In this document: positions 1 to 64,000 of the stretch, piece after piece
Position numbering within the stretch: the stretch's first letter is position 1
How the letters are laid out: each line of letters starts with the position of its first letter
NCBI GenBank assembly: GCA_921293015.1
Contig: OV121087.1
Coordinates: 11,358,501 to 11,422,500 of the forward strand
Length of the DNA stretch: 64,000 bases
From: Phorcus lineatus
Lineage: Eukaryota > Mollusca > Gastropoda > Trochida > Trochidae
Reading direction: 5' to 3'
The notes under the pieces: model-generated
What the model saw: the letters and a program-made list of their open reading frames with translations, nothing else
Database searches by the model: none
Told to the model about the DNA's origin: nothing
Made by a program: the position numbers and the translations under genes

Positions 1-1463
1 GCGTATCCGTCGTTGAAGTCGTGCCTGTTGTAGCTAAGGCGCTCGAAATCATCACCGCCGGCATCAGAGTGGTGGTGGAATTTCTTGACAAGGTGGTGTT
101 TGCGACCGTGATCGGTGTAGTGTTTTCTGTAGTTGTCCTTCCTGTAGGCATCATTAGCTGCGGCAGCATCAGCGTGTTTTGCAGCAGAGGTTGCATCAGC
201 ATCGGAGTGGGCAAGCTTGAAGCCATCACGTCTTGCGGCAGCGGAATCATGCTGATCGTGGAAGGCGTTGGTGTTACCGGCAGCAGCAGCTTGTCTGTAA
301 TACTCGTTGGCTGCAGAATTGGCATAGCCCTTGCGGTTGTAGTAGGCGCGTCCTCCGTTTCTTGAAGAGTCACGAGCACCAGCTCCGTAGTTACCGAATT
401 TAGCAGCAGCAGCACTTGCAGCCTTACCGTAGTAGCCATGTCCGTCATGTCCAATGGCAGCTATTCCATTACCGTGACCGTGGTAACCATTTCCATAGTT
501 GACACCGTAACCAGCAAGACCGGAACCGATTCCATGTGCGTGACCATGGTAACCGAATCCATGCCCGGCACGCTGTAGAGCTCTGGCAGCAGCGCTAGCA
601 GCTCCAGCCTTCGAGGCAGCGGCACTTCGGGAACCATAACCTCCATTTTGGTTGGCAGCGGCATCATGGGCATTGCGGTAATACTGATCCTTTCCTTGGA
701 CCTCATCAACATGAGACTCAGTAGCGTGTTTGTGTCCTCCAGCCTTGGCAGCAGCGTCGTAGTGACTTCCTGATTTTCCGACGTCGCTGTGTGAGCGGGC
801 GGCCTTATCTCCGTATTGGCTTGCCTTGTTTGCATGGGCGTCATCATGAGCGTATCTGTTTCCAGCGCTGGACCTATCAGCGTGTCTGGCTCCGCTTGCG
901 TGATCACGGTATACGTCAGTCTTGTGGCCGCTGTCAGCGTCGTAGATTTCGTAATCTCCATCTTCGTTGTTGTGTTTATTGTATTTTCGGTCAAAACCAT
1001 AGCCTACTTTAGTGTTTGCAACCTGACCGGCTCTATGCGCATGACTGTTAGCATGGCTATCTTGAGCATGAGCCAGGGATGCTGCTTCATTCCCGGCGAA
1101 CTGATGAGCATGGGCAGCGTTGTAACCGGCGTTGTCGGCGTGAGCACCATCAGCGTATGCGTGTCCGGCACGGGCTTGGCCTTGATCGTCGTAGTGACTG
1201 GCGGCAGCTCCGTGACGTCCTCCTGCACGGCCAACTGAGTTGTGGTAGTTCTGGCCGGCGGCGGCATACCTTCCCCCGTCAGCGTTATGGGCATGAGCGC
1301 CATTACCAGCGCCATGAACATTCACAACGTGTCCTAGACCACCATGACCACGGTTGTAGTAGCCAGCTGCTCCGTAGGCTCGATGTCCTCGGTAGCCGAC
1401 AGGCACGTAGCTACATGTGACGGTGGCGATAAACGCGGCAACAATTACAAGGCACTGAAACAT
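1..1463 (-). CDS. Secreted His/Ala/Gly/Tyr-rich structural-type protein, 5' part (runs off the window)
   Basis: One open frame runs on the minus strand from 1463 to the window edge without a stop, at least 484 codons. It begins with a hydrophobic signal segment (CLVIVAAFIATVTCS), followed by a mature part dominated by His, Ala, Gly, Asn, Asp and Tyr, with many AHA, HAD, YGxG and YYNR motifs, and a basic His-rich stretch near position 100. There are almost no Cys residues in the visible part. An in-frame ATG at 1463 lies inside a good splice acceptor (pyrimidine tract ending TTTCAG, exon from 1454), the same arrangement as in gene A. The true start is therefore probably a short upstream exon, which I could not locate. 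I do not recognise the protein. Its composition fits an extracellular matrix, shell, byssal or adhesive protein. It could also be the N-terminal half of a fourth member of the adjacent family, whose precursors begin the same way. The reading frame is certain; the function is unknown. Confidence 0.75.
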   Translation of the reverse strand, partial: MFQCLVIVAAFIATVTCSYVPVGYRGHRAYGAAGYYNRGHGGLGHVVNVHGAGNGAHAHNADGGRYAAAGQNYHNSVGRAGGRHGAAASHYDDQGQARAGHAYADGAHADNAGYNAAHAHQFAGNEAASLAHAQDSHANSHAHRAGQVANTKVGYGFDRKYNKHNNEDGDYEIYDADSGHKTDVYRDHASGARHADRSSAGNRYAHDDAHANKASQYGDKAARSHSDVGKSGSHYDAAAKAGGHKHATESHVDEVQGKDQYYRNAHDAAANQNGGYGSRSAAASKAGAASAAARALQRAGHGFGYHGHAHGIGSGLAGYGVNYGNGYHGHGNGIAAIGHDGHGYYGKAASAAAAKFGNYGAGARDSSRNGGRAYYNRKGYANSAANEYYRQAAAAGNTNAFHDQHDSAAARRDGFKLAHSDADATSAAKHADAAAANDAYRKDNYRKHYTDHGRKHHLVKKFHHHSDAGGDDFERLSYNRHDFNDGY

Positions 1464-1499
1464 AAAGAAAATAAGATTACTCTCTAATAACGTTGTCGT

Positions 1500-4140
1500 C
1501 ATTAATTTTTTTAGTTTCACTTATACCTCTTTTGATGGTTTGTTAATGTCCATCTTGTTGGTTTATTACTTGAAATTCGCCTTTAAAGGATACCATATTA
1601 AATATTTAGTACCTATATCCAATTCATTCATTGAGAGTAACTTTCAAATTCCACTATAGTGCGAAAAGATACAATCAAAAGTATACCATCATCCTTAGAA
1701 ATAAGTATTGTGACTTTAGTAACTTTTTAGTTTCAAGTAGGTATGGTAAATGTCCGTAATCGCATATAACATAGGGTTGTATTTGGTGAAGAGTTAGTAG
1801 AGTAACATAATGAGGTAGTATTAAGTAACTAAAGCGTCTGTTAATTGCAAATGAAATTGATTAATGATTTCAAAGTTAATTTTTACAATAAATTTTCCTG
1901 ATGCCGTATTTGCTAATTTGACCTATAACGTTTTTGTAAATAAGTTCTAACATCCTCTGCTTTGTACCGCTGGTACCGTTTGCTTAAACTATGCTTGTAT
2001 TCATAATGCACTAAAAGTGACGTTCATATCATCATTGTCGTCCTTGTCACTAAATGTACGATTTTACTAATTACAATATCCCACGAAGGATGTTGGTATG
2101 GTCGATTAAGTTATTTAGGTGTATTGAAAAGGCCACCAATAAATTGCGTTCGGTTTCCTTCCGATGTAATTACTTGCCTAATGAACACTAAGTACATTTC
2201 ATACGTTAAACTGTAAAGTATAGGTATTCCTTGTCTTACACCAATCTCCTTTTTTCCTGTATTCATTCGCAATCTGGGAAGACCGTTACTATTTGTAAAA
2301 TTAATTTTGGTTTGATACTCTCTGTTACAATTGTGATAATTACCTTCTTCATCTCTCCGATTTCAAAGACTTTAAAGGACCTTGTTATCATGCTTCGAAA
2401 TTTGCTTTTGCTACCAATGATAACCTTTTACTACTAGAACTCTACCTTGGAAGTACTGAAAGGATTTTTACACCACACTGTCTTTGATTTCCTTTGACAC
2501 TTCACACCCTGAAGGCACGAAAAGGAAACGTAAGTTTCTTACTCACTGAATAAAAAAACCAATATAATTTTTTTTCGAAGCTGTCCACGGACCTATCACT
2601 TATTGATTATTTACATGTTTCATGCCCCTCTCTCTTTCCTACCTTCATACTGCCAGTCCTGATCTAGCCGACTCAACCTTGTCCGTCGGTCTCTACAACG
2701 GGTCTGCATCGCTCCGGATCATCCCTCCCTTTTAAAGTGAACCTCTTGAGCACTTAAACTTTTATGACAGCGTAATAAGGAGCTGCGTCTTTCGTCATCA
2801 GAATCTGCTCTCTTTTACGTGCTCGAGTCATCATTGCGGAAAATAGCTCTGCAATGAAATGTACCTAATTTTTAGGAGTTTTATTTCACTTATGAATATT
2901 ATGGGTCTCTCATCCTGATGCCTCCATTTAAATTTCCCTCGTCTTGTAGGTTTATGTGGGGTTATAATTTTTTCAGGCTTGGTCTTTAATGCAACTCTTC
3001 GTAAAAATGCTGATTCACAATTCATTTGTGGCTTGCTCATGAATAATTGTTTGCAATTTTAATACCCCCTGGGTGTTTCTTTACCTTAAAAAGAATCATT
3101 GTTATTCACGATTGTCTCGTTCAGTCTCATCTTAAGAAAAAACGATATAATAATAGAATTTATATTCATTATTTGTTGGAAAACATTTACATTTGGGATT
3201 TATAGGCTCTTTTCTCGGTGTCACTTCGGTATAATAAGCGCCAACAGACTCGTTCAGGAGATCACTGTGATGTAAAGTAATTTTATGTTCAAAGCTTTGA
3301 CATTCTGCAAAAAAATAATTTCGACATTTTTTAAATGTTATATGACAGTGAACATTGCACTTTTACAAATCGTTTTCATACTGCATTAACAACACGGGCA
3401 TCAAAGGATGATCGTTTCATTTCCATAAAGCTACTCGGATAACAAGCATTGTTTCTTAAAGATTGTCAAAGAAATTACAAGGACATGCTTCAGAGATGTA
3501 TTTTTCATGCATCCGTTGTGATTGACGTTAAAACATTTTCACAGAATTTTCGTGGAATATGGTGAGTTTCAAAGAACGTTTAAGAGATATTGCGTGAGTG
3601 GTTTGATGAACAAATACCAAACGCTATGAAAGTTGTGATTTTATTGAAAGGAACAAACTATAGGTGAAAAAGTATCATTTTGGTACACATACTGATAGTA
3701 CAGTGACAGTAGGTTGATACTAAGTCGCAATGTTGACCTAAAACCGAAAAAGTTTGCCCGTTAATTAATAAACCGTAATTTTGGAAACTTAGCTAAAACA
3801 CAGGGAAGAACATACTGCAATTGGTTCTTTTTATAACTCGCTTTCGCAAAAATAAATAGTGTGATTTCGTTTGCTGAAAAACATATTGCTGTTTCTCGAT
3901 TTTCAGTAAAAACTCGTGTACTTATTTTAGATTTGTTGTCAAAGAATGAACATGGGAGATGTTTTTTTTATTGATATTAAGATAAGGGTATTCAGGTACT
4001 ATTCAAAGCAAAGTAATATGACATGAAAAACGGAGTGAATCTGAATGCAAATGATTTCTTGAAAAATACACATCTAGTAATAGATAATCGAAATTCGAAA
4101 ATTATTTTCCCAATGCTATATGTTAGGCAAACAAATAGAA
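1500..4140. other. Non-coding stretch upstream of the His-rich gene
   Basis: AT-rich sequence with only short chance ORFs. It probably contains the first intron and promoter of the His-rich gene, but I found no ATG micro-exon with a matching donor. A copy of a dispersed repeat lies near 3690-3930. Confidence 0.4.
3690..3930 (+). repeat. Dispersed repeat, copy 1
   Basis: The block shares ordered motifs with two copies in gene A (12,060-12,460 and 12,560-12,970): ACAGTGACA..., GTCGCAAT, CGTAATTTTGGAAACTTA, CTAAAACA and GCTGTTT...GATTTTCA. The match is divergent but collinear, so it is an old interspersed element. A shorter fourth match is near 25,190-25,280. Confidence 0.5.
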
Positions 4141-4147
4141 TTAGTGA

Positions 4148-4221
4148 CTTTCTGAAATAAAGTAAAGTAAACCCTTTTTACAAACTTTCTGAAATAAAGT
4201 AAAGTAAACCCTTTTTACAAA
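4148..4221. repeat. Tandem duplication, 2 x 37 bp
   Basis: Two identical 37-bp units, beginning CTTTCTGAAATAAAGTAAAG, lie directly next to each other (4148-4184 and 4185-4221), followed by the first bases of a third. The perfect identity indicates a recent slippage or duplication event. Confidence 0.9.
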
Positions 4222-4224
4222 CTT

Positions 4225-7200
4225 TACATTTTATTTCAATAACATACCATTCTATTGTTGATTTTAAAAACTGTTTCCATGAAGACATAGTTATAAAATC
4301 GTTGAAAATAGACTATTAAGCTCCAGACAACGACGGAGTGGCAACCGACATGACAATGAAAGTATGTTCTATATTTAGCAGATTAGGATGAGCAACTACA
4401 TGATCGTTACCATAGCATATACACACATCTTAATAGTAAATTAATAAATACAAGTGATAGCGCTGACCCTTCCCTGTGACCTTAAATATATCTCCGGGTC
4501 AAAGTCGATACCGTTACATTCAACTCTGTTGTTATGGTATTGCTGGACATATCTGCGGCCATCAAACAAGAAGTAAATAGTTCATGTAGCCTGTAAGTAA
4601 CGCTGATTGACTTCAAATTAACTTCATTTTGAGGGGTTCATCCGCTCGTATCCTTGATTCATTTGCATTTACGGGGAGATGCACTTGGCCAGCAATGTCA
4701 CTCTGAATTAGTATTTTTTTATCAAGACCTTTTCGCTGACATGAAGTAAATAAAGAGATATAATATTCATACGCTATTTCTATTCTATTATGTAACAGGT
4801 AAGATATTCTAATAGATTGTTAACAATCTAATGATTTTATTGAAATGTGTTTGAATTAAGGTGGGGTGTTAAGGTTTGAATAGGTTATGAGTGTAAAAAA
4901 ATTATCTAATTTTGTTCATGTAGAGAACATTAATACGTTTGTCTATTTCCTGACATATTTATGAATTGAAAAAATACTTGATATTGTTCAGGAAGTTCTG
5001 TAAAGGTAAAACATAATTCATTAAGGTTACGACTTATTTTTTAGATACAAGAATTGCCTCTCCCCAGTATTTTAAAGTTTAAAGTTATCATCTAACTTAT
5101 ACTAGTGTTATCAAACAAAACATGAATTACAGAAGTATTTTTTTTCTTCGATCAGTTCATCGTCAGGATTTATTTACACAATTACCGAAAACTAAAATCA
5201 TTTATCATATAGAACTGCTCTTCAACCAATTTCTTTGCGGAATAATGTATTTGTGTATTGATGATGCCAGTAAATGATTTGTCAAATGGCCTAAGAACCC
5301 AACATTTGGAAAATATATGTATAATCATTTGTGAAAGCAACAGAAGGGAAGAACACAGGATCCCTGTGTACATAATACTTTATATATTAAAAGCTAAGCA
5401 TTTAACCAAGTACATATTATATATAGGGGAACATTATAGTGTTCTTTATAATTTGAAATATTTGCAGTGATTTTTTACATAAACTTCATCAGCCACAGTG
5501 TGTAATAATGTAATGTATTGTTTAATTATACTGCTTCTTTTAAAATTCAATAAAGGTTGATACTTATGTATATGTTGGTCACCAAAATAATTAATTTTAT
5601 TAAATAATCGAGAATACATGAGAAGGAAATTCGTGAAAAATAACCAACTGTAATGTATGTTAGACTATGTTTCACGAATTTATTACTTAAAAAGCATTTC
5701 TAATCTTAATCGTCAATGACCAGAAACTTTCATTATTTCAATTGCTATAATTACTTAAGATTTTTTTTCTAAAATAATTTTATTTTCGTTGCTTGCCCAT
5801 ATGGGATACATTCATATATCAGTTGATACGTCGATACCGTTCCCTTATACATGCTACCCATGTTCTCAACATGCGTTCCACGCTTTACCAGTCAATGGAA
5901 AACATGTTTTTCTACTAAAAATAGAATCAACGTTTATCAATCCACTGTAGCAAAGTAAATGAAAATGCTGTGTTAACACTCGAAGGATTGCATTTTCGTA
6001 TCTAACGTTATTTTAAGTAGTTAAATTCCATATTTTTAGAGACGTTTTAGATTTGTCATCACTGAAACATAGACAAAGACTTTGTAACATTAAAAAGCTG
6101 ACAATCGAAATGACCAGGACAGCCAATGAGCAGAGGAATCCTGAAAACGCAATACAGTGACGTCATCCCCATGAATAATCTTTATCAATGTCATACTATT
6201 GATATCTTTTGGATAAAAACATATTTTACGTAATAGGTATCTAAACAAAATAAACAATAATCCTCGTTATTGTCTTTCCTTATAGCTCACAAATCAAGGC
6301 ACTGTAATACAACAAGTGACTGTCGATGACATTTGATCTCCAAAACAGCTAAAACTGAATTATTCGCAGTCGGATTGGGCGTGGATAAGAATTAAACTCT
6401 TGTGGATTGAAAACCTGTCAGTTTGTGAAAACACGACACTTAATACGGACATGAAATCGTCATTTACGACCTAGTTATGTACATAAATGCATCACAAACA
6501 GTGCGAAGTGTAAAACGACACCGGTTTAGTTGAGCATCTTTTCCTTATTTTTTAAAACAAATGACATCCTGAAAAAAACAATGAATTGATTGCTTTTTAA
6601 CCAACATTATAAAACATATCAAATTCGAAGTTAAAAGGGGACTAGCATGTTTTTAAGAATACAAATTTTTAACAAATTTTCCCGATTAAGAATTAGTTAA
6701 TGTATTATCTTCAGAGGGTCAAAACATCTCACTACTCTACCCCATAATCCGTAGTCGTATAGCAAATAAGTGTGCATTAAGCAAAAACCACTGGCGGCCT
6801 TATTTGTGTAGTAAAATTTCATATCTGAAATTCGACCGAACAAAAAATTTTGATCTCGCTTGCTTTTTACACTTTCTTAATAAATTTAGATATCGTGTCA
6901 ATTGTGGAATTATTTTCAGACAATTGATAAAAAGAACCTGAAAATTAAAACAATATATTCTATTGTCATGGAGAAAAGTAGTCTTTTTTTCTTTCTTTTT
7001 TTTATGCCTAAACTTTTGTTTAAAAGAATGGTATATTTAGTATGAGGTTTTTTTCATGTAAAGAAAGATTGGAGTAATGTGAATGTTGAGTGGTGTGGGG
7101 GGTTATATTGGTCACTAACATCAATTTGTATAGGACTTGAAAATGGTGTTATATGTTGATGAAATTGGTTGCTTTAGTGCTTTCTATTTGTCCAATTTCT

Positions 7201-7555
7201 AAAAATTGTTAGGATCAATAACATTGAATAATGTTGTTTGAAAGTCATCCTACCTAGATTATGTATCAGTGACGAATCAAGGTATGTTGGATAGCGGACA
7301 GAAACGGTTTCCTCGATGTCCACTGAATGAGCTCGTTTTTCACGAAATATAAATCTTTAACAACTCAGTCCTCAATAAAAGCTTAAAAGAAGATCAAAGA
7401 CTTCTAAAAGTCATCAAACAAGTGAAGAGCGTCCCGTTGCATTCCCCAGTGCTATAAAGATGATATTAATGACTCCTGCAGATTCAGCAAAAATGATAAA
7501 CCAATGGTAACTGTTCTGTAAATAATCACATTATTTCATGTGTTTAGAGCGGACA
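4225..7555. other. No gene seen
   Basis: AT-rich intergenic sequence with frequent stops in all frames. The short open frames near 5,180-5,470 have no codon bias, splice context or recognisable motifs. Confidence 0.5.
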
Positions 7556-7557
7556 TC

Positions 7558-7835
7558 GGTTTAGTTTCACTGACATAACTATGAAGCTCATCTCATGCGT
7601 TTGAAAATACACTTTGTGTTCATAATTCGAAATTTAAAAAAATCAAAAGTATTGGTAAATATAAATTCTTGGATTTAGAAAACAGGAAATCGGTTAAGTT
7701 ATGATATTCGCCAACAAATCTATAAAGATCATCCCATGCATTTTGAAATACACTTAAGGTTCATGATTTGATTTTTGAAAATAAATCTAATGGTATTACG
7801 GAATACAAGTTTTATGGATTAAGAAAATAATTGCA
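7558..7835. repeat. Divergent tandem duplication, about 130 bp
   Basis: Two adjacent blocks (about 7558-7690 and 7692-7835) share GGTTWAGTT, a 'TATRAAGMTCATCYCATGC' segment, 'TTTGAAAATACACTT' and 'GGTTCAT' in the same order. They look like an old local duplication of non-coding DNA. Confidence 0.5.
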
Positions 7836-7969
7836 AGGAGATGTTCCGGTGTAGAGACTAACACATTTATCAAGTAAGTAAAACTGAACATTTCAACATG
7901 GAAAATATGCACGCATGATAAGGAACATTTACACAATTAATCAAATAAGGCTAACGTTCAGATTGTTTA

Positions 7970-8115
7970 TATAGTAAACCCTGGTTATAATGCCCCTGGT
8001 TATAATGCCAAATTTGATATAATGCCAAACTGGATATAATGCCATGTTTATGCCAGAACATATTTCCTGCACTTATGTTTCACTGGTTTTAATGCCAAAC
8101 TGGATATATACTTTT
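7970..8115. mobile_element. Pogo/Tc1-mariner-like terminal sequence, MITE remnant
   Basis: The sequence contains five short repeats of the form CTGGNTATAATGCC or variants, spaced 15-40 bp apart (for example CCCTGGTTATAATGCC at about 7979). Reiterated 'CTGGATATAATGCC' blocks are typical of the ends of pogo-type elements. No transposase frame is nearby and I did not find the opposite terminus, so this is best read as a MITE or solo end. Confidence 0.45.
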
Positions 8116-8537
8116 TCTGGAACAAAAGTCAGTTTTCACTTACTAAAATGCCAATGAAACAACACTATTTAAGATATTGTTTTAACTAATTAAGGTTGAT
8201 TGGCATGGCTCAAGGGTTAGCTTTTGATTATTCTTGATCAAGTGATGATATGCTGGTCGACTGTATAAGATAGTTGATAGGGTGGAAGTTTAAAAAAGGA
8301 CAACTTAAAAAAATATGATTTCTTATATTTGAGCGAATTTCTTCAGAGAAGTGATATTGTCTTTAAGGATGTTGTGGTAACGGTGAATATATTCAGAAAT
8401 GCCATATATGGAGTCCCTGTTACTGACTAAATATAACTATTGAATTTATACTTCATCGCAATATCACCTTATGGAATGAATAAACAAAGAAAAATATTAT
8501 TAGGTTTATGTCGTTTCTATGCACTATATTTCTGATG

Positions 8538-8774
8538 TCAGCCATTAATTTTGCTATAGGAAACATTACCAGTTGGGTCTAACACAGAAATGAACGGTGG
8601 GGTAGCACCTGGAATGTCATGTGCAATACTTAACTGATCGCTTAAAGTGAGGTACTGCAACGATGGGCGAGGGTTGCTTGATGGAAGGCTAACCCGCTCC
8701 ATTGCTCGATACACAGTTTGAAGGGCTGATTTACTGCCCATAACCCCCATCCCATAAGACGTGAGAGGTTTTTT
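8538..8774 (-). pseudogene. Unrecognised protein-like ORF, possible exon or retrogene relic
   Basis: The minus frame is open from about 8774 to a TGA at 8538, with balanced, non-repetitive composition: GSKSALQTVYRAMER near the start, PSLQYLTLSDQL in the middle and PPFISVLDPTGNVSY near the end. It reads more like real protein than the surrounding chance ORFs. The last motif resembles the 'sv.D..G...Y' entry of adenylate-forming domains, but I cannot place it in a family. No convincing splice signals flank it. It could be a lost exon, a processed fragment or a chance ORF. Confidence 0.25.
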
Positions 8775-8834
8775 GTGTCACTCTTGGTCCATGAATTAGT
8801 TCGAAGCTTGCCTCTGTCCATCTGGTAAGATGGT

Positions 8835-9175
8835 TGTAGTAGTACTAGTAATAGTAGACTAGTGGCAGCAGTAGTAGTAGTAGTAGACGACGACTAGTAG
8901 TGGTAGTAGACTAGAAGTAGTAGTAGTAGTAGACTAGTAGTAGTAGTTGTATCAGTAGTAGTAGTAGTAGTAGTTGTATCAGTAGTAGTAGTAGTAGTAG
9001 TTGCATCAGTAGTAGTAGTAGTAGTAGTAGACTAGTAGTAGTAGTAGTAGTAGTAGTAGTAGAAGTAGTAGACTAGTAGTAGTTGTATCAGTAGTAGTAG
9101 TAGTAGTAGTTGTTGTTGTATCAGTAGTAGTAGTAGTAGTAGTAGACTAGTAGTAGTAGTAGGATTAGTAGTGGT
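8835..9175. repeat. Compound (GTA)n microsatellite
   Basis: About 340 bp of (GTA/TAG)n, interrupted by recurring 'GACTAG' and 'TTGTATCAG' blocks. The interruptions recur, so part of the array has grown as a higher-order unit. Open frames here are repeat artefacts. Confidence 0.95.
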
Positions 9176-9179
9176 AGAA

Positions 9180-9970
9180 TTTCTAGTCTTGACTTGAACT
9201 TTGAGCATCTGACAGGCAACTGGTTGTGTTCTATTCAGGGAGTGTTCCGTACCAGTTGACCGAGGTCATATGTTGCCCTGCGCTTGGAGCAATCAACGTG
9301 CATGTCTATACGTACTGTGCAAATTGACTTGATAATTATCATTGTTGAACGTTTTCTCTGACTGAAGGCAAAGTAAATTATCTCAAATCAATATTTTTCA
9401 CTTAAAAATGATTTTATTTTATTTGATGATATTAACATTAAAGTTATGGCTTTGGAAACAGAAAAAGAAAACTAATAGTTATGATGTGAATTTCATCATT
9501 AAGTTCGATTATAGTATCAACAATTAATTGTTTTGCAATGAAGGCCTTTTCTCCGTTCACTAATGTTTATAGTGCTATCTGTAGCATACATATTCGATTC
9601 CTTATCACAAGTTTGCGTTGAAGACCAATTCGCATCGATTGACAGAAGCGTACGTAAAATAACGTCCGTTCATTCTATTTAACTGACCAGAGATGTAGGT
9701 TCATGTATTAGTTATGTCGTTGTATTGTCCTCATAAGCAGAGAGATAAAGTGCAAATATCATATAACTGCTATAGGATAACGTGTAGAACCAAAATTTAT
9801 TATCGTTAACCATTCATATTCGATATTTAGTTCGTATTCGAAAGTTGTCATTGAGGTTTATATTTTTAAAAATGTTATGATACGTGTTGACAAAAATTCA
9901 AATTTAGCTTATGTTTTTCATCAGTCTGATTAAAATCGACCGTGTTCCGAGGAATAAAAGTTTCAAAATA
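9180..9970. other. No gene seen
   Basis: AT-rich non-coding sequence between the microsatellite and a tRNA-like repeat; no supported open frame or splice context. Confidence 0.4.
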
Positions 9971-9974
9971 TTGA

Positions 9975-10056
9975 CTCTATCGAGATTCGAACTCTATATC
10001 TGTCTATGCTATCCTCTCCACAACGGTCTGACCGCAGCCTCACTGCTCGCACGTGT
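9975..10056 (-). mobile_element. tRNA-derived SINE head
   Basis: On the minus strand the block starts near CACGTGCGAGCAGTGAGG and carries a Pol III B-box-like GAGTTCGAATCTC (9980-9992). A second copy of the first part is on the plus strand at 55,846-55,888, which shows that it is dispersed. No intact cloverleaf can be folded, so I call it a SINE and not a tRNA gene. Confidence 0.5.
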
Positions 10057-10059
10057 GTA

Positions 10060-10780
10060 GAAAGAGACAGAAGAGAACATTTAATATCATAAGGTTAGTC
10101 CAAATAAAAAGACGAGATCATGAAGTACAGATGGTAGTTTTATTTACACCATATTAAAGGTCTGATGAATAAGAATTAATCGCTTGCAAGTTTATTTGAT
10201 GACAAAAAGTAATGAACACGGCAGGATAGATAAAGATGACAACAACAACGTACGTTTGTCATTATTTCAAAACGTGAGACAAATGGAAATGATTTACTGA
10301 TTAGTTAATTGTCAACACTTTATTAACACGATAGTAGATTAACACCATAAAACATACGAAAGGGTAACGGGAACATTTCCCAAAAAATTACAGTAAGAAC
10401 AAGACCGTTAAAAATAAACGAACATTCATATATAATCGTTTTTAAAATATTCGCCCCTTCATCGAACGAATACGTTGTGCCACTGAGGCATCTGACAACG
10501 AGATATCGTAGAGAAAATATTATTTTAAAAGTTCTTACACTAGTTTTCATGACTGCCTCTAAGTAATAAAGAATAAAGAAGGTTTGTCAATTTTAGATTA
10601 TATACACACCAAGTGATATATAAACTTATCAAGCTTTTGTTGTCTTTATAATTATAATTATGTGATAACCAAATCTTAGTAATCTAACATTTGTTTCATT
10701 GCTGTTTTTATTATGAGTTGTTGGAAGTTGTTGTTATGGAGATGTTTCCAAGAGCAGCCTTTTGCGATTTCATGAAGACA
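10060..10780. other. 3' flank of gene A
   Basis: No gene is seen. The only supported element is a polyadenylation signal at 10,707-10,712 on the minus strand. Confidence 0.4.
10707..10712 (-). terminator. AATAAA polyadenylation signal of gene A
   Basis: The first AATAAA on the minus strand downstream of the gene A stop (TAG at 10785-10787), about 75 bp after it. The position is plausible for a short 3' UTR. Confidence 0.5.
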
Positions 10781-10784
10781 TCTT

Positions 10785-13700
10785 CTAGCAGGTGTATGAC
10801 TTTCCGCCACAGTGAGCAGGTACAAGGAGAGTGACCTCCCTTATGTTGTTTGCGAAGGAGTCGTCGTCACACCACAGCCACATAGTCTGTTCCTCAAACT
10901 CCTCCACACACCTGCCCACTCCGCGACCCCTACTACACTCCGGACACTCGCGCCGACTGGGGAGAAGAAGCGATGGACAATATATGAGAAACAGTGGCCA
11001 TCTTAAGATTAGTCCGAACCTTACAAGTTTACACAAATCTTCGCATTATACATTTTACTCTCATTTGCTGCTAGAGTAATCGACTGAAATTATGGATAAT
11101 ACATTTCTTCAATGGCATAATAAAATCAACAAAACCCAGCATCCCTTACTTATTTTGTCCATTATATATGTTATACATATGTAAAGAATAGACTCCGAAA
11201 ACCCTGCAATAGTTACACGAAGGGCTGTTTCTGAGGCCGTTAGGCCGAAGAACAGCCCTTCGTGTAACTATTGCAGGGTTTGAGGAGTCTATTCTACTTA
11301 AACCTAAATTCGAAACCGGTTTCAGTTTTTTCCCGACAAACCATAACTTGCACGTGGACTTTGCAATAAGCATACCTTTTACTATTGACGATATTTTCCC
11401 TAATGACGACATATAAAAGCAAAACACATGTACCGAATTTCATTGTTTTCAACTGTGTACGTGAGAGACAACGTCGGGGATATCGAGCGATTATGAAACA
11501 AATTCGATACGTTTTTTGGAATAAACTATGGATGGGTGAGTCATGGTGGAGTTGTCTAAAGTTTCATGTAATCTGTATTATTCTGTTCACATACTTAAAA
11601 AATAGTTCATGACCTAAAAGTAATCATTTTAGACTATGAAGTAAATGTTGATACTCCTGACATTTCATCCGGACATACATTCTTCGCTAGTTCCAACCGA
11701 TGCACGCAGGTTCCAACGCAACGAATAACCACATTGATGTTCCGGGCTTTCCCCCTTCAATAATGCTATTAGCTGTGATTTAGTGAAAATCTCTTTAAGC
11801 CGTCGTTAAAGTCCAAACCCCTGGATGTTTTGATCGAAGTATTTCGCAACTTTTGCGACATTAAACATGAACATAACGGAGTGTGTTTAAATGTTTATTT
11901 GGAACGATACCCTGAAGAACTTTTAGTTTTATTCTAATTGTAAAAAAACTGTAAACAGAAAACAATTATTTTTGAAAATTCCTTTTTTCTATGTTAGTAA
12001 TTTATTCTCCTTACGCGGTTTAGTAACATCTTGTGTGATGTTTCGTTTATTTCTATGCTGTATGCACAATGTATGCCATAATTTGTCTGGGGGTAGCTTA
12101 AACAGCCACTCCGTGAGTTGTTGGAGTCATATATGCCAAACTTAATCAATGGTATCATTTGATCGCCAAGTATCGACTGTAACCAAAAAGGAACATTTTA
12201 AAGCTAATTTGCTTTGTACAGTGACAATATGAAGGTAGAACGTCGCAATTATGATCGAAAACTGGACAGTGACGCACGTCAAATAGTCAAACGTAATTTT
12301 GGAGACTTATCTAAAACAGCCAGGAGGGCAGTTAGGAGTGGGTAGTGTTTGTTAGGTTATATAACTAGTATCCATGTATATTAGCGTGACATCTACAGCT
12401 CTGTGCATTTATAAGGCTGTTTTTAGATTTTCATGGAAAACTAATATTTGTCATATATATGTCTTTCGGATATAAAAAATTAAGATGTTTTGATTTTATA
12501 TCACCACGCTCTTTACTAGTTATGATTCGTTCCTCTCATGGAAAGGCGACTTTGACCGGAGAACGCGCTTTTTTGGTGGACGACAATCGTGAATTCGTTA
12601 AAAGGAATGTATTGTTGGACTCAAAAATGTCAAACTTCGTCAATGGTGTTATTCTATCGAGTATAATTGTTTTTTAAGAAAACCGGAATCCTTTTGCTTA
12701 TTCATTTTTAAGTGTCATTTATAGTTCAGTACAATAAACAGGTTAAAGTCGTGAAGTTTGTGTTAAAAAACGGACAGTGGCGCGAACATGACTCAATCAT
12801 AATTTTGGAAACATATTTACAGGAGACAAAAAGACAAACATTTGTTTATTATTTTAAGTAGGTTTTTTTTATAAATGTACAACATATTAACTGGACAAAG
12901 AATTTCGACTTTATTACATTCCAAGGACCGTTTTCAGATTCTCATTAAAAAGACGAAAATATATATCAATAATTTTAGCATTTGAGAGGTAATGATGCAA
13001 GTTTAGGGAGGTGATTTTAACCATACTGTGTCAGTTTAAACTGTGTATTGTCACAGTTTTGACCTTTGAAACAAACATTTGTTTCACAGTTGATACGACA
13101 AGTACTCTCGCCGTTTGTAAGACCTTTTCAACTGCATGTAACTGATTTCATGTCCAGCATGATTTCCAGGGAATGCGTAACCTGCACGTGCTTCACGAGG
13201 GACTTGAGGTGCTGATGTGTGTGATACTATTGACGAGTTCTCCAAACTATTGACGTGTCCTTTAATATATTGACTACTTTCTCAGAAATAATGGCGACTC
13301 TTTCCGAAATATTGACGTGTTGATGAAAACAACATACGCCTATTGATGATTAATTTAGGTTTAACTATTGTTATGTTGATTTCTACTCACGAGCAGGTTG
13401 CAAACATAGTTGGCCTATCCTTCCTGTTGACCGTGAAGCAGCGTTTGCCGTTCATTCTGAGGGAGCGGAGGGGACGTCGTCTAGCAGGGCATACCTCAGC
13501 GTTAGGTTTCACCATTCCACGCAATTGGGCCAGCTGTCTGTGTGGGTACCAGGTAGTATTTGAATTACAAAAAGTATGATTCAATTGAAAACGAAAACGA
13601 AATGAGGGAGCGAAAGGGTCGTCGTCTAATGGGACACACTTCAGTGTTCGGCTTCACCATATCTTGCAATCAGGCTAGCTGTCTGTATGGGAACCAGGTA

Positions 13701-16700
13701 GTATTTTAAATTAAAATAGGTGAGGTGATATGGTGTTTAACGCCGCCTTCAAGATTATTTCACTTATATCGCGGCTGCTAGCATTATTGCAGGGACAAAG
13801 CCCGCAACACCATAGTGGATATGCATTGCGATGAAACCTAGCGAACCATGGGTGGTACTGCGCTGAAATTCAGTGTTGCATTGCACCCAAACCTTACTGC
13901 CTGTAGAACAGTTCTCTACTGCAGACAAAGTTGCCGAGCCCCTGGCGGGATTCGAAGCCGAACGCGCTAACCACTGCGCTATCCCACCCCCTGAATTAAA
14001 ATATATATTGTCAGATGAAAAAACTTTTTAACAGAACAGTACAGAGTTTGTTTCGTATATTTGGCACCGAGGTTAATGGTGCAATGGTCATAAGGTTTGT
14101 GAAATAAAATGTATATAAGAGCGCCTGGAGCTTTTAAGAAACTCGTAAATTAAATTTGATTTTCACAAAAAGAGCTAGTTTAAAGAACAATCCATCATTT
14201 TCTGTTTTCATGAGTCACCTTTATGATTATGCTTACATAAATTGCATAAAGGTCTAAGTAGGTAATCATTACGTTGAATCTGTTAGAATTTAGGATGGTT
14301 TATAAAATGCTATTCCAATTACACGTTAGATAAGTTATTTGAATAAAAGGCGCCAGATAATCGTTTGTATCCCCTATGAATTAAAACGCAAAACATGGTG
14401 TCGATGGGCGTGGGTTAGAGACTGCCTCGAGTAATGTCTAACGAAGGAGGGAGAATTGATTGTTCTTACAAAATTTCAAATGGAAAATAATAACTTACTG
14501 TTTCGACAAAAACGAAAATAATGTAACATAAAATTATCCAATGTGCAACTTTAGGTAATACAAATAACAAACCTCATACTCACCTTGACTGAACGTTTGA
14601 TTTTTTCCTATCAGCTGGGTCGAAAACGCTGGTACCGCCAAAGAAGTCTGCACTTGACCCGAATCCGAAGTCTGCTGATCTTCGCTTTCTAATGTGTTTG
14701 GCCGTACCTGTAGATCCGAACCCTTGCAAGACGTTGAAGTCCTGTGCCACAAAGGCGCTCTCGATTCCCATCTTGGTTCTAAGGTGAGGCCGCCCTTGAA
14801 GCTCCCGTACAATACTTTCCCTACCATCAGAAACGTTTAGTGTTGTGAAAACTAAAGTTTTGACATAAATTCATGAAATCTTTTTGAGTATTTGTAATAG
14901 TAAATATCAATATATTACTAACCGCAGTAGTCCAAGGGATCTTCGTTAGTTGCAACTACGATATTACCTGAACACAGAGATCTACCAAGCTTCTTGTCAC
15001 CGTTGAATGCCCACGTTAAGCTGAGTGCTAATATGTGTGGTGTGGAATCGATTAAAAAATGTTAACTCTTTATGGGATTACATTTACTGTTTGGTTTCAA
15101 TGTATCCAAAGAATTGTGAACTTGTTTGAACATAGCTACTTCTACGAATTAATGGGTCAAGACTAGTGCTACAGGTAAATGCGTGAACACACGCATTGGT
15201 CACTACTACTGCTAAGGGTAAATGCGTGAACACACGCATTGGTCACGACTGCTGCTAAGGGTAAATGCGTGAACGCACACATTGGTCACTACTACTGCTA
15301 TGGGTTAATGCGTATACACAAATATTGGTCACGACTACTGCTACCGGTTAATGCGTTACAAATCTTATTTGTCTCGACTACTGATTCGGGTTAATGCGTG
15401 AACATACGCATTGGTCACAATTACAAGTGTTACAAATACCATTACGCTACGGATTAATGCGTGAACACACGCATTGCACATGCATTGTTCACGACTATTG
15501 CTACGGATTAATGCCTGAACACACGCATTGTTCACCACAACTAATACGGGTCAATCCGTGAACGCCGGCATGGTTCACTACTAATGCTACGGGTTAATGC
15601 TTATACAAAGGCATTAGTTACTACTACTGCTACGGGTTATTGCGTGAACACACGCATCGGCCATGACTACTGCTAAGGGTTAATGCATGAAAACATTAAT
15701 TGATCACGAAGACAATACGTGGTCTAGTTCCACGATACAAATACAACACAGACACCAAACATTGAAAATGCCACCATATTTACTATATTATAAATAACCA
15801 GACACGATCAACAGTCTTGTGGGTACCTGGGGAAACCATCAGCCTTGTCAGAGAAGTCAAAGTCTTTGCCAAGATCAACATTTCTGAAACAGTTCTTATT
15901 CAACGAAGCTGACCCCCTTCCAGATTTAGGTTGACCCCTGTGAATATTTCTGTTAAAGTTTCCTGTTCCTGACTTCGCAATTGGAACAGCTGCTCTTCTA
16001 TTGCTGTAACCGACGTTATTGTTGTTGCCTTGGTAACGAACGTTGTTATTCCTATTGAAATTATTCGGGTTTAGATTTCGACGGACGCCATTGTTGATTA
16101 TGTTCCCATGGGCGCCATTGATATTGTTGTGAACATTTCCAACACCATTACCGCTTTTGTACCCGTTGTTTACAATGGCTCTATCGTTGTTGCCAATGTA
16201 ATCTCCGCCACTTATCTGGTTGTTGTAACCATTGTTGCCGCGGCCACCGACAACGCTATTCACTCCTCCAACATTTCCCCTTCGGCCACTATAACCCGCA
16301 TTGTTTACCAGACCCCTATTAGAATTGACGTTATTGTTGATAACTGAGATACCATTGCCCCTGTGCACCTGTGCCCCATTTCCATAACTTACTTGGTTAC
16401 CGAGATTATTAATCCCGGATCTGCTGTTCCTGTATCCATTGTTGGAGCCAACTACACCCTGGTTTACGATACCATGTGTTCCAGAGCCAACATTGTTTCC
16501 ATAACCTCTGTTTGAGTTCACGATACCCTGATTCCCAATGATTTGACCATTGCCGCTGTAACCGTTATTGCTAATCTGGTTGTTGGTGACGTGTGGTCTA
16601 ACAACATTGTTGTTGCCATGAACACCAGAAATGCCATTATTGCCACTATAACCGTTGTTGGTTCTGAAACTTCCTTGAGTAAGTGGATTCCTTCTAATGC

Positions 16701-19700
16701 TACGGCCGTTCGAAATACCATTGTTAGCCCTATAACCGTTGTTAGAATTTCCAGTATGCACAGCATTATTACCGATGTTATTATTGTTGATACTATGAAT
16801 ATCATCGTTGTGAACACTTGAACCGAATCCCTGATGAACGTTATCAGTAATACCTCCCAAACCATTATTTTTGGCACCAGAGAAACCGTTTCCAGCACTA
16901 TGGAAGTCGCCAAAATTGTTGTTATTGTCATGAATGGTAGAAATTCCGTTATTACCAGAGCTGAATGATCCCTGTTTTCCAATTGAATTAAACCCGCTAA
17001 GCCCTTTACCATTGAAATCATTTATGCCATTGGTGCCATGAGACGAAGAAAATTTGTTAGATTTACCGCCAATGCCTGAAACTCCATTGTTATTGTTATA
17101 TCCAGTATTTGAACCTAGGTTTCCCTGATTTCCTACGTTATGTATTCCCCTGTTTCTATTGTTTGAACCAACTAGACTGTTTTTACTCTGGAAATTCGAA
17201 ATGCCATTATGCACAATTCCGTTATTGTTGTTATTGTTATAGCCATTACCAGATCCTACGCGTCTTTGATTACCTACGTTATGGACATTAGAGACACCCC
17301 CATTACCCCTGTACTGTTGGTTTGTATTGGATCCAATTATTCCACCCTTTCGGCTGATTCCAACATTACCAACATTGTTCCTATGAACAGCTGACAATCT
17401 ATTAGTGTTTCCACTGTAGCCATTGCCCAAATTCGAGGTACCGATTGAATGGCTATTTCCAATGCCCCTATTGAAGTCAGAGAACCCATCGTTTCCATTG
17501 AAATGCCCATCAGTTTGCCCATGGAAGTCTGCAATTCCGTTATTGTTGCCATGGACATTAGAGACACCATTGTTTTGGTAACCATTGTTTGATACCTGAT
17601 TTACGAAACCGCGTTTTCTTGAAATGCCGTTATTATTGTGAACAGACCCAACATTGCCAACTGGTCTAACTCCAGTACCACTGTAGATACCCTGTGCACC
17701 GATATTACCTGAGCCAGAAACAATTCGTCCGCCTGTGTTACCATTTGAATAACCATTGGAATTTATACCGCCCTTATTGCCGATAGCATGAGACCTTCCA
17801 AGATTGTTACGAGCAACCCCACCTACAAAATTGTTTTGTCCACTTACGTGATTTATACCCTGAACAGGCCTAAAAGTGCCCTGGAAACCGTTTCCGGAGC
17901 CTACGTTTCCGTTATAGCCATTGTTGCCTACAACACCACCCGAATGAGCCCCAGATCTGAAGTTCCCGGTTTGTTTGTTTGTTTGGGAGTTATAACCATT
18001 GCCGAGTGACCGGGCGCCTTGGTTCAACAAATGAGCATTTCCGGAGTTGAAGGTGTTACTTCCGCCATTTTGATAGCCTTGGCCAACAGACCCGCTTCCG
18101 TGGACGATAGACCCTTGGTTGCTGTAACCCTGTCCTCCAATATTGTTGACAGACCTTCCGCCAACAAGGTTACCCCTGTGAATTCCCCGGTTCCGGTTGA
18201 AGCCCTGTCCCCCAACGGAACTGCCTCCATGCAGATTTTGGTTCTGATTCTGGTAACCCTGTCCCCCGACAGACCTGCCGTTTACAGACCCGACACCGCG
18301 GACTCCGGGGACTTGGTTGCTGTAGACGCTAAACTGATCGCTGGCAAGAGCACATGCAGCTAACAGAGAACAGATTGCGATAAGGACCTGAAACATATTT
18401 GGTTATTACCGTAAGAGGGAATCATTGAAACAACTTACAAAACTTAAATAGTCAATATAGTTGTAAAAAAGAGATAAACTAAAATATTGATAAGCATAAA
18501 GAAATTACTTTTTCTAATGGTAGATTACGTGAAGGTTAAATTATCCGAACTTCATTGTAGAAAATTAATATTTATTCTTTATATTATATAGTGTTCATAC
18601 ATAGAGTAAACATATTTTTCAGTCATGAATTTGAGATTCCACTTTTTCTTATATACTTCAAAAACTTCATACCATTTTAATATAATCGATAGTTAAATTT
18701 GACTAGTAGATTGTATCAATGAAAGTCAGACATGGATAACTTCACCAGTATTAGGTTGTGTTGAGGTTTTGTCGTCGCTACGGTATTTGTACAACTATTC
18801 TAATCCTTCGGTTTTAGCTACAAAACGTTCTTCCGTTGCATTCTTAGTGATATAAGTATATATAAGTAAATTCATTTTCGCCACTATTATCGGCTCCTAG
18901 CACTTTGTCGATGCAGACATGTCATTAATTTCATGCAATGCTTCAAAGAGTAAGAAATAAAATACGGGAAGAGGGAGAAAATCGCACGATCGAGACGATC
19001 GCAAAATGAACCCCCCGCCAAAGTATTTTGCATACACAAAGAAATTGTCTTTCCATAATAGCATAAACAAATCCGTTTTATTATTAAACAAAATCGGCAC
19101 CAACTAATCAAACATTTTATAAACTAATAAACTGTAACTGAAAATATATCATTTCATTATCATATATCAATTTATTGTATCTGCACTATTGTCAAGATTA
19201 TATCAATAAGGTTCACTAATCAATCAATCAAATTATCCCGAGTTGCAATAATTTTAGGGTTACTTGAAAGTTGGAGAACCTAAATACTGAAGACATGTTT
19301 CTATATTAAACGATTTTACGTGACATTGTCCTTAACCGCCTGTTTTGCTTTTTCTTATATTGTTAAATTTTAATGAATCCCAATAATCAATTATATTAAT
19401 AATATTAAGAGCTATTAATCGATTAATTTTTTATTTAAAACAGGTTTATACCTAATTTATTGTTAACATAATGATATGTGAGGTGATTCATTTGACAATG
19501 AATTGAATTTTGTTGAAAGTGAAATAAAAGTGGAAATCTGTCTGCAAATTGTTTGTAAATAAACATATCAATATATCAAAACCTATGCTTTGTCCAAGCT
19601 TCAATCGTCAGAAATAGTACGAAATAAGAAAGCATTATTGAATTTGTCAAAATCCAAAGCATAAGCCTGGGGAATAAAACTGCGAGAAGTATTGATATTG

Positions 19701-20297
19701 AAGGTTTCTGCTAAAATCGTTCATTCGCATTCATTCATTCAGATGTGTGGCACAAAATCCAAAAGTGAACAAAATATACGGTCACTTTGTTGTGAATCAA
19801 ACTATTCAAAACTGAGACTAATTCTTCAATCGATTACCAAAAACACATCTCTAAAATCTGACAGTTGAAGAAAAATTTGAATGTTCTCTAAACCTAAACA
19901 GATATTGGATTAACAACAATTCCAAAACCTAACGCAAACCAATTGTCCTCTCATTGAGGTGCTAAAATACTAAAGTATTGAAAGCGAACTGATACTGCCT
20001 TACAGCGACCAGTAAAATTGAACTGATAATAAAAGAGCTAACAGCCCTTAAAATTTACGAACAGACTGATTGAGCTGTTATATCAGTGTTTATTTATCTT
20101 TACAACAAGAATGAAAATATACTTCATATAACGTAAAAATTAATAAAAATATGTAACCTATCAAAAGTAATAAAATGCATCTGCATGTGACACTAGTGTG
20201 TATACAAGGCAATAAAACAATCATAACATGGCTCTCATTTTGCATTTAACAATAGTTTCTTTCTTATTGTGAAGGTGAAAGATGCACTTACCTTCAT
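10785..20297 (-). CDS. Gene A: prepropeptide with 850-residue Gly-Asn-rich region and C-terminal cystine-knot-like domain
   Basis: Five coding exons join in consistent phase: 20292-20297 (ATG AAG, donor GTAAGT), 15827-18387, 14584-14820, 13391-13537 and 10956-10785, giving about 1,040 residues. The signal peptide is MK + VLIAICSLLAACALAS. Exon 2 encodes about 830 residues of irregular Gly-Asn repeats (NNGYxGNxGI, VHxNNN) and ends CFRNVDLGKDFDF. Exon 3 carries a furin-type IRKRR site. Exons 4 and 5 carry the Cys domain: C1 in EVCP, Cys after 16 residues, ATC after 14 more, then C-x4-C-x2-C-x8-C-x12-C with MWLWC, PAHC and a terminal Cys. The C-x-C seen in genes B and C is replaced by C-G-G, so one conserved Cys is missing. 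Exon 4 has the same length (147 nt) as its counterpart in gene C. An in-frame ATG at 18396 sits inside the exon 2 acceptor and is probably not used. I infer a secreted, furin-processed ligand; neurotrophin/Spatzle kinship is suggestive only. The Gly-Asn part also resembles shell-matrix proteins in composition. Confidence 0.8.
11185..11295. repeat. Nearly perfect 45-bp-arm inverted repeat (foldback element) in the last intron of gene A
   Basis: The left arm 11185-11229 and right arm 11251-11295 are reverse complements at about 43 of 45 positions, with a 21-nt loop that itself contains GGCC...GGCC. The RNA would form a long hairpin from either strand. It may be a small foldback transposon or a hairpin-RNA source. 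Confidence 0.9.
12060..12460 (+). repeat. Dispersed repeat, copy 2 (intron of gene A)
   Basis: Collinear with 12,560-12,970 and 3,690-3,930: 'CCAAACTTAATCAATGGTATCA', 'GACAGTGACGC', 'CGTAATTTTGGAGACTTA' and 'GGCTGTTTTTAGATTTTCAT'. Together with copy 3 it forms a loose tandem pair of units of about 500 bp. Confidence 0.55.
12560..12970 (+). repeat. Dispersed repeat, copy 3 (intron of gene A)
   Basis: The second member of the pair: 'CAAACTTCGTCAATGGTGTTA', 'GGACAGTGGCGCG', 'CATAATTTTGGAAACATA' and 'CCGTTTTCAGATTCTCAT' appear in the same order and orientation as in copy 2. Confidence 0.55.
13225..13350. repeat. Cluster of ATTGACG-type motifs
   Basis: Five WATTGACK or close variants (about 13227, 13247, 13267, 13308 and 13339) lie within 125 bp, just 3' of exon 4 of gene A in its sense direction. 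The half-site TGACG is CRE/ATF-like, but simple local duplication explains the cluster equally well. Confidence 0.3.
13603..13709 (-). pseudogene. Decayed tandem duplicate of gene A exon 4
   Basis: The minus strand repeats the sequence of the true exon 4 (13391-13537) at an offset of about 145 bp, including the acceptor TACAGACAG and the start of the Cys region (KPNTEVCPIRRRPFRSL against KPNAEVCPARRRPLRSL). It has an in-frame TGA after QLA and diverges before the second Cys, so it lacks the rest of the exon and its donor. It is a broken exon copy lying upstream of the functional one. The AG acceptor is still present and could act as a splicing decoy. Confidence 0.8.
13719..13993 (-). mobile_element. 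tRNA-derived SINE with 10-bp target-site duplication
   Basis: On the minus strand the element starts GGGGTGGGATAGCGCAGTGG, which contains a Pol III A box (TAGCGCAGTGG). A B-box-like GCTTCGAATCC follows about 30 bp later, then a body ending near GGTGTTTAACGCCGCC read on the plus strand. AATTAAAATA is repeated at 13709-13718 and 13994-14003 as the target duplication. The insertion lies directly beside the decayed exon 4 copy. Confidence 0.8.
14923..15020 (-). other. Possible 98-nt cassette exon of gene A
   Basis: The segment is flanked by an AG acceptor (CACTCAG) and a GTTAGT donor. It accepts the phase of exon 2 and reads S-LTWAFNGDKKLGRSLC...DPLDYC-G. Its length is not a multiple of three, so including it would shift exon 3 into another frame (KVLYGSFKGGLTLEPRW...) and end after a few codons of exon 4, before the first domain Cys. 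Skipping it restores the furin-site frame. It may be a regulated exon, an unrelated relic or chance. Confidence 0.35.
15165..15705. repeat. 43-bp minisatellite with internal palindrome (intron of gene A)
   Basis: About 13 degenerate copies of a unit of roughly 43 bp with consensus GGGTTAATGCGTGAACAC followed by ACGCATTGGTCAC and GACTACTGCTAC. Each unit holds the inverted pair AATGCGTG / CACGCATT, so the array can form a row of short hairpins. Confidence 0.9.
18400..20280 (-). other. First intron of gene A
   Basis: AT-rich sequence between the ATG micro-exon (20292-20297) and exon 2 (from 18387). No other coding potential is seen; the short frames around 18,900-19,100 are chance. Confidence 0.5.
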
Positions 20298-20374
20298 TTT
20301 GGCCCGATTCAGTGTGAATGGCTTTGCTTGTACAGTGGTTGTGTGTAAATGCTTTTAAAGTGTAGGCTATTTCT

Positions 20375-20382
20375 CTATAAAG
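20375..20382 (-). promoter_or_regulatory. TATA-like element of gene A
   Basis: CTTTATAG on the minus strand lies about 80 bp upstream of the ATG micro-exon, which would put a start site about 50 bp before the ATG. This is supported by position and motif only. Confidence 0.3.
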
Positions 20383-20419
20383 TTTAAGTGTCCATAAACT
20401 TCGATTATAACCATGAACA

Positions 20420-23400
20420 GGACCGCAGATTGATAGGCAGATGAGGTGATTATAATTCCCACAACATCAGCTGGGGGTGATCAGACAGTGTGGACCATAC
20501 CAAGTGTCATCGTTGTACCATGTAACAGTTCGTCGCAATAAAATGATAGATTGTGTATCTATTATATATAGTAATTGTCCGTCAAAAGTTTTATGGATTG
20601 TTAAGTATAGCTGAGGACAATTATTGTCCCATAAGTCTGAATGTCTGACAACAAATCCAGTTGTTAGGAAATTTATGGTCATGTTAAGACACAAGCTTTT
20701 CCTATATGAACCTGATTTGCAATTCAATTCATATTAACTACAAAGAAGAACCCTGTTGTTGAGATTGTTCACACGAGTTTGTGCTGTGTTTATGTGAATG
20801 TTATAATGGTTTAGATTTCTTGTTACATTAATTCAAATTTTCGGATTTGAAATAATCAGCTAATAAGGACCAAAATTGCTATAAACCGACAGTAATCTGT
20901 TAAGTACTTCCGACAAAGATTTACACATTAATGAGTATAACTTTTATGTACTAATTCTGTTTGTTTTGAATTATAAATAGATTGAAAATACGTTAGTATT
21001 TTCTTCTCGAGATGTGATAAGCATTGATATTTGTCGCGAAGGGATATACATTATAAAGTAAAACATTGTATATCAAAGTGACATAGAGTACTTTTTCTAA
21101 ATTTTATTTGGCTTTTGTGCAAATATATGGTGTAGACTGATTAGTTTTCAGATCACTTAATTTAACTTTCTAAAGCATTAAAAAAAACGTCGCATATATT
21201 CGAGCAAATGTCTTGTACAGATTAAAAGCCGAGATTTTACTTTAGATTTCATATACATTAGTTATAAGACATAGCCAACGCTATCATCTAATAGTTACCC
21301 TTTTTTGTACTTTAGAACAGTTTCCAGAAGTCTGTATGACTCATTTGCGTATGCCATTTGATTTACACAGTCCGCTTCTCAATCCAAAGCCATGATGTTA
21401 GCAGTTTTATTGTCACTAAATTGAGCCTTATACAGCAACAATAAGTACTTAATTATAAAAGGAAAGTATTGAAAATATCTTAAATGTTTGCTCAACCAAC
21501 ATTCTCTGTGTCCCTAAATCATGTATTCCATGTTATTAGGCTGATCACCTGCAGGAAATAGTCAGTTGCTACAGTAACAAGGTGTCTGATTAGATGATTT
21601 TTTAAACATCAACCTGGTGTTTCACAACGATAGATATTTAAACATTTTTTTAGTGATATCATGCTATTTGCAATAATCTAAGTAAAATGGTCACTAATCT
21701 TCTCACTAAATAAAAATGGAAGCGGATTCAACCATAACAATGCGATACAAAGTATGTCAAACCCAATGATGTAATAATACATACAAATAAAATTTTCTTG
21801 TCAAAGCATGACGGCTTTAGGATATGCAAAACCGTTGCATTCAAGGACAATATTCTTTCAGATTTTGTTACATAATTTGTTGTAAAAATATGTTTAATGT
21901 TGCTTTGGCATTTCAATTTTCTATTCCAGTTGCTTCAGGATATACATATGAAAGCATTTCTTGCGTCATTGTTACATGAGGTAGAGTTTCTCTATTTATG
22001 CATTGCTGAACAAATCAGTCTTATATGCAAATTTGACCAACAATTGCACCCCCTCCTTATTAGCATTTAATACATTTTAACAAACTACCTGCAAGAAAGA
22101 TCCCATATCAGTTTCCCTTAAAGTATTCACGTATTTCCGCCGTAGAGTTATATAACATTGTTTGAAATTATTATCATGTTGCATTAAGTAGTCACTAACT
22201 ACGAAATCCGCAAAATAAGAATCTGTGAAACTCAATTAGGAAAAGTATAGGCTTAGCACTAATGGGTTATGAAATATAAGATAAATTAGAATACTTTGGT
22301 TAAAGTTATAAATCTTTAGACATTGTGTTCTTTTGTAGCCAGAAACTAATTTTAGTTGTTTTGCTATTGTGTCCATTGCCTAACATCACCACATACCAAA
22401 ATATGATAAATTGCTGTTAAAGTTACTAAACATCCAAATGTACATTAATTGCCTCAGTTTATATACATTGATACAATGTTTCCAATCCATATTGTCCGAA
22501 AATTTATGAAAAGAGTCTACGAAAAGGACAGAAAAAATACAATGAAATTTCGAAAGTTTGATCAGAGAATCTTTCGCCTTTCGCTAACATCGTAGCATAT
22601 TATCGAGAATGACATAAAATTATATACACGCTTTTATTTCCTGATGAAACGGTGAACGAACTTTGAGATGTAGTTCAACTCTATGGAAGTTGCATAATTA
22701 AATGAAATGAAAATTTTGATTTTCATAATTCTCTGTTTTTAGATACACATCGAATGAATATTGCATCACCTTCTTTTGCACAAGAGTCGTGATAGAAATA
22801 ACTGACGATTGATTAGTATCTTATTCATTTTGAAGTGTTTTTCTTAGCGTATTGATAATGATATGAAAACAAACAAACACTTCTCCAATGGCCATGTTAT
22901 TTATTTCAAAAGGTCATAGCATTAACCTTCTTAAAAAATCAAAGTCCTTAGTTAAACAACGTTCGAGTAATAGAGGGGATGTCGGCCTTTACTAACTTAG
23001 AGCAACAACTGAAGACAAAATGAAATAAAATCAGTAACCACTGTAAACATGAACATTTTTCGCAAAAGTCTCCCCATTTACTGAACATAACGCTGAGCTG
23101 TCAATGGTGTCAATGGTATCTTTATGGTCCGGTGGTGCATTTGTTTGGAAAGTTCCTAATATGACTGGAAAAGCAATCAAGCGTTCATATGAGTTGCAGA
23201 ACATAGAAAGAAATCAACATTTGGTGCAATATTTTCTTCCAGGTGTATAATAGCATGGTGGATGTATTATTCCATACGATATTATTTTCATTCAGTAAGC
23301 CTTTGCCTGGTATCATGAGTAGAAACTTGTCCTTTTGTTTTCATGGTCAGTATAATGTATGTTGGGAAACACAAATACAGACGTTCTATCTATATGTTAA

Positions 23401-25750
23401 ATAAAATCAACTCTACACATTCCTGTCACAAAAGGTAAATCTTAACATACAGCAGAAATGATTATTATTGATACTATTTGGTCAACTTAACTAACTGGTA
23501 TTTTTGTACATAAGACGTGTAATTTTGACATCTGAATAGATGTACGTAAGGATATTGATCGAGTTTCAATCGAAAACTAATAATTGTTATATTTGTTGTA
23601 TGGTGTTTGAGATGCTATTAACAAAGAAACATTATTACATATGGTATTTGTAAGTGTAATAATGTGTATTGTTACACGGTGTACGTTCACGTCCTGATTA
23701 AATGTATTGATTGATATGGGCTTGTGTAACTATGTCTGGGTTTTGCCTTATTAATTCAAACTCGCATTGTTAGAGAGAAAATGAATCGTCAAAATATTGT
23801 TGTCTTTTACCAATTTGTTATGATACTATTTGTTTTTTAAGGGCAATCTTATGGACCGAACGAGTGAACCCGGGATACTTTGATTTGTATATGAAATTTG
23901 ACAGCAAAGAATGATAATTTAGGATACATTCATTCAGGTATATTACCCTGAAATAACCAACCTTGTTAGCTTATCACTCAGTATTTCATTGGCTGACATA
24001 AAATAATTTAATATGCCAATTTTCTTTCACGTTGTTTTGAAAGGTAAAAAAAATCCTATTTTGTGGTGAAATAGGTGGACTAAAGTTAGTTTTTCAAACA
24101 CATCATGTTGTCCTAAATAATGTAGGTACGTAAATATCAATCTGTCAAGTATTCCACATTTATGTAAACGTAATTGTAAACGTTTTGTTAAACAAGTATT
24201 TCCGGATTGACGAACATACCGTTACCCGTGTGCAAATTTATGATTACGAATTTATGAACAGTGTAAAAAACTTTTGTTTAGATGTACACGATGAAAGTAT
24301 TGATCAAGTATGTAAGCTGCGATCGGTTGTAGACGGCTATCTTCCCTTTCATAAGTCCTTCGATCAAAATGCATACTTATATCCGATAATTATTTTTTCC
24401 TCCTTATATGCACAACATTCAATTCTTCTAAACAGTGTTCTGTTCAAGACACGATAGCACAGTTTGTAAGAAATATAGTGACCTTTTGAACGGAAATTTA
24501 AAAAATGCCTATTGCTAGACAATTTGTCTTATTAATACAAGGCTTTTTAAACGAAAATTATGTTAAGCTACGCGAATCTATTTCGTAATTAGAATGATTG
24601 AAAATTGTTCACACTGAAATGGTCGCATACTGTTTTCACTTGATTATTTTCCTTCCAATACAGATAATCGGGTTGGATCTTGTGTGTCTTTTCTTCTTAT
24701 TAAATCATATTTTTGATTAACTTATATTGGATGGAAAACAAGTGCAGAAATATTTTTTGGCAAAGATAACTGGCAATAGTGACCTTTAATATAGAATTTT
24801 TCATTACTGAAAAAGTTACGCCCTAAATTTTACATTCAAGTACAACATATAAAAATGTCACGGAGTAACATGCTGTTTGCACTGACTGACTTGGGCGAAT
24901 ATTCTTCTATTGAAATAAGTGACTGATTGATTGCCTTGTCAGCTGTTGGTACAAGGAAAACGTTGCTTTCTTCTCTAAGATTGAATAGTTACCTACGAAT
25001 GAAATAAAAACAATCTGATTTACGATAAGTGTAACTAAACTTTATCCAATTTAGTGTTGTTGGTAGTGTTTGGCTCCTACATTTGCCAAATCCTGATTCG
25101 CCGGTTTTCACGGTGTTATTTTATTGGTTGTTTACTTTCTAACCATTTCTATATCAAAGAGGGATCATTTCAAGCCGTTAGGTATGGTTTTGTCAATGGT
25201 GTCACTTTATCAAAGAGCAATAACTATTTCTGTAACGGTTCTGTATAGTGACATTATAAAGGTGTAAAGTCGATTTCTTTTGGTAAATCAGAAAATGTTC
25301 AGAAGTTGCTCACCCTAAAGCGATATTAAGAGCTTTTATAAAAAAGTGGGTTGGTTGTGTTGAATAGTTCATATTAATAGCATATAGTAGTAATGGACCA
25401 GCGAATGTCTTCTTGAGAACATGCATATGCTTAATTTGATATGAAAACGAAAGACTTTTAAAAATATTTTAAATGATAGAATATTCTGAAAAACAAACGT
25501 ATTGTAGGATGATTTAAACATAATCCAAAATTCTCTACTTGTACACGTGTCAAAGACAAATACAGTTTTATAAAATAATTTTCTATGAAACTGTGAGAGA
25601 TGACCTTTAACCGTCAAACAAGAAACCCATCTAATTTCACTGATTCACAAGATTTCCGCTTCCTAACCATATACTTGTACTTGATCAGATACTAAAATAT
25701 ATTTAAGATAAGCTATTATTAAAATAGTATTGAATACAAATAACACAACA
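20420..25750. other. Intergenic region, no gene seen
   Basis: AT-rich, stop-dense sequence between genes A and C. A short copy of the dispersed repeat (around 25,190-25,280, 'GTCAATGGTGTCACTTTATC' then 'TAGTGACATTATAAAGG') is the only structure noticed. Confidence 0.45.
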
Positions 25751-25779
25751 AGAAGGACACTCTTAGAACCCAATCGACC

Positions 25780-25785
25780 TTTATT
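25780..25785 (-). terminator. AATAAA polyadenylation signal of gene C
   Basis: AATAAA on the minus strand starts about 20 bp after the TGA stop of gene C, implying a very short 3' UTR if it is used. Confidence 0.5.
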
Positions 25786-25803
25786 ATTTACACTATAAGT
25801 GCA

Positions 25804-28800
25804 TCAACACTTGATGACCATGCAGCTACAGTAGGCCGGGTACTCCATATACTCGGGTGTGATCACGTGACCCTGATGAGGACAGTAGGCCCACACCCAG
25901 GCTGAGAGATGCTGGGATACGCACTCGGCTGAACCGTGTTCTGAACACACGTTGCACTCGGTCTGTCTGCAAACATGAGTTACAACATTTCTGAGTCTCT
26001 GGTTAAACATATATTTTAACTACCTCTACAAACTGAATCCTAACCTCTGTCATACTTTCCATATGTGCACATATGCATTTGTCACAACCATTTTTCAGCA
26101 TAAGTTACAATTTTTCGGCGCCTTAACGTCATGAACAGGTTTTTGTCATTTTATCGAAAGAGGAATAGGCCGTTGAACCATAAGACGTTTTCAAGCATCC
26201 CATAAGTCAACAGTTGAATTATAATTCTAATGAAACTAATGCCATACCTTTTTAAATGAGTGACTATTTAAAAACATTTTTATCATGTAATTACGTATCA
26301 CCTTATATCTAGCATGGTTCGATATAATTATTGCACAATTGTTCTGTTGATAAACCTTTACAGTATACGCATCAAAGGTTAATAGTGTGTCTTTGATGAA
26401 ATACATATTGTGAAATGGAAATTCAAAAGCCTGTGAAGTACCGTCAAATAAAATTTTTAAGACATAAAAATCATTAACATGACTGCCTCATTGCAATACA
26501 ATTTTATTTCTTACCCCCCTCCCTAAATTATCCCCCCTCTTATCCCAACAGTTCTTAAAGACCTCCCCGAAGTTAATTAACAGCATTTGTCTGCTTACTT
26601 GCACTTGTCCATCTCGACAGCCTGTACCTCTGGCCTGTACAGGTAACACAGCTTATCATTCTTGTAGAAGCCTGTCACCATGTGACGGTCCGGCTCACAC
26701 ACCGACTTTGGCTTCTGTTTGCTGTACACGGATGGGGGTGGTGGTCTGTATAAAATAAAATTTGGTATACCTTAATGAACAAACAAAAATCAACTCTAAA
26801 TCTTCTGACCCTGCATTTCATGCAATGAAACAAGTTGACTATCTATAAAAACTTCTTCGTCTTCAACATAACAGCTTCAAGAATTCCTCTAAAAGAAGTT
26901 ATAATCTTCAAATGAAATAATACAAGGATCACGCGAAGAGGCATATTTTATTAAAGTTGCAAGCAGTCACAAAATGGTATGAATTCCCTGCACTGCAAAC
27001 AGTATGTCGTACTAACATATATGAAAGCAGTAATGACTAGTTAACCCTAAAATGCCATGATTTTATTTTAATTCACGATTTTCATAAGTCATAAAGAATT
27101 AAATATTACTACTAAAGAATAAATGTTTGTACGTTTTTAAAAATATTTGATAAATTATGATACAAATTTTCCTTATTTCACCAACTCAATTTTAGGTACA
27201 GATACATATCGATGTCAGCTATTGTTATTACTAGAAGAGGTTTAAATCCAAATAAATATTATCAAGGTCATCTGGGAGCAGGTGTTGCAGTTGGAATCAA
27301 TTATTACATTTGGAGCACTAAAGCCAACCTGTTTCGAAAAGTTATCAGATTTGACTCACACTGCCATCCGTTTCCGTCTGAAGATAGTGTCGAAGCCATT
27401 CAGAAAGCCTGTGTTATCATGCTCTTTCATAAAGTTGGAATGGAAGCCGATAGGACGGTTGGGTTGGATGACGTTGTTGAATTTTCCTATTCCACCCGTG
27501 AACCCGTTGGCGTTATTGGAGATCTTGGCGAACATCTTGTTAACGTCGAATTCTTTAGGGGGGTCTTCGATCTGTCGGGTGAAATGTTTAATTTGTGAAA
27601 CATATAGATAACCAAGCGAATTTCTTTTCAATAACCTTACCCCTTCATGTTATAAAAGCATAAATGCTTAAACAAAAATATTACCCAAACTGTGCTCCAA
27701 AATATTACCAATTTCTCCCTCAATGTATCATTCTTGCTACAATGTTACAATAATGCAAGAACCCTTCAGAGAAAAAGGTACCAAAACCAACATTTTAATC
27801 AACACCAAAACACAATAATCAACATCATTATCTATATGACTAGTTGATTGTACTGTAATTTACTTACCTTAGTTAGTTTACCGAGTGATTTCTTCAGTTT
27901 AGGATGGACAGCCCGGTGGGTTCCAACATCCTTTACCGGCAGCGAGGGGTGCAGAGACTCCGACTCTGATGGGTGGGGAGCCTGCAGGGAAGACTGGGGG
28001 ATGGCGATTTCCTGAAAAGCAGGGGCGGCGTCAGGTTTTGGGTCCAAGTACTTGTTAAAGACATACTGGGCCAGGGGACTCTTCTTTATGGCAAACTCCA
28101 TCGCGGCACTGGAAGAATCCATAGAAAAAAAATCAGTGTACGGTAACAAATTCTTGATCTGTTTTTACATCAATAACTATGAAAATGCTAAGGATTTAAT
28201 TTTAGTTTAAAGTAGTTAACGATTAGACTGCTTTGCCGTCGATGTGTATTTGATCTATATTTAAAACATTGACCACACTTATGACAGCTAGATAATTTCA
28301 TGTTTGTATGATGTGCTCTTACCTGACGTTATCAAACTTTGTAGTTTGTGGATTGTATTTGTTATTGTTAACGAAGTTGTATGAACATTTCGAATCTTTT
28401 CTTTCATCCGTAGAAGAGAAGTCTTGTCTTAGAGCAGATGGCTGAGCATCACCACTATTGGTAACATCGACGGCAGGGGACGATGAACTTCCGACCTCAC
28501 CATTGGCAGCACTCCGGGCAGCGTCCTGTACTGACGTGGTAGGCGATGGCTCTGTCGTAGTGACAGCCTCACTTGTCTGTGTTGAGGTAAGGTTTGAGGT
28601 CGATGTAGTTGTTGCTATCGTTGTGGTAGATGTCGTTGTGGTATCGACGTCAGATGTACTTGCAGGGTCGGTTGATGTACTACTGTGTATCACTGACACG
28701 TTTTCGGTCGTAGAGGACGTCGTTTGTGGTGATGTGTGAGTGTCCATGCCACGACACAAAATCAGCGCCGTGGCAGCGACGACACTAAACAGTAGCCCAC

Positions 28801-30052
28801 GCTGAAAAGTTGACAAATTTTCTAGCTATGAATTGACACCAGTAAGTTGTAGTATCGTTTAAAGAAATAATGTTGATATGACATTGGAACTGAACAAATC
28901 ACGGATAATTCGGATTATTCATTTAGTTATAATAAAAAAAAAACAATGAGAAAAGATTGGATGTCTTTGATAATCGTGTTTATTACTATATAACCATTTA
29001 TAAAATGTTTAAGAAAACAAATGCAGAAAAGTTTTGCCATTGCAAGTTCAGTTTAAACTTACATGAACATTTTCGACAAGGTTTTTAAAGTACATATTGG
29101 AAGCTATAACGACTATAGAATGTTTAATATTAAATGTCTTAGTTACATTAAATTAAAATAACTGAATATGCCCTATATACACAAAATATTCTTTACTATA
29201 ACAAATGACAAAGGAACACACTAACCATTGTGCTGTATAATATTCCCAGCAGGTAAACACGACAGAGGACATTCAGGTTGTCTATGTACAGGTGTTCCTT
29301 ATATTTCTATCAGATTCTGACCACATACTCGGTTTTATGACTGCCAATAAAATTATTCTTGATTCTGAAGTTACCTAAATACATATCAAATCCACTTGGT
29401 AATTATCAAGCTAAAACTTCAACATTTCACAGTAAGGGGATTTGGTTATCAGGTTTTCACTGTTTTCATAGGCTCGCTGTGTGAAAACATAAATATTTTG
29501 AAAAAAGTTTTAGATCTAGACACCCTATATTTATTTCAATATGTAAACCAGTATTATCTACATTTTATTCAATTATTATCTCAAATGAAACATTACAACT
29601 TTGACAACTTATATGACTTTATAATGATACAGAATAGAATTACTCTATTGTATTTAGTTGTATGCTTTTACATTTATACAAACGGAAGTCTCAAAGTGAA
29701 CAATTACAAATTGATACCTCGAATGTATATAGATCGTGGTGAGGGTATAGAGACATCAATCGACATTGCCAGGTTCCCCTTATTCTCCAGAAAAATGTTC
29801 CAAACAAGAGACATGTGGGAATATTTTTCAAACGGTTTTACAGTCACAAGCAAAAAATCACGGCTTTGGCTTCATATCATACGCTATTTTATTGTTATCC
29901 ATCTTTGGATATCTTTGAACTAAATTTACTTTATCAGAACCTTTAAGAATTAATATACAAAGCATTTTTGTAAGTAGGAAGTCTGTTTACAATTTTAACG
30001 TATTGAAACTCGAATTTGAACAGAGAAAGAAACTCACCCTGTCTGTCACCAT
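25804..30052 (-). CDS. Gene C: prepropeptide with Ser/Thr-rich region and C-terminal cystine-knot-like domain
   Basis: Six coding exons join in phase to give 418 residues: 30038-30052 (MVTDR, donor GTGAGT), 28323-28801, 27868-28108, 27360-27571, 26599-26745 and 25804-25966. The signal peptide continues as RGLLFSVVAATALILCRG. A mucin-like Ser/Thr-rich region (about residues 24-110) follows, then a CSYNFVNNN motif. The prodomain has SPLAQYVFNKYL and DVNKMFAKI, both matched in gene B (NPLAKELFKKM, DINSMFDKI). FRRKR at the end of exon 4 is a furin-type site. The released domain of about 105 residues has ten Cys: VCEP, C after 16, C after 14, C-x4-C-x2-C-x7-C-x12-C (WAYC), then PAYCSC and the final C before the stop. 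The family relation to A and B is firm from spacing and exon borders. A neurotrophin/Spatzle-type secreted ligand is my inference. The open frame can be read 15 nt upstream of 28801, but that part is the acceptor. Confidence 0.85.
26000..26590 (-). other. Last intron of gene C
   Basis: Lies between the exons ending at 26599 and starting at 25966. Nothing else is seen apart from a C-rich run near 26,510-26,545. Confidence 0.5.
28810..30037 (-). other. First intron of gene C
   Basis: Non-coding AT-rich intron between the ATG micro-exon and the signal-peptide exon. A 175-codon plus-strand open frame (29,396-29,923) is AT-rich, lacks protein-like composition and lies antisense in the intron. Confidence 0.5.
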
Positions 30053-30059
30053 AGTGCAG

Positions 30060-33000
30060 GAAGCCGTTCCATCAACAAAACTGTCAATCTAGTGGGTAGA
30101 TCTGACTGCTACCGTTCCCACAAGGATAACCACCATTTAATCGATATCTCTGCATTTCGTATTCATGTGAACACGAAAATCCAATATTTTTGCAACAAAC
30201 TTATCAAAAAGTATTTAATGTCATTGTAGATTTGCGCCCGTGTCCTCTACACGAGACGATTCACGTCAATAGATTGATGTTCACCGTCTCCTAAAACCCA
30301 TTAAAACTTATTAGTGGCTATAAACAACACACAGATCTTTAATTTACAGTCATGGCTATTTTATGCTTGTCACACGCTGGTCATTTTGACAGTGTTACGA
30401 CAGCTAGGTATTACAAGCTTATGCTGTTTAACCGCGCCTTGAATGCTGCTTGAGGGTGCTGTATGCTTTCAGTTTCGATATCTGTGCATTACAGGATCAA
30501 ACGTGCATCGTTCTGAAATGATGTTTATTGTTCATTCAGACTGATCATTATAGTGATGATACAAATACTGAGTGCAACTATGTGAGCAAGGGGTGGAATG
30601 TAGAAATTAAAAATGCAATAGTTTAAAGGATGTAGAGTTGAAAGGATATAATATGCGAAAATAAAGTTGGTACAATTTACAGGAATGTGTGAATGCAGTT
30701 TATTCCAAACTCAAGAAAGTTAAAAATGCATGAATACAACTTTGTCAGCCTTACATACTGTAGAGAATCAAACATGTTCCATTCATAATCATGTAATCGT
30801 ACGATCATACTAAGCTATGCTTTCATTCCAATTATTCAGCCTTACTAAAGTTGTGAGGGTGCTACATGGAAAGGGAAGTGAACGTAATCGATCAGGTTAG
30901 AGGTATGTCTTCTTACATAACATCAATACAATAAAGAAGATAAGATAGGCGTTTTCATGATGTTCTGTTACATTCGTTTTACTTTGAAAAATGTCTTTGT
31001 GTCAAAGAGGAACACATATTTATCTTGTTAAATGATCGCCTATATCTCTGGTTTTCTTTCAATCTTACAAACTGCATACCATAACTTTATTCATATATCT
31101 GCGTAACCTAGTGCAAATGTCATGTTATTTGGTATGTTTTGAGACATCATGGATTTGCGAAACAAAAACGAATAATATCTAATTTTGAATAGATAATTGA
31201 AGCTCCATTTTACTGTAAGCAACTGTACATCATACACCATAGTTAATCGTGACAGATTTGGCATTTTTGTTATTCTATTGTTCTTGATAACGGACACAGG
31301 GGCAACGCCCTAAATACTACCCTCATTACATTGTCTATACTACCCTCATTATATTGTCTAGCAGGAAAAGGCCTAGAAAGCTGAGTTCTTGTGTGTAGAT
31401 TTTTCGAGCAATGGGGATTCAGAATTGAAGATTTGATGATTCTGTTGTCCACATTTAGGCTTTTGACGTTCATTTGTAGGTCATCAGCTTTTTACTTACA
31501 TCCAATCACGCTGACTTTAAATCAGGAGGCGTCGGTTTGATTTCCGTCTATTGGATATTGGGCGCTAGATTAAACAGTGTCATGATTATTGAAGTGTTAC
31601 TTACACCTAGGGCCCGAGTTGGTCGTAATCCAATAATGGGATTATACATATAGAATGTTCATGTCATACTATGTGTACTACCAGTATACCTAAATATTAG
31701 TATTTCCTGAGCGAGACTTAGGGATCTATTGATAATTAGGCATGATATCGTAAACATAGTTTGTGTTAACGCTGAGAAAGCTTCGAATTGCTAGAGTCAG
31801 GGTCAATCGAAAGGCCGTCTCGTAATTCTGATCACATGAATAAGACCAATTGAATACTTTGAAGGTGTTGAGGTGTGTCAATTTGATATAAATTCTGTAT
31901 CACTTTGAAGATTTAGTCGGAAAATACTGTAACTTTGAGATGGTTAATAACGGCAAGATTTCTTGGTAATGACTTCGTGTTACAGGTAAACGTTTTCGTT
32001 GTAATTTTATCGTGTGCTACGAAGAGGCGAGTTGTTTTCCAGTATGAAAGTTGTGTTCCATAAATGAGGTTATGATTTTACATGTTAAAGCCTTCGGAAT
32101 ATTTTAAACAAAATTTAACGGGAGAAAGACGCAATATCCATCCGTTGGTAACTTAATTGTAGTGGATAGCATCTGTCGCTTATGACACAATAAAATAACT
32201 AATACTGTGTGGTCATTGGTATTTTACGACCGCTTCAGAGTATGTTCTCGAGTTTCTGATTAAAATATGTGTCAAACCTTCTCCAAAATCGCCATATTGA
32301 TAAACTTATTTGATTAAATCCTCAGATTATAGAACTCACACTTATAACGGTTGTCAGTTGTTCGATCTTATCATATAAGTCCCCTTTTAATTCGAATTGA
32401 AATGTGTTATCTTTGCTTTTCTGTGTCATTTATCTTGTTTCGGTCTCGCTTGTAATGACATGGAAAATATTTGCCATTGAGTTGTATTCTTTAACGGGAG
32501 GATTGGTAAATTATGTAATAATAATTATATAAATTATGCAAACAAAGCTTGTCTTAATGTAGTGTGAGTACGCGGCCTAGGAAATCTAGGAAATCTAGGA
32601 AACGCAGCCTCACAAATGCATTTCACCATCATTTCTAATACACTTTGGTTTGTCATAATTGGAACATATTTGTACCATGTTCGCTGTTATTGTTCTTGTC
32701 ATGTTCATGTTTCATGTATATTTGTTGTTGGAGCGGCCTTCACATAAGTTCTGTTGAGCTTGTTGGCCAATCCAGTTCATGTAATTTTTCATGAAATAAA
32801 TATGTTTAAACCAGCCTAGGAAATGACTTAACACGTTATCACTTGACAATGGCCAAATTATCAGATGATACAATTACGTTTAAGCCGTGATTGTGACATT
32901 AGGCAAAGACAATATGTATGATTGTATAAAATAAAATATTATTTGAATTGATTCTTCATTCGGCGCTGTATGTTACATAATTTTGAACATTTTAAATTTT

Positions 33001-34890
33001 CACAGCAGCAAGGAATATGAAGTAAAGTTACTGATGTATTATAAGCCGTAGTGCAAAAATGAATCTAGAGAAAATTACATAACCATATACTTAAATAGTA
33101 CAATCAAGATACATTTTCCTACTTTGAAACCTTGCTTGCATTAACATTTTCACTTTTTTTCTCTTCTATAACAACGCTGAGACGAAAAACAAAGAAAAAT
33201 CAAATGGCTTAGAATGACACCCCGCCTATTATGACTGCATGAAGTGATAACGTGACCTAGTGTTTCCTTTGTTGTTTCCTCTAAAAAAACTAAGCCTTTT
33301 CGTCTTACAATAAGAAAAACACCCATTGCCTGGATAAAAAGAAGTATATTCTAATTATAGGAAGGACAACTTTAAATGATTTGTACTAACATTTATAATT
33401 AGCTTTAAAACATATTCTGCAACATACAATTGGTGAAGGCATATTTAATAATGCTAGCGCTGTGTATTTGGTGGCGTGTGGACATTTTGTGATAGCGACA
33501 TCTCTGTGAGGTGATTTTCAAAATAAAATGCTCGATACAAACCGCCAAATCCAATCAAAAGGTTTTACATTTTACACTATCGTGACTCCAAGGACATAAA
33601 ATGACAATAAATTTCGATCTGAAGAAATTTACAAGAGAAAAAATTCTCTTAAAACCACTTCCCATTGCAACGTTTAACAATTAACTAATGACTTAATTAG
33701 ACTAATAATGCTAGTGACAATCCCAAACATCTCGATCTATTTTGTCTGCTTAGCTGCAATTAGATTACTATGATGTTCGAAGCGTAATGTTAATAATTCA
33801 ATACGCTTCCTTAGACTCCATGGATTCATAATAGCCTCCTTGATTCTTCGTGTGTCTTCATCATATTGTCATTGAGCTTATCCATGTATATCTACATACA
33901 CTGACGAATACAACCTGGCTCTTTATGTCAGAGTGGATAGATAGTGTAAATTGGTAATATTATTGTAAAGTATTAGTTAAGTCACTTTAAAAAAGCACAT
34001 GCTGAGTTGATTTGTATTTCAATTTATCCATGGTTGTACCAAACAACAGAATCTCTGAATCGATATATAACACGCTGGTGTATTAGATTTGTGTATCATG
34101 AAGCGGCTATATATAAGCGGTTATATTTTTTAGTTTTGTTTTCAAATGGTTAGAATGATGGAGTTTTTTTTCGAAGTGTCCAAACCGATTTTTCTTTCAT
34201 TGTACATTCGTCTTTTTTTCGTCCGATGATTCGTATAAATATTCTTGCTCGACAGATCGGAGCCCTATCATTTCTTCTGGTGTAATCCTGGTAGTTGGCA
34301 ACCTCTGTCTTGTAATCTTAGGTAATTGTGCAATCAGCGACATGGTTTCACAATTTAAGTTAATCTAACAGTGATGGAAACTTAAGTTTGCGATACTCAC
34401 ATTTATTTGAAAGATTGAAAGATATTAAAGGCACAAACATACAACATTGTTTCCTAATTTACAACAGATGTTCGGATAATGCACATCTCTCGATATGTAT
34501 AACGACCCGAACTCAGTTCCTCTATCATCATGTTGCAATAAAAGTACGACATCAAAGATACATACGTTTGCATACAGACGGAAAGTGTAAAGAACACCTA
34601 ACATCAATAGAGATTTAAGTAAAGTGAATGCCTATGACCTATAATTGCTTTCCTGGCAATGAATACAAATATTTAAAGAACAGTTATCCATGTTGCAAAT
34701 TTTCACCAAGGGGTAACATTTGAGATCAACGATTATGTGAGAAGACATGAGCCGAGTTACATAGTTGGCTTGACTTGCTGGCACTGAAAACACTATAATA
34801 GTTACAGCTATTTGATGAATATATCGATTCAGTTGACATTGATAGCCGTCATAATATATAGAACGCAAATGAAAAACTAAAACACATATC
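30060..34890. other. Intergenic region, no gene seen
   Basis: Contains only small structures: a doubled 'ACTACCCTCATTAYATTGTCT' at about 31,315-31,362, a degenerate tRNA-like block near 31,510-31,560 and a triple 'GGAAATCTA' at 32,578-32,602. No coding exon is supported. Confidence 0.45.
31510..31560 (+). repeat. Degenerate tRNA-like block, SINE relic
   Basis: An anticodon-arm-like CTGA-CTTTAAA-TCAG is followed by a T-arm-like GGCGTCGGTTTGATTTCCGTC. The D arm and acceptor stem cannot be found, so this is a relic and not a tRNA gene. Confidence 0.3.
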
Positions 34891-34898
34891 TTCCACAA

Positions 34899-34904
34899 TT
34901 TATT
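34899..34904 (-). terminator. Candidate AATAAA of gene B
   Basis: First AATAAA on the minus strand after the gene B stop, about 290 bp downstream. Plausible but not decisive. Confidence 0.3.
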
Positions 34905-35195
34905 TTGTAAAAAGACAGAATGTATTTCGTACTCATACTTCGTATATGACCTTGAATAATTATTACAAACAAAGAGTTAGCATGATAAATGGGAATTTGC
35001 ATTGTATAAAACATCATTTTGACTTGAATTTGCGTAAACTTTGCTGAAGTCAAGTTTTTATCAAGGCTACTTATAGACCAAATCAGTATGTTTAAACAAG
35101 AAATTTCCCTTTTATATCTTAAGATATAATTATGAAAATAAATGGTCTGTTTATCAAATTTGAAAGACGTTTCGTAACAATGTTTACAGATCGTT

Positions 35196-38100
35196 TCAAC
35201 ATGAGATGGTTTTGCACACACAGTATGCTGGATATTCTACGTATTCCAGCTCCAATTTACGTGCATTGGGTCCGGCCTGACAGTAGGCCCACATCATAGT
35301 CGACTGCTTCTCGGCCACGCACCTGCCCGAACCCCCACAATGTCCACACTTCTCCTGGCTGCAACGAGTACAAACCAACCTTACATACATATAAATGAAT
35401 GGTTTAAGTCACTGTCCCTGAACAAGCTAGGCAAACGGTTAATCATTTTCATCAATTTCCCCTGTCAGGTTTCATAATTCGCTTGCATTTTAGCCCTCGA
35501 TATTGAATTGCAGAAATCGGTACCCTTATAAACTTTTCTACGACTTGCCTTACTAGTTATATCGGCAAAGTAACATTGAATTCCTTCCGATGGGAAAGTG
35601 ATAGTCATTTTAAACATTTTAAGCTAATATGATTTAGAAAATAAGGACTTTAGTGAAATCAGATTGTGATATGGACTTACAGTGCATTGGTAGACAAAGT
35701 CGAAAGTGTTCCCACAAAAAAAACCAGAACTATTTTACCATTTTTGACCATGTTTAGTATTTAAGGTTATTTTACCCAGAAATGAACGCACCTGCAAGTA
35801 GCGAGTTTATGACCCTGGATCTCAGGCTTATATACGTAGCAATCACTGTTGTGTTTCTTGAACTTGCGGATGTAGTCGCTCTTGAAGGGACACACAGTCT
35901 CAAGCTGGTTCTTGAAGCCTTGGCCTAAACCGTAGGTGGTACTGGAAGCGGATATTTCATCGTGTATCATTTACAATATATATTTAACATTAAGAATAAA
36001 TAATAATGTAAACCAAAATGTAATAAGCATTTTTAGTGAAATTCAGACTTATCATAAGGAACAGCTGTTTACCAAATTTCCTACGTCACAAATTTAGAAA
36101 TAGATATAGAAATATAACTTTTAATGTTTCGAAATTTCTGAAAAAATTACACAGTGTAGTATCTGTATCGACAATGGTCTCACTTGATAATACAAACGAC
36201 GTGATATTGCGCAAAGAGCATAAATCATAAAATGTCGCATAATCAATACTATATGTTTCGTCCGTGCAATAGATAAATGGTCACAATAAACAATCTTAGA
36301 TTATTTTTTCATTTGTAGATTGTTTAAACAATCTGCAGATTGTGACATTCCTTAAATGGTTTGTGACAAATTCATTGTAAAAATATCACTCACTCAGCTT
36401 GTCTCCTTTTCCTGAAGTGGAAACCTCCAAATCCTCCAACTCCTCCGAGTCCACCGTCACCGCCTGAGAAAGGATCACGACTCTTAAAGGACGACTGCAG
36501 CTGACCGGGTCCAAATTGCCTACCTGGATTGATGGCGTGGTCGGGGAAGCTCGGTGTGTCGTGTGGGAATTCTCCCAAATTCTCGTTATTGGCGTGCTGG
36601 CCGATCTTGTCAAACATAGAGTTGATATCGAGACCCTGGGGGCTCGGATTACCCACGGCTTGTCCGATCTCAGCGATACCGGGGATACGTCTTCCGGCGC
36701 CCGCAAATCCTGGGGTGTGAGAGGGTCCACTGGCGCCCGGAGGGACGACGAAGTGCTCTCCCCCTGCGTTCTTTGACTGGCTCATCTTCTTAAACAGCTC
36801 CTTGGCAAGAGGGTTGTTCTGTGCAGCCCCCTCGACCATGAATCTGCAGGTTAAAGATGAATAAAACACCGTTTTGTTACTTGATAGTTATATATTGGCT
36901 GCAACTGAGATGCAATGTCGTCATCACCACAAGATGTCTTATGCGTTTCATGAATTAGCATGTTGAATCATTTTCATTTCTTATTTATTATATGTTGAAA
37001 ATTTCCTTTTTCATGACTGTAACATTAACTATATGTGTCTTTTAACGTTAATTTTTTTCCGCCATGCTTTAAGATAAATTTAATAGAAATATGCTTATTT
37101 AAAATATTATGGCTGAGTAAACTGTTACAACACATCCGTAATTTTGACGTCACAATTGTATGGGGGCTGCCCCGACCGCAATGGTGATTATCTGTCAAAC
37201 ATCATTTTAGAAAATTAACGTGTTGTTTACATTGGTTTTAATAAACGAGAAAACATACATATATAGTATATAGTACTTTCGTTTGATATCCTTTATGAAA
37301 CTTTGCTGCACGTTACTTACGTAGGATATCCAAATCCATCAGAAGATGCCTGGAAGGTGTTAGGGTTTGACACAGTAAACGAACATTGTCTACTGCTTGG
37401 TCCATTTCCGGAGCTGGAGCTGAAGGACAGCGAGTTATCATCAGCAGAAGGTCCCTTGTTTGCAACGTTTTGGGATCCGTCCTTCTGTGCAGCAGCCTTA
37501 GCATCTTGAGCACCAGCTTGTGCTGATGCCTGTCCTGAAGATTGCGCTGAATTAGTGTCAGAGTGTGGGGTAGGGGGAGGGGGTGCCCCGTGAGGGTCAG
37601 GGTGCTGAATAGCGTGCGCATCATCTCCATGAACATCAGGATGAGGGATATCAGGGTGGGGGAGAGAGGAATGGGGGATAGATGGGTGGGGGAGAGTTGG
37701 ATGAGGGAGAGTGGGGTGGGATTCCAAAGGATGAGGCAGAGCGGGGTGGGAGTCTGAAGGATGAGGCAGAGTGGGATGGGAGTCTGAAGGATGAGGCAGA
37801 GCGGGGTGGGAGTCTGAAGGATGAGCGTCTGAGGGGTGAGGGTCTGGCTGTGGGGGAGGGGGTCCTAAGGGGGTAGAATGGGGAGCCGCGTCTTCATGGA
37901 CTACTGCTGTTCTTGAACTAGGGACTTTAGGAGCTACCTCCACAGCAGTGTATACTGTTTGTAGGAGCAGGAACAGCACCGTAGCCGGTACCCATTTCTG
38001 AAATTTATAAAGGATATAATTTGCATAAATAATTCGAAATATAAATTTGAGTATTAATTAATTTGTGTCTGGATTGTACATGTATATCTTCTTGTGTGTG

Positions 38101-40204
38101 GGCATTTTTTTAAAGCGCATGTAGATGATCGGACTGAGTAAGTGTTATTTACAGTTTACCGTTGTTCACGATAATACACATAACAAGTTCAAAATGCAGT
38201 GAATTATGTTCCTGCTCGTTGTGATATATGAGGCATGACAGCATTTTCAGTTTATATTACGTTTTTGTAACGATTGTCACGATATTACAAAAATAATGAT
38301 TGTTTTTTTCATAAAGAACAGTTATGGCACTATATCGTTTAATTTTTGTCAGATGCATTAAATTATTTTGGTCATGCGCAGTGGTGGAGAAGCGGAGACC
38401 CCTAGCTGACTCCGTTAAACCCGTAGAGACAAATATGTCGGTAACTAAAGTCACTTTGAAGGGCCAATTAACTGTTTAATGTTAATTTCACAACTTCCGT
38501 GTGATAAAGTATAGCGTTCTTTAAGATTCAAGGGCGGTTTATTACATTTATATTGAAATGGTTTATTGTCAGTTGACAAGGCAATTCGACACACCTTTAG
38601 TGATATACCTTATGTCTGTCATTATTAAACTTTCTAATGGTTTGTTACTTTGATGTGTTTGTCAGATATTCCCCTGGAGCATATTGATGTTTGTAAAATT
38701 TATGAACAGTTGACTATGTTTGTATTCTCCTAATGGTTTGTAAATCGTAGTGTTGTTGCATATACATTTGCAAGTTGATGAATAGCTAACAGTTAGAATA
38801 ATTTCTTGTTAAACTTCACAAAAGAGTGAATATTCGCCCATATCAATGCTATTTGTTTACCTTTGACACTAAATAGTTCAGAGTAAGCAAGTTAACGTTG
38901 ACAATATATTATATTTGTTTCGGAAAATTACATTATGCAAACGATACTCGCATCATATAAAACCATGGAAAAATGTAAAACTATCAACTGTTGTTAATGT
39001 ACTTTTTCTTAAAGCATTTTTGTAAAAACAATAACAAAAACAATAACGATGGCGATGCGATGGTGGTGTTGATAATAAAATGTTCGCTGCTTAAAAAAAA
39101 TCGCTTGTAAGCCCACATGAAACCTATTTCATAGCTCTAAAAAATACAAGTTCTAAAGTATAAAGTTCTTACTTTTTAATACAAATTCATTCAAACAAAA
39201 ACGTTCACCAAATGTGAGTTGCTATACATGAAAATTGTGTATGAAGATGTTTCGTTTTATATGGAAGAAAAAGAAAATATGTAACCTGTATATTAATATT
39301 GTGAGGATATTAAACATTCTGGTCTCGATTATAATTGTTTTGAAAGGCAACACAGCCGTCCTTTTGGGTAACAAGTCTCAAACTATTGTTCAAATCATAT
39401 TTTTGTAATATCCAAGACATAAATACATAATACGAACATAAATTGAAAACCTCATACATTTAAAGATTTTAACTAATATCTCACAGAGATAATGAAAAAC
39501 GAAAAGTATAGTGCAACAAAAATATTTGATACTAAATATTTGGACAAACAAGAAGACCATTAATGAAAGATATTATTCAGTAATGTCAATATTTATATTA
39601 CAAAATTATGTAAAAACCATATACAATATGAAGTATAAATATCTGAAATCCCAGTCCACATATACAATATGAATGAAGTTTGAGTAAACCCACTACAAAC
39701 GGTGACTGATAAAAGTTGAGTTGAATGGATGAAAAAAACCATGTAAACAATGAGCGTTGAACTGGATTGAATATATTTTTTTATATAGATCTTTGGTCCT
39801 AATTAGTATTTAAGTCATCAGTTTTGATAAATATCAAGTATATTTAATGAATGTCCTTATTGTGGGTTTTTAAGTCGTCATTTTGTTGATGCTTAGTTCT
39901 AATTAAGAATGTTATAAGTCTTTATAAGCAGATGGTATTTTCTATCGTACCTTAAAAAACATGAAAAGGATATGAAAGAAATAATGAAACCCCATAAATG
40001 CTTGGATTTGGATATAAGTATCATAACTCTCACTTCAAGTGGATTATCTATTGTTTATTCGCCATTTCAACTTGGTTACTTGAACTTTATTCTCTATCAT
40101 TTCGTATAGTTCAAGCTTGAAATGACAGCTAAATAAGTAAAAAATTATTCTTATAAGGTTCACCCTTGTGGCTGGGTGGTATAAAGCCGACCTACCTGCT
40201 GCAT
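35196..40204 (-). CDS. Gene B: prepropeptide with His-Pro repeats and C-terminal cystine-knot-like domain
   Basis: Five coding exons join in phase to give 482 residues: 40196-40204 (MQQ, donor GTAGGT), 37321-37997, 36394-36843, 35792-35941 and 35196-35358. The signal peptide is MQQ + KWVPATVLFLLLQTVYTAVE. A His-Pro-Ser region follows with repeats such as PHPSDSHPALPHP, then a CSFTVSNPN motif shared with genes A and C. Exon 3 carries NPLAKELFKKM, DINSMFDKI, a Gly-rich segment and the furin-type FRKRR site. The released domain of about 107 residues has ten Cys: VCPF, Cys after 16, ATC after 14 more, C-x4-C-x2-C-x5-C-x12-C (MWAYC), PAYCVC and a final C. The spacing from the first to the third Cys (31 residues) is identical in A, B and C. 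The W-x-x-C plus C-x-C ending recalls neurotrophins and Spatzle, but the extra Cys and low identity leave open a separate molluscan ligand family. Confidence 0.85.
35950..36390 (-). other. Intron of gene B
   Basis: Lies between the furin-site exon (to 36394) and the first Cys exon (from 35941); no other feature. Confidence 0.5.
36850..37315 (-). other. Intron of gene B
   Basis: Lies between the exons ending at 37321 and starting at 36843; AT-rich with no other feature. Confidence 0.5.
38000..40190 (-). other. First intron of gene B
   Basis: AT-rich intron between the ATG micro-exon and the signal-peptide exon; no coding potential seen. Confidence 0.5.
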
Positions 40205-40209
40205 GGCGA

Positions 40210-40915
40210 CTTCTTATCTGCTTCAATCCTCGACCACTCTTGCGCAGGTGTGTTAAATCATACCCCAAAATTCTTCAACAATTAATATGCAAACCTTTCA
40301 ATTCAAAGAAATAATTTAAAGAGTACCTCCCGGTCAGTTCTTAGTTTGAAACTGAAATAAACCTCAGTAGAAACAGTATGGACAATCAATTATCGGTGTT
40401 TGATTGATCTGCAGCCTCACCCCCACCTGTCCTTACCCCCCTCCCTCAGTATCCTCCTTAACACAGCAGGTGCCCCGCAATATACCGCATCAATGTCACA
40501 AGTATTGGGAAATATATGCATTAAAGTCAGAGATGGGTCAGTGTTCGACTTTGCTGTAGTCTGGAAGATGGTTTTATTGTGTTTGGTAGGGTATCGTGGT
40601 CAGTGTGACAACCACTCACAGCGTAATGTTAATCGTCCTTTCTCCTGCTGTCATATAACTAGCAGTGAGTTATGAATATTTATGCTAACCATTGACAGTA
40701 GGCAACGAAAAGAACGAAATGTTGACATGGAGATTGTTAAGATTAACTACGTTTATATGTAAGTACAAATTGTACTATGCGTATTGACCACAGCACGTGT
40801 GTTCTATCGGTCCACATTCACATATAGCTCGTAGCTCTCACAAATGATGTCATACAAGGAACATGGAACATGTGGTTAAGAATTTGTGCAAATGAATGTA
40901 ATAAAGAATTAGTAT
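40210..40915. other. 5' flank of gene B
   Basis: Contains a C-rich tract near 40,415-40,450 and otherwise ordinary sequence. The promoter of gene B must lie here, but I see no clear TATA box. Confidence 0.35.
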
Positions 40916-41470
40916 TAGTAGTTATAATATAAGTTATATTAGTTGTTTTGAAGCAGGAACAGCAGTAGTAGTAATAGTAGTAGTCGTAGTAGTAATTATA
41001 GTATAACTTGTATTACTAGTTTAGAAGTAGTAGTAGTAGTAGAAGTAGTCGTAGTAGTAGTAGAAGCAGTACTAGTAGTAGTAGCAGCAGTAGCAGTAGA
41101 AATACTGGTAGCAGTAGTAGCAGCAGTACTAGTAGTAGTAGTAGTAGCAGCAGCAGCAGTAGCAGTAGAAATACTAGTAGCAGTACTAGCAGCAGTATAG
41201 TAGTAGTAGTAATAGCAGCAGTAGTAGTAGCAGTAGTAATAGTAGTAGCAGTAGTAGAAGCAGTAGCAGTAGTAGTAGTAGCAGTAGTAGTAGTAGTAGT
41301 AGTAATAATAGCAGTACTAGTAGTAGTAGTTGTAGTATTAGAAATAGTAGTAGTAAAAGTAGTAGAACCAGTAGACGAAGTAGCAGCAGCAGCAGTAGAA
41401 GTAGTAGTAGTAGTACTAGTAGCAGCAGCAGCAGCAGTATCAACAGCATCAGCATCAGCTGAGTAGTAAT
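40915..41470. repeat. Compound (AGT/AGC)n microsatellite
   Basis: About 550 bp of AGT and AGC triplets with scattered point changes. It gives a spurious poly-Leu frame on the minus strand. Confidence 0.95.
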
Positions 41471-41474
41471 AGCA

Positions 41475-44400
41475 GTGAGGCGGTATTAGTAGAAAAATAT
41501 TTTCCCAGTGTCACGGCTTAGTATAATTACCATTTATCAACATTGCTCATCGATGAAAGTATTTGCGTCGAGACACTACATAGCTTATAAGAAATTAAAA
41601 CATTCAAAACAGCTGAATTGATATGAAGGCAGTTGTGGTGACACAGTAATAACACAATTGCAAGAAAAAATGAATATATATTTTTGGGAACTAAGGAGTA
41701 ACTACAACAGGAAATGATGTTTTTAACTATACAATATTGCCCGTACCGCAAAAGTCAGTAATCGAAACGCTACACAACTTTCACAGTGTAATTTATTATA
41801 TATTCAAATTGTTTATAATAAGAGTGTGTGAAAATAGATTACAAGAGTTCGTCCCACCGATGATGCTTTTAGTTAAAATTACCAATATAATCGAATTTCT
41901 AAATTAAAAGAAAATCATGCGATGTATGTTTTAGGAATCTGCTTAACATTCGTTTCGTTGAAGCATTCAAACACATCTGATTGTCAAAGGAATTGATTTT
42001 ATCATCCCCAAAACCTACCTCAAGAGCAACAGTTGTAAATCTTACATTAATCTTAAAACATCAAAAATCAATAATACATCAAGCAAATAAAAGGAAGATC
42101 ATCTTAATACAATTATATACCTAAACAGTTACGTATTTTGAAATAAAACCTTTTATATTTCGTAAGTGTTGTTACCAAAAGTCGTTGATAATTTTTTTAA
42201 ATGATTGTTCAATTATTCTAAAGTAAATGTTATATACAATAAGTGTCCATTATGTTCCTGGGAAGGAGGATATGAAGACATTGACGACAACAATTTTTAA
42301 TGAACAGAGTAAAACCTTCAAATACAGTGTTTTCTTCGGATGGCTAAGTTACACTTAATAAATCTGCAAATTAGTGAAACGTATGAATTGTAAATGGTAA
42401 TTCAGAATAATGAATATAGGAGAAAATGTTTTGGGTACGTCAATGTTTTAAACCCCACCCTAAGTAACACATTTAAAAAATATCAGTATTATGTCTAAGA
42501 CCTTCATGTGAAAATTTAATTTTACCATGAAGAAATCTTGCAAAAGTATTCCTTGTTATGTCATATGTCAAGCTCAATTAAGTGAGTTTGTAAGATTGTA
42601 AACTGACGATGTAAATGAAAATGCTGAATTATTAGAGTATCACTGATACATGGAAAGGTAAAATATTGTACTGCAATATATCACCTTCTTTATAATGTTG
42701 TCAGGATATAATAGTAGCGTAAACAAGACTTTCACGAATCACAATCCAAGGGAGGTAACTCCTGTCACCGAATCATCCCTCGCGTATCTCTTCATCTGCC
42801 TAAGTACATAACGGTGACATTGTTTACAAAAGGCAAAAACAACCCTAAGTTGACGATTGATAAATGCCGTAAATGAATTATCAACAAGTTATATTATTAA
42901 GAGACTTTGACTTTGTTTACCTGATTAAATATTTAAGTAACCCTAAAAAAGGGGGGTAATATTTCTAAACAGGTAGGGATGTGCAAAGACGAAACACGAA
43001 AAGGTTGATGAGTTCAGTTTATAAAATGCATAATGTAACATTTGAACGTTAGACGTTAAATACTTAAATTGTTTCTTCATGTTGTAATTCATTCTACAGG
43101 TATTTCCTCAACCTTTCCAATTAAACCATTTTATAAATTCGTTGCGCTTCACTGTATCATGCTGGTAAAATTACACATGTTAAATATTTTTTGTATGTTG
43201 AAAGAATAATAGGCAAGAAATCATACATCCTTAGTTAAAATCAAATCGCCTTTCTGAAGTTACTTTTTTTATCACTACATGTAAGTGTTAAGATTACGAT
43301 ATTTCCTTGTTTCAATTGTAATAAAAAATAGAAATCATTTTTAAGAAGTCTAAATTCTGCATGTTTACTAGTTAAATGACTTACTAAGCACAACCCACCT
43401 TTATTTGGTGTTGTGTCTGGCTGTCTGTTGTTAATAAGTTTCCAAATTATCTTTGAGTCAATGGTGTGATTAATTATTCGGTTTTCGATCACAAATCTCC
43501 AATTTCACCTCTTTACTGACACTCTAACTGAACTCATAAGCATTAAGGTACAAATTTTCATGAACAGCCACTACTTCTCGATCAAATGACACTATGTATG
43601 AAGTTTGACAACATAGATCTTTGTACTTTGTGTCCCTTTTCAAATTAAATCAAATTACTTACATTTATCTCATAAATACGTATTCTAATGTATTTAATCA
43701 CAGTTTGTATAAGAATGCAAAAACCTTCACAGATCATTCTAGATAAACAAGAAAGACTTCCCGTTTGGAGCTGCTTATTTTGAGCTTAACTAAAGATAAG
43801 GTATTTGTTTATTTTCTAATGTCATTGAATATGGAAATTGTATCATTGCATGACAGACTCGCTTGAGGACGCAGAATTCTTTTATATTTCACTTTTCATT
43901 TAAAGGTTAGAGAACAATTGTGTTATATTATTTACCTTGGTATACTGGGTTTAAATACATGAAATGTAAATAAATACATTCTTTATTTGTCAGCAATCAA
44001 TAGACATTCCATGTACCGATATTAAACTTCCATTGAATTAAAATTACACACCGGTATTTCTAGCAAATGATACAAAACAAAATCCAAAGTGACTTCACAG
44101 TTTTATTATTGCTGAAACACAACACATTGACTGAACTGTATTACGGATGCCATACATGTACTCTGGAGGCAATGACGGCTTTTTGAGAATTTGTTGACAG
44201 AACAAATTGTTATTTCATACAAACTTACACCCAGTAAACTTTACAATACACAGACAGATATATGAGTTTTTATACAGATAATTTAGAGTTAATGAGTTAT
44301 TAATTTTGAGTATCGCGTCAATGCGTTATTGTAGGTAGTTTGGAGTTATAATGCGCATTTCCTACTGTCAGAGAAAACTTGATCTTGATGACGTCATCTA

Positions 44401-45095
44401 ATGATATGCAATACTCTCTCGCACGTGGATATGTGCTTCCTTGTGCGCTGGTTGATTATTCGCCGTATACATTTTGGATGAATATTTTTAATCATCTAAA
44501 TAAATATCAAAAGTGTTGATAGCTACCCATCCCGAATCTGTTGGCTCTGAACACACCGATATCACACAATATTACGTGACACATTGGATTGAGGCTCAGG
44601 GAAACTTTAGGAGAATATATTTTAGAAAATGGTGTGCCACACGATTATGATATGTTCTATTAACAGCACCACAAGCTAGCGACAGCATTGATAATTGTTC
44701 TAATTTTCTTTGAAAAGATATTATGGGATAGGGACCAACAATTGTTCACAGAGCACAGCAAGTCAGTTGATCAATAAAGGTCCGGGAGTCGTCGTAAAAT
44801 ATTTCAATTAATTTAGAGTTCATGTGTACTGGTCGTACCGGTATCAATTGTTCAAAAGTTTTAGTACAGTGCATAAAAAAAGTGTTCCCTGGTTTTCTTC
44901 TGCGATGTCTTTGTAATCTTAAGAGTAGTACAAGAGACATAATCTTGCCATAAATAGTAGCCTTGTTAACAATAACTGATTAATTAATTTGAGGGTCTGT
45001 TGTATATATCTACACATCTCTAAAAATATACATGAAATGGTACAACAATTAGCTAAAAATACTAATAATTTACAAAAAAATAAGACCTTTAATTT
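41475..45095. other. Intergenic region, no gene seen
   Basis: AT-rich and stop-dense. One GGGAGGTAACTC motif (about 42,750) belongs to a short block that recurs in this window. Confidence 0.45.
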
Positions 45096-45099
45096 GTCT

Positions 45100-45240
45100 T
45101 AGTCCACCAGCCAGGCAAGGAAAATAGAAAATAAGCTCACCCCAAAAGCTAGAAAATATATAAGTGGATAAAATGTTTCTTTTAACACACAGGTATATAA
45201 AAAAAATGGATGTCAAGTTTGGAAGTGGTGCATTATTTTT
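45100..45240 (+). repeat. Left terminal inverted repeat of the transposon
   Basis: Begins TAGTCCACCAGCCAGGCAAG and includes GCTCACCCC, AGCTAGAAA and GGATGTCAAGTTTGGAAG. It pairs collinearly with the right terminus, with several indels. Confidence 0.8.
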
Positions 45241-45329
45241 TTTTTTACACTTAAAGTTTTATGTGTGAAGTCCTCACACCATACTGAGATATGTAATTAG
45301 TTGTGTTGAAGCAGCTACCACTTGAGTTA

Positions 45330-45480
45330 TCTCCCTTATTTGATTTTGACCTTTGTTTACAAGATGGCGGTTTGCCTAGTCCAAGGACAAGTACTTATTT
45401 AGCTTTAGTTCACATTTGGATATGTTGGAAATGAGCATAGATGGAACAATTAAATGCAGTGAAGATCAGCAATTGCAAAG
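45330..45480 (+). promoter_or_regulatory. Putative promoter and first exon of the transposon gene
   Basis: CAAGATGGCGG at about 45,359 resembles a YY1-type start element. An exon-like segment ends at 45480 with the donor AAAG|GTGAGT. Joined to the acceptor before 46609, its own ATG frames do not run into the main ORF, so it would be a 5' UTR exon containing short upstream ORFs that could lower translation. Confidence 0.4.
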
Positions 45481-46608
45481 GTGAGTAATTGCTTTGTTTT
45501 TTTTAGCAAAATATCATTGAAAAAATGCTATGACATTTCTAATGGTTGAGTCAATAGGATAATAAGATTGAATATATCTGTCATGTTAGCGATATATGTC
45601 TATATTTCCTATGTTAAAATGAAACTATAAACAAAAAAAAACATGATACATAAGGTTTAACTTAACTCCAACTGCAAATATCTCCTTAAAAAAGCAAAAT
45701 TATTTTGAATGGTGGAAACGCACCAGGGGCCAATTTTGGGATGGGCATTTTAAAAATGTACTTTGTTCATGGGAAGCGAAAGTAATTGATTTTTTTCTCA
45801 CTTTTTTGTTAATAATATCTCACCTTACTGCTTGTTTAATATTTATTTAAGGATTTGAATGGTAAGATCGGATACTAAATATCCTTATATTAATCACACC
45901 CTAAATGGGCCCCACCATTACTTTCTAGAGACTTGGCACATGCTACTTAAAAACAACAAATTATACTAGCTGAAATCATGAATTGAACAACACACACTAA
46001 CTTATGCTGCAGAAGCAATACTTATAATATTTTTTGCTTGTTAATTCGTAATGTTCATAATCAATATTATTAATTTATAAATCATTTATTTAATACATCA
46101 TTAAGATAATTTTTCAGATAAACAAAGAGAAAAAATATGGTTTAGAATTGACATGATGTCATAATTATAATTATTTTCACCACTATTATAATTATTATTA
46201 TTATTGATGTTGTCTTTGCTGATTATGAAATGAATGATATTTTCAATAGTTTTGTTTTGATCATGTAATTTAATATAATATTCTATCTGTAAAAAGGTTT
46301 ATTTAAAATGATTCTTACACACAAATAAATACCTGTGTAATATCTTGTGTAAAATAATTATTTGACCATGATAACATTTCATTAATTAACCTTTAAAATC
46401 ATTTTTATACAAAGATATTTATAATTATTACATGTGAAAATATGTTTTGGAAAATACTAATAGTATTAAAATTTTACAAACAGTTTATGTGTATTTCATT
46501 ATGTATTAAGAAACATAATGATTAGATTACCTTTAAAAAATTAACACTTTTGTAATGACAATCACTAGTTATAGGAAAAATATTGAATCTAAAATATTCA
46601 TTTTTCAG

Positions 46609-49600
46609 ATGAATCTAACCGCACTAGACCCTAAGAAGCAACCATCACTGAATCTTAATTACTGTCTACTCTGTCAAACAGAAAAACAAGAATGTCTAAG
46701 AATTCCTTATAGTGAAGGTAAACTATCATTTTTAAGAGCGCTAAAGGAGCGATATCATGCAGGGGATGCACGTATCTATAATCAACTTAACACTGTTATT
46801 CATGCGGAGAACAATCAGCCGTCCTTTACATTTAAAAATGACATTGATGTACAATGGCATAAAAGTTGTTTTTCAACATTTACAAGTTCTACCAACATTT
46901 CACGTATCTCATGTAAAACTGCTTGTGAGGATTTGTCCACACCATCTAGAAAAAGAAGACATTCTTTTGACTGGAAATCTCTGTGTATGTTTTGTGGTCA
47001 GAAATCTTTCAACAAGGACAGGAAACTGATCAATGTCTCAACATTTGACTTTTGCAAGACACTGGAGCAAAGAGCCAAGCTCAAAAGAGATCATGACCTC
47101 ATGTGTCAGGTAGGAGACTTTTCAAAACTGATGAGCCTGGAGGCTAGGTATCACAAGGCATGTCACAGCCGATACATTGTTTATGAAAAACAGAAATCAT
47201 CAATTAACAACTATCATCAACTAGCATTTCAACAGTTGATGGAAACACTATTACCAGAGCTTGCACAAGGGAGAGCCTTAGACATGAACGAAATTCTTGA
47301 ACGATATCAAACATTTCTAATCAAACATCTTCCAGAAGATACAGTATCATCATTCTCCAAACATAAACTGAAGGCAAAGATTGAAGCTCAGTATAGTGAT
47401 TCGATCGTTTTCCTACGGACTTCTTCAACAAGACCCGAGCTTGTCATAAGTCATACATTGCAGATACAAGATATAATCAACAGATTTGCCAGCTCTCATG
47501 AGTCTCTATTGGACACCCCAAATGAAAAGGCTAAGCAAACTTTCAATCCAAGCTCAACACTTCTTCACGCTGCAAATTATCTACGATTCCTTTCAAAGAA
47601 TTGTGATGGTATCTCTCATCAGCCTCTTAACCCGTGTGACATTAGAGAAAAGAAGTGTGAAGAAATTATTCCGCATGAACTGTACACATTCTTTTACAGG
47701 CTGCTTGCAGCTTCAGCTATGGATCAAGTTGACATAGATGATGTGAAAGAAAGAGATTCAGCCCTCCACCGTCATATATTATCTATTTGTCAGGATGTTA
47801 TATACATTATTTCAAGTGGGAAATGCCGAACGCCAAAACATGTTGGACTTGGTGTGTCTTTACATCAACTCACACAGTCCCAAGAGGTTGTGCAACTTGT
47901 CAACAGGTACGGACATTCCATCAGCTATGATGAAGTTCAGAGAATTGATGCCAAGTGGGCAGAAATCTTATTGGATCAGGAGGTCACAGTACCTTCAAAT
48001 ATGGTTGTTGGGAGAGTCACTCGAGGAGCTGGTGACAATTTCAATAGGGCAACAGAGTCAGTCATGAATGCAAAACACCATGATGTTGTCAACATGGTAT
48101 TGTACCAGACAGCCACACTTGATTCAGGCAACTTTAGCAGTTTTGTCACCCAACGGAAGAATACAAGGTCAAGGACAATTAAAGATATGAAAGCTGATGT
48201 ATTACTTGAATGTCCATCCATGACAGGGAAAAGGCCAGGACCACAACATCTACTCGGGAAAGTTGATATGTACTGGTTCACAGATTGTTTGATAGAACAT
48301 CAAAACATGAGAGCTATAGATGATGCTCTATTTCTTATCAAAGGCTTTCCATACAAGATGTTTCACGCTGAGTTCACTCCTCTGAAGAATTCGAAGAAAC
48401 CATCTTGGACTGTATATCATGCCACAATGACAACCAACACCAACGTCCAGCAGACTAACATTGGATACTGTCCCATGATTCCTGCCTCTGCAGTAGATTT
48501 CAATACAGTCTATACTATGATGAAAGCATTTCAGCGCATGTTTCTTGCTCTTGGACAAGAATGGACCATGGTAACATACGATGAGGCCATTTACAGCAAG
48601 GCACAGATGATAAAGTGGAAGTCTCCGGAGGAATTTCAGGAAGATGAGTTAGAGATGGGAGGTTTTCATAGAGCAATGAACTTCATCGGCGATATTGGGC
48701 ATATCATGCAAGATAGTGGATTTGAAGACATTCTTGTGGAGTCCAACCTTTATGGACCTGCAATTGTAAATCAACTCATGAAAGGAAAGGCCTATAACCG
48801 AGGGGTTAGAGTTCACAAAATTATGAATGAAGTCTTCAATCGTCTGAGATGGGATGCTTGCAGTGATTGGTTTCTCACCTCAGAGCATTGTTTGTCAGAA
48901 GAAGATTCACATGCCATCCAAACTTCAGTACAGCAGTGTATCACAGCAATGAATGATACAGAATATGACAATGAGGATACAACCCAGGCCCTGTTCATGT
49001 CTGTACAAGATGTAAAACAAAAAGCTGTACCACTTATTGATGTCAGGAAAACATTTATTGAAACAGGCAAAGGCTCTTCCTACACCTTTAACTTCTGGAA
49101 TAACTACATTGATCTGTCTCAACTGCTTCTAGACTATATAGCAGCGAAAAGAGATGACAATACATCTTTGGAACTTGAAACATTTGGAGAGATGTTACCA
49201 TATGACTTCATGTGTGGACATTTGAACTATGCCCGATGGGGATCTGTCAATGTTGCTGAAGGACACCTGCTGAAGGAAAGAAAACCTCATATATATGAAG
49301 CTTTGTCAAATGGAAACTGGTCTCTTCATCACACTGATAGACCATTCAGTGGTATTTGGTATGACATGGGTATTGAACAGTCCCTCAACAAAGAATGTGG
49401 AAAACATCACCAACTGTACACGACAGAGACAGCTCTCAATAAGTACTATCTCACAGCGCATCTTAAAGCAGAAGTAAGAGCAGCAATGAAGCAATTGTCA
49501 GGATTCAAACAAAAGGACATGACTGTGCATAAGGAAAGCACTTCATCTAGGATGACCAAAGATGAATATGACATACAGAAAATTGTCAGTATAGTCTCAC

Positions 49601-51387
49601 AGAGAATGGTTAATCCTTTCACTATTGAAACAGGCTCATCTTCAGACAATAAGCAGCCACTTATCAACATTGCTTCATCAACAGTTGTACCAGAAGATAT
49701 CTCATCTCGTTTGTGCCAAGTCAAGCATGAAGGTGTAAAGGAAATGAAGAACTTCATAACGTCAAGGTTGAATTCAGGTGAAGTAGATTTCTTTGCTCCT
49801 ATGAAGCGATCTGGTATGAAGATTTTTTCGAGTCTTAACAAACAGGCAGTGTCACAGGTGAAGAAGACCTCACAACAGCTCAATGTTGACAGACAGGTAT
49901 TCAGCAGACTAGCAGTCTTAGCACAATCACGGGATATCAACATGAGAGAAGTACTGCAACATGAATTGGCTCCTGTGCCACTCTCATTATTTAATATGGA
50001 TGGAACAATGCGCAAAACTGCAAAAAACATGACTTTGTCTTGGTTGGAAAGAGACTTTGCTATTGACAATATCCCCCATTCCAGTGAATCATCAATACTT
50101 GTTGTGGATTTCATGATGATACTGAGAATGGTATGTACTGATACAAGTTCCTGTAAGACATTTGGAGAACTTTCTGACACAATTCTCTCTGTTATTCTCG
50201 CCCATGGATTCCAGTTCATTGCTGTTGTAGGGGACAGTTATGCTGCAAAATACTCTATCAAAGCTTGTGAGAGATCAAGAAGAGGCCAGATTCAGATGCA
50301 AGACATCTACAAACCTACCAGAAACACACCTCTTCCAAAACAACGGAATAAAATGCTTTCCAACCCAAAGTACAAGACATCTACAGCTGACTTCATAATG
50401 AATGATTGGATCAGACAGTGTCAAGATATTCTACCAGAAAATAATCGTGTCTACTTGGCAGGCGGCTTTTCAGATTCTCATCAGGCTGTGGAAGTTCGAA
50501 AAGGAGGAATGATGAATGTTCCTGAGTTAGAATCTGATCAAGAGGAAGCCGATTCACGCATGTTTCTGCATGTCAGCCATGCTATCAAAAATCTCAATGT
50601 CAAAAGAGTTGTTGTTTGGAGCATAGATTCTGATGTTGCTGCCATTTGTCCAAGAATATGTGTCAAGTTTGACATCAAAGACTTTTTCTTCAAAACTGGT
50701 GTTGGTCAGCGGAAACGTTTCATCCCAATGCACACTGTAGCAAATACAATTGGGAAAGATATGTCGCTAATATTGCCAGCTGTACATGCCCTCACTGGCT
50801 ATGACTCAACAAGTGCTTTCTGTGGCATAGGAAAAGGAAAATGGATGAAATCTATAGCCAGTAATCCTAAATTGATGAAAGGGTTAATGGAACTAGGAGT
50901 GGATGCATCTACAATCACTGATGAGGCTACCAAGTCATGTGTGTCACTAACACATATCACATACAGTCAAAAGAAGGGGAACAACCTGGACACACTTAGG
51001 TATGAACTTTTCTGCAACAAAAAAATCAACAGTGAAAAGCTTCCCCCAACTATGGACGCATTCTTGCTGCACCTGAAACGTGTGAATTACCAAACCTTCA
51101 TTTGGACCCATGCTGAAGAATCTACTCTTAACCTGCCAAACCCTCTCCAGTGTGGCTGGACAACTAGTCCAATAGGACAATTAGTACCTCTGATGATGTC
51201 TCAAAGTCCTGCCCCAGACGCTCTGCTTATATTCATTGACTGTGGGTGCAAAGGCATTTGTGAGAACAGAAGATGCAAGTGCAGAAAAGAGGAAATGACA
51301 TGCAGCGACCTATGTGCTTGTAGCAGTGTGGAATGCACAAACAGAGTAGCTGAGCAAGGGGAAGATTCAGAGGATGATATGGAGTAA
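46609..51387 (+). CDS. Transposon protein with zinc-binding motifs, PIN/FEN-like nuclease region and Cys-rich tail
   Basis: Single-exon coding frame of 1,592 residues. I chose the ATG directly after a TTTTTCAG acceptor; the frame is open for another 18 codons upstream, but those are intronic. Two N-terminal treble-clef-like motifs are visible: C19-x2-C22 with WHKSC near 85, and CMFC near 126 with YHKACH near 184. A central block with TYDEAIY, GGFHRAMNF and LVESNLYG could be a DDE-type or other catalytic core. The C-terminal third has a PIN/FEN-like order: VDFMMI (about 1166), VGDSY (about 1208), EADSRM (about 1312), SIDSDV (about 1339) and LTGYDSTSAFCGIGKGK (about 1400), the last like the helix-turn-helix of flap endonucleases. 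The tail (about 1544-1580) is Cys-rich (CGCKGIC, RCKCRK, CACSSVEC). The proteins are widespread in invertebrate genomes as uncharacterised, transposon-related genes. No frameshift is seen. Confidence 0.85.
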   Translation: MNLTALDPKKQPSLNLNYCLLCQTEKQECLRIPYSEGKLSFLRALKERYHAGDARIYNQLNTVIHAENNQPSFTFKNDIDVQWHKSCFSTFTSSTNISRISCKTACEDLSTPSRKRRHSFDWKSLCMFCGQKSFNKDRKLINVSTFDFCKTLEQRAKLKRDHDLMCQVGDFSKLMSLEARYHKACHSRYIVYEKQKSSINNYHQLAFQQLMETLLPELAQGRALDMNEILERYQTFLIKHLPEDTVSSFSKHKLKAKIEAQYSDSIVFLRTSSTRPELVISHTLQIQDIINRFASSHESLLDTPNEKAKQTFNPSSTLLHAANYLRFLSKNCDGISHQPLNPCDIREKKCEEIIPHELYTFFYRLLAASAMDQVDIDDVKERDSALHRHILSICQDVIYIISSGKCRTPKHVGLGVSLHQLTQSQEVVQLVNRYGHSISYDEVQRIDAKWAEILLDQEVTVPSNMVVGRVTRGAGDNFNRATESVMNAKHHDVVNMVLYQTATLDSGNFSSFVTQRKNTRSRTIKDMKADVLLECPSMTGKRPGPQHLLGKVDMYWFTDCLIEHQNMRAIDDALFLIKGFPYKMFHAEFTPLKNSKKPSWTVYHATMTTNTNVQQTNIGYCPMIPASAVDFNTVYTMMKAFQRMFLALGQEWTMVTYDEAIYSKAQMIKWKSPEEFQEDELEMGGFHRAMNFIGDIGHIMQDSGFEDILVESNLYGPAIVNQLMKGKAYNRGVRVHKIMNEVFNRLRWDACSDWFLTSEHCLSEEDSHAIQTSVQQCITAMNDTEYDNEDTTQALFMSVQDVKQKAVPLIDVRKTFIETGKGSSYTFNFWNNYIDLSQLLLDYIAAKRDDNTSLELETFGEMLPYDFMCGHLNYARWGSVNVAEGHLLKERKPHIYEALSNGNWSLHHTDRPFSGIWYDMGIEQSLNKECGKHHQLYTTETALNKYYLTAHLKAEVRAAMKQLSGFKQKDMTVHKESTSSRMTKDEYDIQKIVSIVSQRMVNPFTIETGSSSDNKQPLINIASSTVVPEDISSRLCQVKHEGVKEMKNFITSRLNSGEVDFFAPMKRSGMKIFSSLNKQAVSQVKKTSQQLNVDRQVFSRLAVLAQSRDINMREVLQHELAPVPLSLFNMDGTMRKTAKNMTLSWLERDFAIDNIPHSSESSILVVDFMMILRMVCTDTSSCKTFGELSDTILSVILAHGFQFIAVVGDSYAAKYSIKACERSRRGQIQMQDIYKPTRNTPLPKQRNKMLSNPKYKTSTADFIMNDWIRQCQDILPENNRVYLAGGFSDSHQAVEVRKGGMMNVPELESDQEEADSRMFLHVSHAIKNLNVKRVVVWSIDSDVAAICPRICVKFDIKDFFFKTGVGQRKRFIPMHTVANTIGKDMSLILPAVHALTGYDSTSAFCGIGKGKWMKSIASNPKLMKGLMELGVDASTITDEATKSCVSLTHITYSQKKGNNLDTLRYELFCNKKINSEKLPPTMDAFLLHLKRVNYQTFIWTHAEESTLNLPNPLQCGWTTSPIGQLVPLMMSQSPAPDALLIFIDCGCKGICENRRCKCRKEEMTCSDLCACSSVECTNRVAEQGEDSEDDME

Positions 51388-51390
51388 GCC

Positions 51391-53019
51391 TGAATATTCA
51401 ATAACTATGAAATCTCTATCTTGTGAAACTGCAATGACTATGAACTGCCTATCTTGTGAATCTTCAATGACTATGAAATCTCTATCTTGTGAATCTTCAA
51501 TGACTATGAAATCTCTATCCTGTGAATATTCAATGACTATGAACTGCCTATCTTGTGAATCTTCAATGACTATGAACTGCCTATCTTGTGTATCTTCAAT
51601 GACTATGAAATCTCTATCTTGTGAATCTTCAATGACAATGAAATCTCTATCTTGTGTATCTTCAATGACTATGAACTGCCTATCCTGTGAATATTCAATG
51701 ACTATGAAATCTCTATCTTGTGAATCTTCAATGACTATGAAATCTCTATCCTGTGAATATTCAATGACTATGAAATCTCTATCTTGTGAATCTTCAATGA
51801 CTATGAACTGCCTATCTTGTGTATCTTCAATGACTATGAAATCTCTATCTTGTGAATCTTCAATGACAATGAAATCTCTATCTTGTGAATCTTCAATGAC
51901 TATGAAATCTCTATCCTGTGAATCTTCAATGACTATGAACTGCCTATCTTGTGAATCTTCAATGACTATGAACTCCCTATCTTGTGAATCTTCAATAACT
52001 ATGAAATCTCTATCTTGTGAAACTGCAATGACTATGAACTGCCTATCTTGTGAATCTTCAATGACTATGAACTGCCTATCTAGTGAATCTTCAATGACTA
52101 TGAAATCTCTATCTTGTGAATCTTCAATGACTATGAACTGCCTATCTTGTGAATCTTCAATGACTATGAACTGCCTATCTTGTGTATCTTCAATGACTAT
52201 GAAATCTCTATCTTGTGTATCTTCAACGACTATGAAATCTCCATCTTGTGAATCTTCAATGACTATGAAATCTCTCTCCTGTGAATCTTCAATGTCTATG
52301 AACTGCCTATCTTGTGAATCTGCAATGACTATGAACTCCCTATCCTGTGAATATTCAATGACTATGAAATCTCTATCCTGTGAATCTTCAATGACTATGA
52401 ACTGCCTATCTTGTGAATCTTCAATGACTATGAACTCCCTATCCTGTGAATCTTCAATGACTATGAAATCTCTATCCTGTGAATATTCAATGACTATGAA
52501 ATCTCTATCCTGTGAATCTTCAATGACTATGAACTGCCTATCTTGTGAATCTTCAATGACTATGAACTCCCTATCCTGTGAATCTTCAATGACTATGAAA
52601 TCTCTATCCTGTGAATATTCAATGACTATGAACTGCCTATCTTGTGTATCTTCAATGACTATGAAATCTCTATCTTGTGAATCTTCAATGACTATGAAAT
52701 CTTTATCTTGTGAATCTTCAATGACTATGAACTCCCTATCTTGTGAATCTCCAATGACTATGAACTGCCTATCCTGTGAATATTCAATGACTATGAAATC
52801 TCTATCCTGTAAATATTCAATAACTATGAACTCCTTATCTTGTGTATCTTCAATAACTATGAACTCCTTATCTTGTGAATATTCAATGACTATGAAATCC
52901 CTATCCTGTGAATATTCGATGACTATTAACTCTCTATCTGATGGATCTTCATTAATTATTGAATCTTTATCTTGTGAATCTTCAATGACTATGAACTTTA
53001 TGACTTGTGGATCTTCAAC
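51391..53019. repeat. 33-bp minisatellite, about 49 units
   Basis: The unit is TCTTCAATGACTATGAAATC plus TCTATCTTGTGAA, with three main variants at the AAATCT / AACTGC / AACTCC position and TCTTGT / TCCTGT alternation. Because 33 is a multiple of three, one plus frame (SSMTMKSLSCE) and one minus frame (DSQDRDFIVIE) stay open across the array. The plus frame is open from 51374 to 53110 and its ATG overlaps the end of the transposon gene by 14 bp. The array probably lies in the 3' part of the transposon transcript. Confidence 0.95.
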
Positions 53020-53720
53020 ATTGACCCAAAAACAGAGCAGGTCAGCATTTCAGGCAAAGATATTTCTTTTTTTTAATTTGGAATGTGCATGTTTTGTGAA
53101 ATGGAAGTAATGTACGAAGCATGTAAAATAGATGCTCTAACTGTGACTGATGATATCAATAAGCTCAATATTGAAGGTAATTGCCTTTGTGAACTCATTA
53201 GTTTGAGAAATCAAATTCATTCCTTGCTTTATATATGATAATGTCAGTATTACACATTAAGAGTCAATTCATGGTAATCCTTTCATACAAACTTCTTCAT
53301 GTATGAATCAGTCCATTTATACAGAAATCCATAATCTAAACACTGACCAACCTTCCCTGGAATACAGCCAAATTTCAATTGTTATGTAGGGTAATATAAC
53401 TAATTCATATAATACACTACTGAAATGTAGATGTCTTGTCTGTTGTATCATGTAAGTGGAAAAAAATTCTTTGAAAACATTAGAATACTTTTCTAAGAAA
53501 ATAAATACAATTTTCTTTCATTTTTTAAATGTTTTTGGCCCAAAAACCAATCAGTGGGTGTAAACAAATAATCTGTTTTATTTTAAGATTATCCACACAT
53601 GTTTACTAGAAAGTTCTATACGCTTAAATAATCATTTGTACAATCATTATCCAATTTATAAAAAAACCACTATTTTCCTTCATTTTTAGGGTTTTTTGTC
53701 AAAAATTGCCGTTTTCTGGA
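53020..53720 (+). other. Transposon interior without a gene
   Basis: AT-rich segment between the minisatellite and the right terminus; no supported ORF. Confidence 0.4.
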
Positions 53721-53721
53721 A

Positions 53722-53866
53722 AATTGCACCACCAGAAAACTTGACATCCCCCTGGATTATGAACTAGAGGTGTTGTAGAAGCTAAAAATGCATTCATAGT
53801 TTTTCTAGCCAATGGGGTGAGCAAACTCCTTAATTAGAGCCCTTTTTGAGTTTGGCTGGTGGACTA
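53722..53866 (-). repeat. Right terminal inverted repeat of the transposon
   Basis: Read on the minus strand it starts TAGTCCACCAGCCAAACTC and contains GCTCACCCC, GGCTAGAAA and GGGATGTCAAGTTTT in the order seen at the left end. Confidence 0.8.
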
Positions 53867-53869
53867 TCT

Positions 53870-54490
53870 AGATTTTTGCAGAAAAGAAATTGAAAATGCA
53901 TATGGACAGTTATTATAGTTATGTTTAAAGCTACGTAAAATCGATATGCGAATACCAGTATTGTTATAGGGCATTGTTAACATTGTTCTTGAGTTAACCA
54001 TGCCCTATTTAAAAAATAAAGAAAAGCATTTTTCGTTTACACAATAAATTTCTTGAAATATTTTGCAAAGGTTGTTATTTTACGAATGCTTCACGTTACA
54101 ACTGTTTAATGTTAAAACATGTTAACACTTTAAAATGACTTGTCCCTTAGATATTCAGGGGAGTTAAGTCACCTCGTGTGCGACAAACTTATTTGAATAT
54201 GCAGAAGGGAGTCAACCAATATAGAGGTGGGGCTTTGCTGCGTTCGGGAGATCAAAACAACAGCTAACAGTAAACACCTTTTTGAACAATAAAGTTCATT
54301 TCCCAAACGAAGTTCGCGGTAAACGGTTAGCTGTCGTCTGTTTAGGTAGTTTTTGATCAGGATATGGTAAAATAATTAGGTTTCTATGAATTTGAGTTTT
54401 TGATCCGAACTATCTTATTATTGAAGATCAAGGTTAATGGATTTTTTTTTTATAACGAATGGTCAGTGGTTAAATAAGATATAGTCATGA
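53870..54490. other. Flank of the transposon
   Basis: No gene is seen between the transposon end and the last SLC26-like exon. Confidence 0.4.
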
Positions 54491-55508
54491 TACTAGTCCA
54501 GCGCATCTTCGACAGTTCTCAACAGACATTCCTTGTGTTTCTCCAGGAATCCGGTACGTTCAAAGATTTCCATCACTTCCTCTGCAAAACATAAAACGGT
54601 GACGTAGAAGTTGTTTTGTAACGATAGTTAAATAGATTTTAACGATGTAATATGAAATTAATGTAGAATGGATACTAATTGTAACACAGATTTATAAGTT
54701 GAACACAAATATTTTAAATCTCTTTCTTCCAAAGTGCTAAATAGAAATAGGTTTCTAAAGTGTTTCAAATGAAATACACGATGGAAGAGGTTCTACCATT
54801 TTTGAATAGATTACGTTCTGTACCTAAGTGTGCAATAACTTACATAAGCTGAAGATAGCCATTAATCCTTTATTCGAACAAACAGTCATGAGGACAAGTA
54901 AAATTTAGTTGCATTCCAATTTGTGCTATCACAAGATAAATTGTCACATCGGTTGACTTGTACTCCGCCAACGTCTGCAAAAGTTATTGTTAGTGTGAGT
55001 TCTAGTCATTAACTTTCCTAATTAATCATTCCTTAGCAATGTCATAAATACGTTATGTCATATATTTGTTAGATATGTTCATAGATAATAGAATGATAAA
55101 GGAACTTTCCATGAAAACATTTTGTTATAAAAACATGTTTCATTTTATTTGATATGTGTTCACGTCGAAAAGCAACATTAATGCAAAAGAAATTATCACC
55201 CAAAATTGAGTTCAAAACGAGATATTTAGTGAAATCTCTTATGCAGAAGATATCGTTTTGGTAGTACTTTGTGAATAACACCTGTCATCGTGAAGTAAAT
55301 GACATCGCAATCGGTTTACATCATCTAGTAATGACATCACAATGCTATGGCGTCAAATACATGATGACGTCATACAGCAAGGACATCGCCGCCTTGGGAG
55401 GCTAAGGCGAGTACATTATTCAGAGATGGAAATGCAATGAAAATGATTTTTAATGATGAAAGAATCTTATTCTCGTGAGATCTTCAATACTCGAAGATAA
55501 GAAGTAAA

Positions 55509-55725
55509 ACTATGCTTTGGATACGGCAGTGTGAAGTTGGATACTTATTCCTTATTTTCCTTAAATCAGGTAATTAAATTATCTATCATTTGAGTATACG
55601 TAAATGGTGGTGCAAATGTTCCTTAACACTCTCAGAAGTCTTTTTCGAATAAGTAAATGGAAAAGTCGAATGTCGAATAAGGAATAAGTAAACAACTTCA
55701 CACTGCCGCATTGGGTATCAGTAGC
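55509..55725. mobile_element. Foldback MITE with about 40-bp inverted ends
   Basis: GGCAGTGTGAAGTTGGATAC and ACTTATTCCTTATT on the left are matched in reverse complement near 55,675-55,713 (AATAAGGAATAAGTAAACAA, then CTTCACACTGCC). The interior is about 130 bp without coding capacity. I could not define a target duplication. Confidence 0.65.
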
Positions 55726-55845
55726 TAGGGGCAGTTAACTCCCATTTGCCATTCGTTAACCTTGATCGCCGCTATCCTTATTTTAAACGTGATGATGTGT
55801 TTGGTTCGCTAATGACTAGGTTTTGTCTGCGTTAAACTGGTGTCA

Positions 55846-55888
55846 GCACGTGCGAGCAGTGAGGCTGCCTTCAGACCCATGTGGAGAG
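55846..55888 (+). mobile_element. SINE fragment
   Basis: CACGTGCGAGCAGTGAGGCT and TCAGACC match the minus-strand element at 9975-10056, but the B box is missing here. Confidence 0.45.
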
Positions 55889-58204
55889 TACAGTAAGTGC
55901 TGAAAGGGACATTGGGTATGTTTTATTAAATATATGTTGTTTTAATACGTGTCAAGATATAATATGTCGTCAACTCAATTCACTTGAATGTTCATCTCCA
56001 GATGCCGACCGTATTACGTTTACTGCTGTTCAAAAGACAATGACCTCATACAAATTCAAAGTGAGGTTTGATTTTTAATTGCGTGCCAAAGGGGTACGTT
56101 GTCCATTTTTCGACAAGAAATCTCTAAGGTGGCTTCACTAGGTCTACAAGCATCAACGTAGTTATTTTCTTTAGCAGTTTTTACTTCCCCATAAACAAAC
56201 ACGATTGATAAACTATGACATATTTGTCATCAACGACATATCCCCAATGCCCCTTCATTTTGACTTACACACGCAGGTGTCGAGACTTACCCAGCGGAAA
56301 TAACGCCCATCACCTTCACGTCGAAGCTCCCCTGGAAATTGGCAACATATGAAACCCCAGTACCGATGATTACCTGCATAATATGTTATACAAAGCAATT
56401 AATGAATAATTAATCTTAAATTTTAGCAATGTCATTTTTGGCGGAGATCTTCACCTTTTTAATGTGTTATGTTTTGTGGATTGCATTTTCCAAATTACGA
56501 TTGGTTCGTTGACAGTGGTTGTTGTTCATAGTTGTTTGATATACACATTATACATTATTTCCAATTGTTGGATCGGATGTGCAAATTCTACAGTGGTGAG
56601 GAATTTAATGATCAATGTAGGATTCGCAGGTCATTTCGTCTGAAGTTATGGCTGTTTTCCTTTTCTTTTTTCATTGTAGCTCCTTTATTTCAAATTTGCA
56701 ATAGGATTATCGTTCTTGGGTTACCGAAACAGATCCGAACCTCTGTTTTATAAGAGTTATAAATGTATATTTACAGTTTTTGGAATTTCAATTTTCTAAA
56801 CAGTTAAGGGAACAATTCTGTTATCTACAACTACCAAAAGCTTCATACTTTCACCTATACGTAAAGTAATTCATTTGTCATTCAATTATGTCTTATTTTA
56901 TTCTTGCCTAAAGGTATTTCAATTGTAACAGCTGACTAGAAAGAAAATGACTCTGGTTACCTCTGTCGGGAGATTAGGAAAGTAAATGTTCAGAATTTGC
57001 ATTTACCACGACGAGTTCTATTGGAAGAGGAACGCGCAGTTTGTGGCGAAACCTCTCGTTGATCTGGGTCTTGATGCCGTAGATGATGATCTGCGGATGT
57101 CACTACAGGAACCCAGTTGCAGGAACCGATGTTCTTGAATATCTCAATCCATGTCTGGGAGGATGATCACACTTGTTCAGTACATTAATGTACTAGTGTT
57201 CCAAACAAATTAAACTTCTACATGATTTCAGTAACGTCAGTGCTTCTTACACAATTAAATGTCATGAGAAAGAATCCTTAAGCAGTGATGTACACAACAC
57301 TTTTCTATTTCATCATAACATTTGAAACTAGCAGTTCTATCGTATAATATATGAACATAAAATGCAATGAAATTCATATGCATATATGAAACTTTTATCT
57401 GCTATTATCCTCGATGTTATCAACGGCAATCTTATTTGATTGTATAGTAACCTACTCTATCATCGTTATAATTGGGGTCACACTACCTACATTGTTCAAA
57501 ACTGGCCATAGCAGGATTCCAACAGCTAGCCATTTCGACACGAATTTGTACTTTTACAATTAGATTGTTCTCAAACATGACAATGCCAGACCTTAATTAC
57601 TTAAAATGGTAACAATGATAATTCAGTATCTTAAACTTGCAAGAAATTGAGATTTTGTAACAAACGAATTTGCATATTCAAGTAAGTCGTGGCATTGCAA
57701 TATAATTGTTTCCACACTTGAAGACCCCGACGGTAACATTTTGAGTCCGAGTACGTTCTGACTGGTAAGGACATGTATAGCCACCCCGGACGGAAATCCA
57801 CTGATGAGATATTCAGACATATATGTCGTTACGAACCCACATCCAAGCTTTCCGAGTACCATCTGAAAATGTCTCGTTCTCGTTTTCATACGATGTTTTC
57901 AGTAAAAACCCTGAACAAGCATTACATGTCATTACTTGTGTAACATATATTGTCATTCATATACCACAGACAGTTATCTACAAACAGCAGCACATGTTGC
58001 TTTGTTTCAAGTGCACGTCATACCAGGTTTTAACAACTTGAATATTTATTGATTTCTATGAGAGTAACCATTATCATGGGAAATACATTTAACAAGCATC
58101 TTGCAATATTGTCCTATCGTTAAATAATCATTATACACCCGTGACGTCATCCTTTTTTTAAGCACAGAATCGTAACCTGGAGGTAGGATTTGAATGACAC
58201 CAAT

Positions 58205-58310
58205 TAAACTCTATCTGTACTTAAAGACCCTCACATGAGGTCTAACTGTGATCTAGAAACCTCATTTGAGGTCTATCTGTGATTCACAGACCTTCGCTGC
58301 AGTCTATCCG
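58205..58310. repeat. Tandem repeat with palindromic core
   Basis: About three units of roughly 36 bp of the form 'GACCTCAYNTGAGGTCTAWCTGTGA'. The core CCTCA-TGAGG is an inverted repeat. It lies inside the SLC26-like relic. Confidence 0.6.
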
Positions 58311-58799
58311 GGCTACCTGACCCGCCATGCGCCTATCTACATGGATCAAAACCTTTGTACTTTTACCTATACGTAAAGTCATTAATTCTTTTTACATTCA
58401 ATCATGTCTTATACGATGATAGATAACATTCAATATCATCATCATTATCATTACTAAACCGAATATCAATGTTAATGGCGTGGCAATCTCAATCTTCATG
58501 GCGTTGATGGTGTTGTCTGTATCAAGCACGGTTAGAGTTTCGTTGGCTGTCACGTTCTGGACAGCGCCAAGAACACTTTCTGTGATGGAAGTCTATACAC
58601 CCTTGAAAGGAAAGTCTTGTTAATCACACGAGACGTTACGTTCGTTGGGTGCAAAAGAGGGTCTGGAATAAGTGATATTAAGTACAATTAGGACTATACT
58701 TTACATAAACATACATAATTTCTCAATTAAGGTTAATGAGACACTCTTAACAAAATGTATGTGTAAAGCTGACAATAGGCTCTTAATCACATTTCCATT

Positions 58800-59200
58800 A
58801 TACCTGTGATGTAAATTTTGCGTGTGTTATTGGAATGGCAACAGATATAAGATTTGCTGACCAGACAATGTAAATCAACACATAACGTAGACAAGGTCTT
58901 TTTTAAAATTTCTATTCGTTGTGTTATAAAGAAGATTTTGAATATATGGTATGAAATACGTATAATTTAATTAAACAATTAATACACTTTCTTTATTTAA
59001 AGTTAATAAGCAGTGATTAACGAAAATAATGTATACATCCGACAACAATACGTTCTTAATAACATTCCATTTCATCATTGATGTAAATAGCGCGTGTGTT
59101 GGTTGATTGACAACAGAGTTCACATTTGCTGATCAGACAATATATATCAACAAATAACACGAACATAGTCTCATTTTCATCCATGTGGATATTAAGCTGT
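58800..59200. repeat. Local duplication inside the SLC26 relic
   Basis: About 58,803-58,910 and 59,080-59,190 share 'TGATGTAAAT...GCGTGTGTT', 'CAACAGA', 'TTTGCTGAYCAGACAAT' and 'ATCAACAMATAACRY'. Divergent but collinear. Confidence 0.55.
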
Positions 59201-59429
59201 CTCCAATCAACGATAAATCTTAACAAAACCAAAGTTCATGTTATCTATCAATTGATTGCGGACATATTGATTGATTTTCAGGTCTTAAAGCATTTCTTGA
59301 GTGAAGTTTAGTATCATTTAGATAGACAAGTGATATATAACATAAGTTTTACCCATGGAAGCATGCCTGGACGATGCGAAGAAGAAGTAGATGAGTTGCG
59401 CGAAGAGAGATGTATACAGGCCACATATT

Positions 59430-59960
59430 GGGGGAAGTGTTGCCAGGTTAGCGTGTGCCATTCCTATTGGGATATATTAAAAAGAAAAATTTTATATGAA
59501 AAGGGATAATTTTCGAAACATTTTGTCATTCATTTAGATAATGACTAATATAATATCCATATTGCGCCAAACAATAAATAACTCACTCATGTAATTACAA
59601 TAATGTATTTTCAGTCAGGTCTATATCATGATTTGTATTTAAATAACTGAATTATGATGTTTAATTTGCATAGTCAAAGATCATGTGATATAGTGTTGGT
59701 ATGTACGTTCTGTCATAGTTGGGGGTATTATTGCCAAGTTAGAGTATGTCATCTCTATTGGAAAAAAAATTGACAAATCTTATATGAAGAGGGATAGTTT
59801 TTAAAATATTTTCATTCATTTAGACGACAGAAATGGCTAAAAAATGCCCAAGTGGTGCTAAAAGATAAATAACTCACTCATGTTTTTACAATTATGTTTT
59901 ATCAGACAGATCTATCTTATGTTTTATATCTAAATCATAATAAATTTTCGCATAGGCAAA
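59430..59960. repeat. Local duplication including an exon start of the SLC26 relic
   Basis: About 59,430-59,650 and 59,715-59,945 are divergent copies. Both contain 'TTGGGGG...TTGCCARGTTAG' (antisense of the ANLATLPP exon), 'CATTCATTTAGA', 'AATAACTCACTCATGT' and 'TCAGWCAGRTCTAT'. The second copy is a decayed half-exon with its acceptor region. Confidence 0.6.
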
Positions 59961-60359
59961 GATCATTGGTATTTATTATTGGTATCTACTTTCTGGCACA
60001 CTAGTACTTTTATGTCATTTTAAGTGAATGTTTTCAGGTCTAGTACAGCTAGGTGGAAATGTCAGTTGGCCAATACACCGAAAGATTAAGCTGTTGAAAT
60101 CAAGTTTCGTCGGTCTACTTATAATTGTGATTTATTAAACGAATTACTTTATCGAAAACATATTCAAATTTTTATTTGAAATTTTTAGGCTTAATCCAAG
60201 AAGTAGATTTGAAATACAGCAATTCAAAACAAACGGAGTTTATAACTCACCCATAGCTGCGATGATGTCACTTGGTAGATCATTTGTAAATCTGTAGTTT
60301 CGCGTTATTGTCAGAAACGGAAAATTACCAACTTTACTAAACTTCTCTTTGAACATGAT

Positions 60360-61225
60360 TTCTTAATCCTATTTCGAAAAAGTCACTTGCACACTGTTGC
60401 TTGGGGTTCCGCCTGAATTTGGTCTCAAAATCCACCGTATATACGCTCATGTTTGAGTCGGCTTCTGTTTATATATCTGCGTCATCGTTACATTTGTAAT
60501 TTCCCATCTTCAAATGACAGAAGAAAGACAGCTCTTAGTGAAACAAACAGCACTGTACAAATGTGAAATAACCGTTAGCAATGTATAAAGAAATTATCGT
60601 AGATAAAAGTCAATGGTAGGATGCTACCATTATTGTGAAAGGGGAAGATGAATAAAAAAGCTATCGTGCCATTCTTAGCCGGTTGTAAGATGCTACCAAT
60701 TTAAGAGAAAGTGAGATTAACTGTTATGAATGTACATTTTCAATTAATCTGCCTCCCCTAATGAACTGTGATGAACTCATCCGTTATGCCTTTTTACGAG
60801 ATCATTTCTTTACATAGTGTTGCGTCAAATTGGCTGAAGCGGACGTGGTTCCACACCAGCTAACGTCACGTTGTTATCTATTCAACGCACGTTTAAAGAG
60901 GATAACTTTATAGGAGAGTTGTTTGTAGGAGATTCGGTCACCTTGTACATCTATTGTAACGTGAGTAGATTTCGATTTCATATGGATGGTTTAGTGAATT
61001 TAACAAACATTAATGTTAAGTCTGCATTACTTGACACATAATACATAGCTCGCTCACCTTGTACGACATTCGATTTCAAATGAAGTTGGTCGATTAATTT
61101 TGACGGACATCTTTGTAGCTCAACGTGTTTTCTTAGAGCAATTATGGACGCCATGTTTGATGGAATATCTTGACTTACGACAATATTGTAGAATTAAGTC
61201 AACAAAAACTTACTTTAAAATGTTA
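60360..61225. other. 5' flank of the SLC26 relic
   Basis: No gene is seen. Upstream exons of the transporter may have been lost. Confidence 0.35.
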
Positions 61226-61227
61226 TC

Positions 61228-61826
61228 GTAACTTAAAGTCATAGTCTCATTTTTGTAAGGCAACTAAACTGAACTAATTATTCTTCACGAACAAAATCTA
61301 ATCACGAACACAAATATTTCCTGTCGCATTTGCAAAGATTTTCATTTTTATGCCCGTTTTACAGTTTTGGATGAAGCAGCTTATTGGCGTATGCCGTTTC
61401 AGACTGATGAGGTACCGAATCAAGTGCAATCCCATTGCGAGTACGAAACACCGGAAATCTAGTCATCGCAGCGCTGATACTTATGACAGACGCATTCTTC
61501 ACTGAGTTTACCACCTTTTTGTTATTTCTTTATTTGAAAAAGCGTAAACTATAAGCTTTTTTCATTGGATATTCAGCTAGGAAATTGTATGTGTTCTTCG
61601 TCACGGCCTTAGCGAAATGACGTGGTAAGGACTAACGCTCGCAAAAAACATATTATTCCGTTAGGGTAGGGTAGTTTGAATTTCATTATTGAGGGCTAGA
61701 ATGCCTGCAGAGTTCTGAAAATTGTTGCAAACGTCAGGGGAAAGATTTCTGTGAGTGGTGAACTATTTGTCCGGCATGCATTACAATTTGCCTTGCAAAA
61801 ATGAGACTATGACTTTAAGATAGCAT
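61228..61826. mobile_element. Non-autonomous element bounded by about 35-bp inverted repeats
   Basis: CTTAAAGTCATAGTCTCATT plus TTTGTAAGGCAA (about 61,232-61,264) is mirrored by TTGCCTTGCAAAAATGAGAC plus TATGACTTTAAG (about 61,789-61,821). About 525 bp of non-coding sequence lies between. Confidence 0.65.
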
Positions 61827-61854
61827 AACCCTACGAAAGTGAAACGCTCATAAA

Positions 61855-61905
61855 ATCTTACGATAGGGCTAAGATAAAAGTTACGATATCTTAGCCCTAA
61901 GAGAC
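61855..61905. repeat. Palindrome around TAGGGCTAAGATA
   Basis: TAGGGCTAAGATA (about 61,865) and TATCTTAGCCCTA (about 61,887) are perfect inverted copies separated by about 9 bp. It is probably part of the adjoining foldback family. Confidence 0.7.
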
Positions 61906-61929
61906 TTTCATGAAACGTGCTCCAGTACT

Positions 61930-64000
61930 TGAATTATTGGAGAGATTATTATGACTTGCTCAAAAATACGAACTCGGTCAACTTGTTTGGCATTCGATTT
62001 CACATAATGTTGGACTTTGACAGACAACTATGTAATTATGCAGAATTTGAGATTTGGGGGTTAAAATAATGCGTGCTCAGTCACCTAGTATGGCAAAGAT
62101 GTGCATGACATCGATTTCATATGACACTGTGACTAGGATCATTCGTTTTATTCACAATTACCTGACTATAGGATATTTTGAGGTTTCAAACCATTTTTCA
62201 ATAAAGTTGCTCAAATATTTATATATATATAGATAAATTTGGGAAAATGTCTAGAATATTTGCATCATTTTGGACACATATGCATATCATAACCGAGAAG
62301 ATTATCTCCAATAAAACCAACACGATTAAAAATACACATGCATATGGTTTAACATTTCACAGGCGAGTACAACACCATCACGTTCCCCTACGTAATCATT
62401 GATATTCATACCATGAGCTGAATCTAATTAAAAGTCATCTTTTTAACGAAAGTGCCATTACGGCGCACTACATATATTATCTAGACACAATGATTCGTGA
62501 ATATCTTGTCAACTTCATCGTACGTCTGATATACCGGTAATATATTCGTCTGCAATGAGTTACGTTCACACTAGGTTCACGTTTGCAGAGATGAAATAAA
62601 AATAACGATGTTATGAAAAGTAAATTAAACTCAATAGTATTGAGACAGGCCGTTGCATGATACTTGATGTCGGTGTTGGTGCTACACACTTTTTTGATAG
62701 AATTTTCGAAATCAACTGTTTAGTTTAGTAATTCCTTAATGTGCATTTCTACATTTCAATCCATCGGAATCATGAAAAACTGTCAGAAACGGAAAATATT
62801 GCTTGCAACGTTCAACTACAGTCAATGGTGTAGTGACCTAACAGAAAGTAAACTACAATGACTAGACTATGCTGATTAAACCTTAGTGGCTTGTGCACGT
62901 ATGAATATCACCATGACAACCCTAATGCTTCACCATCTGTGGATAAATCACCAGTACTACAGGTCGTGACATCTGTTTAACGTCTTCTGTATCCACTATC
63001 GAATTGTTACCACGAAAGTACAAAATTGAATCAACTTCACCTAGCCCTGGAAGCATTACCTTTTAGAGTGTTTATCATCCAACACTGTTACAAAGATGAC
63101 ATATGTGCACAATGTCTTGATGTAAAATATGACATTAACACGCTTTGGAATAGGCAGATACTGTTCTTGATGTTAAAAAAATAATAAAGTGCATGTTTTT
63201 GCTATGACGTCATGTATCACCGTTTTTATGGCCTCACATGAGCGCAGAAATAAAGGCAACCTTTTATACAAGTTAAATTCTTTGTATACAGAACCACATG
63301 AGTTTCTATGTGAGACTTGAAACACAAGCATAAGTAATGATCATCATAAAAACTTCAGAAGAAAATTTTGAAATAAACCACAAAGAATTTCTGTCATATT
63401 ACATGTTTATTATAACGTAAAAAGGATCTATGACTCCCTTGCACAATATAAATTGTCGACATTGTGTTCAATAAGAAATATATTTCATGTCATTGTGATT
63501 GAAAATAATGTTGAATGATTTTATCTTATCCTGCAAGCATCTTATCTGCAAGAAGACGATATATATTTATTCACCCCGCAATACCTGTAGCCGCAGACAA
63601 TTAATTTGAGTTACTTCCCTTGGACTGTCGCTGCCTAGATGTCACACCCTTGATTCAGAGATTTTCTAACCGCTTCATTCGATTATGCATACCTCCAAAC
63701 AGCCTGTTAAGGTGTAGTAACAGATATTAAACTTTGAAATACGTTCAGTAGAAAGATAAAAATGATCATAGTAAATGTAGCATAAAGTTATAATGAAGTT
63801 TAAAGGGATAAACAATAAACGAAGTGGCGATTTTAACTAACAATGTAGATATTAGTTGTTGTTGATCTTGATTTTGAAGACAGCTTTGTGTACGTAAACC
63901 TTCATCAATTTATATCTTAATCTGTTAGAAACGTCAAGTTATGTATCAGACATAAATGAAAATGTAGATAAAAACTAAAAACCATTTTGAAAAATGAAGC
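61930..64000. other. No gene seen
   Basis: AT-rich intergenic DNA with a GAGTTACTTCCCTT motif near 63,609. No supported exon or repeat beyond short simple runs. Confidence 0.4.

What the first reader, a model, noticed from the sequence alone, without database searches (positions are those of the whole stretch)
10785..40204. Three tandem paralogous secreted ligands with one conserved ten-Cys domain and entirely different low-complexity pro-regions
Seen: genes A, B and C share the micro-exon start, signal peptide, a Cys-Ser/Phe motif after the low-complexity part, furin-type RKRR/RRKR, and two last exons with matching phases. The first three domain Cys are spaced 16 and 14 residues apart in all three, followed by C-x4-C-x2-C and, after a variable gap, C-x12-C. 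Known: neurotrophins and Spatzle are furin-processed cystine-knot ligands with W-x-x-C and C-x-C near the end. Inferred: this is a divergent, locally expanding ligand family. The pro-regions (Gly-Asn, Ser/Thr, His-Pro) have been replaced or grown independently, which is unusual for a growth factor precursor.
Basis: partly seen in the sequence, partly recalled or inferred. Interest (0 to 1): 0.88.

Follow-up and report, generated by a model that had tools for sequence, protein, structure and literature searches.

The report
Mollusc cystine-knot cytokine-like genes, elastic pro-regions
Three neighbouring genes in what looks like a mollusc genome belong to a family of at least fifteen that share a cysteine-rich, cytokine-like end piece, while a stretch near their start varies from about 10 to 1,000 amino acids; they may be unlabelled signalling proteins related to insect Spaetzle and to interleukin-17.

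Summary
Genes A, B and C (minus strand, 10785-40204) splice cleanly into secreted-looking precursors of 1040, 418 and 482 aa with a micro-exon start, an RKRR/RRKR site and two last exons joined in phase 2. One correction: B and C have ten domain cysteines, A has nine.

The array belongs to a larger family: at least 15 genes at eight sites, 13 on one contig. The 11 members read upstream also share a pro-region core (C-x17/18-[GD][YF]P in 10 of 11); mainly the linker before it varies, 10 to 1002 aa. So the pro-regions were not wholly replaced.

No Pfam, NCBIfam or PDB sequence profile recognises the domain. Pairwise HMM alignment puts it above cysteine-preserving shuffles against Spaetzle and against this genome's IL-17 genes, which do not detect each other. 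Defining features of each family fail, so I file it under neither. Best reading: a divergent cystine-knot cytokine family with a Spaetzle-like precursor. Main rival: a crosslinking domain on matrix proteins, since four low-complexity secreted-looking ORFs lie next door.

The parts
40196..40204 (-). gene C exon 1 (micro-exon, MQQ)
   Evidence: phase 0 into exon 2
37321..37997 (-). gene C exon 2: signal peptide, 186-aa Pro/Ser/His-rich linker, CSFTVSNPNTFQASSDGFGYP core
36394..36843 (-). gene C exon 3: pro-region, ends with RKRR
35792..35941 (-). gene C exon 4: domain C1-C3
35196..35358 (-). gene C exon 5: domain C4-C10 and stop
30038..30052 (-). gene B exon 1 (micro-exon, MVTDR)
   Evidence: one of three ATG-plus-donor candidates listed, chosen for phase and position
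28323..28801 (-). gene B exon 2: signal peptide, 120-aa Thr/Ser-rich linker, CSYNF... core (no GYP)
27868..28108 (-). gene B exon 3: pro-region
27360..27571 (-). gene B exon 4: pro-region, ends with RRKR
26599..26745 (-). gene B exon 5: domain C1-C3
25804..25966 (-). gene B exon 6: domain C4-C10 and stop
20292..20297 (-). gene A exon 1 (micro-exon, MK)
15827..18387 (-). gene A exon 2: signal peptide, 817-aa Asn/Gly-rich linker, CFRNVDLGKDFDFSDKADGFP core; weak donor GTACCC
14584..14820 (-). gene A exon 3: pro-region with RKRR
13391..13537 (-). gene A exon 4: domain C1-C3
10785..10956 (-). gene A exon 5: rest of the domain (nine-Cys form) and stop

Best explanation
A, B and C encode secreted cytokine- or growth-factor-like precursors of a divergent cystine-knot family. 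SHOWN from sequence: signal peptide (by eye), variable linker, Cys-GYP and exon-3 pro-region core, an RxKR site, then a ~90-residue domain with 9-10 Cys split over two exons in phase 2. INFERRED: the signal peptide is removed, the pro-core keeps the ligand latent or helps it fold, and furin-type cleavage frees the domain in A, B, C and one further member. Members without RxKR would need an extracellular trypsin-like protease (as Spaetzle-1 does) or act uncleaved. The domain forms a knot C1-C6, C3-C8, C4(or C5)-C9. Because the central inter-chain Cys of Spaetzle is absent, a dimer would be held by C5 (aligned to Cys-59 of Aedes Spz1C) or by C2, C7 or C10. The target would be a Toll-type or IL-17-type receptor. 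The linker tunes solubility or matrix retention and is free to expand.
For: At least 15 genes with the same Cys order. Same layout in the 11 members read upstream: C-x17-[GD][YF]P in 9, C-x18 in 1, B without GYP; two bases then GT after that place in 11 of 11. hhalign of the 11-member profile: Aedes Spz1C 22.5, pairwise E 0.0019, 0 of 150 Cys-fixed shuffles as good; Dm+Aedes 21.3, 0 of 150. This genome's IL-17 (10 sequences): local 20.7, 2 of 60 and 0 of 50; global 14.3, 0 of 60 and 1 of 50. Yardstick: neurotrophins against Spaetzle, accepted relatives, score 14.5 with 6 of 50 locally. Pro at the Spaetzle Pro136 place in 14 of 15. C12 16.945 Mb lacks C9 together with C4 and C5, as expected if C9 pairs with one of them. 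In a duplicate pair the four exons keep 88.6-91.3% identity against 73% over the locus.
Against: Library scans give only chance-level matches: Pfam CMD E 0.18 for one of 11 members, IL17 E 0.5 for the consensus, a cytomegalovirus family E 2.1; NCBIfam SecE E 0.22, A-C only; PDB none or E 2.1. Drosophila Spaetzle alone is weak (3 of 60; 12 of 100 with 15 members); Spaetzle in global mode 8.3, 1 of 60 and 1 of 50. Global mode is soft: IL-17 against noggin also reaches 1 of 50 and the family against PTTH 2 of 50. E-values are pairwise and about seven comparators were tried. Spaetzle searches of this genome found nothing, without a working positive control. RxKR is absent in 7 of 8 other members, whose exon-3 ends were not fully resolved. 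Direct genome hits between the window genes and the other 12 members are weak except A with 16.945 Mb (E 0.12-0.97; C at 0.03). Low-complexity neighbours without the domain. No structure, no transcripts.
Confidence: 0.6

Rival explanations
1. Extracellular matrix, mucus or shell proteins: the low-complexity stretch is the working part and the Cys domain is a C-terminal disulfide crosslinker, as the cystine-knot tails of mucins are (recalled).
For: Linkers of 817 aa (Asn/Gly) and 1002 aa (Pro/Gln) dwarf the domain. Four low-complexity secreted-looking ORFs (D-G, 224-799 codons) lie downstream on the same strand; E and G are 32% identical over 642 aa. In C12 47.04 Mb a His-Pro repeat lies after the RYKR site, inside the would-be mature part.
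Against: Three members keep the domain with linkers of only 10, 28 and 28 aa (the last two are a recent duplicate pair), so domain and pro-core, not linker, are what is kept. A, B and C place RxKR between linker and domain. No domain match in the 40 kb holding D-G.
Confidence: 0.22
2. A diverged subfamily of molluscan IL-17.
For: Most of this genome's own IL-17 sequences read have nine Cys in the order of C1-C9, with similar gaps in most intervals. Global profile alignment 14.3, 0 of 60 and 1 of 50 shuffles. The only Pfam match of the consensus is IL17, E 0.5.
Against: 35 IL17 matches in this genome at E<=1, 29 over cut-off, none at any of the 15 loci (candidates capped). In the six loci read the IL-17 domain lies in one open frame; here it is split. 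No C-P-W (C-[WYF] instead) and PxxC-x-C in place of VGCxC. Human IL-17 alignment 9 of 100 and 4 of 100. The first test with own IL-17 used 3 of 6 loci, since my filter dropped 3, and was weak: 8 of 60, and 27 of 60 with 15 members. No conserved pro-region in IL-17 (recalled).
Confidence: 0.1
3. A cysteine-rich secreted effector, for example antimicrobial, with a fold other than a cystine knot.
For: Strong divergence (B 37% and A 26% identical to C), tandem duplication, no recognised family.
Against: Profile matches over 58-89 columns in Cys register to two cystine-knot cytokine families.
Confidence: 0.08

Closest known systems
Spaetzle family (Toll ligands; Drosophila Spz C-106, Aedes Spz1C)
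   Same: Signal peptide, pro-domain, cleavage site, C-terminal domain; in-register match of C3, C4, C5, C6, C8 and C9 with Aedes Spz1C; Pro before C8 (Pro136) in 14 of 15
   Different: Extra Cys (C2, C7, C10); no Cys beside Cys V (0 of 15); no aromatic at site 133 (0 of 15); not found by PF16077
Crustacean Spz7/Spz8 (Daphnia; PMC2772990, passages read)
   Same: Expanded; a Cys between knot Cys III and IV and, in Spz7, one between IV and V, as C5 and C7 here
   Different: Sequences not compared here; no counterpart of C2 and C10 in the passages read
Molluscan IL-17 (this genome's copies, L055-L064)
   Same: Nine Cys in the same order in most copies read; global profile alignment above most shuffles
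   Different: Domain in one open frame, C-P-W and VGCxC motifs, other gaps after the second and third Cys; other loci, 22 of 29 on C15
Neurotrophins
   Same: Cystine-knot ligands with a pro-domain (recalled)
   Different: Profile match only over 15-36 of the columns; global score at noise, 30 of 50
Spaetzle homolog of the clam Paphia undulata (2015; seen only as a title in a reference list, and as a mention in PMC7773633)
   Same: Mollusc gene named spaetzle homolog
   Different: Paper not read; sequence not compared, so it may or may not be the same family

Membership tests
Spaetzle | Detected by the Pfam Spaetzle model PF16077 | tested here: not met
   11 members and the consensus scanned, no Spaetzle match; genome search 0 matches, but its controls rang nowhere
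Spaetzle | Six knot Cys in order, ending C-x-C | tested here: met
   By alignment only: C6 and C8 in 15 of 15, C9 in 13 of 15, C4 column 12 of 15; C1 and C3 in 11 of 11. Gene A and C12 16.945 Mb lack C9. Pairing not tested
Spaetzle | Extra Cys next to Cys V (inter-chain Cys-94) | tested here: not met
   0 of 15; feature from passages of PMC2772990 and PMC9427763
Spaetzle | Pro136 before Cys V | tested here: met
   14 of 15; C12 1.760 Mb has Ala; site placed by me from the passage
Spaetzle | Aromatic residue at site 133 | tested here: not met
   0 of 15; Aedes Spz1C has Val there too
Spaetzle | Profile similarity above Cys-preserving shuffles | tested here: met
   0 of 150 for Aedes and for Dm+Aedes; but Dm alone 3 of 60 and 12 of 100
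Spaetzle | Binds and activates a Toll receptor | not testable with these tools
   needs protein work
IL-17 | Detected by Pfam IL17 PF06083 over its cut-off | tested here: not met
   None of the 15 loci among 35 matches; consensus 11.2 bits against cut-off 24
IL-17 | C-P-W ... VGCxC motifs as in this genome's IL-17 | tested here: not met
   C-[WYF] and PxxC-x-C instead; of the ten IL-17 read not all have C-P-W
IL-17 | Nine-Cys order of this genome's IL-17 | tested here: met
   By eye; gaps differ most between the second and third (22 vs 14) and third and fourth Cys (1 vs 4); A and C12 16.945 Mb lack C9
Neurotrophin | Whole-domain profile similarity | tested here: inconclusive
   Local 15.3, 2 of 50; global 1.5, 30 of 50
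Noggin / PTTH | Profile similarity | tested here: not met
   Noggin 45 of 50 locally, 30 of 50 globally; PTTH 20 of 50 locally but 2 of 50 globally
Cystine-knot fold | Knot in a structure | not testable with these tools

The most novel reading that the evidence does not exclude
An intermediate cystine-knot cytokine family that links the Spaetzle/neurotrophin type and the IL-17 type: a Spaetzle-like preproprotein and Pro-x-x-C-x-C ending combined with the nine-Cys order of molluscan IL-17. It would suggest that the Toll-ligand and IL-17-ligand lines share one ancestor, and that a pro-region can carry an elastic linker that grows a hundredfold while the rest stays fixed.
Probability: 0.2. Interest if true: 0.85.

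Novelty: new variant of a known kind. Interest (0 to 1): 0.62.

Why it matters
Endogenous Toll ligands outside arthropods are little described: PMC7773633 (2020, passage read) says that no spaetzle homolog had been described in non-arthropods except in one clam. A family of at least 15 genes that Pfam does not recognise, with a precursor laid out like Spaetzle, gives concrete candidates to test against mollusc Toll and IL-17 receptors. The pro-core beside a linker of 10 to 1002 aa is also a natural series for asking what a disordered pro-region does.

Tried and rejected
Noggin (its PIQYPIISECKCSC end resembles EYPAYCVC): profile scores at or below shuffles, rejected. PTTH: local score at shuffle level, rejected. 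Pfam, NCBIfam and PDB sequence scans gave only chance-level matches. Comparing the 5' flanks of A-G gave only two short weak matches, so a common origin of the starts of A-C and D-G is not shown. A tree of 11 domains joins B with C (98/99), leaves A and 7 of 8 inner branches unresolved and warns of long branches. Weak genome hits on C15 25.25 Mb, C7 50.36 Mb and C5 25.08 Mb were read and are not members; C15 33.96 Mb and C2 14.36 Mb were not read and not counted. Paper searches; no title, abstract start or passage that I saw describes this family, but the library holds open papers only and cannot match accented spellings of Spaetzle.
Full report
WHAT IS THERE. The three genes exist as described. 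Spliced models on the minus strand: A = 20297-20292, 18387-15827, 14820-14584, 13537-13391, 10956-10785 (1040 aa); B = 30052-30038, 28801-28323, 28108-27868, 27571-27360, 26745-26599, 25966-25804 (418 aa); C = 40204-40196, 37997-37321, 36843-36394, 35941-35792, 35358-35196 (482 aa). Every intron is GT-AG and no model has an internal stop. The junction before the last exon is phase 2 in all three. Domain Cys gaps: A 16,14,4,2,8,12,19,6; B 16,14,4,2,7,12,17,1,4; C 16,14,4,2,5,12,19,1,4. A therefore has nine, not ten: CGGKSYTC in place of C-x-C-x4-C. In the domain B is 37% and A 26% identical to C. RKRR, RRKR and RKRR lie 47, 18 and 19 residues before the first domain Cys of A, B and C.

THE FAMILY IS LARGER THAN THE ARRAY. 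The window lies on contig C12 of a 958 Mb genome. Its mitochondrial contig carries COIII, ND3, ND2, COI, COII and ATP6 in that order (genes named by eye), which I recall as the ancestral mollusc order; no call named the species. The domain of C found eight further loci, at weak E-values of 0.12-0.97, which I accepted after reading them: five at C12 3.696-3.735 Mb, one at C12 47.04 Mb, two on C1. The last exon of C12 3.704 Mb recovers seven of those as well as C12 1.760, 1.768 and 15.25 Mb at E 0.03 or better, C itself at 0.03, and C12 16.945 Mb at 0.75 (read). The 16.945 Mb exon finds A at 1.1e-5 and nothing beyond known loci. That makes 15 members at 8 sites, 13 of them on C12. Six of eight sites on a contig with 5.4% of the genome has binomial probability 6.6e-7. 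Both domain exons were read for 11 members, only the last exon for 4. Across 15 last exons C6, C7, C8 and C10 are present in 15, C9 in 13, C5 in 14, C4 in 12; the C4/C5 columns are loosely aligned. C12 16.945 Mb shares A's ending and also lacks C4 and C5, which fits a C4/C5-C9 disulfide; A itself keeps C4 and C5.

THE PRO-REGION IS NOT WHOLLY REPLACED. In the 11 members read upstream, exon 2 holds a signal peptide (by eye), a linker and then a Cys motif: C-x17-[GD][YF]P in 9, C-x18-GYP in C12 3.734 Mb, and Cys without GYP in B. The exon ends two bases after the following codon boundary in 11 of 11. A loosely conserved exon 3 ([AI]I..EL..RP.L in its clearest form) follows. The linker between the signal-peptide core (chosen by eye) and that Cys measures 817 (A), 120 (B), 186 (C), 1002 (C1 75.88), 406 (3.696), 79 (3.734), 59 (3.724), 40 (3.718), 28 (3.704), 28 (C1 28.98) and 10 aa (47.04), of different composition. 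In the 10-aa member a His-Pro repeat sits after the cleavage site. RxKR is found in A, B, C and C12 47.04 Mb and not in the exon 3/4 stretches of the other 7, whose exon-3 ends I did not fully resolve. In the pair C12 3.704 / C1 28.98 Mb the exons are 88.6-91.3% identical against 73% over the locus; of 213 codons 31 differ silently and 25 change the residue. This supports the exon models.

WHAT KIND OF DOMAIN. Library scans give chance-level matches only: Pfam CMD E 0.18 for one of 11 members, IL17 E 0.5 for the consensus, NCBIfam SecE E 0.22 for A, with A-C scanned, PDB none or E 2.1. Profile-profile comparison was set against a null that keeps every Cys and permutes the rest. 11-member profile: Aedes Spz1C 22.5, 0 of 150; Drosophila+Aedes 21.3, 0 of 150; Drosophila alone 15.2, 3 of 60; NT3 7 of 60; PTTH 16 of 60; NGF 17 of 60; noggin 52 of 60; human IL-17 alignment 14.6, 9 of 100, single sequences 2 to 34 of 40. 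This genome's IL-17: 3 sequences 8 of 60, and 27 of 60 with 15 members; 10 sequences (of 29 over cut-off) local 2 of 60 and 0 of 50, global 0 of 60 and 1 of 50; Spaetzle global 1 of 60 and 1 of 50. Controls: neurotrophins against Spaetzle, accepted relatives, 6 of 50 locally and 1 of 50 globally; IL-17 against Spaetzle 44 of 50 and 18 of 50; IL-17 against neurotrophins 2 of 50 and 0 of 50; IL-17 against noggin 14 of 50 and 1 of 50; family against PTTH 20 of 50 and 2 of 50. So the family stands above noise to both Spaetzle and IL-17, which do not see each other, but global mode also lifts doubtful pairs, the E-values are pairwise and several comparators were tried. This is good, not conclusive, evidence for a cystine-knot cytokine.

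SPAETZLE OR IL-17? For Spaetzle: the in-register C-x2-C-x5-C of Aedes Spz1C, the Pro before C8 (Pro136 of PMC2772990) in 14 of 15, and the precursor layout; PMC9427763 (passages) calls the Spz1 pro-domain natively unstructured and says that Spz2 and Spz5 are cut by furin-like proteases. Against: no Cys beside Cys V in any of 15, no aromatic at site 133 in any of 15, no PF16077 match, and no hit in this genome with the Aedes protein (no positive control). For IL-17: the nine-Cys order of this genome's copies. Against: none of the 15 loci is among 35 IL17 matches, the domain there lies in one open frame in the six loci read, and C-P-W and VGCxC are missing here. I therefore claim 'works like a cystine-knot cytokine' (0.6) and file it as neither. 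By chain numbering the second Cys of Aedes C-N-F-C is Cys-59, reported as an added inter-chain bond; C5 aligns to it, while the central inter-chain Cys-94 has no counterpart. An inter-chain C5 is a testable prediction.

NEIGHBOURS AND THE MATRIX RIVAL. Downstream on the same strand (window 1520 to -34999; loci L026-L029) lie four low-complexity secreted-looking ORFs: D 672, E 799, F 224, G 775 codons. E and G are 32% identical over 642 aa, D and E match at 4.5e-5; a link to F is not shown. No domain exon was found in that 40 kb. They make the matrix-protein rival serious (0.22). Members with linkers of 10-28 aa and the RxKR site between linker and domain in A-C speak against it.

LITERATURE. 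PMC7773633 (passages) states that no spaetzle homolog had been described outside arthropods except in the clam Paphia undulata; that clam paper was seen only as a reference. PMC2772990 (passages) describes expanded Daphnia Spz7/8 with extra Cys. PMC2586362 (passages) gives the DNT1 pro-domain as residues 31-498. PMC4807771 (two passages) leaves a snail TLR's ligand open. Long disordered pro-domains are thus known; the hundredfold range beside a kept pro-core is what is unusual here.

Noticed in passing
window 1520 down past 1, and L026-L029 (window -34999 to -495): Four low-complexity secreted-looking ORFs (224-799 codons; Ala/Gly/His-, Gly/Asn-, Ser-rich) on the same strand as A-C; E-G and D-E related, no Cys domain. 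Possibly shell, mucus or similar matrix proteins.
   Followed up: partly
window 13603-13719: Partial copy (78%) of the stretch over the start of gene A exon 4, just upstream of the real exon; in-frame TGA by my reading, so a dead exon duplicate.
   Followed up: partly
window 11185-11295: Inverted repeat with 45-nt arms, 96% complementary, 21 nt apart, inside the last intron of gene A; MITE-like.
   Followed up: no
window about 13930-13995, minus strand: tRNA-like stretch in the intron between exons 3 and 4 of gene A, SINE-like, seen by eye.
   Followed up: no
window 15155-15709: 43-bp minisatellite (about 13 copies) behind gene A exon 2, whose donor is weak; read-through would give a protein without the Cys domain.
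   Followed up: no
window 46537-53110: 1616-codon ORF without a Pfam match that looks like a mobile element, followed by a 33-bp repeat (49 copies, 51391-53018) that is open on both strands (586 and 560 codons).
   Followed up: partly
G000 C12 3.704 Mb and C1 28.98 Mb (L017, L023): Inter-chromosomal duplicate of one family gene with introns kept.
   Followed up: yes
G000 C15, C37, C1, C39, C11, C32: 29 IL-17 matches over the Pfam cut-off, 22 of them on C15: a large IL-17 expansion.
   Followed up: partly
L034 (G000 C74) about 6300-9200: Mitochondrial contig carries a ~2.9 kb simple repeat that reads (Tyr-Met)n in all frames shown.
   Followed up: no
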